The notes under the pieces are model-generated. The model was not told the DNA's origin. It saw nothing but the letters and a program-made list of their open reading frames with translations, and did no database searches. A DNA stretch of 64,000 bases from Streptomyces sp. T12 (GTDB lineage Bacteria > Actinomycetota > Actinomycetes > Streptomycetales > Streptomycetaceae). The stretch spans positions 7,440,001 through 7,504,000 of the forward strand of contig NZ_CP117866.1 of the NCBI RefSeq assembly GCF_028736035.1, read 5' to 3'. Below, piece by piece: positions 1 through 64,000 of this stretch. How positions within the stretch are numbered: the stretch's first letter is position 1; every line of letters starts with the position of its first letter. Both the position numbers and the translations under genes were made by a program.

Positions 1-645
1 GTCCACACTCGGAAGGTCGGCCACCCTCACCAACTCTTCGAGTTGGCCTCTGGCAGTCGCGGCGCCGCCAGGGAAGTTGCGGAGAACCGCCTCGTAGATC
101 ACCACTCGCAACGACAGCGGTGGGTCGTCGTAGAAGCGACGCTGGCGAGCGAGTCGAGCCGCGATGAACTTGTCATCCGGCTCGGGGCTCTTCGTCATTT
201 TGGCCGCGGGGCTCTCCCTCAACGCCCTCACGTACTCCGGCGTTTGGAGGAGTCCTGGGATGAAGGCCGGCTGCCACGTCTTGATGCTCGTCGCGGCACT
301 CTCCAGTGCGACGTACTCCTGCATGACACCCGGGATGGTGAAGTCGTCCCACCAGCCCTTCGCCTTACGGCGCTCGCGGTCGACCCTGGCCAACTCCAGT
401 AGGCCGCCTACAACGCCAGGGTCGTGGACGCGGTACAGCTCGCACAAGGCCCGGATGTCCGGGTCACGTATGGGTACCCAACCGCGCTCCATCTTCGCGA
501 CCTTCGTCGTGGAGGCGCTGAGGACCTTGGCAGCATGCGTCTGTGTCAGGCCCGCCGCAGTGCGCAACTTGATGAGTTCGCCGCCCAGTCGGCGGCCCAG
601 GACGGTGGAGATGCTGTTGCCCTGCGTCGGCTGATCTGCGGTCAC
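1..645 (-). CDS. XRE-family HTH regulator with DUF5753 domain (partial)
   Basis: The minus strand is open for 215 codons from a GTG at 645 to the window edge, so the C-terminus is missing. The GTG follows an AGGAGG-type ribosome binding site. Residues about 10-70 form a helix-turn-helix (the stretch LRTAAGLTQTHAAKVLSAST, then KVAKMERG), and the rest resembles the DUF5753 sensor domain (QPAFIPGLLQTPEYVRAL is typical). In Streptomyces these regulators are commonly paired with a small GHKL ATPase and often a DUF397 protein. Here the ATPase is divergent, starting at 842. The ligand and targets are unknown. The family call is firm and the role is inferred. Confidence 0.9.
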   Translation of the reverse strand, partial: MTADQPTQGNSISTVLGRRLGGELIKLRTAAGLTQTHAAKVLSASTTKVAKMERGWVPIRDPDIRALCELYRVHDPGVVGGLLELARVDRERRKAKGWWDDFTIPGVMQEYVALESAATSIKTWQPAFIPGLLQTPEYVRALRESPAAKMTKSPEPDDKFIAARLARQRRFYDDPPLSLRVVIYEAVLRNFPGGAATARGQLEELVRVADLPSVD

Positions 646-841
646 GCTGATGCTCCTCCTGGCGTTGGTGCAGCGTCAGTCTGGCCCGGTGGGGATGAGA
701 CACGCAAACCCCTTCCGGAGGAATTTATCCGAGAGGAGGTTGCCTGCTTTGGAGGCGACCCCTACCTTCGGTGACGAACTGCTCGTAGAGCGACGTCAGT
801 TGATGGCTTACGTTGCCTTCCCCTGCTCGGAGGTGAGCGAC

Positions 842-1564
842 ATGGTCGCGCCCAAAGTGTCCGAAGCCCCGCTCCAGTACGACCGCCTCGACTGCACCCC
901 GTTTCCGAAGAGCGTTGCCCTGGCCCGCCGCCGCGCCCATCGCCTCCTCACTCACTGGGGCCACCCTGAACTAGCCGCCGATGTCGCCCTGTTGGTCTCG
1001 GAGCTTGGAGGCAACGCCGTACTGCATGGCTGCCTGCGCGACCGGTTCTTCCGGGTGGAGCTCACTCTCACGGAGCGAGCGGTACGCATCGACGTCGCCG
1101 ACCCGAAGGGGGAGTTACTGCCGAGCCCGCGTGTCGCGACGGAGGACGACATGTTCGGACGGGGCCTGCTCATCGTGCGCGAGGTTGCCGACCGCTGGGG
1201 CGTGAGCGAGCTGGCCGTCGGCAAGTCCGTGTGGTGCGAGCTGGATGTCGTACGGCGGGCCGCCCCCGCCGACTACCGTGACGCCTGCGAAGCTCAGCCA
1301 CCAAGGAGGACAACTATGGCCGAACCGTTGAAGACCTTCGTCGGCGGCGTCGAGGTCGAGGTTCCCAACAGCATCCCCGACATCCGCTCGGCTCTCCCGG
1401 AGGAACAGCGCGAGGAATTCGATCGAGCCATCAATGGGGCGGGAGTGCATGAGATCCACGCCGTCATGCGGCACTGGATGCTGGAAGCCGTTCCCGATCC
1501 GGAGGCCGATGCGCTGCTGCAGCGCATCGCAGCGGACGAGGCTGAAAGGCGGGGCGTCGCTTGA
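842..1564 (+). CDS. Anti-sigma-like ATP-binding protein, in-frame with downstream antitoxin
   Basis: Residues 1-150 form a RsbW/SpoIIAB-type HATPase domain, with LLVSELGGNAVLHG as N-box, VADPKGELL as the ADP-binding box and FGRGLLIV as the G2 box. GGAGGTGA sits just before the ATG at 842; an earlier ATG at 803 has no such site. This kinase-like fold usually partners the neighbouring XRE/DUF5753 regulator. The oddity is that the frame has no stop where the family normally ends (about codon 150). It reads through a second AGGAGG site and a second ATG at 1316 into the next protein, giving a possible 240-residue fusion. Either a stop was lost or a frameshift joined two genes; a TGA lies in another frame at 1278. 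Confidence 0.8.
   Translation: MVAPKVSEAPLQYDRLDCTPFPKSVALARRRAHRLLTHWGHPELAADVALLVSELGGNAVLHGCLRDRFFRVELTLTERAVRIDVADPKGELLPSPRVATEDDMFGRGLLIVREVADRWGVSELAVGKSVWCELDVVRRAAPADYRDACEAQPPRRTTMAEPLKTFVGGVEVEVPNSIPDIRSALPEEQREEFDRAINGAGVHEIHAVMRHWMLEAVPDPEADALLQRIAADEAERRGVA
1316..1564 (+). CDS. Small antitoxin-like protein (internal start)
   Basis: An 82-residue acidic protein begins at an ATG preceded by AGGAGGACAACT, so it can be made independently even though the upstream ATPase frame runs into it. I do not recognise a named domain. The small size, acidic composition and a 4-base overlap (1561-1564) with a RelE/ParE-like protein make an antitoxin the natural reading. Sequence features include LPEEQREEFDRAI and a charged end (RIAADEAERRGVA). 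It could be produced both free and fused to the ATPase. The role is inferred from context only. Confidence 0.6.
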   Translation: MAEPLKTFVGGVEVEVPNSIPDIRSALPEEQREEFDRAINGAGVHEIHAVMRHWMLEAVPDPEADALLQRIAADEAERRGVA

Positions 1565-1803
1565 GCTACCGCATCACCTACGCGCCACCCGCCGACGGCG
1601 CTTTGGCCAAGATGCGGAACGCCGACACGTTCAGGGCGGCCGTGGACGGGACCATCGGCCGCGATCCGTACGGACACGGCTCGACCGCCGTCAGAGGCGA
1701 GCGGGATCGGCGTGAGGCAACGGTGCTCGGTGCCATCGTGCTGTATTACGTCTCGGGGTCCGTACTGACTGTGACCGTGGTCAGGCTCGTCCCCGGACTG
1801 TGA
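1561..1803 (+). CDS. RelE/ParE-like toxin
   Basis: An 80-residue basic protein starts at a TTG that overlaps the TGA of the preceding gene, a coupled arrangement typical of toxin-antitoxin operons. The pattern fits the RelE/ParE fold: an N-terminal strand (YRITYAPPADGALAKM), a helix, GRDPYGHGSTAVRGE, then strands ending in YYVSGSVLTVTVVRLVPG. The family members act as mRNA interferases on the ribosome or as gyrase inhibitors, and which applies here cannot be told. There is no separate ribosome binding site, so translation probably depends on the upstream frame. Confidence 0.6.
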   Translation: MSYRITYAPPADGALAKMRNADTFRAAVDGTIGRDPYGHGSTAVRGERDRREATVLGAIVLYYVSGSVLTVTVVRLVPGL

Positions 1804-1825
1804 GCAGTTCCGCTACCCTGGCCTC

Positions 1826-2335
1826 CTAGCCCGCCTCACTCCCACCGCACAACCGCCGCAACACCACCCCGCACCGCCGCGCGTAAGCGTGCTGCAATCC
1901 CCGGGTGGCCGGTCCCCCCGCCCGCGCGTACCACTTCGCCCCCCGGCTGAACGCGTTCACCGTCAGCCACACCGTGCCGTCCCCCGTGCGGTCCACGATG
2001 AAGGACTCCTCGCCGCACTCGGGATGACCGGAAAGCGTCCCGTACGCCCAGCCGATGCGCCGCTGCTCCTCCACCGTCCACACCACCCGGCACGGCGCCT
2101 TGATCATGCCGGCGAGGGTGACCGTGACGTCGACGTCGGGGGCCGCGCGGTCTGCCGACGCGTCTATGCCGACGCCCATCGCGCGGTGCATCTCCCAGGT
2201 CATGACCGCGTCGGCGGCTCTGCGGAGCACGTGCTCGCCCTCGCCTATGCGGGTGCGTACGTGCAGGGGGTGGAAGCCGGGCGGGCAGAAGCCGGGCTCA
2301 CGGGTCGCGCCGACGTCGTCGTACGTGAAGGACAT
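1826..2335 (-). CDS. DUF1990 family protein
   Basis: A protein of about 169 residues starts at MSFTYDD; an ATG three codons upstream at 2344 is also possible. It matches the DUF1990 pattern I know from actinobacteria and plants: an N-terminal YDDVGATRE, PPGFHPLHVRTRIGEG, a WEMHRAMG segment and GHPECGEESFIV followed by FSRGAKWYARAG. The biochemical function of this family is not established. It lies downstream of and in the same direction as the M4 peptidase genes, with 70 bases between, and converges on the toxin gene at 1803. Confidence 0.85.
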   Translation of the reverse strand: MSFTYDDVGATREPGFCPPGFHPLHVRTRIGEGEHVLRRAADAVMTWEMHRAMGVGIDASADRAAPDVDVTVTLAGMIKAPCRVVWTVEEQRRIGWAYGTLSGHPECGEESFIVDRTGDGTVWLTVNAFSRGAKWYARAGGPATRGLQHAYARRCGVVLRRLCGGSEAG

Positions 2336-2405
2336 GGGTCCCAAGCGTAAGGCGGCACCCGGGGATGCCTTCGTCCCGGGTGCCGCCCAGCCAACTACAT
2401 CTGCG

Positions 2406-4070
2406 TCAGCTGACGTTGACCGCCGACCACGCGGCCGCCACCGCCTTGTACTCCGTGCTGCTGGTGCCGCCGTACAGTGCCGACGCCGCGTTCAGCGTGG
2501 CCGTACGGGCGCCGGAGTACTTGGTCGTCGACGTCATGTACTCGGTCAGGGCCTTGTACCAGATCGCGGCGGCCTTGGCGCGGCCGATGCCCGTGACCGT
2601 GGAGCCGTTGGACGTCGGGGAGTTGTAGCTCACCCCGTTGATCGTCTTGGCGCCGCTGCCCTCCGAGAGGAGGTAGAAGAAGTGGTTCGCCGGGCCCGAG
2701 GAGTAGTGGACGTCCAGGCCGCCCAGCGAGGAGGACCAGGCGTCGGCGGACGAGCCGTCCTTGCTCGGCTTGTCCATGTAGCGCAGCGGGGTGCCGTCGC
2801 CGTTGATGTCGATCTTCTCGCCGATGAGGTAGTCGCCGACGTCGCTGGAGTTCGCCGCGTAGAACTCCACCGCCGTGCCGAAGATGTCGGAGGTGGCCTC
2901 GTTCAGGCCGCCCGACTCGCCGGAGTAGTTCAGGCCCGCCGTGTTCGAGGTGACGCCGTGCGTCATCTCGTGGCCGGCCACGTCGAGCGAGGTCAGGGGC
3001 TTGGTGTTGCCCTCGCCGTCGCCGTACGTCATGCAGAAGCAGCTGTCGTCCCAGAACGCGTTGACGTACGCGTTGCCGTAGTGGACGCGGGAGTAGGCGG
3101 CCTTGCCGTCGTTCTTGATGCCGCTGCGGCCGAAGGTGTTCTTGTAGAAGTCCCAGGTGACCTGGGCGCCGTAGGCGGCGTCGACGGCGGCCGTCTGGTC
3201 GCTGGAGGAGCTGGAGGCGGCGCCGGTGCCCCACGTGTCGTCCGCGTCGGTGAACAGCGTGCCCGCGGAGGAGCTGGTGCTGCGGGCCTTGTTGTACGTC
3301 TTGTGGCCGCCGCGCCCGCCGTCGGTGAGGTTGTACGTCGAGCCCGACAGGGTCGTGCCGAGGGTGACCGTGCCCGAGTAGAGGCTCTTGCCGCTGCCGG
3401 TCTCGATGCCCTGGTACTCGTACAGCTTCTTGCCGGTGGCGGCGTCGGTGATGACGTGCAGCTCGTTCGGGGTGCCGTCCTCCTGGAGGCCGCCGACGAT
3501 CGTCTCGTACGCCAGGGTCGGCTTGCCGTCGGCCGCCCAGATCACCTTGCGGGGCGCCTGGTCCGCCTCGGTCTTCTCCGAGCCGGCCGCCTTGGCCAGC
3601 TTCACGGCCTGGCCCTCGGCCTTGGCCGCGGTGATGGCCGGCTTGAGCGAGGCGACCTTGATGGTGGCCTTCGTCGCCTTGGTGACGCCCTTGGCGGCGC
3701 CGGACGCCGACTCGTGGACGACGAGGTCGCCGCCGAGGACGGGCAGGTCCGCGTAGGTGCGCTCGTAGCGGGTGTGGACCGTGCCGTCGGCGTCCTTGAC
3801 GACGTCCTTGACGACCAGTCTCTCCTGGGCGCCGAGGCCTATCGCGTCGGCGGTCTCGGCGGCCCCGGCCTGCTGGTCCTTGATGAGCGCGGTGCGCGCC
3901 GCGGGGGCGAGCGCGACCGGGGTGGCGAGCGGGGTGGCCTTGGTGCCTGCGTCCACGGGGGCGGCCGCCGAAGTGCCGGTGGTCAGACCGGTGGTGAGCA
4001 GGGCTCCGGCCGCCACGGCGGTGGCGATGGCCAGAGTGGTGCGCTTGTGACGCGCGTAGAGGGGGGTCAC
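2406..4070 (-). CDS. Secreted M4 (thermolysin-like) neutral zinc metallopeptidase
   Basis: A preproprotein of 554 residues. The GTG at 4070 follows AAGGAG at good spacing. An RRT-type basic N-terminus plus hydrophobic core and Ala-rich cleavage region make an export signal. An FTP/PepSY propeptide follows, then the catalytic domain with HEMTH at about residue 363 and the third zinc ligand Glu in GGLNEATSD 24 residues on. The second catalytic His lies in DVHYSSGPANHFFYLLSEG. It hydrolyses extracellular protein at hydrophobic sites. It ends soon after the M4 C-terminal helices with no extra domain, unlike its tandem paralogue at 4282. Confidence 0.93.
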   Translation of the reverse strand: MTPLYARHKRTTLAIATAVAAGALLTTGLTTGTSAAAPVDAGTKATPLATPVALAPAARTALIKDQQAGAAETADAIGLGAQERLVVKDVVKDADGTVHTRYERTYADLPVLGGDLVVHESASGAAKGVTKATKATIKVASLKPAITAAKAEGQAVKLAKAAGSEKTEADQAPRKVIWAADGKPTLAYETIVGGLQEDGTPNELHVITDAATGKKLYEYQGIETGSGKSLYSGTVTLGTTLSGSTYNLTDGGRGGHKTYNKARSTSSSAGTLFTDADDTWGTGAASSSSSDQTAAVDAAYGAQVTWDFYKNTFGRSGIKNDGKAAYSRVHYGNAYVNAFWDDSCFCMTYGDGEGNTKPLTSLDVAGHEMTHGVTSNTAGLNYSGESGGLNEATSDIFGTAVEFYAANSSDVGDYLIGEKIDINGDGTPLRYMDKPSKDGSSADAWSSSLGGLDVHYSSGPANHFFYLLSEGSGAKTINGVSYNSPTSNGSTVTGIGRAKAAAIWYKALTEYMTSTTKYSGARTATLNAASALYGGTSSTEYKAVAAAWSAVNVS

Positions 4071-4213
4071 ACGAGCTCCTTTTGTGGGGGAGGTGCAGTG
4101 GTGCTTGTGCGGCGGGTGGAGGAAGAGTGACACCCGGGGCGCGTACATGTCAGGAGGGTGTAGTGATGTTGGCCAAAACTCGACTGTCCGGTAAATGTTT
4201 CTGAAATGTGAAC

Positions 4214-4256
4214 GGGCGCCGCCCCGGCGGGAGTTGAACCCACCGGGACGGCGCCC
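4214..4256 (-). terminator. Intrinsic terminator-like hairpin
   Basis: GGGCGCCG and CGGCGCCC arms, with further CCGG.GG pairing inside, form a strong stem-loop just beyond the stop of the M4/P-domain peptidase gene at 4282. There is no long T-run, as usual in Streptomyces. It separates the two peptidase genes, suggesting they are separate transcription units. Confidence 0.6.
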
Positions 4257-4281
4257 TGTCCTGGGCAGACCGCGAACGGGC

Positions 4282-6351
4282 CTACGGGAAGGTGAGCTTC
4301 CAGCTGTTGATGTAACCGGTGTCGATGGCCGCGTTGTCCTGGACGCGCAACTGCCAGACGCCGTTGGCCACTTCGGAGGACGCGTTCACCGTGTACGTGG
4401 TGTTGAGGTTGTCCGAGCTGCCGCCGGTGCCGTACCCCTTCAGCGTGTACGCCGTGCCGTCGGGGGCGACCAGCTGCACCTGGAGGTCACCGATGTAGGT
4501 GTGGACGATGTCCACGGCGACCTGGAGGTTGGACGGCGCGTTTCCGGTCCGGCCGGAGACGGTGATCGGGGACGTCACGGCCGCCCCGTTGTCCGGAATC
4601 GATACGTCGGTTCCGCTCTCGAAGGACGTACCGCCACCGCCGCCACCGCCGTCGGAGCGCGTGCCCACGTTGACGCCCGCCCAGGCGTCCTGCACCGCCT
4701 TGTACTCGGCGCTCGTGGTGCCGTACAGCTCACCGGCCGCGGCCAGGGAGCCGGTGCGGGCGCCCGCGTAGTTGGTCGTGGAGGTGAACTTGGTGGTCAG
4801 CGCGCGGAACCAGATCTTCTCCGCCTTGTCCCGGCCGATGCCGGTGACCGGAAGACCGTCCGAGGTGGGCGAGTTGTAGGTGACACCGTTGATGGTCTTG
4901 GTGCCGCTGCCCTCGGACAGGAGGTAGAAGAAGTGGTTGGCGGGGCCCGACGAGTAGTGCACGTCGATCGAGCCGATGCCCGAGTACCAGGCGTCCTTCG
5001 ACGAGCCGTCCTGGCTCGGCCTGTCCATGTAGCGCAGCGGGGTGCCGTCGCCGTTGATGTTGATCTCCTCGCCGATGAGGTAGTCACCGACGTCGGAGGA
5101 GTTGTTGGCGTAGAACTCGACGGTCGAGCCGAAGATGTCGGAGGTGGCCTCGTTCAGACCGCCGGACTCGCCGGAGTAGTTCAGGCCCGCGGTGTTGGAG
5201 GTGAGCCCGTGGGTCATCTCGTGCGCGGCCACGTCGATCGACGTCAGCGGGTTGGTGTTGCCCGAGCCGTCGCCGTACGTCATGCAGAAGCAGCTGTCGG
5301 ACCAGAACGCGTTGACGTAGTTGTTGCCGTAGTGGACCCGGGAGTACGCGCCGACGCCGTCGCCGCGGATACCCGAACGCCCGTGCACGTTCTTGTAGTA
5401 GTCCCAGGTCAGCTGCGCGCCGTAGTGGGCGTCGGCGCCGGCCGACTCCAGGTTGGACGGGCTGCCGTTGCCCCAGACGTCGTCGGAGCCGGAGAAGAGA
5501 GTGCCGGTGCCGGACGTGCCGCGGTTCAGGTTGTACGTCTTGTGCCCGCCGCGCGCGCCGTCCGTGAGGTTGTACGTCGACCCGGACTGGGTGGTGGTGA
5601 GGGTGACCGTGCCGCTGTACACCGTGTTGCCGGTGCCGGTCTCGATCGCCTCCCACTCGTACAGCTTCGCGCCGGTGGTGGCGTCGGTGACGACGTGCAG
5701 TTCCTGCGGGGTGCCGTCGTGCTGGAAGCCGCCGACGACCGTCTCGTACGCCACGGTCGGCTTGCCGTTCGCGGCCCAGATCACCTTGCGGGGCGCCCGG
5801 TTGACGTCGGGGCTCTTGGCGTCCTCCGCCTTCGCGGCGGCCAGCGCCTGCTTCTCGGCCTTGGCCGCGGGCACGGCGGCCGTGGTGGTGGCCGGCTTGA
5901 TGGCGGCGCGGGTGGCCTTGGTGACGGCCTCGGTCGCGCCCGACTTGGCCGTCTCGACGACGAGGTCGCCGCCGAGGACGGGCAGGCCGTCGTAGGTCCG
6001 CTCGTAGCGGGTGTGGACCGTGCCGTTGCCGTCCTTGACGACGTCACGGACGACCAGCTTCTCCTTGGCACCGAGGCCCAGGTCCTTCGCGGTGTCCGCC
6101 TTGGTGGCGTTGGCCTCGCGTATCAGCGCGGCGCGCTGGGCGGGGGAGAGCTTGACGGACTCGGCGCCCGGTATGACCTTGCCCGCGGCCGACGGTGCCT
6201 TCTCCGGGGCTGCGGTGGCGGCGCCGCTCTGGACGGCCGCGGCGATCAGGGCGGAGACGCCGACGAGGGCGACGGCGGCGGCCCGGCGGTGCGTGGTGTG
6301 ACGACGCGTCGTGTGGGAGGTGCGTCTGTGGGAGGAACTGTCTCTCAACAC
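4282..6351 (-). CDS. Secreted M4 metallopeptidase with C-terminal P-domain
   Basis: A 689-residue paralogue of the preceding peptidase. The GTG at 6351 sits 3 bases after AAGGAG; the adjacent TTG at 6348 is better spaced and could be the true start. Export signal, FTP/PepSY propeptide, then the M4 catalytic domain with HEMTH near residue 377 and GGLNEATSD. A glycine-rich linker leads to about 115 C-terminal residues of the proprotein-convertase P-domain type (SIPDNGAAVTSPITVSG, then HTYIGDLQVQLVAPDG). P-domains aid folding or substrate binding. The tandem copies share long identical motifs, which suggests local duplication followed by gain or loss of the P-domain. Confidence 0.93.
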   Translation of the reverse strand: MLRDSSSHRRTSHTTRRHTTHRRAAAVALVGVSALIAAAVQSGAATAAPEKAPSAAGKVIPGAESVKLSPAQRAALIREANATKADTAKDLGLGAKEKLVVRDVVKDGNGTVHTRYERTYDGLPVLGGDLVVETAKSGATEAVTKATRAAIKPATTTAAVPAAKAEKQALAAAKAEDAKSPDVNRAPRKVIWAANGKPTVAYETVVGGFQHDGTPQELHVVTDATTGAKLYEWEAIETGTGNTVYSGTVTLTTTQSGSTYNLTDGARGGHKTYNLNRGTSGTGTLFSGSDDVWGNGSPSNLESAGADAHYGAQLTWDYYKNVHGRSGIRGDGVGAYSRVHYGNNYVNAFWSDSCFCMTYGDGSGNTNPLTSIDVAAHEMTHGLTSNTAGLNYSGESGGLNEATSDIFGSTVEFYANNSSDVGDYLIGEEININGDGTPLRYMDRPSQDGSSKDAWYSGIGSIDVHYSSGPANHFFYLLSEGSGTKTINGVTYNSPTSDGLPVTGIGRDKAEKIWFRALTTKFTSTTNYAGARTGSLAAAGELYGTTSAEYKAVQDAWAGVNVGTRSDGGGGGGGTSFESGTDVSIPDNGAAVTSPITVSGRTGNAPSNLQVAVDIVHTYIGDLQVQLVAPDGTAYTLKGYGTGGSSDNLNTTYTVNASSEVANGVWQLRVQDNAAIDTGYINSWKLTFP

Positions 6352-6641
6352 TGACTCCTTCTGCGCGGCCGCGGATCACGCGGCCAGGGGAGACCGGCCG
6401 GCGGGTGGGCCGTCCGGGCGGAGCGGGGTGGTACGCAGAACGACGTGCGCGTGCGGAAACCGACGTGCGCGTGCGGGAGTTCAGCCGCGGGCACCGCCGT
6501 GTGACGGTGCTGTGGGGTTGCTGTGTCGCGGCCGTGGGAAGAGTGGCAGCTGATTGCGGTTACTGTCAGGACCGCGTCAGAAACTTGGCCGGAAATCGTT
6601 CGTTGTCCGGGAGTTCACGTTCGATAAACGGACCAGACGTC

Positions 6642-8714
6642 TCAGGCGTCGAAGCGGTCGAGATCCCGCAACCACGCATGCGCCGTACCGTCGGACGGAG
6701 CGCGCCAGTCGCCGCGCGGGGAGAGGGAACCCCCGGCCGAGACCTTCGGCCCGTTCGGCATGGCCGAGCGCTTGAACTGTGCGAACGCGAAGAAGCGACG
6801 GCAGAAGACCTCCAGCCAGCGCCGGATCTCGGCCAGGTCGTACGCCACCCGCTTGGCCTCGGGGAAGCCCGGCGGCCAGGCACCGGCGTCCGGGTCGTGC
6901 CAGGCGTGCCAGGCCAGGAAGGCGATCTTCGAGGGCCGGAAGCCGTAGCGCAGCACATGGAAGAGCGTGAAGTCGTGCAGCGCGTACGGGCCGATCTTCG
7001 ACTCGGTGGACTGCATCTCCTCGCCCGGCACCAGCTCCGGGCTGATCTCCGTGTCGAGGATCGCGGCCAGCGTCCGGCCGGTCTCCTCGTCGAACTGGCC
7101 GCTGGTGATGACCCAGCGGATCAGGTGCTGGATCAGCGTCTTCGGCACACCGGAGTTGACGTTGTAGTGGCTCATCTGGTCGCCCACGCCGTACGTGGAC
7201 CAGCCCAGCGCCAGCTCCGACAGGTCGCCGGTGCCGAGCACGATGCCGCCGCGCTGGTTGGCGAGGCGGAACAGGTAGTCGGTGCGCAGACCGGCCTGCA
7301 CGTTCTCGAAGGTGACGTCGTACACCGGCTCGCCGGACGCGAACGGGTGGCCCATCTCCTTGAGCATCAGCCGCGCGGTCGGCGTGATGTCCAGCTCGGC
7401 CGCGGTGACGCCGAGCGAGTTCATCAGCTTGTGGGCGTTGTCCTTGGTGTGGTCGCTGGTGGCGAAGCCGGGCAGGGTGAAGGCCAGGATGTCGCTGCGC
7501 GGGCGCCCGGCGCGGTCCATCGCCCGGGCCGCGACGATCAGCGCGTGCGTGGAGTCCAGGCCCCCGGACACCCCGATGACCACCTTCGGGCCGCCGATCG
7601 AGGCCAGCCGCTGCTGGAGCCCCGCGACCTGGATGTTGTACGCCTCGTAGCAGTCCAGGGCGAGCCGCTCGGCGTCCGCGGGCACGAACGGGAAGCGCTC
7701 GACCCGGCGCTTGAGGCCCAGGTCCGTCGCCGGCGGGTCCAGCCGGAACCGCACCCGCCGGAAGTCCCCGGTGCGCCCGGCGTGGGCCCGGCGGTTGTCG
7801 TCGAACGTGCCCGTCCGGGCCCGCTCCTGCCGCAGCAGGTCGAGGTCGACGTCGGCCACCGCGATCTGGTCGTCGAGCGGGAACCGGGCCGTCTCCGCCA
7901 GCAGGGCGCCGTTCTCGTAGATCATGGTCTGCCCGTCCCAGGACAGGTCGGTGGTCGACTCACCCAGACCCGCCGCCGAGTACACGTACGCCGCCAGGCA
8001 GCGCGAGGACGCCGAGCGGCACAGCAGCCGCCGGTCCTCGGCCCGGCCCACCGTGATCGGGCTGCCCGAGAGGTTGGCGAGCACGGTCGCGCCGGCCAGG
8101 GCCGCCTCCGCGCTCGGGGGCACCGGCACCCACATGTCCTCGCAGATCTCCGCGTGCAGCACGAGACCTGGGACGTCCTCCGCCTCGAAGAGCAGGTCCA
8201 CCCCGAACGGCACCGTCTCGCCGCCGATCCGGATCGTCCCGCCGCGCTCGTCCTCACCCGAGGCGATCTGCCGCTGCTCGTAGAACTCGCGGTAGTTCGG
8301 CGGGTACGACTTGGGCGCGACGCCGAGGATCCGGCCGCGATGCACGATCACCGCACAGTTGTAGATCCGGTGGCGATGGCGCAGCGGGGCGCCGACGACC
8401 AGCACGGGAAGCAGGTCGGCCGATCCGGCCACGACCGTCCGGAGCGCCTCCTCGACCTCGTCGAGCACCGCGTCCTGGAGCAGCAGGTCCTCGATCGAGT
8501 AGCCGGTCAGGCCCAGCTCGGGGAAGACGGCGACGGCGACCCCCTCCCGCGCGCACCGGCGCGCCTGCCGCAGGGCCGCTTCGGCGTTGGCCTGCGGGTC
8601 GGCGATGACGGTGTGGCCGGTGCACGCGGCGACCCGCGCGAAGCCGTGCTCGTAGATCGACCAGAAGTTCAACGGACTTCCCCAGGAGAAGCGGACAGTG
8701 CTGGCACCGAGCAT
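6642..8714 (-). CDS. nadE: Glutamine-dependent NAD(+) synthetase
   Basis: The two-domain enzyme (about 690 residues) amidates nicotinate adenine dinucleotide to NAD using ammonia from glutamine. The N-terminal nitrilase domain shows the Glu-Lys-Cys triad: [28 protein letters not shown] and [12 protein letters not shown]. The C-terminal synthetase domain has the ATP-binding [17 protein letters not shown]. The ATG at 8714 gives an N-terminal tail; a TTG at about 8672 (before [14 protein letters not shown]) has a GGGGAAG site and is an alternative start. It follows the ABC gene by 17 bases and may be co-transcribed. It is housekeeping cytosolic metabolism. Confidence 0.93.
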
Positions 8715-8731
8715 AGATCGCCTGATCAGGC

Positions 8732-10615
8732 CTACGCCGTTCCGGGCGAGGCGGGCCGCTCCCCGTGCCACGACCGCCACAGCGCCGCATACGCCCCGTC
8801 CGCCGCGACCAGGTCGTCGTGGGTGCCGAGCTCGGTGAGGCGGCCGTTCTCCATCACGGCCACGCGGTCCGCGTCGTGCGCGGTGTGCAGGCGGTGGGCG
8901 ATGGCGATGACCGTGCGGCCTTCCAGTACGGCGGCCAGGGCGCGCTCGGTGTGGCGGGCGGTCGTCGGGTCGAGCAGGGCCGTCGCCTCGTCGAGGATCA
9001 GGGTGTGCGGGTCGGCCAGCACCACGCGGGCGAGCGCGAGCTGCTGGGCCTGCGAGCCGTCCGTACGGCAGCCGCCGTCGCCCAGCGCCGTGTCGAGGCC
9101 GTCGGGCAGCCGCCGTACCCAGGCGTCGGCGCCGACCGCGGTGAGGGCGGTCCACAACTCCTCGTCCGTGGCGGACGGTTCGGCGATACGGAGGTTGTCG
9201 CGGACCGTGCCGAGGAAGACGTGGTGCTCCTGGGTGACCAGGACGACCTGGCGGCGCAGCTGCTCCGGGCCGAGCGCGACGACCGGGACGCCGCCGACCG
9301 TCACCGAGCCGGCGGTCGGCGCGTCCACGCCCGCCAGCAGCCTGCTCAGGGTCGTCTTCCCGGCTCCGGACGGGCCGACCACCGCGAGGCGCTCCCCCGG
9401 CCGCACGGTCAGGTCGACATCGCTGAGGACCTCGCCGCCGCGGTCGTAGGCGTAGCGCACGCCGGTCACGTCGATCCGGTCGTCCGCGGGGGTCGGCGAG
9501 TCGGTGTCCGTCGCCCGCGGGGCTCGCGCCAGGCCCTCCACGCGGGCGAACGAGGCGCCGCTGCTCTGCAGTTGCTCGACCCGCATCAGGATCTCGTCCA
9601 GCGGCTCGCTCAGCCGTTGCAGATACAGGGCGGCCGCGACGACCGAGCCCAGACTGAGCGCGCCCCGCTCCAGCAGCACGCCGCCGAGCAGCAGGACCGT
9701 CGCCACCGGGACGACGTACGACACCTCGACGGCCGGGAAGAAGACGGTGCGCAGGAACAGGGTGTGGAAGCGGGTGCGGCGGGACGTCTCCAGCGCGTCG
9801 CGGCTCGCCGCCACGCGTCGCCGTTCGAGGCGCAGGGCCTCCACCGTACGGGCGCCGGTCGCGGTCGCCGCGAGGATCTCCGCGACCTCCGAGGTGGCCG
9901 CGCCCTCGGCGAGGTAGCCGGCGCGGGCGCGGCGCAGGTACCAGCGCAGGGCCCACCAGATGCCGCCGAAGCCGAGTACTCCGCAGAGGCCGAGCAGGGG
10001 GTCCAGCGTGATCACCGCGGTCAGCAGGAACAGCGCCTGTACGGAGTTGATCAGCAGATCGGGGCCGACGTCGCGCAGGGTCGTGCCGACGAGGGCGACG
10101 TCCGAGGTGCCGCGCGCGGTCAGGTCGCCGGCGCCGGCTCGTTCCACGGCGGACGCGGGGAGGGCGAGGGCGCGGTCCACGAATTCCTCGCGGACCCTTG
10201 CGAGGGTGCGTTCGCCGAAGCGGTGGCCCACGTAACGGGCCCAGCGGGCCAGCAGCAGCTGGGCTGCTGCGGCGATCAGGATCGCCAGGGCCAGTTTGTC
10301 CACGGCCGTTACGCCGTGGCCGGCGCGGACCTCGTCGATGATGCGGCCTACCAGCCAGGGGCCGGCCAGGCCGACGATGGCGGCGAGTGAGTTCAGGGCG
10401 AGTAGGGCTGTGAAGGCCTTTGCGTCGGCGCGGATCAGGCGGAGGGCGGCGCGTCCGACATCCTTGGGTTCGGCGATGGGGAGGGTTTTACGGCTGAGAG
10501 CTCGGGACTTCGGGTGGTTTGCCGGGTGCGGGTTCGATGTGGTTTGTCGCGCCCCGCGGCGGAGCCGCTTATTGATACGGTCCCGCGCCCCTGGAGGGCG
10601 TTGAGCTTCCGTCAC
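8732..10615 (-). CDS. ABC exporter half-transporter (catalytic-type NBD)
   Basis: A membrane domain (six hydrophobic spans, residues about 60-340) precedes a nucleotide-binding domain with Walker [10 protein letters not shown], Walker [13 protein letters not shown] and an H-loop (AHRLHTA). The signature motif is not LSGGQ but TDGSQAQQ. The GTG start overlaps the TGA of the upstream half-transporter by four bases, so the two are translationally coupled and presumably form a heterodimer. Intact Walker motifs with a degraded signature complement the partner exactly (see 10612). Substrate unknown; the family is TmrAB-like drug or lipid exporters. Confidence 0.9.
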
Positions 10616-12333
10616 TTCAAGAGCTCCTCGGCGTCCTCGTCCCGAGCTACCAACGCTCGGTATCCCGGCTCGCTGTCCATGAGTTCGTGGTGCGTGCCCG
10701 TGGCCGCCACCTTGCCGTCGACCAAGTAGTGCACGGTGTCCGCGCGGTCCAGGAGCAGGGGGGACGTGGACGTCACCACCGTCGTACGGCCCCGCCTCTC
10801 CGTGTGCAGGCGTTCCGCGACCCTCGCCTCGGTGTGGGCGTCCAGAGCGGACGTCGGCTCGATCGCCAGCAGCACCTCGGGGTCGGCCAGCAGCGCGCGG
10901 ACCAGGCGCACGCGTTGGCGCTGGCCGCCGGAGAGGTTGCGGCCCTGGGCGTCGATGGGGGTGTCGAGGCCGTCGGGGAGGGCTCGGACGATGTCCTCGG
11001 CGACTGCTGTGTGGACCGCCCGTGTGATCGCCGCCTCGTCCCGGCCGTCCGGGCCCGCGTGGCCGGCGATCAGCTCCCGCAGCGTGCCCGCGAACAGGTC
11101 GGCCTCGTGGTCGGCGACCAGGATGCGTTCCCGCAGCTGCGGCAACGCGATCTCGCTCAGGGGTACGTCGCCCCAGGCCGCCGCCGACGGGACGTAGCGG
11201 CCCAGGCGGTCCACGACGGCCGTGGCGTCGGCGGGCAGCGCGGCGGCCAGTGCGGTCAGGCGGCCCGGCAGCACGCGCACCCCGGACTCGGGGTCGTGCA
11301 GCGTCGTCGGCTCCGCGGGAGCGTCCCGCGTGCCGGTGTCGGGCATCGGCTCCAGGCGCAGGAACCGTACGACTCGCCGCGCCGCCACCAAGCCGCGGGC
11401 CACCTGGTAGACCATCTCGACGACGAACGCCATCGGGCGGACCAGGACCGCGACGTAGCCGTAGACCGACACCAACTCGCCGACCGTGATGGCACCTTGG
11501 GCGGCCAGCCGGGCCGCCAGCCAGGTCACCACGGCCAGGAACAGCGTCGGCAGCCCCATCCCGAGCGCCTGCACCCAACTGGTCACCGCCCCGACCCGGT
11601 ACCCCTGCGCGCGCAGCCGTTGCGAGTCGCGGTGGAAGGCGTCGGCGACCAGGTCCTTGCCGCCGAGGCCGTTGAGGACGCGCAGGCCGCCCGCGAGGTC
11701 GGCGATCCGTGCGGTCAGGACGCCCTGCCGCTCCCGGTACTCGGTCTCGGTGCCTTGCAGCCGGCCGAGCAGCGGTCCGACGAGCACGGCGATCGCCGGC
11801 ATCCCGAGCAGTACCACGACCGCGATCGGCACCGATACCGACACCAGCAGCACGGCGACGGCGAGATAGGCGACGATCGCGCCGAAACCGGGGCCGATGA
11901 CGGTCAGGGAGCTGCTGATCGTGTGGACGTCGCCCACGCCGATCGTGACGACCTCCCCGGCCCCGATCCGGCGCGGCAGCGCGGCGCCCAGCCGGACCGA
12001 CTGCCCGACCAGGACCTTGGTGGTGCGGAACAGGGCGTCCATCCGCACCCGGGTCATCGTGCGGTGCCGCATGATGCTCAGCCAGGCGTTGAACACGTGC
12101 ACCCCGGCCAGCGCAGCGGTCCAGGCGGCCAGCGCCGCGTAGTCACCGGGCGCCAGGCCCTCGTCCACCGCGCGCGAGAGCAGATACGGCGTCGCTGCCA
12201 GCAGCACCATCCAGACGGCGGAGATCAGTGACCCGAGCGCGGACCGTCCCGCCTGCTGGGTGACCAGCCACCACAAGTACCGGGCGCCGCCACGACAGTC
12301 GGGCTCGCCCGGATCCTCGTACGCGTCGATCAT
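10612..12333 (-). CDS. ABC exporter half-transporter (degenerate-type NBD)
   Basis: A 573-residue half-transporter whose N-terminal two-thirds is membrane domain. The nucleotide-binding domain is strikingly decayed: the Walker A region reads ALPADATAVVDRL with no GxxGxGK, Walker B is VLLAIEPTSALD (the Asp is replaced by Ile), and the H-loop His is missing (TSTSPLLLDRAD). The signature LSGGQRQRVRLVRALLADP is intact. Paired with 8732, the dimer would keep one working ATP site made from that protein's Walker motifs and this protein's signature. The ATG at 12333 follows GGGGGAA. Confidence 0.9.
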   Translation of the reverse strand: MIDAYEDPGEPDCRGGARYLWWLVTQQAGRSALGSLISAVWMVLLAATPYLLSRAVDEGLAPGDYAALAAWTAALAGVHVFNAWLSIMRHRTMTRVRMDALFRTTKVLVGQSVRLGAALPRRIGAGEVVTIGVGDVHTISSSLTVIGPGFGAIVAYLAVAVLLVSVSVPIAVVVLLGMPAIAVLVGPLLGRLQGTETEYRERQGVLTARIADLAGGLRVLNGLGGKDLVADAFHRDSQRLRAQGYRVGAVTSWVQALGMGLPTLFLAVVTWLAARLAAQGAITVGELVSVYGYVAVLVRPMAFVVEMVYQVARGLVAARRVVRFLRLEPMPDTGTRDAPAEPTTLHDPESGVRVLPGRLTALAAALPADATAVVDRLGRYVPSAAAWGDVPLSEIALPQLRERILVADHEADLFAGTLRELIAGHAGPDGRDEAAITRAVHTAVAEDIVRALPDGLDTPIDAQGRNLSGGQRQRVRLVRALLADPEVLLAIEPTSALDAHTEARVAERLHTERRGRTTVVTSTSPLLLDRADTVHYLVDGKVAATGTHHELMDSEPGYRALVARDEDAEELLK

Positions 12334-12388
12334 CGTTCCCCCGTGCCCCGTCCTTGTCCTCGCCGTCCGCCTGCGCCTACGCCTACGC

Positions 12389-14242
12389 CTACGCCAGACT
12401 GTCCCGCCACGCCCGGTGCAGATCCGCGAACCTGCCCGTCCCCGCGATGAGTTCGGCCGGTGTGCCGTCCTCGACGATCTGCCCGTGCTCCATCACCAGC
12501 ACACGGTGCGCGATCTCGACCGTGGACAGCCGGTGGGCGATGACAACGGCCGTGCGTCCCTGCAGGACCGTCGACATCGCGCGCTGCACGGCCCGTTCGC
12601 CGGGGATGTCGAGGGAGCTGGTCGCCTCGTCGAGGATCAGCACGGCCGGGTCGGCGAGCAGTGCTCGCGCGAACGCGACGAGTTGGCGCTGACCGGCGGA
12701 GATACGGCCGCCCCGCTTGCGTACGTCGGTGTCGTAGCCGTCGGGCAGTGCGCTGATGAAGTCGTGCGCGCCGATGGCCTTCGCCGCCTGCTCGATCTCC
12801 TCGCGGGTGGCGTCCGGCCGACCGATGGCGATGTTCTCGGCGACCGTGCCGGAGAACAGGAACGCCTCCTGCGTCACCATCACCACCCCGCGCCGCAGTT
12901 CGGGCACGGCGAGCTCGCGCAGGTCGACGCCGTCGAGGAGGACCCGCCCGTCGGAGGGGTCGTAGAAGCGCGCGAGCAGCTTGGCCAGCGTCGACTTGCC
13001 CGCGCCGGTGGAGCCGACCACCGCGACCGTCTGGCCGGCCGGGATCGTGAGGTCGAAGCGGGGCAGCACCTCGCCGCCGGTGCGGTAGCCGAACCGGACG
13101 CCGTCGAAGACGACCTCGCGGCCGGGGTGCCGGGACTCGAGTGCCGGGAGCTGCTGGGGTGCGGACGGCTCGGGGACGGACGGCGTCTGGGCCAGCAGTC
13201 CGGCGATCTTCTCCAGGGAGGCCGCCGCCGACTGGTACGAGTTGAGGAACATGCCGAGCCGGTCGATCGGGTCGTACAGCCGCCGCAGATACAGCACGGC
13301 CGCCGCCAGCACACCGAGGGCCAGCGAGCCGCCCGCCACCCGGTAGGCACCCCACAGCACGATCGACGCGACGGCCGTGTTGGCGACGAGCCGGGAGCCG
13401 ACGACATAGCGGGCCATCTCCAGCAGCGCGTCGCCGTTGATCCTCTCGTGCCGGGTGTTGAGGACGCGGAAGTCGGCGTCGTTGGCGGCCTCGCGGCGGA
13501 AGGCGCGCACCGGGCGGATGCCGTTCATGGTCTCGACGAACTTGACGATCACGGCGGCGATCGCGGTGGAGCGCAGGGTGTACACCCGCCCGGCGCGCCG
13601 CTGATACAGCCGTACGAGGAGATACAGCGGCACGAACGAGGCCACGGCGACCGCGCCGAGGCCGAGGTCGAGCCAGAGCAGCATCGCCGAGATGTAGACG
13701 AAGGACAGGACGACGGTGACGAGTTCCTGGAGGCCCTCGTTCAGCAGCTCGCGCAGGGACTCCACGTCCGTGGTGGAGCGGGAGATGAGCCGGCCCGAGG
13801 TGTAGCGCTCGTGGAAGTCGACGCTCAGGGCCTGGGCATGGCGGAAGATACGGCCGCGCAGGTCGAGCAGCACGTCCTGGTTGACGCGGGCGGAGAGCAG
13901 GATGAACGCGTACTGCAGCACCCCGGAGACGAGAGCGCACAGCAGATAGCCGACCCCGACGGCGATCAGCGGCCCCAGGTCGTCGCGCCGGAACGCCGGT
14001 ACGGCCGAGTCGATGGCGTACGCCACCAGCAACGGGCCCGCCTGCACCGCCGCCTGCTGGAGCAGCAGCAGGAGCGTGGTGACGGCGACGCGGGCCTTCA
14101 TCGGGGCGAGCAGCGAGCGCAGGAGGGCGGCGGTGGCGCCCGGGGGAGTGGGCAGGACGTCGCGGTCGAAGGGGTCGTCCGGCCCCAGGGGTTCCTCGGC
14201 CGGCTGGTCCTTGCCCGGTGCGGTGGCGGTCGTCGCCGTCAT
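12389..14242 (-). CDS. ABC exporter half-transporter
   Basis: A 617-residue half-transporter with an N-terminal membrane domain and an NBD carrying Walker [10 protein letters not shown], Walker [15 protein letters not shown]-loop AHRLST and a variant signature ISAGQRQ. The ATG at 14242 overlaps the TGA of the upstream gene (ATGA), so it is coupled to 14239 and probably forms a heterodimer with it. The canonical Glu after Walker B is here, while the partner has Asp. Three GCCTAC repeats lie around its stop codon. Substrate unknown; the two exporter pairs are adjacent and in one direction, 56 bases apart. Confidence 0.9.
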
Positions 14243-16032
14243 CGGTCGGCCTCCTCGGTCCCGGCCATGAGGTGCGCGTACTCGGCGCTGCTGCGCAGCA
14301 GTTCGTGATGGGTGCCGACGGCGGCGATACGGCCGTCGCAGAGCAGGGCGACGCGGTCCGCGAGGAGCACGGTGGACGGGCGGTGGGCGACGATGAGGGC
14401 GGTCGTCTCCGCGAGCACGTCCCGCAGGGCGGCCTCGACGGCGGCCTCGGTGTGCACGTCGAGGGCGGACAGGGGGTCGTCGAGCACGAGGAACCTGGGC
14501 CGGCCGACGACCGCCCGCGCGAGCGCCAGCCGCTGCCGCTGCCCGCCGGAGAGGCTGAGCCCCTGCTCGCCGACCTGGGTGCCGGCCCCGTGCGGCAGGG
14601 CGTGCGCGAACCCGGCCTGCGCGACGCCGAGCGCCCGCTCCAACTCGGGTTCGCCCGCGCCGTCCGCGGCCCCCATGAGAACGTTGTCCGCGACGCTGGC
14701 CGAGAAGAGGGTGGGCTCCTCGAAGGCGACAGCGACGAGAGAGCGCAGTTCCTCGCGGGTCATGGCGGTGATGTCGTGGCCGTCGAGGGTGATCCGGCCG
14801 GACGTCACCTCGTGGAGACGGGGGACCAGGGCGGTGAGGGTCGTCTTGCCGCTTCCGGTCGCGCCGACCAGGGCCATGGACTCGCCGGGACGGATGTGGA
14901 GGTCGATGCGGTCGAGGACGGGCGGGGAGTCGTCGGGGGCGTCGGGATACCGGAACCGCACGTCGTGGAACCGCAGTCCGAGGTCTTCGCCGTCCCCCTT
15001 CGCCGTCGAGACCTCGCGCCCCTCCGGCTCCGCGTCCATCGCCTCGAAGTACCGCTCCGTAGCCGTCGCCGCCTCCTGGCTCATGGCCAGCAGGAAGCCG
15101 ATCGAGTCCACGGGCCAGCGCAGCGCGAGCGCGGTCGACAAGAACGCCACCAGCGTGCCCGCCGACAGCTCCCCGTCCGCCACCTGCACGGTGCCCAGCA
15201 CCAGCGCCGCCCCGATGGCCACCTCGGGCAGCGTCACGATGACGCCCCAGATCGTCGCCAGCAGCCGGGCCTTGCGCAGCTCCGTGCCGCGCAGTGTGCG
15301 GGACAGCTCCCGGAACGCCAGCGCCTGACTGCGGTGCCGCCCGAACCCCTTGATGATCCGGATGCCGAGCACGCTCTCCTCGACGACCGTCGTCAGATCG
15401 CCGACCTGGTCCTGCGCGCGGCGCGCCACCGCGGCGTACCGCTTCTCGAAGACCACGCAGGTGACCATCACGGGCACGGCCGGGATCAGGATCACCAGCC
15501 CCAGCGTCCAGTCCTGGAGCAGCATGATGATCACGCCGACGAGGATCGTCACGCCGTTGACCAGCAGGAACGTCAACGGGAAGGCGAGGAACATACGCAG
15601 CAGCATCAGATCGGTCGTGCCCCGCGACAGCAACTGCCCCGACGCCCACCGGTCGTGGAACGCCACCGGAAGCCGCTGCAGATGCCGGTACAGATCCGCC
15701 CGCATCCCCGCCTCGACCCCCGCCAACGGCCGCGCCACCAGCCACCGCCGCAGCCCGAACAGCAACGCCTCCGCGAAGCCGAGCAGCAGCAGATACAGCG
15801 CCCCGAGCCACACCCCCGCCGGATCCCGGTCGGCGATGGGCCCGTCCACCATCCACTTCAGGACGAGCGGAATGACCAGCGCCACGCACGAGGCGAGGAC
15901 CGCAACGAACGCGGCGGTGAACAACCGCACCCGCACGGGCCGCACATACGGCCACAGGCGCAGCAGCGTACGTACGGCGGAACGGTCGGCTCGGTCAGGT
16001 CGGTCCTCGGCGGTTGCACGTGTCGTCACCAT
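14239..16032 (-). CDS. ABC exporter half-transporter (Asp in place of catalytic Glu)
   Basis: A 597-residue half-transporter. The N-terminal membrane domain starts at about residue 30. The NBD has Walker A GATGSGKTT, a full LSLSGGQRQRLALAR signature and Walker B FLVLDDPLSALD, where Asp replaces the catalytic Glu. That substitution marks the non-hydrolysing half of heterodimeric exporters, so the site formed with 12389's Walker motifs should be the active one. It is the first gene of a four-gene exporter block on the minus strand; the 205 bases to the divergent ABC gene at 16238 hold the promoters. Confidence 0.9.
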   Translation of the reverse strand: MVTTRATAEDRPDRADRSAVRTLLRLWPYVRPVRVRLFTAAFVAVLASCVALVIPLVLKWMVDGPIADRDPAGVWLGALYLLLLGFAEALLFGLRRWLVARPLAGVEAGMRADLYRHLQRLPVAFHDRWASGQLLSRGTTDLMLLRMFLAFPLTFLLVNGVTILVGVIIMLLQDWTLGLVILIPAVPVMVTCVVFEKRYAAVARRAQDQVGDLTTVVEESVLGIRIIKGFGRHRSQALAFRELSRTLRGTELRKARLLATIWGVIVTLPEVAIGAALVLGTVQVADGELSAGTLVAFLSTALALRWPVDSIGFLLAMSQEAATATERYFEAMDAEPEGREVSTAKGDGEDLGLRFHDVRFRYPDAPDDSPPVLDRIDLHIRPGESMALVGATGSGKTTLTALVPRLHEVTSGRITLDGHDITAMTREELRSLVAVAFEEPTLFSASVADNVLMGAADGAGEPELERALGVAQAGFAHALPHGAGTQVGEQGLSLSGGQRQRLALARAVVGRPRFLVLDDPLSALDVHTEAAVEAALRDVLAETTALIVAHRPSTVLLADRVALLCDGRIAAVGTHHELLRSSAEYAHLMAGTEEADR

Positions 16033-16237
16033 CAGCAGCGAGCCTACGGATCGCCACTGACACTGCCCACCGAGTTTTGGCCGGACCGGGATCGGGCTTT
16101 GGCCCTACGACCTGCGTGTTCGAGGGGTCGTACAACCTTGTCCGTCCAGTCGTAGGCGACCATCAACCGATCGGCTGATGCCCCTTCGAGCGCGACGGCC
16201 GATGCGCCGGACCCCGCCCCGCCGGGACCCTCGTGGC

Positions 16238-17164
16238 ATGGCATCCACACCTGTCGTCGAAGTCAGTGATCTACGCAAGTCCTACGGCGGCCGGGCCGTG
16301 GTCGACGGCGTCTCCTTCGCCGTCGAGGAGGGCGAGATCTTCGGGATCCTCGGCCCGAACGGCGCCGGCAAGACCACCACCGTCGAATGCGTCGAGGGCC
16401 TGCGCGTCCCCGACGCGGGCCGCGTCCGGGTGACCGGCCTCGACCCCGTCGCTGACCACGCGCGCGTGGCCCGCGTCCTTGGCGCCCAGCTGCAGCAGAG
16501 CGAGCTGCAGGCCAAGCTCACCGTCCGCGAGGCGCTGGAGCTGTACGCCGCCTTCTACCCGCACCCGCTGGACTGGCGGCCGCTCGCCGAACGCCTCGGC
16601 CTCACCGCCAAGCTCACCACCCGGTTCGGCAAGCTCTCCGGCGGCCAGAAGCAGCGCCTGTTCATCGCGCTCGCCCTGATCGGCAACCCCCGGATCGTCG
16701 TCCTGGACGAGCTGACCACCGGGCTCGACCCACGCGCCCGCCGGGACACCTGGGAGCTGATCGAGGACGTCCGCGCGAACGGCGTCACCGTCCTGCTCGT
16801 CACCCACTTCATGGAGGAGGCGCAGCGGCTGTGCGACCGGATCGCGGTGATCGACAAGGGGCGGGTGGCCGCCCTGGACACCCCGTCCGGCCTGATCCGC
16901 CGCTCGGCAGGGGCCACCGTCATCAGCTTCACGCCGTCCGCCCCGCTGGACGAGGGTGACCTGAACGCGCTGCCCGCGCTCGCGTCGGTCGCGCACAAGG
17001 ACGGCCGCCTCACCCTGTCGGGCACCGACGAGACCGTGAACGCGGTGATCACGCTGCTTGCCCGCCGGCACGTCACCGCCCATCAACTCCGCGTCATCGA
17101 CGCCACGTTGGACGACGCGTTCCTCGACCTCACCAGGTCCGACACGAAGGAGGCGGCGGCATGA
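16238..17164 (+). CDS. ABC transporter ATP-binding protein (DrrA-like)
   Basis: A 308-residue cytosolic ATPase. Walker A GPNGAGKTTT at about residue 40, signature LSGGQKQR, Walker B IVVLDELTTGLDP and H-loop THFMEEAQRLCDRI are all present. The C-terminal extension, about 90 residues after the core, is typical of DrrA/ABC-2 drug or antibiotic resistance exporters. It overlaps the next permease gene by four bases (ATGA). With the following histidine kinase and regulator it forms a four-gene block, an arrangement in which the two-component system usually controls the transporter in response to its substrate or envelope stress. Confidence 0.92.
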   Translation: MASTPVVEVSDLRKSYGGRAVVDGVSFAVEEGEIFGILGPNGAGKTTTVECVEGLRVPDAGRVRVTGLDPVADHARVARVLGAQLQQSELQAKLTVREALELYAAFYPHPLDWRPLAERLGLTAKLTTRFGKLSGGQKQRLFIALALIGNPRIVVLDELTTGLDPRARRDTWELIEDVRANGVTVLLVTHFMEEAQRLCDRIAVIDKGRVAALDTPSGLIRRSAGATVISFTPSAPLDEGDLNALPALASVAHKDGRLTLSGTDETVNAVITLLARRHVTAHQLRVIDATLDDAFLDLTRSDTKEAAA

Positions 17165-17910
17165 GCACGGCCGTCCTGAACAAAGCCGTACTGAAGGCGG
17201 AGCTTCGCCTCTTCCGCCGCGAACCCGGCGCGCTCTTCTGGATCCTGCTGTTCCCGACCCTGCTGCTGGTGATCCTCGGTTCCATCCCGTCCTTCCGCGA
17301 TCCCCAGGCCGACCTCGGCGGACTGCGGACCGTCGACGTCTACGTCCCCGTGGCCGTGCTGCTCGGCCTGATCGTGGGCGGACTCCAGGCCATGCCGCAG
17401 ACCCTCACCGGCCACCGCGAGCGCGGCATCCTGCGCCGGATGTCCACGACCCCCGTGCGGCCGACCGCCCTGCTGTCCGCGCAGATGCTGGTGTTCGGCG
17501 GTGCCGCCCTGGCCTCGGCACTGCTGGCCCTCGCGGTCGGACGGCTCGCCTTCGACGTACGACTGCCCGAGCAGCCCTTCGGATACCTCCTCGCCCTGGT
17601 CCTGGCCGCCCTGGTCGCCCTCGCGCTCGGCGCGGTGATCTCCGCCCTGTCCCGGACGACGAAGATCGCCGGCGCCATCGGGTCCGCCGTGTTCTTCCCG
17701 TCGATGTTCTGCGCGGGCGTGTGGGCGCCGGTGCAGACGATGCCGGACGTCCTCGCCCGGATCGTCGGCTGCACGCCGTTCGGTGCGGCCGCCGAGGCGC
17801 TGAACAGGGCCGCGGCGGGGGACTGGCCGGGCTGGACGCACCTTGGTGTCGTCGCCGCCTGGACGGTGCTGCTCACGGCCGCCGCGTCGCGCTGGTTCCG
17901 CTGGGAGTGA
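17161..17910 (+). CDS. ABC-2 type transporter permease
   Basis: A 249-residue membrane protein with about six hydrophobic segments, beginning LFWILLFPTLLLVILGSI and continuing through VAVLLGLIVGGLQAMPQTL and FGYLLALVLAALVALALG. The layout and RERGILRRMSTTPVRP loop are typical of DrrB/ABC-2 permeases. It partners the ATPase just upstream, with start and stop overlapping by four bases. The substrate is unknown, possibly a drug, lipid or peptide. Confidence 0.9.
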   Translation: MSTAVLNKAVLKAELRLFRREPGALFWILLFPTLLLVILGSIPSFRDPQADLGGLRTVDVYVPVAVLLGLIVGGLQAMPQTLTGHRERGILRRMSTTPVRPTALLSAQMLVFGGAALASALLALAVGRLAFDVRLPEQPFGYLLALVLAALVALALGAVISALSRTTKIAGAIGSAVFFPSMFCAGVWAPVQTMPDVLARIVGCTPFGAAAEALNRAAAGDWPGWTHLGVVAAWTVLLTAAASRWFRWE

Positions 17911-17935
17911 GCGGGCCGTGCCGGACACTGGGGCT

Positions 17936-19186
17936 ATGACGAACACCGTGCCGCAGGAGCCCCGGGCCTCCTTCGACAGCTGGGGGCCCTATGCGCTGCT
18001 GGTCGCCGGTGTCGTCGCGGCGGCGGTCTCCGCTCTCCCGGTCGGCATGGGCCGCTCCGCGATGGCCGCCTCGGCCGTACTCGTTGCCGCGGGTGCCCTG
18101 CTGCAGGTGTGGTGGGGGAGGGTGAAGCGGAGGCAGCCGGGCCCGAGCCGGACCGGCGTGTGCTTCTACTTCCTGCGCTGGGCCCTCGGATTCGTGCTGA
18201 CCTGGCTCAACCCGTTCTTCGCCTTCTACGCGGTGACCGGCTACTACACCGCCGCCCGGGAACTGCCCAGCCGACTGGTGATGCCCGGTCTGCTCCTGAC
18301 CGCGATCACCATGGCCGGCAGCGAGGTGGGCGGCATGCCGCCGCACGGGCTGCTCCTGTGGACCGGCTTCTTCCTCGTCCTGGGCCTCAACATGGGCCTG
18401 GTCAGCGTGTTCACCCGGTTCGCCCTGCAGGAGCAGGAGCGCGCCCGCGTCCAGGCCGAGACCATCACCGAACTGGAGCGCACCAACACGGCGTTGCAGC
18501 AGGCCCACGACGAGAACGCCGCCCTGCACGCCCAACTCCTCCTCCAGGCGAGGGAGGCCGGCGTCGCCGACGAACGCCGCCGCCTCGCCGCCGAGATCCA
18601 CGACACCATCGCCCAGGGCCTGACCGGCATCATCGCCCAGCTCCAGGTCGTCGCGAACGCCCCCGACCTGCCCACGGCCCGCACCCATCTCGACCGCGCC
18701 TCGGCCCTCGCCCGCCACAGCCTCGGCGAGGCCCGCCGCTCGGTGCACAACCTCGCGCCCGTGGCGCTGGCGAACGACGGACTGCCCGAGGCCCTCAACA
18801 AGACGGTCGCCGAATGGGGCGAACGCACCGGCGTCCGCGCCGAGTTCACCGTCACCGGCACCCCGGAACACCTCCACGACGAGGTCTCGGCGACGCTGCT
18901 GAGGATCGTCCAGGAGGCCCTGTCGAATGCCGCCCGGCACGCACGGGCCACCCGCGTCGGCGTCACCCTGTCGTTCCTGGGCGACGAGGTCATCCTCGAC
19001 ATCCGCGACGACGGTCAGGGCTTCGACCCGCTCGCCGTCCCCGACCGCACCCGCACCGGCGGCTTCGGCCTCGACGGCATGCGCGCCCGCGCCGAACGCA
19101 TCGCCGGTTCCCTCACGGTCGAGTCCGAGCCAGGGCACGGAACGGCCCTGTCGGCTCGCGTACCGTTGGTGCGCCATGACAGCTGA
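17936..19186 (+). CDS. Two-component sensor histidine kinase (HisKA_3/NarX-type)
   Basis: A 416-residue kinase. Residues about 10-155 hold around five membrane spans, followed by a coiled coil. The phospho-acceptor His is near residue 222 in RRRLAAEIHDTIAQGLTGII. The HATPase region has EALSNAARHARATRVGV and DDGQGFDP. No periplasmic sensor domain is visible, so it is probably an intramembrane-sensing kinase like those next to DrrAB/LiaFSR-type transporters. The ATG at 17936 is 25 bases after the permease stop, and its 3' end overlaps the regulator gene by 11 bases. Confidence 0.92.
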   Translation: MTNTVPQEPRASFDSWGPYALLVAGVVAAAVSALPVGMGRSAMAASAVLVAAGALLQVWWGRVKRRQPGPSRTGVCFYFLRWALGFVLTWLNPFFAFYAVTGYYTAARELPSRLVMPGLLLTAITMAGSEVGGMPPHGLLLWTGFFLVLGLNMGLVSVFTRFALQEQERARVQAETITELERTNTALQQAHDENAALHAQLLLQAREAGVADERRRLAAEIHDTIAQGLTGIIAQLQVVANAPDLPTARTHLDRASALARHSLGEARRSVHNLAPVALANDGLPEALNKTVAEWGERTGVRAEFTVTGTPEHLHDEVSATLLRIVQEALSNAARHARATRVGVTLSFLGDEVILDIRDDGQGFDPLAVPDRTRTGGFGLDGMRARAERIAGSLTVESEPGHGTALSARVPLVRHDS

Positions 19187-19832
19187 CGTGCCTCGAGAAA
19201 CGCCGATCTCCGTGCTGATCGTCGACGACCATCCCGTCGTACGGGACGGTCTGCGCGGCATGTTCGACTCCGCGCCCGGATTCACCGTGCTCGGCGAGGC
19301 GTCGAACGGCGTCGAGGCGGTCGAGAAGGCCACCGCCCTCGACCCGGACGTCGTCCTGATGGACCTGCGCATGCCGGGCGGCGGCGGGGTCGAGGCGATC
19401 GCCCACCTCGCCCGCACCGGAGCCCGCGCCAAGGTCCTCGTGCTGACCACGTACGACACGGACTCCGACACCCTCCCCGCGATCGAGGCGGGCGCGACGG
19501 GCTATCTGCTCAAGGACGCCCCGCGCGACGAGCTCTTCACGGCGGTCCGGGCCGCCGCCGAGGGCCGAACCGTCCTGTCCCCGGCGGTCGCCTCCCGTCT
19601 GGTCTCCGCGGTCCGTGCGCCCAAGGCCCCCGGCAACGAGCCGCTCTCCGCACGCGAGCGCGAAGTGCTGGCCCTGGTCGCCAGGGGCACCTCCAACCGC
19701 GAGATCGCCCGCGAACTGTTCATCAGCGAGGCGACCGTGAAGACCCATCTCACCCACCTGTACGCCAAGTTGGGCGTCAAGGACCGCGCGGCCGCGGTGG
19801 CGACGGCGTACGACCGGGGGATCCTCGGCTAG
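19176..19832 (+). CDS. NarL/FixJ-family response regulator
   Basis: A 218-residue regulator. The receiver domain has acidic VDDHP at 16-20, the phospho-acceptor Asp63 in VVLMDLRMPGG, and Lys in the YLLKDAPRDELF stretch. The LuxR-type helix-turn-helix follows (LSAREREVLALVARGTSNRE, then EATVKTHLTHLYAKLGV). It overlaps the kinase gene and surely receives phosphate from it; the likely target is the ABC operon just upstream. Its stop codon shares the four bases CTAG with the stop codon of the convergent sulfatase gene. Confidence 0.93.
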   Translation: MTADVPRETPISVLIVDDHPVVRDGLRGMFDSAPGFTVLGEASNGVEAVEKATALDPDVVLMDLRMPGGGGVEAIAHLARTGARAKVLVLTTYDTDSDTLPAIEAGATGYLLKDAPRDELFTAVRAAAEGRTVLSPAVASRLVSAVRAPKAPGNEPLSAREREVLALVARGTSNREIARELFISEATVKTHLTHLYAKLGVKDRAAAVATAYDRGILG

Positions 19833-21253
19833 TCCGGGTACGGCAGCAGGGTGCCGGCGACCTTCTCCCAGGCTGTCTTCAGCTCGGCGAGCAACTCGGG
19901 CTCGTCGGGCGCGAGATCGGCCTGCTCGCGCTGGTCGGCGGCGAGGTCGTAGAGGTGGTCGGTGCCGTCGGCGTCCCGGTAGTACTTCCAGTCGCCGCGC
20001 CTGAGAGCCCGGCCCGCCCGCACCCGCCAGAACAGGTCCCGCTCCGGCAGCGCCTCGCCCCGCAGCAGGTACCCGGCGAGGCTGGTGCCGTCCAGCGGAT
20101 ACGCCGGGTCGGGCCGGGCGCCGCCCAGCTCCAGCAGGGTCGCCGTCCAGTCGGGGGTGAACAGCGGCTCGTGGCTGACCTGGTGGCCGTCGATGCGGGA
20201 GGGCCAGCGCACGATGGTCGGCACCCGGATGCCGCCCTCCTGGAGCACGAACTTCTCGCCGCTCAGCGGCCACAGGTACGACCAGCGCTCGCCGCCGTTG
20301 TCGCTGGCGAACACCACGACGGTGTCGTCCTCCTGCCCGGACCGGCGCAGCGCCCCGAGCACCTCCCCGAGGGTGGCGTCGAGGCTCTGCACCATCTCCG
20401 TGTACTTCTCGACCGAGCCGCCGTCGTAGTGGTTGAGCGCCTTGCTCACCTCCGCCTGGGACTTGGCGGCGCGGATCTTCGCGGCGATCCCGGCGCCGGT
20501 CTCCTCGTCGCCCTCCGCGAGCCAGGGCCAGTGCGGGGTGGTGAAGTTGAGGTTCAGCAGCCACGGCTTGTCGTGGTCCCGGCTCACGTACTCCACGGCC
20601 CGCTCGGTCAGCACAGTCGTGTAGTACCGCAGGTCCTTGTACTGCGCGTCGCCCTCGTAGAGGTCGTACGTGCCCAGCTGGCCGAGCTTGGAGAAGTACT
20701 CCAGCACGCCTCCGAAGTTGCCGAAGAACTCGTCCCAGCCCGACTTGGTGGGGCTGTAGTCCGGCAGCCAGCCGCAGTGCCACTTGCCGATGAGCGCGGT
20801 GGAGTAGCCCGCCTTCTTCAGGAGGGAGGCCAGTGTGGGGTGGTTCGGGTCCAGCCCCTGCGTCCTGTTGGCGATCGGCTCGGCGAGCCCGCCCTTCGTA
20901 CGGCCCGGATAGCGCCCGGTGTACAGGCTGAACCGGGTCGGCGAGCAGGTAGCGGAGCCGGAGTACGCGTCGGTGAACCGCACCCCCTGCCGGGCCAGCC
21001 GGTCCAGGTTCGGGGTCTTGATGTGCGGGGCGCCGTACGAGGACAGGTCGGCCCAGCCGAGGTCGTCGCCCAGGATGACCAGGAAGTTGGGGCGCTCTCC
21101 GGACGCGGATGCGGGCCGGGCCTTGAACGGGCGCTCGGCGGGGGTGGCTTCGACGGCTGCGGCGGCTTCGCCTGCGGTGGCCGTACCGGCGACGGCGGTC
21201 ACGGCACTGCCACCGACGAGACCACCGAAGGCGCGGCGGGATATTTCGGGCAT
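19829..21253 (-). CDS. Tat-exported sulfatase (type I, formylglycine-dependent)
   Basis: A 474-residue protein. SRRAFGG near the N-terminus plus a hydrophobic stretch is a Tat signal. The sulfatase signature CSPTRFSLYTGRYPGR lies near residue 100; its Cys is converted to formylglycine by the maturation enzyme. Metal-binding Asp pairs are in GDDLGWADLSSYG and FASDNGGERWSY. It hydrolyses sulfate esters outside the cytosol, supplying sulfate. A 31-codon Cys-containing leader peptide and a hairpin lie directly upstream, so expression is probably tied to sulfur status. It converges on the response-regulator gene, sharing stop bases. Confidence 0.92.
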   Translation of the reverse strand: MPEISRRAFGGLVGGSAVTAVAGTATAGEAAAAVEATPAERPFKARPASASGERPNFLVILGDDLGWADLSSYGAPHIKTPNLDRLARQGVRFTDAYSGSATCSPTRFSLYTGRYPGRTKGGLAEPIANRTQGLDPNHPTLASLLKKAGYSTALIGKWHCGWLPDYSPTKSGWDEFFGNFGGVLEYFSKLGQLGTYDLYEGDAQYKDLRYYTTVLTERAVEYVSRDHDKPWLLNLNFTTPHWPWLAEGDEETGAGIAAKIRAAKSQAEVSKALNHYDGGSVEKYTEMVQSLDATLGEVLGALRRSGQEDDTVVVFASDNGGERWSYLWPLSGEKFVLQEGGIRVPTIVRWPSRIDGHQVSHEPLFTPDWTATLLELGGARPDPAYPLDGTSLAGYLLRGEALPERDLFWRVRAGRALRRGDWKYYRDADGTDHLYDLAADQREQADLAPDEPELLAELKTAWEKVAGTLLPYPD

Positions 21254-21270
21254 GCGGGGTCCTCGAAACG

Positions 21271-21293
21271 GCGTGCCCCGGAGCAGGGCACGC
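21271..21293 (-). promoter_or_regulatory. Attenuator-like hairpin upstream of sulfatase
   Basis: On the minus strand GCGTGCCC and GGGCACGC pair perfectly (8 bp, 7-base loop) between the leader peptide stop and the sulfatase start. A GAGGACC ribosome binding site follows 10 bases later. The position suits control of transcription or translation by ribosome movement on the leader, but no T-run follows, so the mechanism is inferred. Confidence 0.45.
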
Positions 21294-21326
21294 GAAGGAA
21301 GGGGAGAGGAGGGGGAGGGCTACGGC

Positions 21327-21422
21327 TCAGCGACAGACGGCGCTGGACTGCCGGCACAGATCGACGTGGCGTCGCTCCACGAGCGCGACGCCCGCAGATC
21401 GGTGCGCCGCGGGAAGCCTCAT
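21327..21422 (-). CDS. Cys-containing leader peptide (HVDL...SAVCR family)
   Basis: A 31-residue open frame on the minus strand ends ERRHVDLCRQSSAVCR, the hallmark of the short actinobacterial 'putative leader peptides' I know from upstream of sulfur uptake and metabolism genes. It ends 73 bases before the sulfatase gene. No ribosome binding site precedes the ATG; instead TTGACC, 18 bases, CAGCGT and 7 bases lead directly to it, consistent with a leaderless mRNA. A GTG inside the frame (before ERRH) is another possible start. Two Cys codons near the end could sense charged tRNA-Cys. The family match is seen and the regulation is inferred. Confidence 0.8.
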   Translation of the reverse strand: MRLPAAHRSAGVALVERRHVDLCRQSSAVCR

Positions 21423-21565
21423 GATCGGCACGCTGCCAGTGGTGCGACCCGAGGGTCAAGGGACGGGCGGCGCAACCGGCGCGGGTTTCATACGGCGTTC
21501 ACGCAACCCGGTCCCTCTGCACGTCCTCGATCCCCGTGGGGCGCCCGCCCCGCGCGACGGCCGCT

Positions 21566-23812
21566 TCAGCCGACCACCTTCAGCAGCAACACCGCCCGCG
21601 CCGGCACCGTGATCGCCGCCCCCGCCCGGTGCTCCACCCCCGGCGCCTCCCCCTGCTCCTCCCGCGAGGTGTCGACGACCACCTCGTACCGCTCCGCCCA
21701 CGGCGGCCCCGGCAGCACGAAGCTCACCGGCCGGTCCCCGGCGTGCAGGACGGCCAGGAAGCTGTCGTCGAGGATCGGCGCCCCCCGCTCGTCGCGGCCC
21801 GGGATGTCCCGCCCGGACAGATACATGCCCAGCGTGGCGGCGGGCGCGTACCAGTCCCGTTCCGTCATCTCCGTGCCGCGCAGAGTGAACCAGGCGAGGT
21901 CCCGCAGGCCGTCGGCCGAGTGTGCCCGCCCGGAGAAGAAGGCCCGCCGGCGCAGCACGGGGTGTCGGTGCCGCAGCTCGATCAGCCGGGAGGTCAGGTC
22001 GAACAGGGCCTTCCAGCCCGGGTCCTCCAGCAGCCCCCAGTCCAGCCAGCTGATCTCGTTGTCCTGGCAGTACGCGTTGTTGTTGCCCCGCTGGGTGCGC
22101 CCCAGCTCGTCACCCGCGACCAGCATCGGCACGCCCGTCGACAGCAACAGGGTGGTCAGCAGGTTCCGCAACTGCCGTCGCCGCAGCGCCCGGACGCGCT
22201 CGTCGTCCGTCTCGCCCTCGGCCCCGCAGTTCCAGGACCGGTTGTCGTTCGACCCGTCCCGGTTGCCCTCCCCGTTCGCCTCGTTGTGCTTGCGCTCGTA
22301 GGACACCAGGTCCCGCAGCGTGAAACCGTCGTGCGCCGTCACGAAGTTCACGGAGGCGTACGGCCGCCGCCCTCCCCACGCGTACAGGTCGCTCGACCCC
22401 GAGAGGCGGTACCCCAGATCCCGCACGTCCGGCAGCGCGCCCCGCCAGTAGTCCCGTATGGCGTTGCGGTAGCGGTCGTTCCACTCCGTCCACAGCGGCG
22501 GAAAGGCGCCCACCTGGTATCCGCCCGACCCCACGTCCCACGGTTCGGCGATCAGCTTTACCCGCCGCAGCACCGGATCCTGCGCGATGACCGCCAGGAA
22601 CGGGGACAGCATGTCGACGTCGTGCATGGAGCGGGCCAGCGCGGCCGCCAGGTCGAAGCGGAAGCCGTCCACCCCCATCTCCGTCACCCAGTACCGCAGG
22701 GAGTCGGTGATGAGCCGCAGGACGTGCGGCTGGACGACGTGCAGCGTGTTCCCGCAGCCCGTGTAGTCCGCGTACCGGCGCGCGTCCGACTGCAACCGGT
22801 AGTACCCCCGGTTGTCGATGCCCTTCAGCGACAGCGTCGGGCCCAGCTCGCCCGCCTCCGCCGTGTGGTTGTAGACGACGTCGAGGATGACCTCGATCCC
22901 GGCCTCGTGCAGGGCACGGACCATCCGCTTGAACTCGCCGACCTGTTGACCGGTCGTACCGGAGGCGGCGTACGCGGCGTGCGGGGCGAAGTAGCCGATG
23001 GAGTTGTAGCCCCAGTAGTTGCGCAGGCCCTTGCGCAGCAGATGGTCCTCGTGCGCGAACTGATGCACCGGCAGCAGCTCCACCGCCGTCACGCCCAGCT
23101 TGACGAGGTGCTCGACGGCGGCCGGGTGCGCCAGTCCGGCGTAGGTCCCCCGCAGCTCCTCGGGAATCCCCGGATGCAGCTCGGTGAAGCCCCGGACGTG
23201 CACCTCGTAGATCACCGAGTCGGCCCACGGCGTCTTCGGCCGGCGGTCGTCCGCCCAGTCGTCGTCATCGTGGACGACGACACCCTTCGGGACGTACGGC
23301 GCCGAGTCCCGGTCGTCGCGCACCGTGTCGGCGACATGCTGCTGGGGCCAGTCGCGGACATGCCCGTACACCTCCGGCGGCAGGCTGAAGTCGCCGTCCA
23401 CCGCGCGCGCGTACGGGTCGAGGAGCAGCTTCGCCGGGTTCCAGCGGCCGCCGGTCCACGGGTCCCAGCGGCCGTGCACCCGGTAGCCGTAGCGCTGCCC
23501 CGGCATGACGCCCGGCACGAAGCCGTGCCAGATCTCGTGCGTCAGTTCGGTCAGCTTGGCCCGAGTCTCCTTGCCCTCCTCGTCGAACAGACACAGCTCG
23601 ACCGCCTCCGCTCCCCCCGCCCACAGCGCGAAGTTGGTGCCCGCCACCCCGTCCGGACCGACCCGGAAGCGGGCGCCGAGCGGCACGGGCGTGCCCGGCC
23701 ATACGGGCACGGCAGGGGCTTTGCGCTGCGCGCCGTTCACGACGGCGGCCGGGCGCCCCTCCTCAGCGGCGACCGCCTCGGCCACCGCCTCCTGCTCGGC
23801 TGCGCTCGACAC
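21566..23812 (-). CDS. glgX: Glycogen debranching enzyme GlgX
   Basis: A 748-residue GH13/CBM48 enzyme. An N-terminal carbohydrate-binding region (FALWAGGAEAVELCLFDEEG) precedes the barrel with DVVYNHTAE, nucleophile Asp in GVDGFRFDLA, acid/base Glu in KLIAEPWDVG and NFVTAHDGFTLRDLV. It cleaves alpha-1,6 branches of phosphorylase-limited glycogen in the cytosol. The GTG at 23812 has GGGAGG seven bases upstream; a GTG at 23827 extends it by five residues. It is divergent from the L,D-transpeptidase gene at 23971. Spores and substrate mycelium use glycogen, but no regulator is visible here. Confidence 0.93.
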   Translation of the reverse strand: MSSAAEQEAVAEAVAAEEGRPAAVVNGAQRKAPAVPVWPGTPVPLGARFRVGPDGVAGTNFALWAGGAEAVELCLFDEEGKETRAKLTELTHEIWHGFVPGVMPGQRYGYRVHGRWDPWTGGRWNPAKLLLDPYARAVDGDFSLPPEVYGHVRDWPQQHVADTVRDDRDSAPYVPKGVVVHDDDDWADDRRPKTPWADSVIYEVHVRGFTELHPGIPEELRGTYAGLAHPAAVEHLVKLGVTAVELLPVHQFAHEDHLLRKGLRNYWGYNSIGYFAPHAAYAASGTTGQQVGEFKRMVRALHEAGIEVILDVVYNHTAEAGELGPTLSLKGIDNRGYYRLQSDARRYADYTGCGNTLHVVQPHVLRLITDSLRYWVTEMGVDGFRFDLAAALARSMHDVDMLSPFLAVIAQDPVLRRVKLIAEPWDVGSGGYQVGAFPPLWTEWNDRYRNAIRDYWRGALPDVRDLGYRLSGSSDLYAWGGRRPYASVNFVTAHDGFTLRDLVSYERKHNEANGEGNRDGSNDNRSWNCGAEGETDDERVRALRRRQLRNLLTTLLLSTGVPMLVAGDELGRTQRGNNNAYCQDNEISWLDWGLLEDPGWKALFDLTSRLIELRHRHPVLRRRAFFSGRAHSADGLRDLAWFTLRGTEMTERDWYAPAATLGMYLSGRDIPGRDERGAPILDDSFLAVLHAGDRPVSFVLPGPPWAERYEVVVDTSREEQGEAPGVEHRAGAAITVPARAVLLLKVVG

Positions 23813-23970
23813 CTGTCGGCCTCCCACGGCTCAGGGACCACACGAAGGGGGAGGAGAGCCCACGGTGTCCCGGTCCGCGGCTCCCCATCGCGTCGTCCTC
23901 CCCACTGTTCTGCCCACCGCATGGCTCGCACTCACGTTTCCCCAGGGCCGCCCCGGTCGTTGGGGTCTTC

Positions 23971-25212
23971 GTGAGGCATGTACAAGGGCGCGCGCGGCGC
24001 GCGGGGGCCGTGCTGGCCGCCGTACTGACATGGGCCGGCCTGCTGGCCGGGGTGACCGGCTGTACCTCGGACGGCGGCGGCGTCGACCAGATGCTGGGCA
24101 AACCGCCGGCGCCCGAGGACGTCATCCGGGTCATGCCCGACGACCGCAGCAAGGGCGTACGCCCCGACGACCGGCTGCTCGTCCGGGTGCCCGACGGGCA
24201 CCTGGAGTCGGTGAAGGTCGTCAAGTCCCAGGACGCGCAGGAGTTCCCGGTACCCGGGCACATCTCCAAGGACGGCCTGCGCTGGGAGCCCGAGGACCCC
24301 GGGCTCGCGCTGGCCGCCGAGTACACGATCGACGCGGTGGCCGTCGACGGCCAGGGACGCCGCAGCGCACGGCACACGACCTTCACCACGTACGTCCCCG
24401 AAGAGCGGTTCATCGGATACGTCACCCCGGAGAACCGCTCCACCGTCGGCACCGGAATGATCGTCTCCCTGGAGTTCAACCGGGAGATCGAGAACCGGGC
24501 CGCCGTCGAACGCGCCGTCCAGGTCACCGCCGAGCCGGCCGTTGAGATCCGCCCGCACTGGTTCGGCAGGTCCCGCCTCGACTTCCGCCCCGAGCACTAC
24601 TGGAAGCCCGGCACCCAGGTCACCGTCGCGCTGCGCCTGCGCGACGTCGAAGGCGCGCCCGGGGTGTACGGGCTGCAGTACAAGACGTTCTCCTTCACCG
24701 TCGGCCGCCACCAGGTCTCCCTCGTCGACGCCGCCAAGCACACCATGGAGGTACGGCGCGACGGCGAGCTGCTCACCACCGTGCCGATCACGGCCGGCGC
24801 ACCCAAGAACACGACGTACAACGGCAAGATGGTGGTCACCGAGATGCTCGAGCTGACCCGGATGAACGGCGCGACGGTCGGCTTCAAGAAGGCCAACGGC
24901 AAGAGCGAGTACGACATCCCGGACGTCCCGCACGCCATGCGCCTCACCGACTCCGGCACCTTCCTGCACGGCAACTACTGGGCGGATGCCTCGCTCTTCG
25001 GACGGAGCAATGTCAGCCACGGGTGCGTGGGGCTCAGGGACGTCAAGGGCGGCGGCTCCGAGACGCCCGCGGGCTGGTTCTTCGACCGCAGCCTGATCGG
25101 GGACGTCGTCGAGGTGGTCCGCAGCAATGACAAAAAGGTCGCTCCCGACAATGGGCTCGGAGGATGGAATATGGGCTGGAAGGAGTGGAAGACGGGGAGT
25201 GCGGTGAAGTAA
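23971..25212 (+). CDS. Lipoprotein L,D-transpeptidase with Ig-like domains
   Basis: A 413-residue protein. The signal peptide ends in a lipobox-like LLAGVTGC, so it is probably membrane-anchored outside. Ig-like domains fill about residues 40-230, and the YkuD catalytic domain follows, with FLHGNYW and the active Cys in VSHGCVGLRDV. It makes 3-3 cross-links in peptidoglycan, a route insensitive to most penicillins. The GTG at 23971 is the likely start. It is followed by a clear paralogue (25389), and neither seems to share a transcript with the glgX gene on the other strand. Confidence 0.92.
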   Translation: MRHVQGRARRAGAVLAAVLTWAGLLAGVTGCTSDGGGVDQMLGKPPAPEDVIRVMPDDRSKGVRPDDRLLVRVPDGHLESVKVVKSQDAQEFPVPGHISKDGLRWEPEDPGLALAAEYTIDAVAVDGQGRRSARHTTFTTYVPEERFIGYVTPENRSTVGTGMIVSLEFNREIENRAAVERAVQVTAEPAVEIRPHWFGRSRLDFRPEHYWKPGTQVTVALRLRDVEGAPGVYGLQYKTFSFTVGRHQVSLVDAAKHTMEVRRDGELLTTVPITAGAPKNTTYNGKMVVTEMLELTRMNGATVGFKKANGKSEYDIPDVPHAMRLTDSGTFLHGNYWADASLFGRSNVSHGCVGLRDVKGGGSETPAGWFFDRSLIGDVVEVVRSNDKKVAPDNGLGGWNMGWKEWKTGSAVK

Positions 25213-25388
25213 CAGGACAGGGGGGTGAGTTGCTCGACCAACCGGCTATCTGTCGATGTTGGAACGGAACGGTGACAAACGCGCGGCGCCGACGCCCATG
25301 ACCTTGTGGTTAATATGCGCCGATGCGCGCGGCAGATGCGCGGGGGCGCGGGCCTGGCCAGGCCCGGGGAGGGGAGAAGGACTTGAAC

Positions 25389-26648
25389 GTGCGGCCGATA
25401 TCGGGGGCGTCGGTTGACGCGCGCGGGAGGCGAACGAGCCGAACGAGTGGCGGGCGTGGGCGCAAGGGGCAGGCGGCATTGGCCGGGGTGCTGCTGCTCG
25501 CGGTCGCCGCGTGCGGCGGGGGCGGTGGCTCGGACTCGGGGTCCGGCGACGGCAAGGGCAAGGACTCCGGCACGGCGCAGACCCAGAAGTCGCAGGCGGT
25601 CGTGACCATAGCGCCGGGTGACGGCGCCAAGTCCGTCGACACCAGCGGCGCGCTGAAGGTGACCGCGGCCCAGGGCAAGCTGACGGACGTCGAGGTCAAG
25701 GACGCCAAGGGCAACGCGGTCGACGGCAAGATATCCGGGGACGGCGCCAGCTGGACGCCGTCCACGCACCTCGCCGCCGCCACGACGTACACGGTGCACG
25801 CGGTCGCCAAGGACGCCGAGGGTCTGGAGGCGGCCAAGGAGGCCGACTTCACCACCCTGACGCCGAAGAACACCTTCCTCGGCACCTTCACGCCGGAGGA
25901 CGGCTCCAAGGTCGGCGTCGGAATGCCGTTCTCGATCCGCTTCACCCGGGGCATCACCAGCCCTGAGGACGTCGAGAAGGCCATCACCATCAAGACCGAG
26001 CCGGCCGTCGAGGTCGAGGGCCACTGGTTCGGCAACGACCGCCTCGACTTCCGTCCCGAGAAATACTGGAAGCCCGGCACGAAGGTCACGGTCGACCTCA
26101 ACCTCGACGGCGTCGAGGGCCGCCCCGGCGTCTACGGCGAGCAGGACAAGAAGGTCTCCTTCACCATCGGCCGCAACCAGGTCTCGGTCGTCGACGTGAA
26201 GACCAAGAAGATGAAGGTCACCCAGGACGGCAAGGTCATCAAGACCATCCCCGTCACCACCGGCAAGCCCGGGTACGACACCTGGAACGGCCAGATGGTC
26301 ATGACCGAGAAGTTCGTCGAGACCCGGATGAACGGCGACACCGTCGGCTACGACGGTGAGTACGACATCGACGACGTCCCGCACGCCACCCGTCTGACCG
26401 ACTCCGGCACCTTCATCCACGGCAACTACTGGGGCGGCGGCGCCTTCGGCAACTACAACGCCAGCCACGGCTGCATCGGCCTGCGCGACGTCAAGGGCGC
26501 CTGGGACGGCGGCACGCCGGCCGCGTGGTTCTTCAACCACTCGATGATCGGCGACGTGGTGGTCGTGAAGAACTCCAACGACGCGACGGTCGCTCCCGAC
26601 AACGGCCTGAACGGCTGGAACATGTCGTGGGAGAAGTGGAAGGCGTAG
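25389..26648 (+). CDS. Lipoprotein L,D-transpeptidase with Ig-like domains (paralogue)
   Basis: A 419-residue paralogue of the preceding gene with the same layout: lipobox LLAVAAC followed by a Gly/Ser-rich linker, Ig-like domains, then YkuD with FIHGNYW and the catalytic Cys in ASHGCIGLRDVKG. The GTG at 25389 lies 7 bases after GAGAAGGA; TTG at 25383 and further upstream frames are less likely. It cross-links cell-wall peptides outside the membrane. A strong terminator hairpin follows at 26665. The pair resembles LppS/Ldt-type duplicates of actinobacteria. Confidence 0.92.
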   Translation: MRPISGASVDARGRRTSRTSGGRGRKGQAALAGVLLLAVAACGGGGGSDSGSGDGKGKDSGTAQTQKSQAVVTIAPGDGAKSVDTSGALKVTAAQGKLTDVEVKDAKGNAVDGKISGDGASWTPSTHLAAATTYTVHAVAKDAEGLEAAKEADFTTLTPKNTFLGTFTPEDGSKVGVGMPFSIRFTRGITSPEDVEKAITIKTEPAVEVEGHWFGNDRLDFRPEKYWKPGTKVTVDLNLDGVEGRPGVYGEQDKKVSFTIGRNQVSVVDVKTKKMKVTQDGKVIKTIPVTTGKPGYDTWNGQMVMTEKFVETRMNGDTVGYDGEYDIDDVPHATRLTDSGTFIHGNYWGGGAFGNYNASHGCIGLRDVKGAWDGGTPAAWFFNHSMIGDVVVVKNSNDATVAPDNGLNGWNMSWEKWKA

Positions 26649-26664
26649 GCCTACTGCGTTTCCG

Positions 26665-26710
26665 CGGCCCCGGAGCTGTGCCTCGATGTGAGGTACGGCA
26701 CCGGGGCCGC
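26665..26710 (+). terminator. Terminator hairpin after L,D-transpeptidase gene
   Basis: GCGGCCCCGG pairs perfectly with CCGGGGCCGC; GTGCC and GGCAC extend the pairing inside. It lies 17 bases after the stop and just before the 82-bp repeat array. Confidence 0.7.
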
Positions 26711-26718
26711 ACCCGTTG

Positions 26719-27300
26719 GTCCCCGTGCTGTGCCTGCCTGGGCGGCAACCCCCAGACCCCCGGCCGAGTGTGATCGACCGCACCGGAGCGGTGACCGTTA
26801 GCCCCCGTGCTGTGCCTGCCTGGGGGGCAACCCCCAGACCCCCGGCCGAGTGTGATCGACCGCACCGGAGCGGTGACCGTTAGCCCCCGTGCTGTGCCTG
26901 CCTGGGGGGCAACCCCCAGACCCCCGGCCGAGTGTGATCGACCGCACCGGAGCGGTGACCGTTAGCCCCCGTGCTGTGCCTGCCTGGGGGGCAACCCCCA
27001 GACCCCCGGCCGAGTGTGATCGACCGCACCGGAGCGGTGACCGTTAGCCCCCGTGCTGTGCCTGCCTGGGGGGCAACCCCCAGACCCCCGGCCGAGTGTG
27101 ATCGACCGCACCGGAGCGGTGACCGTTAGCCCCCGTGCTGTGCCTGCCTGGGGGGCAACCCCCAGACCCCCGGCCGAGTGTGATCGACCGCACCGGAGCG
27201 GTGACCGTTAGCCCCCGTGCTGTGCCTGCCTGGGGGGCAACCCCCAGACCCCCGGCCGAGTGTGATCGACCGCACCGGAGCGGTGACCGTTAGCCCCCGT
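26719..27300. repeat. 82-bp tandem repeat array, seven units plus a partial
   Basis: Units start at 26719, 26801, 26883, 26965, 27047, 27129 and 27211, each 82 bp and head to tail, and an 8-base partial ends the array 12 bases before the enoyl-CoA hydratase ATG. The last six units appear identical; the first differs at two bases. Each unit holds a hairpin CTGGGGG-GCAA-CCCCCAG with a GNRA-type loop and a second inverted repeat ACCGC...GCGGT. In unit 1 one base of the first stem is mismatched. No open frame or spacer is present. It occupies the whole promoter region of the next gene and probably varies in copy number. Confidence 0.95.
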
Positions 27301-27312
27301 TAACCTGCTGGC

Positions 27313-28080
27313 ATGACCGTGAATCTCGAAGTCGCCGAAGGCGTCGGCGTCCTGCGCCTCGACCGCCCGCCCATGAACGCGCTGGACGTCGCCACCCAGG
27401 ACAGGCTCAAGGAGATCGCCGAGGAGGCGGGCCGTCGTGACGACGTACGGGCCGTGGTGATCTACGGCGGGGAGAAGGTGTTCGCGGCAGGCGCGGACAT
27501 CAAGGAGATGCAGGCCATGGACCACGCGGCGATGGTCCTGCGCGCGCGGGCCCTGCAGGAGTCGTTCACGGCGGTGGCCCGGATCCCGAAGCCGGTGGTG
27601 GCGGCCGTGACGGGCTACGCGCTCGGCGGCGGCTGCGAGTTGGCGCTGTGCGCGGACTACCGCATCGCGGCGGACAACGCCAAGCTGGGCCAGCCGGAGA
27701 TCCTGCTCGGCCTGATCCCGGGCGCGGGCGGCACCCAGCGGCTGGCCCGTCTGATCGGCCCGTCGAAGGCGAAGGACCTGATCTTCACGGGCCGCATGGT
27801 GAAGGCCGACGAGGCGCGGGAGCTGGGCCTGGTGGACCGCGTGGTGGCGCCGGACCAGGTCTACGCCGAAGCGCACGCCTGGGCGGCGAAGCTGGCGCAG
27901 GGCCCGGCGATCGCACTGCGTGCGGCGAAGGAGTCGATCGACACGGGCCTGGAGACGGACATCGAGACGGGCCTCGCGGTGGAACGGGGCTGGTTCGCGG
28001 GGCTGTTCGCGACGGAGGACCGGGAGCGGGGGATGCGGAGCTTCGTGGAGGAGGGGCCGGGCAAGGCGAAGTTCCTCTGA
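27313..28080 (+). CDS. Enoyl-CoA hydratase/isomerase
   Basis: A 255-residue crotonase-fold enzyme of full length. The oxyanion-hole segments are AAGADIKEM and GYALGGGCELAL, and the two catalytic Glu are Glu109 and Glu129 (GQPEILLGLIPGAGGTQRL), so it should hydrate 2-enoyl-CoA in fatty-acid or branched-chain degradation. It acts in the cytosol. No dehydrogenase is adjacent. The 82-bp repeat array ends 12 bases before its ATG and leaves no typical ribosome binding site (CCCGTTAACCTGCTGGC), so expression may be weak or repeat-dependent. Confidence 0.92.
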   Translation: MTVNLEVAEGVGVLRLDRPPMNALDVATQDRLKEIAEEAGRRDDVRAVVIYGGEKVFAAGADIKEMQAMDHAAMVLRARALQESFTAVARIPKPVVAAVTGYALGGGCELALCADYRIAADNAKLGQPEILLGLIPGAGGTQRLARLIGPSKAKDLIFTGRMVKADEARELGLVDRVVAPDQVYAEAHAWAAKLAQGPAIALRAAKESIDTGLETDIETGLAVERGWFAGLFATEDRERGMRSFVEEGPGKAKFL

Positions 28081-28217
28081 GGGCCTGGCAAAGTCCGGTC
28101 TGAAACTCCGCCGAACCACTTGCAATTGACAGGACGTCTGATCCGGGTCCCTCGATGGGGCGGTTTATGGCAGCCTTAAGGCAACCTTAAGCGTGTCTTG
28201 TCGAGGGAGCCTGTCGA

Positions 28218-28880
28218 TTGCCTCCAGTGGACCCTTCGTCGCAGGTCAGACAGGCTGTCAGCGACACCGAACTGCCCCTGTCATATGCCAACCGAGTCGT
28301 GCGGAATGGGCGCTTCCGGGGGGTGTATTCCACGGGAACGGCCCCGGAGAGCCCTGTCGGCGGCCATGATGGGGGCATGGCGGGGCTGGAGGGTATCGAA
28401 CAGCCGCGGGGACACAGCCGTGCGGCCGCGGCGCGCTGGTCGCCGGCGGCCGAGGACGAAGCTGCTTCCAAGGTACTGGAGCTGTTCGGCAATCCCACGG
28501 AGGCGGAGGTTCCGCTCCCGTCCCGCCCCGAGTCCGCGGCGACGGCGCGGCGGCTGGCCCAGGTGGTGATCCTGCGTCAGTGGGGCTTGACTCCGAAGAT
28601 GACGGAGGACGCGGTCCTGCTCGTCTCGGAACTGGTCGGCAACGCCGTCCGTCATACCGGCGCCCGCGTCTTCGGCCTGCGCATGCGCCGCCGCCGAGGC
28701 TGGATCCGTATCGAGGTCCGCGACCCTTCCCGCGGCCTGCCCTGCCTGATGCCGGTCCAGGAGATGGACATCAGCGGCCGGGGCCTGTTCCTGGTGGACA
28801 AACTCTCCGACCGCTGGGGCGTGGACCTGCTGCCGCGCGGCAAGACGACATGGTTCGAGATGCGGGTGGCGGACCGCTGA
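28218..28880 (+). CDS. Anti-sigma-like ATP-binding protein (GHKL)
   Basis: The C-terminal 130 residues form a HATPase domain: LLVSELVGNAVRHTGARV as N-box, EVRDPSRGLP and SGRGLFLVDKLSDRWGVD as the ADP-binding boxes, ending KTTWFEMRVADR. The family regulates sigma factors by phosphorylating or sequestering partners. The start is uncertain: a TTG at 28218 (after GAGGGAGCC) gives 220 residues, but third-base GC is lower up to the ATG at 28378, which would give 167. Upstream, CCTTAAG occurs twice with an 11-base period (28174, 28185), a possible operator. Confidence 0.85.
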   Translation: MPPVDPSSQVRQAVSDTELPLSYANRVVRNGRFRGVYSTGTAPESPVGGHDGGMAGLEGIEQPRGHSRAAAARWSPAAEDEAASKVLELFGNPTEAEVPLPSRPESAATARRLAQVVILRQWGLTPKMTEDAVLLVSELVGNAVRHTGARVFGLRMRRRRGWIRIEVRDPSRGLPCLMPVQEMDISGRGLFLVDKLSDRWGVDLLPRGKTTWFEMRVADR

Positions 28881-29081
28881 GCGCTCCGCTGCAAGAACGG
28901 TGACAAACCTGCGGGCAAGACCGCTTGGCGCCGGCCACGGCGACCCGTACGAACCGCTTATCGGGTGAATCGTGCGTTTTTCGACGCAATCCTCATTAAA
29001 TGGTCAAGAGATCACTACCGACCGCACCCCGGCCGCGCGAACCCGGTCGCCGTCCTCCCCGCCGCACTGGAAGAACTGCCG

Positions 29082-30266
29082 ATGAACCTCCTCCACCGCA
29101 CCCTCCTCGCCGGCGTAGGCATCCTCGCGCTCGCCGCCTGCGGCACCCAGTCCGCCAAGGACAAGACCCGGGCCGCCCCCGAGTCCCGCGGCGGAACCCA
29201 GGCCGCCATCCCCGCCCCGGAGAAGAAGACCGTCCAGGGTCTGCCCGGCATGCCACCCGTCCTGGACCCGAAGGACGTCTATGCCGCCGACCGTCCGAAC
29301 AAGCTCTCCCCGGTCGTCAAGGACTTCCCGTCCCGTGTCTACGTCCCGAACACCGAGTCGGACACCGTCTCCGTCATCGACCCGAAGACGTACGAGATCA
29401 TCGAGACCATCCCCGTCGGCCGCCAGCCCCAGCACGTCGTCCCGTCCTGGGACCTGAAGACCCTCTGGGTCAACAACAACCGCGGCCACACCCTCACCCC
29501 CATCGACCCGAAGACCGGCAAGGCGGGCAAGGAGGTGGAGGTCCACGACCCCTACAACCTCTACTTCACCCCCAACGGCAAGTACGCCGTCGTCATGGCC
29601 TCCCTCGACCGCGAACTCGTCTTCCGCGACCCCCACACCATGAAGCGGATCAAGACCGAGCCGGTCACCTGCTACGGCGTCAACCACGCCGACTTCTCCC
29701 TCGACGGCCGCTACTTCATCGTCTCCTGCGAGTTCAGCGGCGAACTGCTGAAGGTCGACACGGAGCGGATGAAGGTCGTCGGGCAGCAGAAACTGCCCTT
29801 CGACGGAGCCATGCCGCAGGACGTGAAGGTCTCCCCGGACGGCAAGCGGTTCTACATCGCCGACATGATGGCCGACGGCATGTGGGTCCTGGACGGCGAC
29901 AAGTTCACCGAGCCCACGCTGCTGCCCACGGGCAAGGGCTGCCACGGCCTCTACGTCAGCCGCGACTCGCGCGAGATGTACGTCTCCAACCGCGGCGAAG
30001 GCACCGTCTCCGTCTTCGACTTCACCCAGAACATGCTCACCAAGAAGTGGCACCTCCCCGACGGCGGCAGCCCCGACATGGGCGGCGTTTCCGCCGACGG
30101 CAAGGTGCTGTGGCTGTCGGGCCGTTACGACTCCGAGGTGTACGCCATCGACACCCGCACCGGCGAAGAGCTCGCGCGCGTCCCCGTCGGCAGCGGCCCG
30201 CACGGCCTCGCCGTCTACCCGCAGCCGGGCCGCTACTCCCTGGGGCACACCGGCATCTTCCGTTAG
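29082..30266 (+). CDS. YVTN beta-propeller lipoprotein
   Basis: A protein of 394 residues from the ATG at 29082 (GGAAGAA precedes). A short lipoprotein signal (ALAACG) is followed by repeated blades of the YVTN/NHL type, for example VYVPNTESDTVSVIDPKTYE, HVVPSWDLKTLWVNNNRG and VSNRGEGTVSVFD. Such propellers bind or bridge partners outside the cell. Function is unknown, and no enzyme motif is visible. It lies just upstream of the ADP-ribosyltransferase gene in the same direction (91 bases), so a shared transcript is possible. Confidence 0.88.
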   Translation: MNLLHRTLLAGVGILALAACGTQSAKDKTRAAPESRGGTQAAIPAPEKKTVQGLPGMPPVLDPKDVYAADRPNKLSPVVKDFPSRVYVPNTESDTVSVIDPKTYEIIETIPVGRQPQHVVPSWDLKTLWVNNNRGHTLTPIDPKTGKAGKEVEVHDPYNLYFTPNGKYAVVMASLDRELVFRDPHTMKRIKTEPVTCYGVNHADFSLDGRYFIVSCEFSGELLKVDTERMKVVGQQKLPFDGAMPQDVKVSPDGKRFYIADMMADGMWVLDGDKFTEPTLLPTGKGCHGLYVSRDSREMYVSNRGEGTVSVFDFTQNMLTKKWHLPDGGSPDMGGVSADGKVLWLSGRYDSEVYAIDTRTGEELARVPVGSGPHGLAVYPQPGRYSLGHTGIFR

Positions 30267-30357
30267 CCGAGGCGTAGTTGACCTGTGGTCAGTGGACACG
30301 CCGCCGTACGGGTGACGTTCCACGACCTGCCACCACGGGCCCGGGATCGTGCTCCTT

Positions 30358-30990
30358 ATGATCACAACTCGTCTGCGGCGGCGAGCCGCTGCCGCCGTCC
30401 TGTCCCTCTCGGCCGTTCTCGCGACGACGGCCGCCACGGCTCCCGAGACCGTCCCCGCCTCGGCTCGCACGACCCTCGTCAAGGCGGCCGCCCCCGCCCC
30501 TGCGGCCTGTCCCGTCCAGTACGACGACAGGATCAAGGCCGCCGTCGACCGTCGCGTCGATGTCGACCGCATCACCCCCGACCCGGCGTGGCGCACCACC
30601 TGCGGCACGCTCTACCGGGCCGACGGCCGGGGCCCGAACATCGTCTTCGAGGAGGGCTTCAAGCCCAAGGACGTCGTGAACGGCCAGTACGACCTGGAGC
30701 AGTACGTCCTGGTCAACCAGCCCTCCCCGTACGTGTCCACGACCTACGACCACGACCTGTACAAGAACTGGTGGAAGTCGGGCTGGAACTACTACATCGA
30801 CGCCCCCGGCGGCATCGACGTCAACAAGACCATCGGCGACACCCACAAATGGGCCGATCAGGTCGAGGTCGCCTTCCCCGGCGGGATCGCCCGGAAGTAC
30901 ATCATCGGCGTCTGCCCGGTGAACAAGACGACCAAGGTCGAGATCATGAGCGGCTGCCAGAGCAACCCGCACTACGAGGCCTGGCACTGA
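30358..30990 (+). CDS. Secreted DNA-guanine ADP-ribosyltransferase, scabin/ScARP-like (pierisin family)
   Basis: A 210-residue protein. An Arg-rich N-terminus and Ala/Leu core form the signal peptide; four Cys (51, 82, 186, 200) suit disulfides outside the cell. The sequence matches what I remember of Scabin of S. scabiei and ScARP of S. coelicolor. The catalytic set appears as Arg87 (TLYRADG), Ser127 (YVSTTYD), Gln168 and Glu170 (ADQVEVAFPG); each sits ten residues beyond the published Scabin Arg77, Ser117, Gln158 and Glu160. These enzymes transfer ADP-ribose from NAD to guanine. No immunity gene is apparent. The GTG at 30349 is an alternative start. Confidence 0.9.
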   Translation: MITTRLRRRAAAAVLSLSAVLATTAATAPETVPASARTTLVKAAAPAPAACPVQYDDRIKAAVDRRVDVDRITPDPAWRTTCGTLYRADGRGPNIVFEEGFKPKDVVNGQYDLEQYVLVNQPSPYVSTTYDHDLYKNWWKSGWNYYIDAPGGIDVNKTIGDTHKWADQVEVAFPGGIARKYIIGVCPVNKTTKVEIMSGCQSNPHYEAWH

Positions 30991-30994
30991 CGCC

Positions 30995-31630
30995 CTACCG
31001 GGCGTGCAGCAGTGCCTCCGCGCCCACCGGTCGGTAGCCGCCCGCCAGGAACGCCCGCATGCTGCGGGCGTTCCCCGGCGCGACCTGCGCCCACAGCGGC
31101 TCCGTGACCAGATGCCGGGCGGCGGTCACCAGCCGCCGCCCCAGCCCCCGATGCTGTACCGCGTCGTCCACCTCGACCGAGACCTCCAGCCGCCCGGCGA
31201 CGCCGCGCCCCATCACCAGCACGCCGCCGTCCGCCGCCCACGCGCGCACGTCGTCGCGCCGCCGTCGGGCGTAGACGATCCGGGGGTGGTCGGCATCCTC
31301 GATCTCCGTCAGCGCGAGCGACGGCTCACCCGGCAGCGGGGAGCCGACCAGCACCGCGTCTATGGTCTCGGCCGTACGTCCCGTCCGCTCCATGAGAGCC
31401 GCCAGGAAGCGCGGATGCATCGGCGCGGCCAGCCCGTCGCAGTCGACGTCGCGCAGTGCCGCGTACACCCACGCGGGATCCTCGTCGGTGAAGACGACGG
31501 AGTGCGCGGTGAAGGCGAGGACGCCCGAGTCCTGGTGCGACGGCTGCGGGACGACAGTCGTACGGCCGTCCGCAGGAGGGAAGACTCCCCGCGCCGCCGC
31601 GTCGAGAATGTCCCGCAAGGTCTCCGCCAC
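30995..31630 (-). CDS. GNAT-family N-acetyltransferase
   Basis: A protein of about 211 residues with the acetyl-CoA loop in EVDDAVQHRGLGRRLVTAAR and WAQVAPGNARSMRAFLAGGY at the C-terminus. It acetylates an amine of unknown identity. The GTG at 31630 is chosen because AGGGG precedes it; an ATG at 31690 would overlap the ATG of the divergent MerR gene (31689), which seems unlikely. It converges on the ADP-ribosyltransferase gene with four bases between stops. Confidence 0.82.
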   Translation of the reverse strand: MAETLRDILDAAARGVFPPADGRTTVVPQPSHQDSGVLAFTAHSVVFTDEDPAWVYAALRDVDCDGLAAPMHPRFLAALMERTGRTAETIDAVLVGSPLPGEPSLALTEIEDADHPRIVYARRRRDDVRAWAADGGVLVMGRGVAGRLEVSVEVDDAVQHRGLGRRLVTAARHLVTEPLWAQVAPGNARSMRAFLAGGYRPVGAEALLHAR

Positions 31631-31688
31631 GACCGCCCCTGTCCTGCTCCTTGAGTCTCCACCCACTGGAAGGCCCACACTCGCAGAC

Positions 31689-32603
31689 ATGATCGAAGAC
31701 GGCACCGGACTTCTCACCATCGGCGAGCTGGCCCGGGCCACCGGACTGACCGTGCGGACCATCCGCTACTGGTCCGACGAGGGCGCCCTGCCCCCGGTGA
31801 CCCGCTCCTCGGGCGGCTACCGCCTCTACGACGCCGAGTCCGTCGCCCGCCTGGAGCTGATCCGCACCCTGCGCGAACTGGGTCTGGGCCTGGATGACGT
31901 ACGGAAGGTGGTCAGCGGCGAGAAGGACGTGGCGTCGGTCGCGGCCACGCATGTCGCCGCACTGGACGCACAGATCAGGTCGCTGAAGGTGACCCGTGCG
32001 GTGCTGTCGACCGTGGCGCGACGCGGCTCGACCGCGGAGGAGATGACGTTGATGAACAGGCTGGCGAGGCTGTCGGCGGCCGAGCGGCGGCGGATCCTGG
32101 AGGAGTTCGTGGACGAGATGTTCCACGGACTGGACACGGCGGATCCCGTGATCCGCGACCGGATGCGGGAGATGGCCGTGGACCTGCCGGAGGAGCCGAC
32201 GTCCGAGCAGGTCGATGCCTGGGTGGAGCTGGCCGAGCTGCTCCAGGACCCTCGGTTCCGGGCGCGGATGCGCAAGGTCGCCGAGTTCAACGCGGCCGAC
32301 CGGGGGCCCGGGACGCCGGCCGGGGCGTCGATGTGGTTCTCCCGGAAGCTGGTGCACCTGGCCGCCGAGGCGCGGGGGCAGGGCATCGCACCGGAGTCGC
32401 CCGAGGCCGAGCGGATCCTGCGGGGCCTGCTCGGCGACGCCGACCCGGCCATCGTGCTCGAACGCCTGAAATCCGGCGTGAGCGACGAGGTCGCCCGCTA
32501 TCGAGAGTTGCTGTCCGTCGTGAAGGGCCGTGGGCCCGCCTCGGCGCACCGCGCGGAGTTCGCCTGGGTGGTCGCCGCACTGGAGGCGCGGGCGGGCGGT
32601 TAA
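31689..32603 (+). CDS. MerR-family transcriptional regulator
   Basis: A 304-residue regulator. The N-terminal winged helix reads LTIGELARATGLTVRTIRYW followed by YRLYDAESVARLELIRTL, typical of MerR. A long C-terminal part (about 200 residues, helical, with MFHGLDTADPVIRDRM) differs from metal-sensing members and probably binds a small effector or mediates oligomers. It is divergent from the GNAT gene, which may be its target. The start codon ATG has only a distant GGAAGG upstream. Confidence 0.9.
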   Translation: MIEDGTGLLTIGELARATGLTVRTIRYWSDEGALPPVTRSSGGYRLYDAESVARLELIRTLRELGLGLDDVRKVVSGEKDVASVAATHVAALDAQIRSLKVTRAVLSTVARRGSTAEEMTLMNRLARLSAAERRRILEEFVDEMFHGLDTADPVIRDRMREMAVDLPEEPTSEQVDAWVELAELLQDPRFRARMRKVAEFNAADRGPGTPAGASMWFSRKLVHLAAEARGQGIAPESPEAERILRGLLGDADPAIVLERLKSGVSDEVARYRELLSVVKGRGPASAHRAEFAWVVAALEARAGG

Positions 32604-32671
32604 TCTGACCTGCGGCAGCAAGCCAGCACAACACGACAGACGCGAGCAAACGCGAGTAAAGGGGCGGACCG

Positions 32672-32890
32672 GTGGCGCACATCGACATCGAGGAAGCACG
32701 CAAGCAGTTCGAGCGCATCGATGCGGACGGTGACGGCACCATCACCGCCGCCGAGTTCAAGTCCGCCCTGGCCCAGGGAGGCGACTGGAACGTGACCGAG
32801 GCGGTCGCAGAGGCGATCATCAAGAGCCGTGACCTGAACGGCGACAAGCTCCTGTCGTTCGACGAGTTCTGGTCCTTCCTGAACAAGTGA
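32672..32890 (+). CDS. EF-hand calcium-binding protein
   Basis: A 72-residue protein with two canonical EF-hand loops: DADGDGTITAAEF (Asp17, Asp19, Asp21, Glu28) and DLNGDKLLSFDEF (Asp54, Asn56, Asp58, Glu65). It binds Ca2+ in the cytosol as a small calmodulin-like protein. S. coelicolor has such proteins (Cab family), and I recall one of them at the matching locus; that name is not assigned here. The GTG start follows AAGGGGCGGACCG. A terminator hairpin follows ten bases after the stop. Confidence 0.9.
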   Translation: MAHIDIEEARKQFERIDADGDGTITAAEFKSALAQGGDWNVTEAVAEAIIKSRDLNGDKLLSFDEFWSFLNK

Positions 32891-32899
32891 CGCACGGGA

Positions 32900-32937
32900 G
32901 GGGCGCCCGGTCCGCCTGTGCGGCGAACGGGCGCCCC
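32900..32937 (+). terminator. Terminator hairpin after EF-hand gene
   Basis: GGGGCGCCCG pairs with CGGGCGCCCC across an 18-base loop, followed by TTCGTC. It closes the EF-hand transcript. Confidence 0.7.
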
Positions 32938-33131
32938 TTCGTCATGTCCGGCGCCGGATCGACACCGTCCTCCTCCAGGCGAAGCTCGCGCAGGTCGAAC
33001 CCGCCCAGCCCGTGGGGTGCCCGGAGCCGTGCCGCTCGCGCAGCCACCAGGCGCGCATGGCGGCGATGGCGTCGCTGCACGCACACGGGCAAGATCGTCG
33101 TACGGATCTGAGGCGTGCCGACGCGCCTACG

Positions 33132-33674
33132 TCACACGATCTCCAGGGGCCGGTGCGGCCCGTCCGGGAGCTGGACGCGGATCGGGTCCCCGGCCCTGAC
33201 CACACCTCCGCTGAGGACGACGCTCATGATCCCGGACTTGAACCGCACACCGCCCTCGGCGTCCCGCCCGACGACCTGCTTCATCAACCCCTGCTGAAAC
33301 CCGTCGATCTGAGCACAGGGATTGCGCAGCCCGGTCACCTCCACGACGGCCTCGCCCCCGAGTCGCAGGAGCGTCCCCGTCGGAAGCCCGAGCAGATCGA
33401 TGCCCTGCGTGGTGACGTTCTCCCCGAGCTCCCCGGCCGCCACCTCGAACCCCGCCTCGCGCACCTCGTCGAACAACTCCGCATGGATGAGGTGTACTTG
33501 CCGCAGGTTCGGCTGCGAGGGATCCTTCCGCATCCGGAACCGGTGCTTCACGGTGGCGCCCGCGTGCACGTCGCCCTCCACTCCGATGCCCGCGATCAGC
33601 GTGATGCTCTCCCGGTTCGGCTTGGTGAACGAGTACGTCCCGTTACTGCTGACCGCCGCGACAGTCCCACTCAT
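33132..33674 (-). CDS. MOSC domain protein
   Basis: A 180-residue stand-alone MOSC domain with the conserved Cys in GLRNPCAQIDGF, GELGENVTTQGIDL and PTGTLLRLGG. MOSC proteins bind molybdenum-type cofactor or transfer sulfur, and some members (YiiM-like) reduce N-hydroxylated compounds. ATG at 33674 follows GGGAGCTTCTCGGC. The stretch 32938-33131 between it and the EF-hand terminator shows no supported gene. Confidence 0.9.
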   Translation of the reverse strand: MSGTVAAVSSNGTYSFTKPNRESITLIAGIGVEGDVHAGATVKHRFRMRKDPSQPNLRQVHLIHAELFDEVREAGFEVAAGELGENVTTQGIDLLGLPTGTLLRLGGEAVVEVTGLRNPCAQIDGFQQGLMKQVVGRDAEGGVRFKSGIMSVVLSGGVVRAGDPIRVQLPDGPHRPLEIV

Positions 33675-33735
33675 GCCGAGAAGCTCCCCTCTTCCGCAGC
33701 GACGACTGCTTCGCCGCAGGTCGGAGCCTATGCGG

Positions 33736-34293
33736 TCAGGCGTTCTCGGCCCACTCCCGCAGCGCGGCCTTGCTTTCGAAGCGGGCGACGTTCTTGTCCA
33801 GCGGGTCGTCCGTGTACTGGTGGAAGCGCCACTTCGCCTGGATGCGGGGCTTGCCCGCGGTCACGTAGTCGGCGATCCAGAGCCCGTCACCGGCGTACGA
33901 CGTCGTGTCGACGTTGAGCCAGTAGTGCCGGTTCGCGTACAGGATCACCGGATTGTTGGGCCGCTTCTCCTTCACCTTCCGGATGAAGAGGTCCTTCTCC
34001 GCGTTGCTCGCGTGCGTCCCCGCGCTCGTGGTCTCCCAGTCGACGGCGAGGATGTCGCCCGCTCTCTCGGGGGCCTTGCTGACGAAGTACTCCGCCTGGG
34101 CCGAGAGGTTGCCGGGCCACAGGAAGTGGTAGAAGCCGACCACCAGGCCGGCGTCGCGGGCGCGCTTGGTCTGCGCGGCGAGTTTGGGATTGATGTAGGA
34201 GCGGCCCTCCGTGGCCTTGATGAAGACGAAGGAGAGGCCGTCGGTGTCGTACGTCGAGGACTGGTACGCGCTTACGTCGATGCCGCGCAGCAT
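33736..34293 (-). CDS. GH25 family lysozyme (no signal peptide)
   Basis: A 185-residue glycoside hydrolase family 25 domain, with acidic residues in RGIDVSAYQ (Asp6) and AVDWETT (Asp85, Glu87) forming the active site, and the usual FVFIKATEG and VGFYHFLWPG segments. It should cleave the muramyl-glucosaminyl bond of peptidoglycan. No export signal is seen from the ATG at 34293, which has GGGAGCTCCCCC before it, so release may need lysis or an atypical secretion route. It is divergent from the serine hydrolase gene. Confidence 0.88.
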   Translation of the reverse strand: MLRGIDVSAYQSSTYDTDGLSFVFIKATEGRSYINPKLAAQTKRARDAGLVVGFYHFLWPGNLSAQAEYFVSKAPERAGDILAVDWETTSAGTHASNAEKDLFIRKVKEKRPNNPVILYANRHYWLNVDTTSYAGDGLWIADYVTAGKPRIQAKWRFHQYTDDPLDKNVARFESKAALREWAENA

Positions 34294-34373
34294 GGGGGAG
34301 CTCCCTGAAGTGCCGGTGGGGGGACAGGGGTTGGACTTGCTGTATGCCCCACCTTGGCATGGGTGATCCGTCC

Positions 34374-35441
34374 ATGACACGGAAATGTGAACCTCCAACG
34401 GATGATCCCTGGGAGGGAGTGGACGGGACGGCACTCGCGCGGGCCGTGCGTGCGCAGGCGGGGCGGCCGGTGGCGGGCATCGACGACATGGCGTCGTATC
34501 TCGCCGCTCAGGTGTCGGACACCTCGCACCGCGAGGTCATCGGCCCGCTCCTCGACGGCCAGGGGGCCGGCGGTGTCGTGGTGCGGCGCGGCACCGTCCT
34601 CGCTTCGTGGGGCGACCCGGCGCGCGCGGAGATGGCGTACAGCGCCACGAAGAGCGTGCTGTCGCTGGTGGCGGGCGTCGCGTTCGACGACGGGGCGTTG
34701 CGCCTGGACGAGCCGGTGGCGGAGTCGGTGGACCTGCCCGAGTTCGGCAGCAGCTCCCACGGGCGCGCGATCACATGGCGCCACCTGCTGGACCAAACCA
34801 GCCAGTGGGAGGGTGAGTTGTGGTCCAAGCCGACGTGGGTGGACGCGCAGAGCACCCGGGAGGGCACCGAGTCGGCGGGGGGACCGCCCGGCGCCGGCTG
34901 GGCCTACAACGACGTGCGGGTGAACCTGACCGCGCTGGCGCTCACGGCCCTGTTCGGCCGCGCCCTGCCGGACGTGCTGCGCGACCGCGTCATGACACCG
35001 ATCGGCGCCTTTGACGGCTGGTCCTGGCACGGCTATGAGAACGCGGTGGTCGAGATCGACGGCGCCGCGGTGCCGGTGGTCTCCGGAGGCGCGCACTGGG
35101 GCGGCGGTCTGTGGATCAGCGCCCTGGACCTGGCCCGCATCGGCCGGCTCTGCCTGCGCGGCGGGAGGTGGGGCGGGCGTCAGGTCCTGTCGCGGCGCTG
35201 GATCGAGGAGCTGTGGACGCCCTGCCGGGTCAAGCCCGAGTACGGCCTGTCCTGGTGGCTCAACGACGGCGGCACGGTATGGCCCCGGGCGCCGCGCACC
35301 GGACGCTGCGCCCGCGGCAACGGCGGCAGCCACCTGCTGTGGGTGGATCCGGCACGCGATCTGGTGATCGTCTCGCGATGGGGCATGGAGGCCGAGCGCC
35401 TGCTGACCGAGGTGTCGGCGGTGGTGCCGCCCACGTCGTGA
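34374..35441 (+). CDS. Serine hydrolase (beta-lactamase/PBP4* fold)
   Basis: A 355-residue enzyme. The catalytic SxxK motif is SATK in AYSATKSVLSLVAG, and the second motif Tyr-x-Asn is YND in GWAYNDVRVNL, with HLLDQTSQWEGE between. No signal peptide is visible. Relatives hydrolyse esters, amides or D-amino peptides. The ATG at 34374 is the likely start; an ATG at 34359 is possible. It is the last intact chromosome-type gene before the disrupted sdaA and the island. Confidence 0.85.
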   Translation: MTRKCEPPTDDPWEGVDGTALARAVRAQAGRPVAGIDDMASYLAAQVSDTSHREVIGPLLDGQGAGGVVVRRGTVLASWGDPARAEMAYSATKSVLSLVAGVAFDDGALRLDEPVAESVDLPEFGSSSHGRAITWRHLLDQTSQWEGELWSKPTWVDAQSTREGTESAGGPPGAGWAYNDVRVNLTALALTALFGRALPDVLRDRVMTPIGAFDGWSWHGYENAVVEIDGAAVPVVSGGAHWGGGLWISALDLARIGRLCLRGGRWGGRQVLSRRWIEELWTPCRVKPEYGLSWWLNDGGTVWPRAPRTGRCARGNGGSHLLWVDPARDLVIVSRWGMEAERLLTEVSAVVPPTS

Positions 35442-35450
35442 GGATTTCCC

Positions 35451-35522
35451 TCAGCACTCGATGATGTTGACGGCCAGCCCGCCCCGCGCCGTCTCCTTGT
35501 ACTTCACGGACATATCGCCGGC
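35451..35522 (-). pseudogene. sdaA: 3' fragment of L-serine dehydratase gene
   Basis: On the minus strand the last codons read DMSVKYKETARGGLAVNIIEC, the conserved C-terminus of bacterial L-serine ammonia-lyase. Only about 23 codons remain: an in-frame TGA at 35529-35531 lies just upstream, and the sequence beyond is unrelated. The rest of sdaA is not in this window. This marks the exact point where the ancestral gene order ends, immediately outside the island. Confidence 0.85.
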
Positions 35523-35703
35523 TGTTGATCATGGGTTTGACCTGCGGATTTGAAATGAGCAGGCTCGCCTTGAGTCACATCAGGGACTTTCAGGAACTTC
35601 TTGCCGAGGGCTGCCTGCAAGGCGTCCGATGGTGCGTAACATGCCTGCGGGAGTCGGGTCGTTGTGTTCGTGCAGGCATCCGGTCTCTTCGCTGTACCCC
35701 GCA

Positions 35704-35748
35704 CTCGTAATGCGTAGGTCTCGGGTTCGAATCCCGAAGGCGGCTCCA
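35704..35748. repeat. Left attachment-like site: 3' part of tRNA-Thr(CGT)
   Basis: A 45-bp sequence identical to 56272-56316. It covers the anticodon loop CTCGTAA, the T-arm (TCGGGTTCGAATCCCGA), the acceptor strand AGGCGGC, discriminator T and CCA. Just upstream CGCA allows the full anticodon stem with TGCG, which the right copy lacks. No D-arm or GCCGCCT acceptor strand precedes it, so it is not a functional tRNA gene. The direct repeat is the usual scar of site-specific integration into a tRNA 3' end. Confidence 0.88.
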
Positions 35749-35752
35749 TTTG

Positions 35753-35784
35753 AAACCCCGGGTCAGGCCTCTGACCTGGGGTTT
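35753..35784. terminator. tRNA-type terminator hairpin, left copy
   Basis: AAACCCC...GGGGTTT with GGTCAG/CTGACC inside forms one continuous stem-loop five bases after the CCA. The right copy at 56321 has the same structure with compensating base changes. Confidence 0.75.
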
Positions 35785-36188
35785 TGTGTCGTCTATGCTG
35801 TCTCGTCCGGGCGGGACTGCGGTTGTTGACCTGCGCAGCCGTGATGCGTAGGTCGGAGGTTTGATCACGAGCGTAGTCCGTGTCGCCGGGTAGGTGAAAG
35901 CCGTCTGACCTGCGACTTTCAAGGCTTGGGTGATGCCTGGTCAGTTCTGGATGTCGGTGGGTGCGCGCAAGGGGAGCGCATCGGTGCATTCAGAGTGCAG
36001 CGGGCAGTCTGGGTGACGGGTCGTCGAGCGGGACGCGTCGACGATGCCGAGATTGTCGATGCCGGTCAACTTGCGGTGCAAGGGCCGAGGCGGTGCTGGG
36101 GCGGCTACGACGGCGCCGGGATGTCAGTTGGCCTTTGACAGGCGATGGTTCCAGTGAGGATGAGGTCGATGCTGGCGAGGGACTCTGC

Positions 36189-37382
36189 TCAGCTGTCGAC
36201 GGCGCTCCGCAAGGACGCTTGGGCGTTTCGCCGGGGACCGCTGAGGAAGTGCAGGAGGCCCGACATCCCACTCAGGGCCAGGCAGGCGGTCCACACCATG
36301 GAGGACGAGGAGTCGTGCATGAGGAGTCCTGTGACTAACGGTCCGGCGAATCCCGCGGCCGAGAATGTGAACATAGCGGCGCCTTGATAGGTTCCCCGTG
36401 CTTGTGCAGGGCTCAGTTCCAGGAGCGTGGCGGATGCGCAGCAGGTGCCGACGACTTCTCCGGTCGACCACAGAAGCATGGCGAGGACATAGACCGGTAT
36501 GGAGTCGGCGAGCCCGAGAGAGCCGAACCCCAGGCCCACCAGGGCCGCGCCGACGGCCAGTGCCTTGTTCTTGTCGAGGCGCGTTACGAGCTTGATCAGG
36601 AGTGGCTGGAGTACGGCGACATACAGAAGGCTGCCGGCGAGTAGATTGCCGTATACGTGGGCGGGCAAGTGGTCGGCGCGGATCGCCAGGGGCAACGCGA
36701 AGGTCTTCTGCGTAAGGACGAGGGCCAACAGGAAGCCGCACAGGGTGAAGACGAGGAAGACGGTGTCGTGCAGCAGGCGAACGTCTTCTGCCTTTGCGTT
36801 CCGTCCTGGGGCGGCCTCGGACGGACCGGAGTCCTTGACGCCGCGGAAGATCAGGAGTCCGGACATGAGAGTCGCTACCGCTTCGAGAGCGAAGGCCGGC
36901 GTATAGCCCTTGGCGGTCAGCAGACCGGCACCGGCCGCCGCGCCGGCCAGGCCGATATTCGTCGCCCAGGAAAGCAGCGAATAGGCGCGCACTCGGTCCC
37001 CGGCTTCCACGAGGTCGCCGATCAGGGCAAACAGGGCGGGGCGTGCGGCGCCGTTGGCGTATGAGGCTTGGGTGACGAGGGCCGCGACAGCCTGCCACTG
37101 GGAGACGAAGACCAGGGCGAACACCGATGTGGCGGCAACGGTGTTGGCCACCTGGATGGTTCTCGTCCGGCCCCACCTGTCTGCGCAGAATCCTCCGGTG
37201 AGCAGCCCCAACGAGTTGGCTCCGCTCGCGCAGGCGACGACGGCACCGACCAGAGACAGTGAGAGATGCCGTGCGTCGGTGAGGTAGAGCGGGAGCAGGA
37301 AGATCAGGAACGTGCAGAGGTGGTTGACGAGAGTGCTGCACCACACGATCCAGTACGAGCGGGGCAGTCCGGCGGCGATCAC
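36189..37382 (-). CDS. MFS transporter (probable product exporter)
   Basis: A 397-residue membrane protein with about 12 hydrophobic segments and an MFS loop GFCADRWGRTRTIQVAN between helices 2 and 3. The GTG at 37382 overlaps the TGA of the hydrolase gene upstream. It is the last gene of the minus-strand arm of the cluster and probably exports the product or a precursor. It contains a TTA leucine codon at 36338-36336, rare in Streptomyces and read only by the bldA tRNA. Substrate unknown. Confidence 0.88.
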   Translation of the reverse strand: MIAAGLPRSYWIVWCSTLVNHLCTFLIFLLPLYLTDARHLSLSLVGAVVACASGANSLGLLTGGFCADRWGRTRTIQVANTVAATSVFALVFVSQWQAVAALVTQASYANGAARPALFALIGDLVEAGDRVRAYSLLSWATNIGLAGAAAGAGLLTAKGYTPAFALEAVATLMSGLLIFRGVKDSGPSEAAPGRNAKAEDVRLLHDTVFLVFTLCGFLLALVLTQKTFALPLAIRADHLPAHVYGNLLAGSLLYVAVLQPLLIKLVTRLDKNKALAVGAALVGLGFGSLGLADSIPVYVLAMLLWSTGEVVGTCCASATLLELSPAQARGTYQGAAMFTFSAAGFAGPLVTGLLMHDSSSSMVWTACLALSGMSGLLHFLSGPRRNAQASLRSAVDS

Positions 37383-38218
37383 GTCCGTGGCCTCGTCGCC
37401 GCCCTGACATGGGAGCGCACCCGGCGTAGCAGGTCCGTGCGCGCTACTTGGTCCTGGAACAGGTGGTCACCGCCGGGTATGACCTCGACAGCCAGGCCCT
37501 GGCCTGCCAGCAACTTCGCGTGTGCGGCACCTCTGTCGTGTTCGCCGACGAGGACCGACAGGGATATGCCCATGTCCAACAGCTGTCCGCGTGGCTGGTG
37601 TTGGGACAGGTCGGCGGCGAACGCGTCGGGGACCTGGTGCTCGTGCGAGCGGGACCACGTTGTCGGCCAGGGTCGTAGGTCTCCGTCAGAGATGTCGCTG
37701 GAGACGGCGATGACGGCCCGGACGCCGTCAATCCGCAGCGCCGCCACTGCGGCGGACATCGCGCCGAGACTGACCCCGCAGAGCACCTTGGGCAGTGCCG
37801 AGAGATCGGCGAGCTGTGGGGCGTTCAGCACTGTGCGGATGTCGTCCGCCATGGTCGACACCGTCGGCTGGCCGAGCGCCACGGATGAATCCCCGCCGCC
37901 CCTGACATCGATGCGTACGACGCCCAGGTCCGCTTCCGCAAGGGCTTCCGCCAGCTGACGTCCCAGGCCCCCGGGGCCGAAGGAGTCGCCTGTGAGTCCG
38001 TGGCAGACGACCGCGAGCCCCATGGGCCGGCTTGGGATGTCCGCGATGCAGGAGATCCACTCGGCGTCGGCAACGGGCACAAGGAACTCGTGGGTGACCC
38101 ATCTCGATGTCAGGTCTGCGGGGAGGGGTCCTTCGGCCGTCTGACGGTCAGGACCGCCTGCGGCTGTGGCGCGTAGAAGGCCTCGATCACGGAGATCTCC
38201 TTCTCGGTGCAGTTCCAT
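37379..38218 (-). CDS. Alpha/beta hydrolase
   Basis: An alpha/beta-hydrolase fold with the nucleophile elbow GVSLG (Ser in LCGVSLGAMSAAV), an oxyanion segment VVCHGLTGDSFG and the His in PGGDHLFQDQ. It may hydrolyse or transfer an acyl ester, or release a thioester in the cluster. The start is uncertain: the ATG at 38218 overlaps the previous gene by 109 bases; a GTG at 38080 would give a shorter protein that starts just before the first strand. It overlaps the MFS gene by four bases. Confidence 0.8.
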   Translation of the reverse strand: MELHREGDLRDRGLLRATAAGGPDRQTAEGPLPADLTSRWVTHEFLVPVADAEWISCIADIPSRPMGLAVVCHGLTGDSFGPGGLGRQLAEALAEADLGVVRIDVRGGGDSSVALGQPTVSTMADDIRTVLNAPQLADLSALPKVLCGVSLGAMSAAVAALRIDGVRAVIAVSSDISDGDLRPWPTTWSRSHEHQVPDAFAADLSQHQPRGQLLDMGISLSVLVGEHDRGAAHAKLLAGQGLAVEVIPGGDHLFQDQVARTDLLRRVRSHVRAATRPRT

Positions 38219-38502
38219 GCCACCTTCACTTCCGCGTTGCGCTTCAACGGGTCGAACGTGCAGAACAGCGCCGTCGCCGTCCGGGAGTCCGCACTGCCCA
38301 GCCAGATGTCGATCCCCGATCCGTCGCCCCCGTCAGTGTTGTCGATGTAGCCGTAGTCGAGGGGGTAGATGTACTCGGGCACCTTGGGATGGGCGCACCC
38401 GCGTGGTCGGTCGATCGTGAGTGAGCCGGTCCGGACGATGTCGTCGAAGTGGGCCCAGATGGACATGGCGGAAAGTCGCTCGACTTCGCTGGGAATCAGC
38501 AT
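38110..38502 (-). CDS. Inorganic-pyrophosphatase-like protein
   Basis: A 130-residue protein, shorter than standard soluble pyrophosphatase (about 165-175). It keeps IDRPRGCAHPKVPEYIYPLD and YGYIDNTDGGDGSGIDIWLG, where the Asp-rich turn matches the family's metal-binding DGDPLD region only partly. It may hydrolyse pyrophosphate released by the nucleotidyl-transfer or adenylation steps of the cluster, or be a related phosphohydrolase. The ATG at 38502 follows AAAGGAGACTGACCGCC, only 5 bases after the stop of the oxygenase gene. Confidence 0.78.
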   Translation of the reverse strand: MLIPSEVERLSAMSIWAHFDDIVRTGSLTIDRPRGCAHPKVPEYIYPLDYGYIDNTDGGDGSGIDIWLGSADSRTATALFCTFDPLKRNAEVKVAWNCTEKEISVIEAFYAPQPQAVLTVRRPKDPSPQT

Positions 38503-38507
38503 GGCGG

Positions 38508-39260
38508 TCAGTCTCCTTTAGAGCGTGGGCCGGTCTTGGGACCCGCCAGCGAGTGCGCATACACCTTGCTGCGGGGAAGACGTCCGTCCTCCACGTAGTA
38601 CCGGCATGTGGCCGTGGCCCGTTCACCGGGGGTGTCGTTTGCCAGAGGAGTCGTCCAGTGCACCAGCCCCGCGTGCTTCATGATGAGCAGGTCACCGCGC
38701 TGCAAGTCGGCACGCGTCCCGTCCTCGAATTGCAGTTCACCGCCGTACTCCACGGGCGGCGCGTCTACGCAGATCATTATCTGGTAGTCGCCCGTGGTGT
38801 CGTCGTGCGGCGTGATTGAGTCACCGGCCGCGTAGCGGTTCACCCACCGGCGCGTGGTGATGGTCCGGCGCGAGAAGCCGGAGATCTCCGCCATAGCGGA
38901 GATGAAGTTCGTGGACAGGCACAGCACTGAGAAGGGGTCGAGCGCGACCGTCTCCGACAGGGGCAGATATGCATTGTCGATGAGATCGATCTGCCACCTG
39001 CCTTCGGATGCCTCGACCCGTTCGACCACGATGTCGCTACGCTCGCGCAGGTGCTGGTCCAGGCGGTCGCAGACGTCCGCCGCGAGGAAGCCCCGTAGGT
39101 GTCCGATGGACGTCTTCGCCACTTCCTCTGTCAGCTGGTGGCGTGCTTGCCGCACCTGTTCTCCCGCTCGCAGAACGGCGTCCACGACACGGTCTTGGTC
39201 GGCACCGGCCTGAGGGCTGAGGTAGCCGGCGAAGGCGCGCGCCTCATCTGCGTTCCACAT
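38508..39260 (-). CDS. 2-oxoglutarate/Fe(II)-dependent oxygenase
   Basis: A 250-residue protein with the double-stranded beta-helix pattern of the prolyl-hydroxylase-like 2OG-Fe(II) family. The iron ligands appear as HDD in GDSITPHDDTTGDYQIM and the distal His in MKHAGLVHWTTP, and Arg in ERATATCRYYVED binds 2-oxoglutarate. It probably hydroxylates a biosynthetic intermediate (a free or carrier-bound amino acid or a sugar/nucleoside). It overlaps the preceding gene by 17 bases, in line with a single operon. Confidence 0.85.
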   Translation of the reverse strand: MWNADEARAFAGYLSPQAGADQDRVVDAVLRAGEQVRQARHQLTEEVAKTSIGHLRGFLAADVCDRLDQHLRERSDIVVERVEASEGRWQIDLIDNAYLPLSETVALDPFSVLCLSTNFISAMAEISGFSRRTITTRRWVNRYAAGDSITPHDDTTGDYQIMICVDAPPVEYGGELQFEDGTRADLQRGDLLIMKHAGLVHWTTPLANDTPGERATATCRYYVEDGRLPRSKVYAHSLAGPKTGPRSKGD

Positions 39261-39939
39261 GCTGTATTCCTCCTCGTGTGCGAGTGGGGGCGCAGAGTCT
39301 GACCATTCGGTCGATGAGCTCGGCGCGTTGGGTAAGCGTCAGATGCGTGGGTGCGTCCGTGAACCAGATGTGAGAGGACGCGCAGAACTGTGCGGCGTAC
39401 TCATGGAGTTCGGTCAGGATCTCGGCCGGATAGTCGAAACCACCCGCGCACCGGGACTCGACGCCGAGGTCCTCGACGTCTGGGTGGAAGCCGTCCTGGA
39501 CGAGCCGGGCCGGGGTAAAGCATGGCTGGCTCCCGTTCGCGTCGAGGAGTCGTCGCAGTGAGACTCGGCCGGCGGGGCGCAACGCGATCTGGTCCTGCGG
39601 GCCGACCGACGCAGGTACGACCAGTGCCGACGAACCTCGCGCGATGACCACCACACGGGCGGCCGACTGGCGCAGGTGGTCGACCGCGGCGGCGGCCTGC
39701 CGGCGCCAGATGCGCGCGGACTTGCTGCCCGGGGCGTTGCCGCATCCCGACAGTTCTGGGCGCAGACAGCTCACCTGGTGTTCCGAGAGGGCGCGGGCGA
39801 GTTCGGACCAGAGATAGTTGATCCCGGTCCGAGGCTCACCCATGCCGGGCAGTATCAGTGCCGCGGTGTCGCTGCCGCCCTCGTGATACATCACCGGCCG
39901 GGGGAAGGCCGGTACGTCGACAAAGACTGGTGCCGTCAC
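39244..39939 (-). CDS. Unrecognised alpha/beta-hydrolase-like protein
   Basis: A protein of 231 residues that I do not recognise clearly. The N-terminal part (ALILPGMGEPRTGINYLWSE, then RPELSGCGNAPGS) resembles an alpha/beta hydrolase oxyanion loop, and VVVIARGSSALVVPASV occupies the position of the nucleophile elbow. The motif is not a clean GxSxG, and the C-terminus has HLTLTQRAELIDRMV. It may be an inactive or diverged hydrolase. The GTG at 39939 overlaps the TGA of the kinase gene (GTGA); a GTG one codon upstream is also possible. Confidence 0.6.
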   Translation of the reverse strand: MTAPVFVDVPAFPRPVMYHEGGSDTAALILPGMGEPRTGINYLWSELARALSEHQVSCLRPELSGCGNAPGSKSARIWRRQAAAAVDHLRQSAARVVVIARGSSALVVPASVGPQDQIALRPAGRVSLRRLLDANGSQPCFTPARLVQDGFHPDVEDLGVESRCAGGFDYPAEILTELHEYAAQFCASSHIWFTDAPTHLTLTQRAELIDRMVRLCAPTRTRGGIQHVERR

Positions 39940-40577
39940 CACAGTGCGTCCAGCTCGGCGATCGAGGTGGCCAGTACCGCGTGGATCGGGGCCTCCGCGT
40001 CGACGATCCGGGTGCCGGGCTCGTCGGCGAGGAGCACGTCGAACTCTGCGGCGGCCCGTGCCAGCAGCTCGTACCGGTCGAAGACGCCCTCCGCGCCGCC
40101 GCGGGCCTCGATCCGTTCCAGCGCGTTTTTCGGTTCGATGCGCAGGTGGAGGGTCCGGTCAGGCCGGGGAAGGACGTCCATGAGCGGCGTCAGCGCGGAC
40201 AACTCGGCACCGAACACCGCCTGGTTGACCTGGTGCGAACTGAGGTAGCGGTCACAGACGACGGTGACGCCGTCGGCGATGGCGGGTATCACCTCGTCAG
40301 CGACCATGCCGGTGAAGGAGTAGGTGAGGAAGAGGGCGTAGATGTCCAGGCCGGGCAGGATTCCGGCCGTTGCCGTGCCCGACAGTTCGGCGGCGCTGCG
40401 CAGTCCCGCGAGATAGGGATGCCCTGCGGCGACGGGACGCAGGACAACGGCGGGCCGTCCTGCGGCGCAGAGATGCTCAGCCAGCCGGGCAGCGACGGTC
40501 GACTTTCCCGAACCGTCGATACCTTCGACGGCGATGAGCCGCCCCGATCCCCGGGGCGTTTTCGCTGGGTTGGTCAC
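39936..40577 (-). CDS. Thymidylate-kinase-like P-loop kinase
   Basis: A 213-residue protein of the dTMP kinase family: P-loop EGIDGSGKSTVAARL at about 19-33, the DRY-like VVCDRYLSSHQVNQAVF, and a LID-like region near RIEARGGAEGVFDRYELL. The true house-keeping tmk should be elsewhere, so this is a cluster copy for a nucleoside, sugar or other monophosphate. GTG at 40577 overlaps the TGA of the radical-SAM-like gene. It co-occurs with a second nucleotide-kinase-like gene at 41826, an unusual pairing for a peptide-type cluster. Confidence 0.85.
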   Translation of the reverse strand: MTNPAKTPRGSGRLIAVEGIDGSGKSTVAARLAEHLCAAGRPAVVLRPVAAGHPYLAGLRSAAELSGTATAGILPGLDIYALFLTYSFTGMVADEVIPAIADGVTVVCDRYLSSHQVNQAVFGAELSALTPLMDVLPRPDRTLHLRIEPKNALERIEARGGAEGVFDRYELLARAAAEFDVLLADEPGTRIVDAEAPIHAVLATSIAELDALW

Positions 40578-41719
40578 GAGCGGACCTGGAAGGGGGCCGG
40601 AGCCGCAGGATAGCGGTGGCTGAAGCACGGCTTGGGGATCCGAACGTCCTCGTAGACGTGGCGGTTCTCGGCGGCCTCCTTCGCGCTCAGCTTCGTCTTG
40701 CGGAATCCGGCGAGGTCGATACGGCGCCCGGAACGCTCAACGATCTCCGGGAGCCGGGTGGGGTGCACACCGATCTGGACGTGCATCTTCTTCAGATACT
40801 CAATCTGCTTGATGATGCAGTAGCTGCAATCGAGGCAGACGTCGATGTTCTCCGACCAGGCGAACCAGGAGGAGGTCGACTCCAGTTTCCGCTCACCGGT
40901 GGGGATGGTGAGGAGGTTGTAGTTGCTCTGGAGTTCCTCGACGAAGATCTCGGCCCGGGTGAGCATGCGGAGGAAGTTGATGTCGCCGGTGGTGCCCTTC
41001 GGGAGGACGACACGGTCGCCCTCGACGGCGAACTCGTAGCCAAGCTCCGCGACGATGTCGAGGTGGCGGGGTGTCCCGAGATCATGCACCCAGCACTCCG
41101 TGCCGTGGAGGTGGGCCGCGGCGCAGCTCGTCTTGTGGAAACTCCGCACGCCGGCCGCGTCGCACAGCTCGACCAACTGCTCTTCGATCGTGAGCCGGAT
41201 CTTCTTCCGCTTGTACGGATCGTGGAGTCCGCCAAGCACCAGGTGCCCGGTGTGTTCGGCTGCGACCTCGACGAACCTGTGCAGTGTCGCGGGGTCGTCG
41301 TTGCGTCCTCGGATGATCGGTCGGGTGAACACCAGGGTGTTGGGGAACAGGTCCCTCAGTTCCTTGATCATCACCACGCGGTCGTCGAAGGAGATGTCGC
41401 CTTCGTCAAGGGCCGTGAGCGAGTAGTAGACGACGATCTGCTCGAGGTCCGTCACGGATTCGAGCTTCCGCAGTACCTGCGGGTCAGGGCCGGCCTTGGT
41501 GAAGATGGCCAAGGGAGCACGGTGCGACCTGAGTTCATCGAGCTTTGCGATGGTGTTGTCCACCTGCTCGGGGATGAAGGGGTCACCGTAGGTGTCGTTG
41601 ATGGACGTGGGGACGGCTTGCGTCCACTCGGGGGCGTCGGGTGCGTGGGTCATGACGCGGTTGTGCGTGATCTCCGGTGCGTTGACGACAGTGAGAGGCA
41701 GGCTCTTTCTGGCTGTCAT
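40574..41719 (-). CDS. Radical-SAM-like barrel protein lacking the N-terminal CxxxCxxC motif
   Basis: A 381-residue protein. Its middle part follows the radical SAM TIM-barrel of the spore-photoproduct-lyase type: YGDPFIPEQVDNTIAKLDEL, LAIFTKAGPDP, VVYYSLTALDEGD and FTRPIIRGRNDD. The cluster-binding cysteines expected before this (residues 15-40) are absent. A C-terminal VCLDCSYC (about 294-300) and two cysteines in KTSCAAAHLHGTECW could bind iron-sulfur or zinc instead. So it may be a non-canonical or inactive radical SAM relative; a rearranged cluster is also possible. It is translated in an operon with the kinase gene. Confidence 0.72.
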   Translation of the reverse strand: MTARKSLPLTVVNAPEITHNRVMTHAPDAPEWTQAVPTSINDTYGDPFIPEQVDNTIAKLDELRSHRAPLAIFTKAGPDPQVLRKLESVTDLEQIVVYYSLTALDEGDISFDDRVVMIKELRDLFPNTLVFTRPIIRGRNDDPATLHRFVEVAAEHTGHLVLGGLHDPYKRKKIRLTIEEQLVELCDAAGVRSFHKTSCAAAHLHGTECWVHDLGTPRHLDIVAELGYEFAVEGDRVVLPKGTTGDINFLRMLTRAEIFVEELQSNYNLLTIPTGERKLESTSSWFAWSENIDVCLDCSYCIIKQIEYLKKMHVQIGVHPTRLPEIVERSGRRIDLAGFRKTKLSAKEAAENRHVYEDVRIPKPCFSHRYPAAPAPFQVRS

Positions 41720-41825
41720 GACGACCTCCTGACCCAGGCGAGCCTGGGGAAGCGGATGTATGGGGGCTCACTGGCCGCGCTGGCCGGGCCAGCCGCAGGC
41801 GATGTGGGACGTCAAACTGGGAGAA

Positions 41826-42509
41826 CTAGGAAAGGAGAGCGGGGCGTACGCGTGCGAGGACGTACCTGGCGCTGGCTGAGAGGTCTCCGGTGTTGTCGAC
41901 GGTGACGTCGTGCGCGATGTCTGGGCCGATGGATGTCTCCGTGGCGTGCCGGTCGGTGGCGGGGTCCAGGAACCCGTCGCGTTCCAGGATCCTGAGCCTG
42001 CGGAGCTGCTCGGGTACCTGGATCCGCACCGTTCGGAAGCCGGCCGCGCGCAGCAGCATCAGTTCCTCTGGATAGCGGCAGTCAGTCACGAACGCGGCTT
42101 CGTCCGCGGCCAGTTCGTCCACTCGGGAGCTCATCCGGCGGAGCCAATAGAGCGGATCTTCACGGCGGCGTACGTCGGTGCCCCACCATTGAAGCAATGA
42201 TCGGGACGGCATCCGGTGCGGGTGATCAGGAGTTTGCGCCAGGATGCACTTCTCCACGGCGGAGCGCGCTGTCGCGGCGTCCACGCGCATGCGCTGGCTC
42301 ACGCGCTCGGCAACTGAGATGTCGTCAGCACCGCTGGCGTCGGGGCTGATGATCTCCAGCAACGTTCGCACCTCGGCGATGACGTGCTCGCCGAAGGTGA
42401 GTCTGGCTGGTGCCACGCTTGCCAGGGCATAGATCGCACGGGCCATGCTGTCCTTACCGCTGCCGCTCGGGCCGGAGAAGGCCAGGCGCAGCGGCTCAGG
42501 CCCGGGCAC
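41826..42509 (-). CDS. Deoxynucleoside-monophosphate-kinase-like P-loop protein
   Basis: A 227-residue protein of the dNMP-kinase type best known from T4 phage. The P-loop FSGPSGSGKDSMARAIYAL lies at residues about 11-29. The region LLQWWGTDVRRREDPLYWLR, AAFVTDCRYPEEL and RHATETSI is characteristic of the family. It could phosphorylate a nucleoside monophosphate or a related precursor of the product. Its 5' end overlaps the glycosyltransferase gene by 14 bases, and 106 bases separate it from the radical-SAM-like gene. No housekeeping role is evident. Confidence 0.82.
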   Translation of the reverse strand: MPGPEPLRLAFSGPSGSGKDSMARAIYALASVAPARLTFGEHVIAEVRTLLEIISPDASGADDISVAERVSQRMRVDAATARSAVEKCILAQTPDHPHRMPSRSLLQWWGTDVRRREDPLYWLRRMSSRVDELAADEAAFVTDCRYPEELMLLRAAGFRTVRIQVPEQLRRLRILERDGFLDPATDRHATETSIGPDIAHDVTVDNTGDLSASARYVLARVRPALLS

Positions 42510-43683
42510 GGACGCTGATCCGTTCCGGGGTCAGCCAGCCTTCGCGGCATCCCCGCACGTAGGCGAGGTGGTGGGCCAGGCCGGCATAACCGGTGACCGT
42601 CTCGAAGTACAGCGTGTGCAACGGGTCGGTCTCCAGGCGGCCGACGGGCTCCTCCGTCAGGAACGGGGGAAAGCGCCTGGCGGCATCGAGGAACAGGTGC
42701 TCCGCGTGGGCGTAGTCACCGCGGGCCTGGGCGACGACGCCGCGGTTGATCACTGTGTGGAGCAGAGCGGGGTCGGCGTCCATGGCCTCCGCGAAGGTGT
42801 GGTCCGCGGCGTCCAGGTCTCCTGAGGCGGTCTGGCAGATACCGACCATGTTCATCAGGCTCGCGTCGGAGGGACGCAGGGACAGGCCTTGCTGGTACGC
42901 CCTGCGTGCTTCCTCACCCTGCCCCGTGGCCCGCAGCACATGTCCATGGAAGGCCCAGACGGTGGGGTTGGTGTCGTCGATCCCCAGGGCCTTCTCACTC
43001 CACTGCCGGGCTTCGTCGAACTGTCCGAAGAGGCGCAGGTTGAGGCCGATGTAGCCGGTGAGTACGGCGTCGTCCGGCTGCTCGGCGAGTTGCTCGCGCA
43101 TCAGGGACATGTACCGCAGGGCCTTGGCGTCGCGTTCCGCACGTGGCCTGGAGTGTCCGACGTGGGTGAGGAGAGCGGAGCTGTGGGCGATGCGCAGGCC
43201 ATGCTGCGAGAGAGCGCCCTTCACGGACTCGTTGATTCGCCGCTCGTAGCGGATCCGTGGGTCGTGCCGAAACACCTTCAGTTCGCGTCCGGTGTAGAAG
43301 CCCCCGGTGGGGAAGAAGTTGTAGCGCAGCAGTGTGATGCCGCCGACATTGGGGGCAGCGGTTTCGATGGCGGATTTCAGCGGCGCCACCTGGCCGGGAT
43401 GCAGCTGTTCGTCCGCGTCGAGGAAGAACACCCAGTCCGCGTCGTCGACGAGTGCGAGCGCGTGATTGCGCGCTGCCGAGAAGTCCCCCGTGAACGGGAG
43501 ATCCGTGATGGTGTGGGCCAGTTGGGCGCCGATCGACCGTGTCGCGTCCTGCGAGCCGGTATCCACGAGGATGACCTGGTCGCAGAGTTGTCGCAGCGAG
43601 CGCAGGCAGTCGGCAAGGAAACGTTCCTCGTCCTTGGCGATGACGCAGCCGACGATGCGGCCTGTCGTCCGGGCTGGGGTCAT
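42496..43683 (-). CDS. Family 2 glycosyltransferase with TPR repeats
   Basis: A 395-residue protein. The N-terminal GT-A domain has VGCVIAKDEERFLADCLRSL and the DxD-type motif FFLDADEQLHPG. Residues about 225-340 hold tetratricopeptide repeats (for example NPTVWAFHGHVLRATGQGEE and EARRAYQQGL). The C-terminus is a short extra domain. It probably transfers a sugar from an NDP-sugar to the product or a carrier. Start and stop of the upstream glycosyltransferase overlap as ATGA, so the two act together. Confidence 0.88.
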   Translation of the reverse strand: MTPARTTGRIVGCVIAKDEERFLADCLRSLRQLCDQVILVDTGSQDATRSIGAQLAHTITDLPFTGDFSAARNHALALVDDADWVFFLDADEQLHPGQVAPLKSAIETAAPNVGGITLLRYNFFPTGGFYTGRELKVFRHDPRIRYERRINESVKGALSQHGLRIAHSSALLTHVGHSRPRAERDAKALRYMSLMREQLAEQPDDAVLTGYIGLNLRLFGQFDEARQWSEKALGIDDTNPTVWAFHGHVLRATGQGEEARRAYQQGLSLRPSDASLMNMVGICQTASGDLDAADHTFAEAMDADPALLHTVINRGVVAQARGDYAHAEHLFLDAARRFPPFLTEEPVGRLETDPLHTLYFETVTGYAGLAHHLAYVRGCREGWLTPERISVRARA

Positions 43684-44753
43684 CGTTGCGGCTCCTCGGG
43701 TAAGACATGGCGGTGGCGTGTGAGCGCGGCGGAGCCGACCCGTTCCCAGACGCTCGCGGGGTAGAGGGCGATGCGCTCCGGGGCGGGCAGCGCTGCGCAG
43801 GTCGCGGCCATCACTACGGAAGGGTGCGAGGCCACGGCGTAGAAGGTCGTGTCCGGGCTGTCGGCCGCCGCATACCGGCTGAGCGCTGCCAGATCGTCGT
43901 CCGTCCGTAGGCGGACGACCCGGGCTCGGGGAGTGTGGGGTGGTGGTCCGGCGTAGCTGCGGAACATCTGGATGAAGTCGGCTCTCTTGGTCGGATCGAA
44001 GGCGTCCGAGAGTGACGCGTATCCGGCGGCATCGGGGTGTCGGTCGATCAGACGGGCCAGGTTGCTCCGCCAGCCCTCGAAGCGTTCTTCGGTCATGTCC
44101 CGGTCGTGGTACTGATGGTCGCTGTCGGCTCCGAGGGCAAAGGCCCACCGGGCGCCGGAGGCGTGCAGGCGCAACCCGAGTTCGAGATCCTCCAGCCCCC
44201 ATTGCCGGAACGCGGGGTCGAAGGCAGTGCCCTCGGCGAGTTCGATGCGTCGGAGCAGACTGCGCGGCACCGACAGCACGCAGGAGAAGCACATGGCCCA
44301 GGGCAGTGGATGACGGGCAAGATTGAACGAGTAGGTCTCGCTGATCAGCTCGCGGCTGTCCCTTCGAGGAGGCCCGGACGCGGCTTGCCCCGCAAGCTGT
44401 TGGCGTCTCAGCCCCAACAGCACGAGGTCGTCAGCCAGGTCGTGGCCGCGAGCCATGGCGTCCGCGAATCCGCTGGGTACGACGATGTCGGCGTCGAGGA
44501 AGAGGATGCGGTCCCCGACCGCGGCCCTCAGACCGGCGTTCCTGGCCCCAGCCGGCCCCTGGTGTTCTGGCAGCCTGATCACGACGCAGCCTCGCGCCTC
44601 GGCCACGGCCGCCGAGTTGTCGGCGGAGGCGTCGTCCACGACGATGACCTCGCAATCCGGCTGACTGATCCATGGACGCAGGGTGGTCGGCAGCATGCCT
44701 TCCCGGTCTCGTACCGGGATGATGACTGAGTACAACGGCTTTCCCCCTTCCAT
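43680..44753 (-). CDS. Family 2 glycosyltransferase
   Basis: A 357-residue GT-A enzyme. YSVIIPVRDREGMLPTTL and ILFLDADIVVP give the nucleotide-sugar and metal sites, and WGLEDLELGLRLHASGARW is the galactosyltransferase-type C-terminal motif. ATG at 44753 is used, but a TTG at 44735 has an AAGGGGGAAAGCCG site. It is the first gene of the minus arm. It could act with the preceding TPR-glycosyltransferase to build a disaccharide. Up to 44981 the same frame is open, but codon use there is unlike a gene. Confidence 0.87.
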   Translation of the reverse strand: MEGGKPLYSVIIPVRDREGMLPTTLRPWISQPDCEVIVVDDASADNSAAVAEARGCVVIRLPEHQGPAGARNAGLRAAVGDRILFLDADIVVPSGFADAMARGHDLADDLVLLGLRRQQLAGQAASGPPRRDSRELISETYSFNLARHPLPWAMCFSCVLSVPRSLLRRIELAEGTAFDPAFRQWGLEDLELGLRLHASGARWAFALGADSDHQYHDRDMTEERFEGWRSNLARLIDRHPDAAGYASLSDAFDPTKRADFIQMFRSYAGPPPHTPRARVVRLRTDDDLAALSRYAAADSPDTTFYAVASHPSVVMAATCAALPAPERIALYPASVWERVGSAALTRHRHVLPEEPQR

Positions 44754-44988
44754 AGCTGTGAGGCAACCGGTTCGCGCGCAGCTCAGCGCCCAGTCGGGGC
44801 CGGCGGACCCGGCAACCTCGACTTCGTCGGCCCTTCTGTCTCCGGGACGACAACGCAGGCTGGGCAACCGGGCCTTCAGCCGCTCCTCGATGCCACGAGC
44901 ACTAACCGGCGACGGCCTCGTACATGACAGGACTAGAGGCGCACAAAGTCCTGAGCAGGTGGGGATGGGCAGATAACCCACCCCGAGA

Positions 44989-45016
44989 TGAAAGCGCTTG
45001 CCTAATACGTTTCAAG
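44989..45016 (-). promoter_or_regulatory. Operator-like sites upstream of the minus-arm genes
   Basis: TGAAAGCGCTTG contains the symmetric AAGCGCTT typical of LacI/CcpA-type operators, and reading on the minus strand TTGAAACGTATTAGG follows at 45016. TTGAAACGT is repeated upstream of the other arm at 45352, again on the coding strand. A LacI-family regulator is the natural candidate, but none is encoded in the island. Confidence 0.45.
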
Positions 45017-45350
45017 AGCCAAGCGCATCGCCCTGGAGGCAGGCAAGGGTGCGGTAGGCGTGATCGGTGTGCAGTTTTGGGCACACATACATGACCAGAA
45101 TTCGGGGTGTTGGCTTTCGGGCATCTTTGCTCGGCGATGGAACCGGGGGCACGGCAGCCCCGGCTAAGGTAAAGGTAAGGTAAAAAGTCCCGACGGAACG
45201 GTTGTCCGCACACTGCCGCACACATACGGTCGTCGCTTGTTTGATCGGAAGCTATGTTCAGCATGATGCAAACAGAGGTGGGTGGCCTCCTGTCTACCTC
45301 GGGTGTCCCCGGCCGCTGCGGTTCACGCGTGGTGGAGCCGTAGAGGAGAT

Positions 45351-45366
45351 TTTGAAACGTTACAAA
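45351..45366 (+). promoter_or_regulatory. Palindromic LacI-type operator upstream of the plus arm
   Basis: TTTGAAACGTTACAAA is a 16-base inverted repeat with one mismatched pair around AACGTT, the centre of many LacI-family operators. It ends 28 bases before the ATG of the nucleotidyltransferase-fold gene and may overlap the transcript start. Confidence 0.5.
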
Positions 45367-45394
45367 TTGCAGTTTCTCTGGGAAAGGGCTGTGC

Positions 45395-46609
45395 ATGCCT
45401 TTACGTGCGGGCGGCTTAGGCACTGGCGCCGACGGTAAGGATCCGAGTCTCGCTGACCGGATCGACATCATCAGGAGCGTTCTGCTGCCGTATCCGATGC
45501 CGGCGGAACCCGCCGTACGCACGCTTTTCGACAATCTCGTCGCGCGTCACGGAGCCGAGTCCGTCTTCACGACACTGCGCAGACGCGGCATAGCGCACGC
45601 GGCTCTGGCCACCCACGGCACCCATGCCGAAGTCGCCGACCCCAATGGTCTCTTCCAGCTCATCCAGCAGGTCAGCCAGACGGTGAGCCGGATCCACCGC
45701 AGGGAACTATGCCGCCTCGCCGAATCGTTCGAGGCGGTTGGCATACCGCTCATCTCCTTCAAGGGTGTGGCCATGGACGCGGCGCTGGGGAACACCCACG
45801 CGCCCTCGTACAGCAACGACATCGACGTCCTGGTGCCGAAAAGTCGCGTGTCCGAGGCGAGAGAGACCCTCCATGCGTTGGGGTACGTCCCCGGCCTCCA
45901 GATCCGGGCCGGCCGGGCGTATCGCACACCGTCTCGTGTCGTCGAGATGACCGAGGACTCCCTGTATTCCTTCGGTCAGTGCGCCCTGTTGGACCGGCTG
46001 GTCCCAGTGCCCGAGCTGGAGTCGCTGAGCGCGCGTGTGCTGGAGCACTTCGGGTACATGTTCTGCTTCTCCGACGGCAGGTTCCATCTTCGGCTTTCCG
46101 TAGATCTGCACTACAGCCTCAACCACCTGACCGACGACGTCGGGACACGGGTGAAGCCGTCGGAGAACGTCTGGCTGGAGGACACGGAGACGGTCGGCAT
46201 CGATGGCGTCGGCGTGGTCACGCTCAGCCCGCGAGTTTTGTCCTGGGTGCTTCCACACCGTCTCTATGTGGACACCACGCTCCTGCGAGACACCAGCCTC
46301 AAGGCACTGTGCCACCTCAAACTGCTCTGGCATCACGACCGGTTCGAGAGAGAGCACGTGCGGGATGTCGCACTGCGCTACCCCTATCTCGCTCCTTCCC
46401 TCTACTACGCACTCCGCGCCATGGACCAACTCTGCGGGACCCAGGCACAGCCTCCCCTCGAACCGGAGCGGATCCGTACCTCCGCAACCCCGCTGATGAA
46501 CGTCGGCGACTGCCTCCCCGCGTTGCTCGGCTTCGGCGTCGAAGTGACGCTCGGCGCGCTGGGAAGCAGCGGGACCGCCGATCCCGGGGTGACCACGCTC
46601 CTGGTCTGA
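45395..46609 (+). CDS. Nucleotidyltransferase-family protein (NTP_transf_5-like)
   Basis: A 404-residue protein. The segment ISFKGVAMDAALGNTHAPSY followed by SNDIDVLVP carries the DxD metal site of the nucleotidyltransferase fold (PF14907 type), then RETLHALGYVPG and LRLSVDLHYSLNHL. Such proteins occur in lasso-peptide and other natural-product clusters, where they may nucleotidylate or phosphorylate products. Here the partners are two nucleotide kinases in the opposite arm. The ATG follows AAAGGGCTGTGC. It is the first gene of the plus arm, 72 bases before the adenylation gene. Confidence 0.8.
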   Translation: MPLRAGGLGTGADGKDPSLADRIDIIRSVLLPYPMPAEPAVRTLFDNLVARHGAESVFTTLRRRGIAHAALATHGTHAEVADPNGLFQLIQQVSQTVSRIHRRELCRLAESFEAVGIPLISFKGVAMDAALGNTHAPSYSNDIDVLVPKSRVSEARETLHALGYVPGLQIRAGRAYRTPSRVVEMTEDSLYSFGQCALLDRLVPVPELESLSARVLEHFGYMFCFSDGRFHLRLSVDLHYSLNHLTDDVGTRVKPSENVWLEDTETVGIDGVGVVTLSPRVLSWVLPHRLYVDTTLLRDTSLKALCHLKLLWHHDRFEREHVRDVALRYPYLAPSLYYALRAMDQLCGTQAQPPLEPERIRTSATPLMNVGDCLPALLGFGVEVTLGALGSSGTADPGVTTLLV

Positions 46610-46681
46610 CCGGCTCTCGCAATCGGTCGGCGGATCCACGCCGACGCATCGTGGTCCACGTTTCACAGAGAGGCAGCCACC

Positions 46682-48550
46682 ATGACCACGCTGAGGAACC
46701 CTTGGAGTCGCTGCACGCCTGTTGACCGTGAGGTCATCGAGCAGCTGCAAGGGGAGACACGATCCGTCGCGGCCGACGAGGTTCTGCGGCGCTTGCGGGA
46801 GCACTACCGCGATGCGGGCACTCGCATAGCCGTGGTGGACGGCGCACGCTCCTGGACGTATGCCGAACTGGGACAGCGGGTCTTCGGCCTCGCCCGACGC
46901 CTCAGCGAGCAGTTCTCCCTTGATACGACAGATCACAGCCGGGTGTTCGGGGTAGCCGTCGACCGCTCACCCGAACTGCTCCTCGCCGTCCACGCCGTGG
47001 CGTTGACGGGGTCGGCATACTGCCCCGTGGGCCCGAGCGATCCACCGCAGTGGCAGCTGGACGTCTCCGGCACAAGCGGCGCGACCGCCGTCCTCGTTGC
47101 CGACGACACAGGTCGCAACCTCTTCGCCAACGCCTTCTCCATCGGCATGGGCGGCCACGTCGAAGCGGACCTTGAGCCGTGGGCCGTCGGGATGCACAGC
47201 ACCTCCCAGGTCATCTTCACCTCGGGGTCGACCGGTCGGCCCAAGGGCGTGATCTGCACCCACGGAGGTTTCGCCAACCGGATACGGTGGATGCAGGAGA
47301 CCTTTCCGTTGCAGGCCACCGATCGAGTCGCCCTCAAGACACCCATCACTTTTGACGTCGCCGGCTGGGAGATGTTCTGGCCGCAGTACGCCGGTGCGGG
47401 GACGGTGGTCGTGCCACCCGGTGCTCACACCTCACCGGAAGCGTTGACCTCGATCTTCAACGAACACCGGGTGACCGTCGCTCACTTCGTGCCCTCCATG
47501 CTCCGGATGTGGCTGCGCGCGGACGGTGCACGCCGGTGCCCGGACCTGCGCATGGTCTTCTCCAGCGGGGAGGCGCTCGACACTGCCCTGGTGGAGGAGT
47601 TCACCCGCCAGTCCACGGCCGAACTCCACAACCTGTACGGGCCCACAGAGGCCGCCATCGACGTGACGCACTATCCCGCGAGCCGCCTTGCCCGCCAACC
47701 GGTTCCGATCGGGCGCCCGATCACCAACACCCGCATCTACATCCTGGACCAAGACGGGTTGGTGTGTCCCGTTGGAGAGCGGGGCGAGATCCACATCCAG
47801 GGCGCGGGCGTGGCATCCGGTTACCTCGGAGCCGGAGAGGAGGACGACGCGCGCTTCCGGTCCGTCCTCCCTGAAGCACCCCGAGGGTGGGGAACGTTTC
47901 GTACAGGCGATTTGGGCCGGTACACGGACGACGGTCAGATTGAGTACTGCGGTCGTCTAGACGGCCAGCTGAAGATCCGCGGCCAGCGCGTCGAACCGGC
48001 AGAAGCCGAGCATGCCCTGCGCCGGCATGGGCAGGTCCTCGACGCCCATGTGCGGGCCCATCTGTCCGGAAGCGGCCGCCTACTGCTGGTCGCCTACGTC
48101 GTGGTCGACGCCGCGTACAGCATGACCGATCCCGTCGGGGAACTGCACAAGTACCTGATGGAGCGTCTACCGGCCCGTTCCGTACCGTCGAAGTTGGTCC
48201 TCCTCGACTCTTTGCCCCTGACCGGGCACGGGAAGGTCGACACCAGTCGGCTGCCTACGCCAGGGCGTGCCCGGCCTGATCTCAAGTCGGAGTACCAGGA
48301 GCCGAGAGAGCCCCTTGAGCAGGTCATCGCCCGGATCTGGGCCCATGTCCTGGACTTGGACGAGGTGGGCGTGAACGACAACTTCCATGATCTGGGCGGC
48401 GATTCGCTGGCTGCCGTCGAAATCTCCTTCATTCTGACAGAGCGGCTCGGCCTCGACTACGACGACCCGCTCATCCCTCGCATCCTCATGGACGGTGACA
48501 CCGTGGCGCGGTCCGCCGTCATAGCCGCCGAGGCGGGGATCCCACAGTGA
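46682..48550 (+). CDS. NRPS adenylation-PCP didomain, predicted serine-specific
   Basis: A 622-residue protein. Motifs A3 (FTSGSTGRPKG), A4 (FDVAGWEMFWP), A5 (NLYGPTEAAIDV), A8-like GQLKIRGQRVEPAEAE and A10 (GHGKVD) are present. The C-terminal carrier domain has Ser in FHDLGGDSLAAVE. Reading the nine Stachelhaus positions gives Asp225, Val226, Trp229, His268, Phe293, Ser295, Leu318, Ile326, Asp327 and the A10 Lys, i.e. DVWHFSLIDK, a known L-serine code. It activates and tethers the amino acid; no condensation domain is fused. Its end overlaps the methyltransferase gene. Confidence 0.9.
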   Translation: MTTLRNPWSRCTPVDREVIEQLQGETRSVAADEVLRRLREHYRDAGTRIAVVDGARSWTYAELGQRVFGLARRLSEQFSLDTTDHSRVFGVAVDRSPELLLAVHAVALTGSAYCPVGPSDPPQWQLDVSGTSGATAVLVADDTGRNLFANAFSIGMGGHVEADLEPWAVGMHSTSQVIFTSGSTGRPKGVICTHGGFANRIRWMQETFPLQATDRVALKTPITFDVAGWEMFWPQYAGAGTVVVPPGAHTSPEALTSIFNEHRVTVAHFVPSMLRMWLRADGARRCPDLRMVFSSGEALDTALVEEFTRQSTAELHNLYGPTEAAIDVTHYPASRLARQPVPIGRPITNTRIYILDQDGLVCPVGERGEIHIQGAGVASGYLGAGEEDDARFRSVLPEAPRGWGTFRTGDLGRYTDDGQIEYCGRLDGQLKIRGQRVEPAEAEHALRRHGQVLDAHVRAHLSGSGRLLLVAYVVVDAAYSMTDPVGELHKYLMERLPARSVPSKLVLLDSLPLTGHGKVDTSRLPTPGRARPDLKSEYQEPREPLEQVIARIWAHVLDLDEVGVNDNFHDLGGDSLAAVEISFILTERLGLDYDDPLIPRILMDGDTVARSAVIAAEAGIPQ

Positions 48551-49722
48551 GCCAGACCACAGGCCGGCCAGGTATCGAGCAGGCATGGCGGCACGTCTAC
48601 GACCGCGCCTATCGGCTGGATCGCACGCCAACGGCTTCGCACCTCGACACCAGCGGATGGGTCAACACGTACACGGGGCAGCCTTACGAACCGGCCGAAA
48701 TGGAGGAGTGGACCGAGGAGACGGTCGGCAGGATCCTGGAGCATGCGCCACGCAGGGTACTTGAAATCGGCTGTGGCACAGGGCTGTTGGGCAGCCGACT
48801 GATCCCCGTGACCGAGGCATACTGCGGGCTCGACTTCTCTGTCGGCGCCCTGCAACGCTTCAGCCTGGGGATTGATTCGACGACCAGGTCCGCCGTCTGT
48901 CTCCTGTTGGGCAGCGCCAAGGATCTCAGCCTGGTACCGAAGTGGGACTACGACTGCATCGTCCTCAACAGCGTTGTGCAGTACTTCCCCGACACCGCCT
49001 ACGTGCATGAGGTGCTCCGGCAGGCCGTCGGGCTGCTCCGGCCCCCGGGAATCCTCTTCCTCGGCGACGTACGACACCGGGACCTGCTGGCAGTTCACCA
49101 TGTCTGGCGCTCGTGGCGGGCTGCTCCCGACGGTACGACCGCGGGGGAGGCTCTCGCCGATGCGGAGAGACGCCACCGTGCCGATCGCGAGTGGAGCACC
49201 GTCCCTGCTGACCTGGCCGGTCTTCTCCGGTCCGTTGGCGCACAGCATGTCGAGTCCCGGCTCAAGGACGGCGCGTACCTGACAGAGATGAACCTCTTCC
49301 GGTACGACACCATCGGCTACTTCCAGCCGCCCCAACCGATCGCGGATCCTGCCGAGTGGCTGGTCTGGGAACCCGGTATAGAGCAGCGGATCGACTGGCG
49401 CAGCAGGCTGCCAGTGGGGATTCTCGGCATTCCCCACACACGCCTTGACCCGCCGAACGAGGCCGGACGCAGCCTGCGCGACGCCCCGGAGAACACGACC
49501 CTCGCATCACTGCGCATGGCCCGAGAGCCCCGCCGCGACGACGATCCACTGGCCGTCGTCCGCGGCATGGCCGCCGAACACGGCGCTGTGATCCGCACAA
49601 ACTGGTTGCGGGACCGTGGCGGACACACGCTGGACCTCGCCGTCCTGTTCGAGAAAGACACCTCCGGGCCCGGATCGCTGCTGGTGCGCTGGCCCACGAC
49701 CGGACACGGAAACCTCGAATGA
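48547..49722 (+). CDS. Free-standing NRPS-type methyltransferase
   Basis: A 391-residue protein. The SAM-binding motif VLEIGCGTGLLGSRL is preceded by SGWVNTYTGQPYEPAEMEEW, the signature of methyltransferase domains embedded in NRPS adenylation domains. LRPPGILFLGDVRH and the C-terminal extension continue that family. It therefore looks like an NRPS M domain that exists as a separate protein, probably methylating the serine-derived intermediate on nitrogen (or carbon) while bound to the PCP. The GTG overlaps the A-PCP stop by four bases. Confidence 0.85.
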   Translation: MSQTTGRPGIEQAWRHVYDRAYRLDRTPTASHLDTSGWVNTYTGQPYEPAEMEEWTEETVGRILEHAPRRVLEIGCGTGLLGSRLIPVTEAYCGLDFSVGALQRFSLGIDSTTRSAVCLLLGSAKDLSLVPKWDYDCIVLNSVVQYFPDTAYVHEVLRQAVGLLRPPGILFLGDVRHRDLLAVHHVWRSWRAAPDGTTAGEALADAERRHRADREWSTVPADLAGLLRSVGAQHVESRLKDGAYLTEMNLFRYDTIGYFQPPQPIADPAEWLVWEPGIEQRIDWRSRLPVGILGIPHTRLDPPNEAGRSLRDAPENTTLASLRMAREPRRDDDPLAVVRGMAAEHGAVIRTNWLRDRGGHTLDLAVLFEKDTSGPGSLLVRWPTTGHGNLE

Positions 49723-49732
49723 GGAAGGGATC

Positions 49733-51067
49733 ATGGCGGACTCCGGGCAGGGAACACTGCGGATCGACTACTCCGGAATCGGTGGCGGACGCGGTCCCGC
49801 TACCTGGGGGCAGCGCCATATCTGGGCGTCCTTCCTCGACAACCGGGGCAACCCGGCCCGATTTACCTTGCGCCGCGCATGGCACGTTCCGGTCGGCCGT
49901 ACGGTCGCGGACGTCGTGGGCGCATTACGCGCGCTCGTTGAGCAGCACGAAGCCCTGCGGACCCGTTTCGAAGTCGACAGAGGGGCGCTGGTCCAGGTCG
50001 TAGGACAAGACGGCCTCTTGTCCTGCCCGGTGACGGATGCCGCCGCCGAGTGGTCCCAGGAGGCAGCACTGCGGGCAGCTTCGGAGTCGGTGGTTGCCGG
50101 CTTCGGGCCGGATGAAGAACCACCGGTCCGTTTCCAGATTCTGACCTTCCAAGGGACACCGCAGTGGATCGTCGCCGCGATCTCGCACCTGACCGTGGAC
50201 GCCGAGGCGTGCGACAGACTCCAATCCGATCTTCATGGTCTACTGACGGAAGCCGGAACACCCTCGACTGCTACCTGCCAGCCCCTCCAACGAGCCCGGT
50301 TCGAGCAGTCGTCCGAGGGCCGATCACAGAACGCACGGGCGCTTCGGCACTGGCGAACGGTGCTCGAACGCCACCCCGAGTGGCTCTTTCCGATCCGCGC
50401 CGACAGCACGCACTCCTGGCACGGCGAACGATTCGCCGTCGTCCAGGCACACGCACCTGGGCTGGGACGGCACGTCGAACGAATCGCCGACCGCCTGCGC
50501 GTCTCGGCTCCGGCCCTGTGCGTCGCGGCCTTCTGCAAGGCGTTCGCGGCCTGCTCCGATGCAACCGCGTACCCGCTGGGTGTCACATTGTCCAACCGTG
50601 TTTTGTCGTGGTCCCGCGGATACATCGGCACCCTCGCACAGCACGGAGTCATCGGAATTCGGGACGTCCAGACGCCTCTCGATCAACTGGCCCGGCAGAC
50701 ATGGCACTCCCTCCTGCTGAGCCACCGTTTCTCCCTGTACGACCAGGACGACGTATTCGCGCTGATCTCGCAGATGTGCGGCAGGGAATGCGACTGGTTC
50801 GGGCCGGTGGCTAATTTCGTGAACTTCCAGTACCTGTCGTCCCTGAGTGGCGTGGCGTCTCCCGCCGAGGATCCCGCGGGGCGGGAGCTGGTGTTCGCGG
50901 ATCTGGATCCCCAAAAGGACAGCGCCGTACGGTTCGGCCTACACATCGGCTCCGACGCAACGGACCTCATAATCCGGATGTCCGTGGACCAGGCCTGCAT
51001 ACGCACGGAATCGGTACGCGAAGCCATCGCAGGCGCGGCCTCCGAACTCTGGTCGGCCAACGGATAG
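49733..51067 (+). CDS. Stand-alone condensation-domain protein
   Basis: A 444-residue protein of the NRPS condensation/acyltransferase superfamily: ATWGQRHIWASFLD at the N-terminus, EQHEALRTRFEVD, and AAISHLTVDAEACD in place of the HHxxxDG motif, keeping the second His and the Asp. The C-terminal half has WFGPVANFVNFQYLSS. It probably transfers the tethered serine residue to an amine or hydroxyl acceptor, perhaps the glycosylated or phosphorylated partner. It contains a TTA leucine codon at 49925. ATG follows GAGGAAGGGATC. Confidence 0.82.
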   Translation: MADSGQGTLRIDYSGIGGGRGPATWGQRHIWASFLDNRGNPARFTLRRAWHVPVGRTVADVVGALRALVEQHEALRTRFEVDRGALVQVVGQDGLLSCPVTDAAAEWSQEAALRAASESVVAGFGPDEEPPVRFQILTFQGTPQWIVAAISHLTVDAEACDRLQSDLHGLLTEAGTPSTATCQPLQRARFEQSSEGRSQNARALRHWRTVLERHPEWLFPIRADSTHSWHGERFAVVQAHAPGLGRHVERIADRLRVSAPALCVAAFCKAFAACSDATAYPLGVTLSNRVLSWSRGYIGTLAQHGVIGIRDVQTPLDQLARQTWHSLLLSHRFSLYDQDDVFALISQMCGRECDWFGPVANFVNFQYLSSLSGVASPAEDPAGRELVFADLDPQKDSAVRFGLHIGSDATDLIIRMSVDQACIRTESVREAIAGAASELWSANG

Positions 51068-51078
51068 AGGAATTCCTG

Positions 51079-53022
51079 ATGACGACGTTCGACCCGCGCG
51101 ATCCTAGGTTCCCTTTAGGCGCTCTGCACCCCGCGCAGTTGCGCGCCCTGTTCGCCGAACGAGTGCGCCTTCTGCGGCTGCTGCCGCTGATCGGCCTCGG
51201 CTCGCTCTCAGCGCTGCTGGCACTGATCACGGTCACCGTGCTGACCGGACCGGCCATGGCGCTGCTGACGGGAGAGCTGCTGGACCGTATCGTCCAGGAC
51301 GACGGCTTGACCGGGGCAGCCTGGGTGATCGTCGGCCTTGGCGGGATGTTGCTTCTCCAGCAGTTGATCCGCCCCATGAGCGAACTGGTCACCACAGGCG
51401 CCACCCGCAGGATCGACGGCGTCCTGCGCGAGCGGATCCGGCAGGTGGCACTGACACCGGCCACCATCAGCCACCTGGAGGAGTCCGAGTTCCAGGACGA
51501 CGCCCTGCGCGCGAGTGAGATCGGCGAGGGATGGTGGGTACGCTCCGCCGGAACCGCGGCCTGTAGCAGCCTGCTGCTCACTGGCCGAGTCCTTTCCGCC
51601 ACTGCATCGGCGGTGGTACTGGCCCTGTACTTTCCGTGGCTCGCCGGCTTCCTGCTTGCGGCCTCGCTGCTCAGCCGCTCCTTGCAACGTCGTCAGTGGA
51701 CCCACCTGGTCACGGTCGGGGACCGACTGACCGGCGGTCAGCGCAGAGTCGACTACCTCGACGAACTGGCCGCCGGGCTGGAGGCCGCCAAGGAGATCCG
51801 CCTGTTTGGCCTCGCGGATTGGCTGGTGATACGCCGAGCATCCACCCACTGGGAACTCCGCGCCCCGTACTGGGCGCTGCGCCGCAGCCTGCTGCGCCGA
51901 CAAGGTCTGACGACGGCGTTGTCTGCGGCGTGCGGGGCGTCTGCCCTACTGGTTCCGGGCCTGGCGGCAGCCGACGGAAACATCAGCGTCGGCGCACTGG
52001 GTTCCTGCCTGGCCGCCGCCACTGGCATCTTCCAGATCACCTTGATGGGCTTCGAAAGCTTCGACATCGAGTACGGCAAGGGCGCTGTTCAGGCAGTCGA
52101 CCGACTCTTCGCCCGTTATGGCGACCCGGACGAGCGGTTCGGTGAAGCCCCGGCAAACGTGGGAATCGAGGCACCGGAAACCGACGGTCGACATGCACCG
52201 CTCATACAAATCGACCAGGTGACCTTCCGCTACCCCCACGCCGCCCAGCCAGTGCTGCGCGAGCTGAACCTGACGATCCATCCGGGCCAGGTGCTCGCAA
52301 TCGTCGGGGTCAACGGAGCCGGGAAGACGACCCTGACCAAGCTCCTGGCAGGACTGTACCGGCCCACCCACGGGCGGATCACCGTCGACAACCAGACACT
52401 CGGAGACCTAGACCCGGCCGTTCTCCGCCGCCGTCTGAGCGTCATCTACCAGGACTTCCTGCACTACCCGGCCACTGTCCGCGACAACATCATCCTGAGC
52501 GCACCAGAGCATCCTCCGCAGAGCGGTGACGAGGAGGTGCTGGCCGCCCTGCACCGCGCCGGAGCGGACGGACTGCTGCGCTCACTTTCCGAGGGCCTCG
52601 ACACACAACTGTGGCGTACGGGAAGCGGCGGCCGTGACCTCTCAGGCGGGCAGTGGCAACGTCTGGCCCTGGCCCGAGTGCTCTATGCCACCGCCCACGG
52701 ACGCGATCTGATCGTGTTGGACGAGCCCACAGCCAACCTGGACGCCGAAGCGGAGACAGAGTTCTTCGACAAGGTGGTCGCCACCGTCCGCTCGAGTGGT
52801 GTCTCCGTCGTGCTCATCTCCCACAGGCTCTCCACCGTCCGCAATGCCGACCGCATCGTGGTTCTGAACGACGGCCGCATCACCGAATCCGGCAGCCACG
52901 ACGATCTGCTCGCCTTCCCGGATGGCAGCTACGCCCGTCTGTGGCGGCTCCAGGCATCCCGGTTCACCGGGGAGCAGAACCCCGAAACGGTCACTGCCGA
53001 CACCGGCCCGCACGCCGAGTAA
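51079..53022 (+). CDS. ABC half-exporter 1 of the cluster
   Basis: A 647-residue half-transporter: membrane domain, then NBD with Walker A GVNGAGKTT, signature LSGGQWQRLALAR, Walker B DLIVLDEPTANLD and H-loop SHRLST. The LSGGQWQR form is frequent in peptide/lantibiotic-type exporters. It has a TTA leucine codon near its start (codon 13). It is followed by the second half-exporter 14 bases later, and together they may form a heterodimer that exports the cluster product or provides self-resistance. Confidence 0.9.
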   Translation: MTTFDPRDPRFPLGALHPAQLRALFAERVRLLRLLPLIGLGSLSALLALITVTVLTGPAMALLTGELLDRIVQDDGLTGAAWVIVGLGGMLLLQQLIRPMSELVTTGATRRIDGVLRERIRQVALTPATISHLEESEFQDDALRASEIGEGWWVRSAGTAACSSLLLTGRVLSATASAVVLALYFPWLAGFLLAASLLSRSLQRRQWTHLVTVGDRLTGGQRRVDYLDELAAGLEAAKEIRLFGLADWLVIRRASTHWELRAPYWALRRSLLRRQGLTTALSAACGASALLVPGLAAADGNISVGALGSCLAAATGIFQITLMGFESFDIEYGKGAVQAVDRLFARYGDPDERFGEAPANVGIEAPETDGRHAPLIQIDQVTFRYPHAAQPVLRELNLTIHPGQVLAIVGVNGAGKTTLTKLLAGLYRPTHGRITVDNQTLGDLDPAVLRRRLSVIYQDFLHYPATVRDNIILSAPEHPPQSGDEEVLAALHRAGADGLLRSLSEGLDTQLWRTGSGGRDLSGGQWQRLALARVLYATAHGRDLIVLDEPTANLDAEAETEFFDKVVATVRSSGVSVVLISHRLSTVRNADRIVVLNDGRITESGSHDDLLAFPDGSYARLWRLQASRFTGEQNPETVTADTGPHAE

Positions 53023-53036
53023 GGAATCCCTGCACC

Positions 53037-54842
53037 GTGACGAACACCGGCCCCGACTGGGCCTCCCGGATCTGGACGCTCCGCCATATGCTCCGGCTGT
53101 CCACCCGGGCGGCGCCGGCGGTGACTGTGCTGAACGTGCTGCTGATCCTGCTGCTGGGAGGGGGCGTTGCACTCACGGCGGCGAGCCAGCGGATGATCGT
53201 CGATGCTGCCGGGCACAACGCGATGCCTGCCGTGCTCGGCGCTGCGGCGCTCGGTGTGATCGCCCACGGCGCGACCTTCGTCCTCCAGCACATCCAGGGT
53301 GAGGTCCGCCAGGACCTCACCGTGCGGGTCGCCCGGGAACTCGACCACGAGATCCTCACCCTCGCTGCCCGCATCCCCACGCTCGAACACCTTGAGCGAC
53401 CCGACTTCCTCGACCGTGTCACCAACCTTCGCCGCGGTACCCAGGCCCTGGCCGCCTCTGTCTGGCGCGTGGCCCAGGCCGCTTCGTCGGTGATCAGTCT
53501 CGGACTCAGCGTGTGGTTGCTTGCTGCCATTCACCCTGCTCTACCCCTGCTGGCCTTGTGCGCGGCCCCGCTCCTGATCCTCACTGGCCGAGGGCGCAAG
53601 CACTTTCGCACGGTGCGGGACGACTGCGCCGAGTACGAACGGCTGGAACGCAATCTCCACGAGCTCTGCCTGCGCCCCGAGTCGGCCAAGGAACTGCGGA
53701 TCGCGGGTAGTGGTCCGCTCCTGTCAGCGCGCGCGGGGCGACTATGGGGCGACACGACCGACCGGCTCATCCGTGCCCGGCTGCGCGGTGCTTTCTGGGA
53801 GAGCCTCGGCTGGATGGTATTCACTCTGGCATTGAGCGGTGCGGTGGCGCTGACGGCGCACCTGTACACGACCGGCTCCGCTGGGCTCGGCGACATCGTC
53901 ATGCTCGTCACTCTGGGCAGTGCCCTCAGCCGGCAGATCGAGACGGCTCTCTTCTCCCTCGGCGTCGTAGCCGAAGCAGGTCACGTGACCGGCCACTACT
54001 TGTGGCTCAGGAAGTACGCGGACGCCCAGCCCGCCGGGACCGAAGCGGCTCCCGAATCCCTCACGTCCGGCATCAGCATGCGCCGCGTCACCTTCCGCTA
54101 TCCGGGTACGGACATACGGGCCTTGTCGGACGTCGACCTCGACCTTCCGGCGGGCTCCGTGGTGGGCCTCGTCGGCATCAACGGAGCCGGGAAGACCACT
54201 CTGGTCAAACTGCTGACTGGCATGTACCGGCCTGACGCGGGCTCCATCGGCGTGGACGGCATGCCCCTTGCCGACCTCGCCCCGGATGCGTGGGCAGCGC
54301 GGTGCACCGGAGCGTTTCAGGACTTCACCAAGTTCCAGTTGCTGGTGAGCGAGAACGTCGGGGTCGGCGACCTTCCTCACCTCGACGACCTCGACGTCAT
54401 TGCGAACGCCGTCCTCCGCTCTGGCGCCGAGAGCGTCGTCCAATCCCTCCCCGGGCGGCTCCATACCCAACTCGGCACTGTCTTCGACGGGGTCGAACTG
54501 TCTCACGGACAGTGGCAGAAACTCGCCCTGGCCCGAGGGCTGATGCGCCGCAATCCTCTGCTCCTGGTGCTGGATGAACCCACGTCCGCTCTCGACCCAC
54601 AGGCGGAGCACGACCTGTTCGAGCGGTTCGCCACGCAGGCCCGCGACGCCGCCGCACGCTGCGGCGCCGTGACCATCCTGGTCTCCCATCGCTTCTCCAC
54701 CGTCCATATGGCCGACCTGATCGTTGTCCTGGAGGAAGGCCGAGTGGTTGAGCAGGGCACCCACACCGAACTCCTGGGGTCAGGCGGCCGGTACGCCCAG
54801 CTCTATACGGCTCAAGCGGCCGCGTACGGAGTGAAGGGATAG
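53037..54842 (+). CDS. ABC half-exporter 2 of the cluster
   Basis: A 601-residue half-transporter. Walker A GINGAGKTT, Walker B LLLVLDEPTSALD and SHRFST are intact; the signature reads LSHGQWQKLALARG, a degenerate form of LSGGQ. Such asymmetry is common in heterodimeric exporters. The GTG at 53037 follows AAGGAATCCCTGCACC after the first half-exporter. It is the last gene of the plus arm; the PIN/antitoxin pair lies beyond it on the other strand. Confidence 0.9.
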   Translation: MTNTGPDWASRIWTLRHMLRLSTRAAPAVTVLNVLLILLLGGGVALTAASQRMIVDAAGHNAMPAVLGAAALGVIAHGATFVLQHIQGEVRQDLTVRVARELDHEILTLAARIPTLEHLERPDFLDRVTNLRRGTQALAASVWRVAQAASSVISLGLSVWLLAAIHPALPLLALCAAPLLILTGRGRKHFRTVRDDCAEYERLERNLHELCLRPESAKELRIAGSGPLLSARAGRLWGDTTDRLIRARLRGAFWESLGWMVFTLALSGAVALTAHLYTTGSAGLGDIVMLVTLGSALSRQIETALFSLGVVAEAGHVTGHYLWLRKYADAQPAGTEAAPESLTSGISMRRVTFRYPGTDIRALSDVDLDLPAGSVVGLVGINGAGKTTLVKLLTGMYRPDAGSIGVDGMPLADLAPDAWAARCTGAFQDFTKFQLLVSENVGVGDLPHLDDLDVIANAVLRSGAESVVQSLPGRLHTQLGTVFDGVELSHGQWQKLALARGLMRRNPLLLVLDEPTSALDPQAEHDLFERFATQARDAAARCGAVTILVSHRFSTVHMADLIVVLEEGRVVEQGTHTELLGSGGRYAQLYTAQAAAYGVKG

Positions 54843-54901
54843 ACCGAGCCGCGCTGAGCAGCAGCGAGCCGGAGGCCGCGGTCGGCCCGGCTCGCGCGGT
54901 G

Positions 54902-55294
54902 TCAGATCTTGATGATGCGGATGCCGGGATCGCACAGCATCAGGAGGTCCTCGGGGTCCGATGTCAGGACGGTCACGGGGGTGGGTGAGGCGAGTGCGGT
55001 GGCGGCGACGATGGCGTCGAGGGCGTATTTGTGGCCGTGCAGGCCGGCTGCGGCGAGGAGTTTGCTCGCGTGGCGGGCGATGGCTTCGGTGGGCGGGACG
55101 ATGTTGACGCGGGAGACGGCGTGTTCGAAGCGGGCCTGGTTGGTCTTGGGGTCGCGGGCTTCGACGAGGGTGACGGAGCTGGTGATGACGCGGATGTCCT
55201 CGGCCTCGGCGGCGGCGAGCCATTCGGTGAGTTCGGGTGTGCGTCGTACGAGTTTGGACAGGCCTTCGCAGTCCAGGACGAGGGTGCCGCTCAC
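54902..55294 (-). CDS. PIN-domain toxin (VapC-type)
   Basis: A 130-residue PIN-domain ribonuclease. The first acidic residue is in TLVLDCEGLSKLV and the later ones in SSVTLVEARD, HKYALDAIVAATA and VLTSDPEDL. It overlaps the antitoxin gene by four bases (GTGA). VapC toxins cut tRNA or rRNA and are held by their partner. Such pairs stabilise integrative elements, and this one lies between the cluster and the right end of the island. Confidence 0.85.
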   Translation of the reverse strand: MSGTLVLDCEGLSKLVRRTPELTEWLAAAEAEDIRVITSSVTLVEARDPKTNQARFEHAVSRVNIVPPTEAIARHASKLLAAAGLHGHKYALDAIVAATALASPTPVTVLTSDPEDLLMLCDPGIRIIKI

Positions 55295-55569
55295 GCGGCG
55301 TCCGCCGAGCCGGCCGCGTCGCCGCGCAGGAGGGCCCGCTTGGCCTCGACGGCGGCCTGGTCGACCGGTCCGTGCTCGGTCACCGCGTCCTCGATGAGCT
55401 CGCGCAACCGGTCCCGTTCCAGTTGGCGCTGGATGAGGGCTTCGACGTAGGCGGACATGCCTCGCTTGCCGGTGCGGGCCTTGAGGGCGGCGATGGTGCC
55501 TTCGTGGAGGGAGACGGAGACCGGGCGGACGGGGCCTTCGCCGGGAGCGGGGTCGGGAGTGGTGGCCAT
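55291..55569 (-). CDS. Antitoxin of the PIN-domain pair
   Basis: A 92-residue protein whose centre (VSLHEGTIAALKARTGKRGM, then SAYVEALIQRQLER) looks like a ribbon-helix-helix DNA-binding motif, followed by an acidic tail likely to wrap the toxin. It probably represses its own promoter. ATG at 55569 is preceded by a short AT-rich tract (AATAACAAGAGTTTTG on the minus strand) that may hold the promoter. Confidence 0.82.
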   Translation of the reverse strand: MATTPDPAPGEGPVRPVSVSLHEGTIAALKARTGKRGMSAYVEALIQRQLERDRLRELIEDAVTEHGPVDQAAVEAKRALLRGDAAGSADAA

Positions 55570-55694
55570 GGAGCCACATTAACAAAACTCTTGTTATTGG
55601 GTGGGGTGATTCTGCGCCGGTGCGGCTTGCCCGGAGGCAGGTGGCGCATTGCCTCGCGGGGTACAGATCCTCTGCGATCACCAAGCGCGATGAT

Positions 55695-56039
55695 GTGTCC
55701 CGTGGACTGACGCGCGAGGAACTGCCGGCGCTGCCTGCGGCCGTGGACCTGGAGACGGCGAACCGTGCGCTGTCTCTCAGCCGCACAACGGGGTACGACC
55801 TCGCCAAGCGAGGTCGGTATCCGTACACGGTTCTGCGTCTGGGCAACGCCTACCGGGTCGTTACCGCAGACTTGCTCAAGCTGCTCCACATCGACGTACC
55901 CGAGCGCACAGGCATCGGGGAGCCGACGGCTGCGACACCCGAGGCGGAAGTGGGCGGCTTCTCGTCGAGCTGCTGTTGTTGCTGTGTGTGCCGCTGTGCT
56001 CGTCGGCGTGAGAGGTGTGAGCGAGGAGCCTGCGAGTGA
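55695..56039 (+). CDS. Excisionase-like (Xis/HTH) protein
   Basis: LTREELPALPAAVDLETANR and ALSLSRTTGYDLAKRGRYPY followed by VLRLGNAYRVVTADLLKLLHID match the small excisionase/HTH proteins that sit beside the integrase of actinomycete integrative elements. The GTG at 55695 is preferred for that family, although the frame opens at 55620. The C-terminus is odd: a run SSCCCCCVCRCARRRERC, which may be a frame artefact of decay. Normally int follows xis; here it is missing, and 233 bases lead to the right attachment-like site. Confidence 0.78.
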   Translation: MSRGLTREELPALPAAVDLETANRALSLSRTTGYDLAKRGRYPYTVLRLGNAYRVVTADLLKLLHIDVPERTGIGEPTAATPEAEVGGFSSSCCCCCVCRCARRRERCERGACE

Positions 56040-56271
56040 TGGCCATCGTCTCGTATGTGTGATCTCGACAAGCCGTGCCGCCATGGTGTTGTCAAGGAAC
56101 TGCGCAGGCCGGTTCATCGCATTGCCAGGGGCGGGGAGCGCAAGGGGAGCGCGGACGCCTGTGGACAGTGCAACACGGCATACGAGCAGCGGGACCGTGA
56201 TCGGCGCTCTGATCTGCAAAAACAGGATCTGATGCGACCAGGAGGCACACGCCATCACGATCTCTATCGAT

Positions 56272-56316
56272 CTCGTAATGCGTAGGTCTCGGGTTCGAAT
56301 CCCGAAGGCGGCTCCA
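56272..56316. repeat. Right attachment-like site: 3' part of tRNA-Thr(CGT)
   Basis: A 45-bp perfect copy of 35704-35748, giving an interval of 20,568 bp. Like the left copy it lacks a tRNA 5' half, and here the base before the anticodon loop differs, so the anticodon stem cannot form. It lies at the expected element end, after the excisionase-like gene. Confidence 0.88.
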
Positions 56317-56320
56317 GTAG

Positions 56321-56352
56321 AAACCGCAGGTCAGGCCTCTGGCCTGCGGTTT
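56321..56352. terminator. tRNA-type terminator hairpin, right copy
   Basis: AAACCGCAGG...CCTGCGGTTT is the same 32-base stem-loop as at 35753. Two paired positions changed together (C-G to G-C) and two others are G-U/A-U variants, so the structure is preserved. A T-run follows (TTTTTAGTTTT). Confidence 0.78.
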
Positions 56353-57154
56353 TTAGTTTTCTCGACCATGGGAATGCTGGTTTTGAAGGCTTGATGACCT
56401 ACGTATCCGAATGCGTAGGTCGGAAGTTCAAGAGAGCGGGACGAGGCGGGCTCAGGCTGCGAGGAAAAGGGGTCTGACCTGCTGATTCTTCGGTCCTTGG
56501 TCTGGGGCGCGATAAGCCTTGAGCGGGTGAGGGTGCGCATGGGGAGCGCATCAGTGCAGGGGTAGTTCGAGGGCGGTTCGGGCAACGGCGCCGGAATATC
56601 CGGAATTGCGGCAACGCGATGGTCGTGGAGGGCCTCCTGGGAGCCGACTTCGGCTTTGTGCTCATACGGCAAGGGAAGGGCCGGCGGAAACCTCGGGGTG
56701 TACATGGATCGGTCTGATCCGGAGACCGCTCCCCCCGGAGAGTGGACCCGTGCCTCTCGAGCGGGCAGAGACAATCCGGCGTGCACCCTTGCCTTCCGAG
56801 TCTCTCTGATGGTCAGCCCGAAGATCAGGTTGGGCGGGCGTTGGCGCCCAGGCGCCGGACGACAGCTTCACTATCGCCGGATGCTTGCTGCCCCAGGCGT
56901 CCTGGAACTCCACGAGGCGTTCCATATGACGGCGAAGTCGGGCGTCAAGGGCTCGGCAGTGTCGTCGGTCCCAACACCTGGGCCAGGCTCGTGAACGGCG
57001 GCAGGGGCGGCAGCCCCGGCGGCGGCAAGCTCGGCGACGCCCAGGCCGTGGCCGGGCTGAAGGCCGCGTGCATCACCCGCATCTACTCCAGTAACTGCAC
57101 CGACCGCAACCGCGAGAACGAGCCTCCAGGACATCCGGGTCGGCACCATCAACG
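56353..57154. other. Right junction and decayed sequence without an intact gene
   Basis: No gene of normal codon use is visible. The first 200 bases mirror the left junction (ATGCGTAGGTCGGA at 56411, GCGCATGGGGAGCGC at 56535). Around 56940-57000 the plus strand can be read as VVGPNTWARLVNGG, similar to a peptidoglycan-binding domain, but the frame breaks, so at best a fragment remains. The remnant transposase starts right after this. Confidence 0.6.
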
Positions 57155-57868
57155 GTGTCATCGCTGCTGGCGCCCTGCGACCTGACCGGCATCACGGTCA
57201 CCGCGGACGCCCTGCACTGCCAGCGCGATCACCCACGGTTCCTCGTCGAGACGAAGAAGGCGCACTACGCCTTCACCGTGAAGCGCAACCAGAAGAACGG
57301 GCACCGCCAACTCACCCGTCTGCCCTGGGAGAAGGCGAGTGCGAAGTTCTACGACCGCACCGACGCACGCGGACACCTGGAGCCCCAAGTCGTGCCGGCC
57401 TTGCCCATCACCGACCTCGGCGTCGACTTTCCCCACACGGTCCAGGTCAGGAAGATCGTCCGGCACCGCATTCAGCGCAAGACCGGCAGACGCAGCCGCG
57501 AGACGGTCTACGGCATCACCGACCTGACCAGACGCGAATCCTCCCCCGAGCACATAGCGAAGATCGTCCGTTCACGGTGGATTGTCGAGAACCGGCTCCA
57601 CTTCGTCCGCGACACCACATTCGCTGAGGACGCCTCCACAGTCCGCACCGGGCTTGGCCTGGACAGCATGGCCACCCTCCGCAGCTTCGCCATCAACACC
57701 CTGCGAGCCACCGGCCACACGAACATCGCGGCCGGACTCCGCGAGATGTCCTACGACAGCTTCCGCCGACCGCTGGACCTACTCGGCCCCTCCTGGCCAG
57801 CACTCACGCAAAATCAAAGGACTTTGCAACAGCCCTGGGGAGTTGGGGCCCCGGACAAAGCCCATTGA
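57155..57868 (+). pseudogene. ISAs1-family transposase remnant, N-terminally truncated
   Basis: The frame starts within the transposase fold: LAPCDLTGITVTADALHCQR, YAFTVKRNQKNGHRQL, VYGITDLTRRESSPEHIAKI and RSRWIVENRLHFVRDTTFAE match the ISAs1/IS4-type DDE enzyme. The catalytic Asp of TADALH and the Glu of WIVENRLHFVRD are present, but the first Asp and about 150-200 N-terminal residues are missing, so it cannot work. GACTTTGCAACAGCCCTG at 57820-57837 may be the terminal inverted repeat of the element. Confidence 0.82.
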
Positions 57869-57930
57869 CAGGTTGGAGGGGTGGCCAGATAGTGATCTTC
57901 ACATTATGAAGATTGTATGAGAGGCCTGGC

Positions 57931-60900
57931 GTGGCTGAAAGAACTCGGGGGAGAGCTGCCGTCGGCGCGATCTCCCTACTGGTTGGGGCGTTGCTCACGG
58001 GGCAGCTACCAGGATCGTCCCTGCCCACCGCGGTCGCGCAGACCTCGGATGCGGCCCGGGCGCAGTCCCCCATGGCGGACGACCCCGCGCCGGACACCCT
58101 TTCCCCCGACATTGACCGGGCACGGGAGCAGGCTCAGCGGGACAAGAAGCAGGTGGAGGTCGTCTCCGAACGCGGGGCGAGCCGCGAGGTGTTCGCCAAC
58201 CCGAGTGGCAGCCTCACCGAGATCACGCATCTGGAACCGGTGCGCACCCGTCGGGCAGGCAAATGGGTCGACATCGACACCGGCCTTCGGCGGCTGGACG
58301 GCGTCGGCATCGCGCCCGTCGCCGCCGCCGATGTGGTGTTCTCGGCGGGCGGCAGCCGGGACCCGCTGGTCAGGATGGTCAAGGCGGGCCGGGAGCTGTC
58401 CCTGTCGTGGCCCGGTGCACTGCCCGACCCGGTGCTTTCCGGATCGTCCGTGACCTATCCGGAGGTCTTGCCGGACGTGGACCTGCGGATGACCGCGGAG
58501 CCCGACGGCTTCTCTCAGGTCCTCGTTGTCAAGAGCGCCGAGGCAGCGGCGAACCCCGCGCTCTCCGAACTGAGAATTCCCATGGCCGGCAAAGGACTCA
58601 CCGTCCGTTCCACCGGCGCGGGGGGACTTGAGGCGGTCGACACCCAGGCGGGAGGCGTGGCCTTCGAGGCGGCACAACCGGTGATGTGGGACTCCCGTGA
58701 AGCCGACACCGGTGCGGCTGCGAACACGGGCGTGGGCACCCTGGCGAAGGCGTCGTCCGCAACGTCCGCCGGTTCCGACACCACCGCCAAGTCCGCTGCC
58801 TCGGACGCCACTTCGGGTACCACTCCTTCCCCCGAGTTGTACGAAGGCCCGGGCGACGCCTCGGCGCGGGCCGACGTACGCGCCCACGTGACCGGGAACT
58901 CCCTGCTTCTCATCCCCGACCCGGAGTTGCTCTCCGGCGAGGACACCCGCTACCCGGTCTTCATCGATCCGGCCTGGTCCTCACCGCGTGCCTCCGCCTA
59001 TGCGATGGTCTCCCGCGCCTTCCCCGACTCCGACTTCTACAAGTTCGACGGCGCCGCCGACGCGGGCCTGGGCTTCTGCCCGCCGAACTTCACCGGTCTC
59101 CGGTGCGCGCCGAACGACGCCAAGCGCCTGTTCTACAAGCTTCCCGTGACCAGCTTCGCCGGGAAGAGCATCACCAGCGCCGAGTTCGTCGTCCGCGAGA
59201 CGTTCGCGTACAACTGCGTCAAGCAGCCGGTGGAGTTCTGGCGCACCAAGCCGCTCACCTCGACGACGTCCTGGAACGACCAGAAGGCCGCGGGCTACTG
59301 GATCGACCAGATGCCGACCGTGACGGCGGCCAAGGGCGCGACCGCCGCCTGCCCGGACGGCGACCTGGAGTTCAACGCCAAGGACGCGGTCGTCTGGGCC
59401 GCCGCCAACAAGCAGAGCTCGCTCACCTTCGGGCTCAGGGCGCCGAACGAGAACGCCGAGAACCAGTGGAAGCGCTTCGCGGGCAACGGCTTCCTGCGCG
59501 TCGAGTACAACAACCCGCCGAACCAGCCCAAGCAGTCGCAGCTGACCATGAGCCCCGGCGGTAGCTGCACGCCGACGCCCAAGGCGGTGAACGTCATCCC
59601 GAAGGCCACGGCCGTCCTGTCGGACCCGGACAAGGACCAGGTGTACGCCGAGTTCAAGGTCGACTGGGACGCCGGCGACGGCTGGAAGGAACACTGGAAC
59701 TCCGGCCGAATCGGCCCCAAGGCCTCCGGGCAGCCGTTCACGGTCAAGCTCCCGTCGACCATCCCGCAGAACGTCAAGGCCGCGTGGAGCGTTCGCGCCT
59801 CGGACGGCAAGCTGTGGGGGCCCTGGAGTTACGCCGGTGACACCCAGACCGCCTGCAACCTGACCTACGACTCCAGGCACCCGGCCGCACCGACCGTGGT
59901 CTCCCCGCAGTACCCCGCATCGCACACCGACGACCCGCTCGACCCGTGGCTGGACGGGGTCGGACGGTACGGCCGCTTCACCGTCGACTCGACCGCGCAG
60001 GACGTGACCAAGTACTGGTTCGGCCTGAACGCGGACCCGACCGCGGCCAACGAGCGCAAGCCCGCGACTCCGGGAGCGGCTGTCACGATCGACGTGATGC
60101 CGACCCGGCCGGGGCTCAACACCCTCTACGTGCAGGCCTGGGACGCCAACAACAACGACAGTACGATCGCCAGTTACCAGTTCCGGGTGGCCACCGGCCA
60201 GCCCGAACGCGCCGCCTGGACTCTCGACGCCCCGGCCGGCTCGACGCAGGACCCAGGCAGCGGCGGCACCCGGCCCGCTCTCCTCGACGGCACCGCGGCA
60301 CTCGGTGGACCGGGCGTCCGAGGCACGGCCCTCACCCTGAACAGCGCGGGTGCCACTGACGGTTACGCGGCCGCCGCTCCCCATCTGCTTGACAATGACG
60401 GCAATTTCACCGTCTCCACCTGGGTACGCCTGGACTCGGACGCCGCCACCGCCACCGCGGTCAGCGTCGACGGCACCTTCCAGGCCGGCTTCTACCTCGG
60501 TTACGAGAAGGGAAGCGGGCGCTGGGCGCTGCGCGTGCCCACCAAGGACGCGGCCGGTGCCGACTTCGGCGTCCAGCGGGTGCTGTCGCCGACCACGCCG
60601 GAGGTCGGCAAGTGGACCCATCTCGCGGCCGTCCGTGACGCGGCGGCCGGCCAGTACACCCTGTACGTCGACGGTGTCGCGGCCGGCACGTCCGCGGTCA
60701 CGACCCCCTGGCACGCCGCCGCCAACCTCCAGTTCGGCCGTGCCAAGTACAACGGCGCCCATGCCGAACCGTGGCAGGGCGCGATCGACGAGACCGCCGT
60801 CTACGACCGCCCCCTGGGCGCGGAGGACGTCGGTCGGCTGGCCCGCCATGAGCCCGTGACCACCGGCCGTCCGGCCAAGGCGGCCTGGAACTTTGACGAC

Positions 60901-62262
60901 GCGGCCACCTCCCAGGTGGCGAAGGGCGCCAGCCAGGTGAACCCGCTGGTCCTCAAGGGCGGCGGCGGTACGTTCGGCGTCCCGGGGAACGTGGCCGGCG
61001 CCCTGGATTTCAGCTCCGCCAACAACGCTTACGCGAGCACCGCCGGGCCCCAGCTCAACACCCTGCGCAGCTTCTCGGTGTCGGCCTGGGCCAGACTCCC
61101 CAAGACGGAGTCGACCGCGGCGCAGATCATCGCGACGCAGGCCGGCGCGGAGCAGAGCGGTTTCGAGCTCTACTACTCGGGCTCGTACCGCCGTTGGGTC
61201 TTCAACCGGTACAACTCTGACGCCGAGGGCGCCCAGTCGACCCGGGCCATGGCCAACCTCGGCAAGCCCGCCGCCGACCAGGTCTACCCCGGCGACAGCT
61301 GGCATCATCTCCTCGGCGTCTACGACAGCATGGTGAAGGAGCTGCGGCTCTTCGTGGACGGCAGGCTCGTGTCCACGGTGCCCTTCACACCCGCCCCCTG
61401 GGACGCCACCGGTCCGGTGCAGGTCGGCGCGGGCTCGTACGGTGGACGGCCCGACTCGTTCTTCAAGGGGCAGATCGACGATGTGCGCCTGTACGACCGG
61501 GTGGTCTCCAAGGACGAGGCCGGTGATCTGTTCAAGCAGCACCCGCAGGTGAAGGGGCGCTGGAAGTTCGACACCACCACGGCGGGGTCGCCGGCCTCCA
61601 GCCCCGACGACAGCGCTGGCAAGCGGCCGGCGGTCCTGGGGGCCCAGGCGACCGTGCAGCCGGGCGCCGGCTGGGTCGGCGCGGGCGGTTTGGTCCTGGA
61701 CGGGCTGGACGACTACGCCGCCGCGGCGACGGTCCCGGTGAACACCAAGGAGAGCTTCACCGCGACCGCTTGGGTGAGCACCGCGGCCCGCCCGCAGAAC
61801 AAGGTCACCGTCCTGTCGGCGGAAGGAGCCGTCAACAGCGCCTTCACCGTGCGGTACGCACCGGACCCCACGGACCCGCAGAACCAGGGCGGTTACGAAC
61901 TGGAACTGCCCAGCGCGGACACGGCGAGCGCGTCCCGGCCCGTGGTGCGGCATTCGAGTTTCCAGTCGGACTTCGAGTGGGACCACCTTGCGGTCGTGTA
62001 CGACGCATTCGCCGACGAGGCGCGGTTGTACGTCAACGGCCACTTGGAGCAGGTACTGGACGCCATGTCGTGGCGGGCCAACATCCTGCCGTTCCAGGCG
62101 ACCAGGCACCTCGAGTTCGGACGCAACAAGGAGAACGGGACGCCCGGCGAGTACTGGCCGGGTGTGATCGACGACGTGTGGATGTTCTCCGGCGTGGCGA
62201 GTGACGCCCAGATCGCCAAGCTCGGCAACGGCGAATCCCTGGACACGGTCCCAGGACCGTAG
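57931..62262 (+). CDS. Large secreted LamG-domain protein
   Basis: A protein of about 1443 residues. GTG at 57931 with GAGAGG before it gives a signal-like N-terminus (GRAAVGAISLLVGALLTGQL). The N-terminal 500 residues resemble the leader part of actinobacterial RHS/wall-associated proteins (YPEVLPDVDLRMTAEPDGFS, DTRYPVFIDPAWSS). Three LamG/concanavalin-type domains follow at about residues 780-980, 1000-1200 and 1220-1443; each has FTVSTWVRL-like and LYVDG/LFVDG motifs. It is probably surface-bound and binds carbohydrate or partner proteins. It precedes the RHS-type gene by 132 bases. Confidence 0.85.
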   Translation: MAERTRGRAAVGAISLLVGALLTGQLPGSSLPTAVAQTSDAARAQSPMADDPAPDTLSPDIDRAREQAQRDKKQVEVVSERGASREVFANPSGSLTEITHLEPVRTRRAGKWVDIDTGLRRLDGVGIAPVAAADVVFSAGGSRDPLVRMVKAGRELSLSWPGALPDPVLSGSSVTYPEVLPDVDLRMTAEPDGFSQVLVVKSAEAAANPALSELRIPMAGKGLTVRSTGAGGLEAVDTQAGGVAFEAAQPVMWDSREADTGAAANTGVGTLAKASSATSAGSDTTAKSAASDATSGTTPSPELYEGPGDASARADVRAHVTGNSLLLIPDPELLSGEDTRYPVFIDPAWSSPRASAYAMVSRAFPDSDFYKFDGAADAGLGFCPPNFTGLRCAPNDAKRLFYKLPVTSFAGKSITSAEFVVRETFAYNCVKQPVEFWRTKPLTSTTSWNDQKAAGYWIDQMPTVTAAKGATAACPDGDLEFNAKDAVVWAAANKQSSLTFGLRAPNENAENQWKRFAGNGFLRVEYNNPPNQPKQSQLTMSPGGSCTPTPKAVNVIPKATAVLSDPDKDQVYAEFKVDWDAGDGWKEHWNSGRIGPKASGQPFTVKLPSTIPQNVKAAWSVRASDGKLWGPWSYAGDTQTACNLTYDSRHPAAPTVVSPQYPASHTDDPLDPWLDGVGRYGRFTVDSTAQDVTKYWFGLNADPTAANERKPATPGAAVTIDVMPTRPGLNTLYVQAWDANNNDSTIASYQFRVATGQPERAAWTLDAPAGSTQDPGSGGTRPALLDGTAALGGPGVRGTALTLNSAGATDGYAAAAPHLLDNDGNFTVSTWVRLDSDAATATAVSVDGTFQAGFYLGYEKGSGRWALRVPTKDAAGADFGVQRVLSPTTPEVGKWTHLAAVRDAAAGQYTLYVDGVAAGTSAVTTPWHAAANLQFGRAKYNGAHAEPWQGAIDETAVYDRPLGAEDVGRLARHEPVTTGRPAKAAWNFDDAATSQVAKGASQVNPLVLKGGGGTFGVPGNVAGALDFSSANNAYASTAGPQLNTLRSFSVSAWARLPKTESTAAQIIATQAGAEQSGFELYYSGSYRRWVFNRYNSDAEGAQSTRAMANLGKPAADQVYPGDSWHHLLGVYDSMVKELRLFVDGRLVSTVPFTPAPWDATGPVQVGAGSYGGRPDSFFKGQIDDVRLYDRVVSKDEAGDLFKQHPQVKGRWKFDTTTAGSPASSPDDSAGKRPAVLGAQATVQPGAGWVGAGGLVLDGLDDYAAAATVPVNTKESFTATAWVSTAARPQNKVTVLSAEGAVNSAFTVRYAPDPTDPQNQGGYELELPSADTASASRPVVRHSSFQSDFEWDHLAVVYDAFADEARLYVNGHLEQVLDAMSWRANILPFQATRHLEFGRNKENGTPGEYWPGVIDDVWMFSGVASDAQIAKLGNGESLDTVPGP

Positions 62263-62301
62263 CCCCGGACTCGGGCGGCCGACGAGGCGTTTCCGTGGCC
62301 C

Positions 62302-62347
62302 CGTGGGACCCGTGGACCCGCGAGCACGCGGGTCCACGGGTCCCACG
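62302..62347. terminator. 21-bp perfect inverted repeat between LamG and RHS genes
   Basis: Two 21-base arms, perfectly complementary (CGTGGGACCCGTGG... and ...CCACGGGTCCCACG), enclose a four-base AGCA loop. The stem is very GC-rich and has no T-run. It lies 39 bases after the LamG stop and 47 before the RHS start, so it could end transcription partly or act as an RNA element. Confidence 0.75.
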
Positions 62348-62394
62348 ACTGACCAGAACCAACCCCCCACCCATCAACGTAAGGAACAATCGGG

Positions 62395-64000
62395 TTGTCC
62401 AGACCCATACGGTCGCGTCGCGCGGCCCGCTTCCACCGGTACACCGCCCTGGCGGCGGCCGCGCTCATGGCCGGCTCACTGTTCCAGGCCGAGCCCGCGC
62501 TGGCCGCTCCGAAGCCCGGCGATGCCAGGCACGCACCGCCCGTCGAGGCCGACCATCCCGTCCCCGGCAAAGCGCTCAAAACCCTGCCGCGTAAGCCGGA
62601 CGGGCTGGCTTCAGGCCCCCGCCGTGCTCCCCGCGCCACCTGGCCGAAGGCCCGCGCCGCGCAGGTCACCCTGCCCGCCGCAGCCGCCCCGGGTACCGCC
62701 GGCAAGAAGGCGGCGAGCGCACCGGCCCGGTCCACCGCCGTCGCACCCCTGCGCGTACCAGGCATGCCCGTCCGGATGCTGGCCGACCCAGCGGCAACCG
62801 GCCCCACCAAGGCCAAGGTGCGGCTCCTGCCGCGGGACACCGCCCGCGGCCTCGGCCTCGAGGGAGTTCTGCTCTCCGTCAGCGCCACCGACCCCGCGAG
62901 CACGTCCTCCGGCGCCCGCCGCGTCGGCGTCAGCCTGGACTACTCCGCGTTCGGCGAGGCGTACGGCGGTGACTACGGCGCCCGGCTGCGCCTGGTCACC
63001 CTGCCCTCCTGCGCGCTGACCACGCCGAAGCTGCCCCGCTGCCGTACGACCACCCCGGTGGCCGGCCGCAACGACAGCGAGAAGCGCACGGTCTCCGCCG
63101 ACTCCGTCGCGCTGCGTCCCGCTGCCTCCGCCGTTGTCCTCGCGGCCGTGGCCGACCCCGACGGCGGCTCCGCGGGCGCCGGCGACTACACCGCGACCCC
63201 GCTGTCGTCGTCCGCCGCATGGCAGACCAGTCTTCAGACGGGCGACTTCTCCTGGTCCTATCCCCTGACCGCGCCGACCGTGCCCGGCGGACTGCTGCCC
63301 AAGCTGTCCGTCGGCTACTCCTCGGGCGCCGTGGACGGCCAGACCACCACCAGCAACAACCAGTCCTCCTGGGTCGGTTCGGGCTTCGACATGAACACCG
63401 GCTTCATCGAGCGGCGCTACAAGCCGTGCGGTGAGGACGGTGACTGGAGCAAGGACGACGCCCCCGGCGACCAGTGCTGGGGATACGACAACGCCACCAT
63501 CAGCTTCAACGGCCGTGCGGGCGAGCTGATCCCGGCCGGCAAGAACACCTGGCGGATCCGCAACGACGACGGCACCCGCGTCGAGAAGCTCAACAACGCC
63601 AAAGAGCGGGCGAACGGCGACGACGACGGCGAGTACTGGAAGGTGACGACCACCGACGGCCTCCAGTACTTCTTCGGCTACAACCGTCTTCCCGGCTGGA
63701 GCACGGGCAAGCCCGAGACGAAGTCCACCTGGACCGTGCCCGTCTTCGGCAACAACGCCGACGAGCCCTGCCACCAGGCCACCTTCGCCGCGTCCTGGTG
63801 CCAGCAGGCATGGCGCTGGAACCTCGACTACGTCGTCGACCTCAACGACAACGCCATGTCGTACTGGTACAGCCCGGAGACCAACTCCTACGGCCGCAAC
63901 CGCGTTGCCGCCGACGACACCCCGTACGAGCGCGGCGGTGTCATCGACCGCATCGAGTACGGCCAGCGCAGCAACACGCTCTTCACCGCGAAGGCCGCCG
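62395..64000 (+). CDS. RHS/wall-associated protein (partial, runs off window)
   Basis: From the TTG at 62395 (AAGGAACAATCGGG before it) 535 codons are open to the window edge. A Tat- or Sec-like signal (RRAARFHRYTALAAAALMAG) leads to a region matching the N-terminus of actinobacterial RHS/YD-repeat proteins: LPRDTARGLGLEGVLLSVSA, ETNSYGRNRVAADDTPYERG and TTSNNQSSWVGSGFDMNTGF. Such proteins carry YD repeats and often a C-terminal toxin; that part is outside the window. It may act with the LamG protein upstream in contact-dependent or wall-linked functions. Confidence 0.85.
   Translation, partial: MSRPIRSRRAARFHRYTALAAAALMAGSLFQAEPALAAPKPGDARHAPPVEADHPVPGKALKTLPRKPDGLASGPRRAPRATWPKARAAQVTLPAAAAPGTAGKKAASAPARSTAVAPLRVPGMPVRMLADPAATGPTKAKVRLLPRDTARGLGLEGVLLSVSATDPASTSSGARRVGVSLDYSAFGEAYGGDYGARLRLVTLPSCALTTPKLPRCRTTTPVAGRNDSEKRTVSADSVALRPAASAVVLAAVADPDGGSAGAGDYTATPLSSSAAWQTSLQTGDFSWSYPLTAPTVPGGLLPKLSVGYSSGAVDGQTTTSNNQSSWVGSGFDMNTGFIERRYKPCGEDGDWSKDDAPGDQCWGYDNATISFNGRAGELIPAGKNTWRIRNDDGTRVEKLNNAKERANGDDDGEYWKVTTTDGLQYFFGYNRLPGWSTGKPETKSTWTVPVFGNNADEPCHQATFAASWCQQAWRWNLDYVVDLNDNAMSYWYSPETNSYGRNRVAADDTPYERGGVIDRIEYGQRSNTLFTAKAA

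Follow-up and report, generated by a model that had tools for sequence, protein, structure and literature searches.

The minus-strand operon of a biosynthetic gene cluster in Streptomyces sp. T12, together with a divergently transcribed nucleotidyltransferase gene, appears to constitute a conserved core whose signature enzyme is a circularly permuted radical-SAM-like protein. We place the probability of this reading at roughly 60%, on the basis of the recurrence of the core at other loci, the missing N-terminal motif, the match obtained when the sequence is re-ordered, and the predicted fold. Canonical radical SAM enzymes carry their cluster near the amino terminus (PMC4389238).

The window, a stretch of 64,000 nucleotides, contains the biosynthetic cluster at positions 36189-54842. 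ORF analysis with refined starts resolves it into 16 genes (Table 1), and the divergent two-arm layout given in a preliminary description of this DNA is borne out by the map. The gene families named there also hold up in Pfam, with the 2OG-Fe(II)-oxygenase-like, pyrophosphatase-like and radical-SAM-like assignments falling below their cut-offs; two alpha/beta-hydrolase genes, ABH1 and ABH2, were missing from that list. In all seven aligned ABH2 sequences, the nucleophile serine is replaced (RGxx), as judged by eye. A GC3 coding filter was passed by 12 of the 16 genes, and the calls for the four that failed (ABH1, GT2-TPR, C and ABC2) rest on Pfam. The likely start of the thymidylate-kinase-like gene is 40577, within a longest ORF that reaches 40628. 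No RNA elements were detected at gathering scores within 30000-60000, and of 17 ORFs overlapping the stretch between the arms, none was convincing by eye as a small precursor peptide. The cluster reaches beyond chance, because its gene content, and partly also its order, recurs in another phylum.

Table 1. Genes of the cluster and segments of the radical-SAM-like protein, in window positions
Feature	Position	Strand	Evidence
MFS exporter	36189..37382	-	PF07690, 145 bits
ABH1, alpha/beta-hydrolase	37379..38218	-	PF12146, 43.9 bits; GVSLG nucleophile elbow
Inorganic-pyrophosphatase-like	38110..38502	-	PF18823, 16.3 bits, below cut-off 26.8 (weak)
2OG-Fe(II)-oxygenase-like	38508..39260	-	PF13640, 19.5 bits, below cut-off 27; HxD...H by eye
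ABH2, alpha/beta-hydrolase-like (weak)	39244..39942	-	PF12697, 19.8 bits, below cut-off 26.3
Thymidylate-kinase-like	39936..40577	-	PF02223, 77.5 bits
Radical-SAM-like, 381 aa, proposed circular permutant	40574..41719	-	PF04055, 18.5 bits; family; AF2
Residues 276-335, like strand 1 / CX3CX2C / helix 1 of SplB-type enzymes	40715..40894	-	Profile comparisons
CLDCSYC motif, residues 295-301	40817..40837	-	Family alignment
YGDP at the GGEP position	41579..41590	-	
Deoxynucleoside-monophosphate-kinase-like	41826..42509	-	PF21448, 30.2 bits, above cut-off 27.1; phrog_139, 4.7e-27
GT2 glycosyltransferase with TPR repeats (GT2-TPR)	42496..43683	-	Pfam
Second GT2 glycosyltransferase	43680..44753	-	Pfam
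NTP_transf_5 nucleotidyltransferase-fold protein (NTP5)	45395..46609	+	PF14907, 64.9 bits
A-PCP didomain	46682..48550	+	TIGR01733, 341.5 bits (cut-off 317.4); PF00550, 37.0 bits (cut-off 20.8)
Class I methyltransferase (MT)	48547..49722	+	PF08242, 44.5 bits
Stand-alone condensation domain (C)	49733..51067	+	PF00668, 47.0 bits
ABC exporter 1	51079..53022	+	PF00005, 101.4 bits
ABC exporter 2 (ABC2), start refined	53037..54842	+	PF00005, 86.2 bits

Conservation was assessed across 11 loci (the window, L001-L009 and L051) from Streptomyces, Actinacidiphila, Actinoplanes, Nocardia and Paenibacillaceae. A contig scan with two peptide patterns yielded 36 stretches that resolved into nine loci; L049 (100% identical) and L050, whose contigs match L002 and L004 in length, were taken to be those records and counted once. 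Around the radical-SAM-like protein, the core comprises a CMP/dNMP-kinase-like gene (10/11), a thymidylate-kinase-like gene and a polymerase-beta-type nucleotidyltransferase (9/11 each), GT2-TPR (8/11), a second GT2 (6/11; fused to a kinase domain in L005 and L007) and alpha/beta-hydrolases, with ABH1 present in 8/11; ABH2 was sought at L003 and not found. A cytidylate-kinase domain replaces the dNMP-kinase-like protein at several other loci. The pyrophosphatase-like gene is found at four of the 11 loci, with a DUF402-type gene in its place in four others, and the 2OG-Fe(II)-oxygenase-like gene at three. The NTP_transf_5 Pfam family also occurs at L003 and L009, and the nucleotidyltransferases of L001, L002 and L007 were assigned by motif and mutual similarity, those of L001 and L002 lacking a Pfam match. 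NTP5 belongs to the conserved core despite its position in the plus arm. In L051, the radical-SAM-like gene is split across two reading frames. Misses at L002, L004 and L008 are weak evidence, because these loci lie near contig ends. The core was probably acquired horizontally.

The plus arm behaves differently. Both domains of the A-PCP protein exceed their NRPS cut-offs, and its adenylation pocket reads D-V-W-H-F-S-L-I-D-(K), which, at the pocket positions we assumed, we take to be a serine code; in the stand-alone C domain, SHLTVDA replaces HHxxxDG. Among the 11 loci, this A-PCP/MT/C set accompanies the core only in the window. The two arms are thus not the single conserved unit that the preliminary description proposed: the independent distribution that it named as a refutation is seen for A-PCP/MT/C and not for the nucleotidyltransferase, a core gene. 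An aminoacyl-carrier step does recur in another guise, since the Paenibacillaceae loci L008 and L051 encode a different amino-acid:carrier-protein ligase. These Bll0957-type enzymes (L008 assigned by Pfam) are expected, like A-PCP, to charge a carrier protein from a neighboring gene with an amino acid, but they have a class II aaRS fold in place of an NRPS A domain and are absent from the window. The C protein has matches in 58 of 392 genus genomes at 1e-20, its own included; outside its own genome, the best match shows 41% identity. We considered and rejected a duplicate of the plus arm: three of the C-protein neighborhoods, one of only 4.2 kb and one with a distant A-domain match, contained neither a core gene nor an A-PCP/MT/NTP5 set.

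The nucleotide theme of the preliminary description is strengthened by the recurrence of two nucleotide-kinase types and a nucleotidyltransferase, and by a NUDIX domain fused to one homologue of the radical-SAM-like protein. The thymidylate-kinase-like protein exceeds the PF02223 cut-off, has the P-loop and DRY motif in alignment and matches thymidylate kinases in the PDB (best E 1e-11). It scores 71.5 bits against TIGR00041, below the dTMP kinase equivalog cut-off of 83.25, and is a relative, not necessarily the housekeeping enzyme itself. Sequence searches for PDB relatives of NTP5 returned none. The cluster probably makes a sugar-bearing, nucleotide-linked small molecule, and we infer that the product may be a glycosylated seryl conjugate of a nucleotide. 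An unlikely alternative, which we would put at about one chance in four, is that the kinases and nucleotidyltransferase merely supply nucleotide sugars or self-protection, and that the product is an ordinary seryl peptide or amide bearing sugars. This would suit the two GT2 enzymes, one of which bears a weak resemblance to the SunS model of peptide S-glycosyltransferases (TIGR04195; 30.9 bits, well short of the 350-bit cut-off), and the PqqD-type proteins at L001 (by Pfam) and L007 (by similarity); however, both kinase types are present in two phyla, whereas the machinery for amino-acid loading varies or went undetected, and the NUDIX fusion also argues against it.

The signature protein belongs to a family of 85 proteins in which the first strand of the chain is the counterpart of strand 2 in radical SAM enzymes. 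None of the 81 members with the N-terminal part present has a CX3CX2C motif before the barrel. A misannotated start hiding this motif was ruled out: it is lacking in 81/81 homologues, and the upstream neighbor is only 106 bases away. A segment resembling strand 1 and the cluster loop is instead located near the C terminus, where the motif reads CX2CX2C (CX2CXYC) in 80 of the 85, the window protein included, and canonical CX3CX2C (CX3CXYC) in four divergent members; the remaining one is truncated. This odd architecture is absent from the preliminary description.

Comparison with the radical SAM model PF04055 (curated cut-off 29.5 bits) is consistent with a permuted order. The native N-terminal part aligns only from its GGEP region onward. 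When the C-terminal segment was moved to the front, the alignment covered the motif in 5/5 matching members of seven tried; P0061 and P0072 had no match in either order, and P0080 gained only 0.8 bits. Scores remained low, at 18.5 bits native and 22.2 re-ordered for the window protein, and of nine members scanned, only P0043 passed the cut-off, and only when re-ordered (34.1 bits). NCBIfam matches to permuted sequences stopped short of the motif, and hhalign with the whole permuted profile gave no gain (45.8, against a mean of 45.8 for 60 shuffled controls). Within the family, the C-terminal segment is the part most similar to strand 1 of SplB, and its profile, searched against its own genome at E values up to 10, matched only itself. 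With SplB/spore-photoproduct-lyase-type enzymes (NF033668, NF038135, TIGR04470), the family shares the GGEP region, the barrel strands that follow it and a W-x2-N-x-CX3CX2C-like segment, but the segment order is permuted and scores reach 11-20 bits against cut-offs of 360-430.

Structure prediction points the same way. Sequence search found no PDB relatives of the radical-SAM-like protein, and a PDB search with its profile gave four chance-level matches. The AF2 model of the window protein (pLDDT 85) and a second family model are both most like radical SAM enzymes (VIA-align for the window model), and the predicted fold is a partial TIM barrel, as in the definition of the superfamily. Foldseek is weak evidence by itself: for the window model, it returned no match at E 0.001 and ranked a ribulose-phosphate epimerase first. 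Against the permuted order, at motif positions that we assumed for each enzyme, only 9/17 structural rows of the window model start downstream of the canonical motif (PFL-AE 0/3, SPL 3/6, RlmN 3/5, viperin 3/3), and in the second model, the SkfB row and one SuiB row begin upstream of theirs, likewise at assumed positions.

Not all window-model ranges begin past the canonical motif, and this, along with the hhalign result, leaves some room for a convergent ThiC-like arrangement without permutation: a barrel followed by a separate [4Fe-4S] domain, tethered at the C-terminal end and able to move into the active site. ThiC has a CX2CX4C motif near its C terminus, in a tethered cluster domain (PMC4389238); the family likewise carries its motif (CX2-3CXYC) near the C terminus, with non-canonical spacing in most members. 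We nevertheless regard this arrangement as improbable, at somewhat worse than one in four, since from strand 2 on the N-terminal barrel can be aligned with the core of canonical enzymes and matches PF04055 only from the GGEP region on, four members retain CX3CXYC, and no other family part is as similar to SplB strand 1 as the C-terminal segment. Least probable of all is a radical SAM descendant that has lost its catalytic cluster and whose C-terminal cysteines hold a structural cluster or zinc for non-radical chemistry: the canonical position is empty in 81/81, and Cys199, Cys209 and Cys365, invariant in 31/31 aligned rows, could make another metal site, but the aromatic residue before the last motif cysteine is kept, CX3CX2C persists in the four divergent members, and the GGEP-like strand has an equally invariant GDP (31/31).

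Circular permutation is the best reading of this architecture, not a proven one, from sequence comparison and modeling; as far as our searches show, such an enzyme would be the first of its kind. In the permuted core, strands 2-6 would precede strand 1, the CX2-3CX2C loop for [4Fe-4S] binding and helix 1. If this is true, the radical SAM core tolerates permutation. Radical SAM proteins are usually spotted by their N-terminal CX3CX2C, and a permuted branch escapes this rule; among 71 listed relatives, five are labeled as radical SAM in precomputed Pfam annotation, and almost every name that a source supplies for them is "hypothetical protein".

We speculate that the permuted enzyme binds a cluster and SAM and uses them to form a 5'-deoxyadenosyl radical, with a nucleotide or a nucleotidyl-activated compound as its substrate. 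Loading of the nucleotide would fall to the nucleotidyltransferase, kinases of the thymidylate and CMP/dNMP types would raise or recycle its phosphorylation, and the pyrophosphatase-like protein, or DUF402 elsewhere, may cleave a phosphoanhydride. The two GT2 enzymes would add sugars. In the window strain, A-PCP could load serine, the free C domain transfer it and MT methylate, with export via the MFS and ABC pumps. That the family is an active, permuted radical SAM enzyme for such a substrate and central to a new class of glycosylated, aminoacylated products of Actinomycetota and Bacillota is a tentative proposal, to which we give slightly less than even odds. The permuted branch marks a cluster type whose product can be sought directly.

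Some nucleoside antibiotic clusters contain a radical SAM enzyme, for example that of blasticidin S with BlsE. In broad gene content, the cluster described here shares a radical SAM enzyme and nucleotide-type genes with this type and differs in its two nucleotide kinases, polymerase-beta-type nucleotidyltransferase and GT2-TPR. Multi-word full-text searches found no paper on such a gene set, which is weak evidence that the set is undescribed.

A phage or plasmid home for the family was rejected after searches of IMG/VR contigs (for close relatives only), plasmids and phages gave no match; the 2OG-Fe(II)-oxygenase-like protein and minus-arm DNA likewise had no plasmid match. The family is rare, because few genomes match in whole-genome samples: three of 392 in the genus at 1e-30, one of 394 in the class at 1e-20, its own, and four of 394 in the family of genome G778 at 1e-20.

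The radical-SAM-like protein (381 aa) has 71 relatives by phmmer and 85 by profile search, with identities of 35-98% and hosts that include Streptomyces, Micromonospora, Bacillus, Lacrimispora, Rhizobium and Paenibacillus, among others; within the 85, P0089 is truncated, and the entry P0005 probably represents the cluster that holds the window protein itself. In a 31-row alignment (A2), N41, G45-D46-P47, T74-K75, Y99-S-L-T and R133-P134 are invariant in the N-terminal half, as are C199, C209, H212, W285, W288, N291, C298, Y300, C301 and C365 in the remainder. The C-terminal motif reads CX2CXYC in 80 of the 85 family proteins; in four (P0080, P0084, P0085 and P0088) it has the textbook radical SAM form, CX3CXYC. 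None of 81 family proteins has a cluster motif N-terminal to the GDP, where at most three single cysteines occur. In L051, a comparison locus, the radical-SAM-like gene is divided between two reading frames.

This arrangement probably reflects a circular permutation in which strand 1, the CX2-3CX2C loop and helix 1 lie at the C terminus, the barrel starts at strand 2 and GDP occupies the GGEP position. Against native sequences, the PF04055 alignment begins no earlier than profile position 49-65. When seven family members were re-ordered, five matched PF04055, with all five alignments now reaching position 5-9 and gains of 3.7 (window), 2.0 (P0009), 5.0 (P0043), 5.2 (P0085) and 0.8 bits (P0080); P0061 and P0072 did not match PF04055 in either form. 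The sole shuffled control, of the window protein, dropped to 15.7; P0085 and P0080 were run without one and with slightly different cut points, and the alignment of re-ordered P0085 starts at profile position 7, on the motif's first Cys.

The family was also compared with SplB-like enzymes. Using hhalign against 22 of these, WFAWSENI-CL-CSYCII aligned with PFEWTVNPYRGCSHACVYCFA. The segment alone scored 18.4 against 28 SplB-like enzymes (200 column shuffles: mean 11.0, sd 2.3, maximum 19.9), and in a second run its score was reached by 2 of 400 shuffles (mean 11.1, maximum 21.3). The best four of 30 sliding 50-residue family windows compared with the strand 1/motif part start at 260-290 and score 18.3, 18.0, 17.8 and 15.0; the next best scores 13.1. 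The complete permuted profile performed no better than 60 shuffles, and a search of the protein's own genome with the segment returned nothing besides itself. We describe the protein as radical-SAM-like and putatively permuted rather than as a canonical member, because tests for the two canonical features found neither an N-terminal motif nor a score above the curated cut-off. Among titles and abstract openings, a literature search found none on a permuted radical SAM enzyme; the closest precedent for a cluster at the C terminus is ThiC (PMC4389238).

Features of the window and comparison loci
Feature	Locus	Position	Strand	Remarks
Tandem thermolysin-like secreted metalloproteases	window	2406-4148 and 4282-6351	-	HEMTH motif by eye
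Cluster	window	36189-54842		sixteen genes, divergently arranged
ABH1, alpha/beta-hydrolase-like	window	37379-38218	-	
ABH2, alpha/beta-hydrolase-like	window	39244-39942	-	
Radical-SAM-like	window	40574-41719	-	
GT2-TPR	window	42496-43683	-	
Putative VapBC-type pair	window	54902-55846 and 55291-55569	-	by eye
Transposase, DDE type, probably partial	window	57155-57868	+	PF01609, profile 68-199 of 200; right of cluster
SPASM-type radical SAM	L051	874-1890		Pfam
Divided radical-SAM-like gene	L051	8776-9872		
SPASM-type radical SAM	L008	8675-9667		by eye

We compared 11 loci: the window, nine from the genome collection and L051, from a genome in the family of L005's Paenibacillus. Gene content was assigned by tblastn, using the window proteins as queries, and by all-against-all BLAST; selected neighbours were also scanned with Pfam. 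A thymidylate-kinase-like protein and a pol-beta-type nucleotidyltransferase (NTP_transf_5, or a smaller form by motif) each occur in nine loci, both being absent from L008 and L051; the NTP_transf_5 gene is a core member despite its plus-arm position. A CMP- or dNMP-kinase-like protein was found in ten and none was seen in L009; those of L004, L006 and L008 were assigned by similarity, and the L004 and L008 proteins show a P-loop. L005 and L007 have a fusion of the CMP-kinase domain to GT2. GT2-TPR and ABH1 are present in 8/11 (ABH1 of L003 by tblastn only), ABH2 in 7/11 (L007 by all-against-all BLAST only), the second GT2 in 6/11 and the 2OG gene in 3/11. Pyrophosphatase-like and DUF402-like proteins each occur in four loci, never together; the only DUF402 Pfam match is in L003 (22.7 bits against a cut-off of 23.9), L004-L006 being assigned by similarity to it. 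PEP-utilising enzymes were identified by Pfam in L007 and L051, by similarity to L007 in L008 and by eye in L009. In L051 and L008, loci of the Paenibacillaceae type, there is also a further radical SAM protein, which is canonical and SPASM-type.

Nucleoside monophosphates are the phosphate acceptors of thymidylate-, CMP- and dNMP-kinases, nucleotidyl transfer is the reaction of pol-beta-type enzymes, DUF402 takes in a CMP-phosphonate hydrolase of fosfomycin biosynthesis, and NUDIX enzymes hydrolyze nucleoside diphosphate derivatives. The homologue P0080 (509 aa) is fused to a NUDIX domain (PF00293, 65.9 bits). Together, these roles and this fusion make a substrate that is a nucleotide, or carries a nucleotide handle, the most economical reading. 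ABH2 probably does not act as a hydrolase, judging by the loss of the nucleophile serine in seven aligned homologues (by eye).

The A-PCP, MT and free C accompany the core in the window only, among the 11 loci. Predicted serine loading rests on A-PCP pocket residues matching the serine code, and the C domain motif, SHLTVDA, retains the second His. L008 and L051 encode a carrier protein together with an aaRS-like protein; in a PDB search, the closest match to the aaRS-like protein of L051 was an amino acid:[carrier protein] ligase (4.5e-16). From these annotations, carrier loading of an amino acid appears to recur through unrelated machinery in the window, L008 and L051, three of the 11 loci, without being universal, or in four if the NRPS of L003, which has NRPS-type A domains, belongs. 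Asparagine synthetase-like and PqqD proteins are encoded in L001.

The families named in the preliminary description are present in the cluster, with the qualification that the 2OG-Fe(II), pyrophosphatase-like and radical SAM scores fall below curated cut-offs. Minus-arm spacings run from -4 to -109, mostly overlaps, with exceptions of 5 and 106, and 12 of the 16 genes passed a GC3 coding filter. GC is 64.5-67.9% in the ten 2-kb windows spanning the cluster (36001-56000), versus 66.7-74.3% in the left flank and 63.9-70.9% in the right. The nearby transposase, an integrase-type gene close to the core in L001, the rarity of the cluster and its scattered hosts suggest horizontal acquisition. At the cluster's right edge, a small antitoxin-like ORF immediately precedes the gene of a PIN-domain protein (PF01850), and by eye the two look like a VapBC-type pair. 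The second of the tandem metalloproteases elsewhere in the window has a C-terminal extension.
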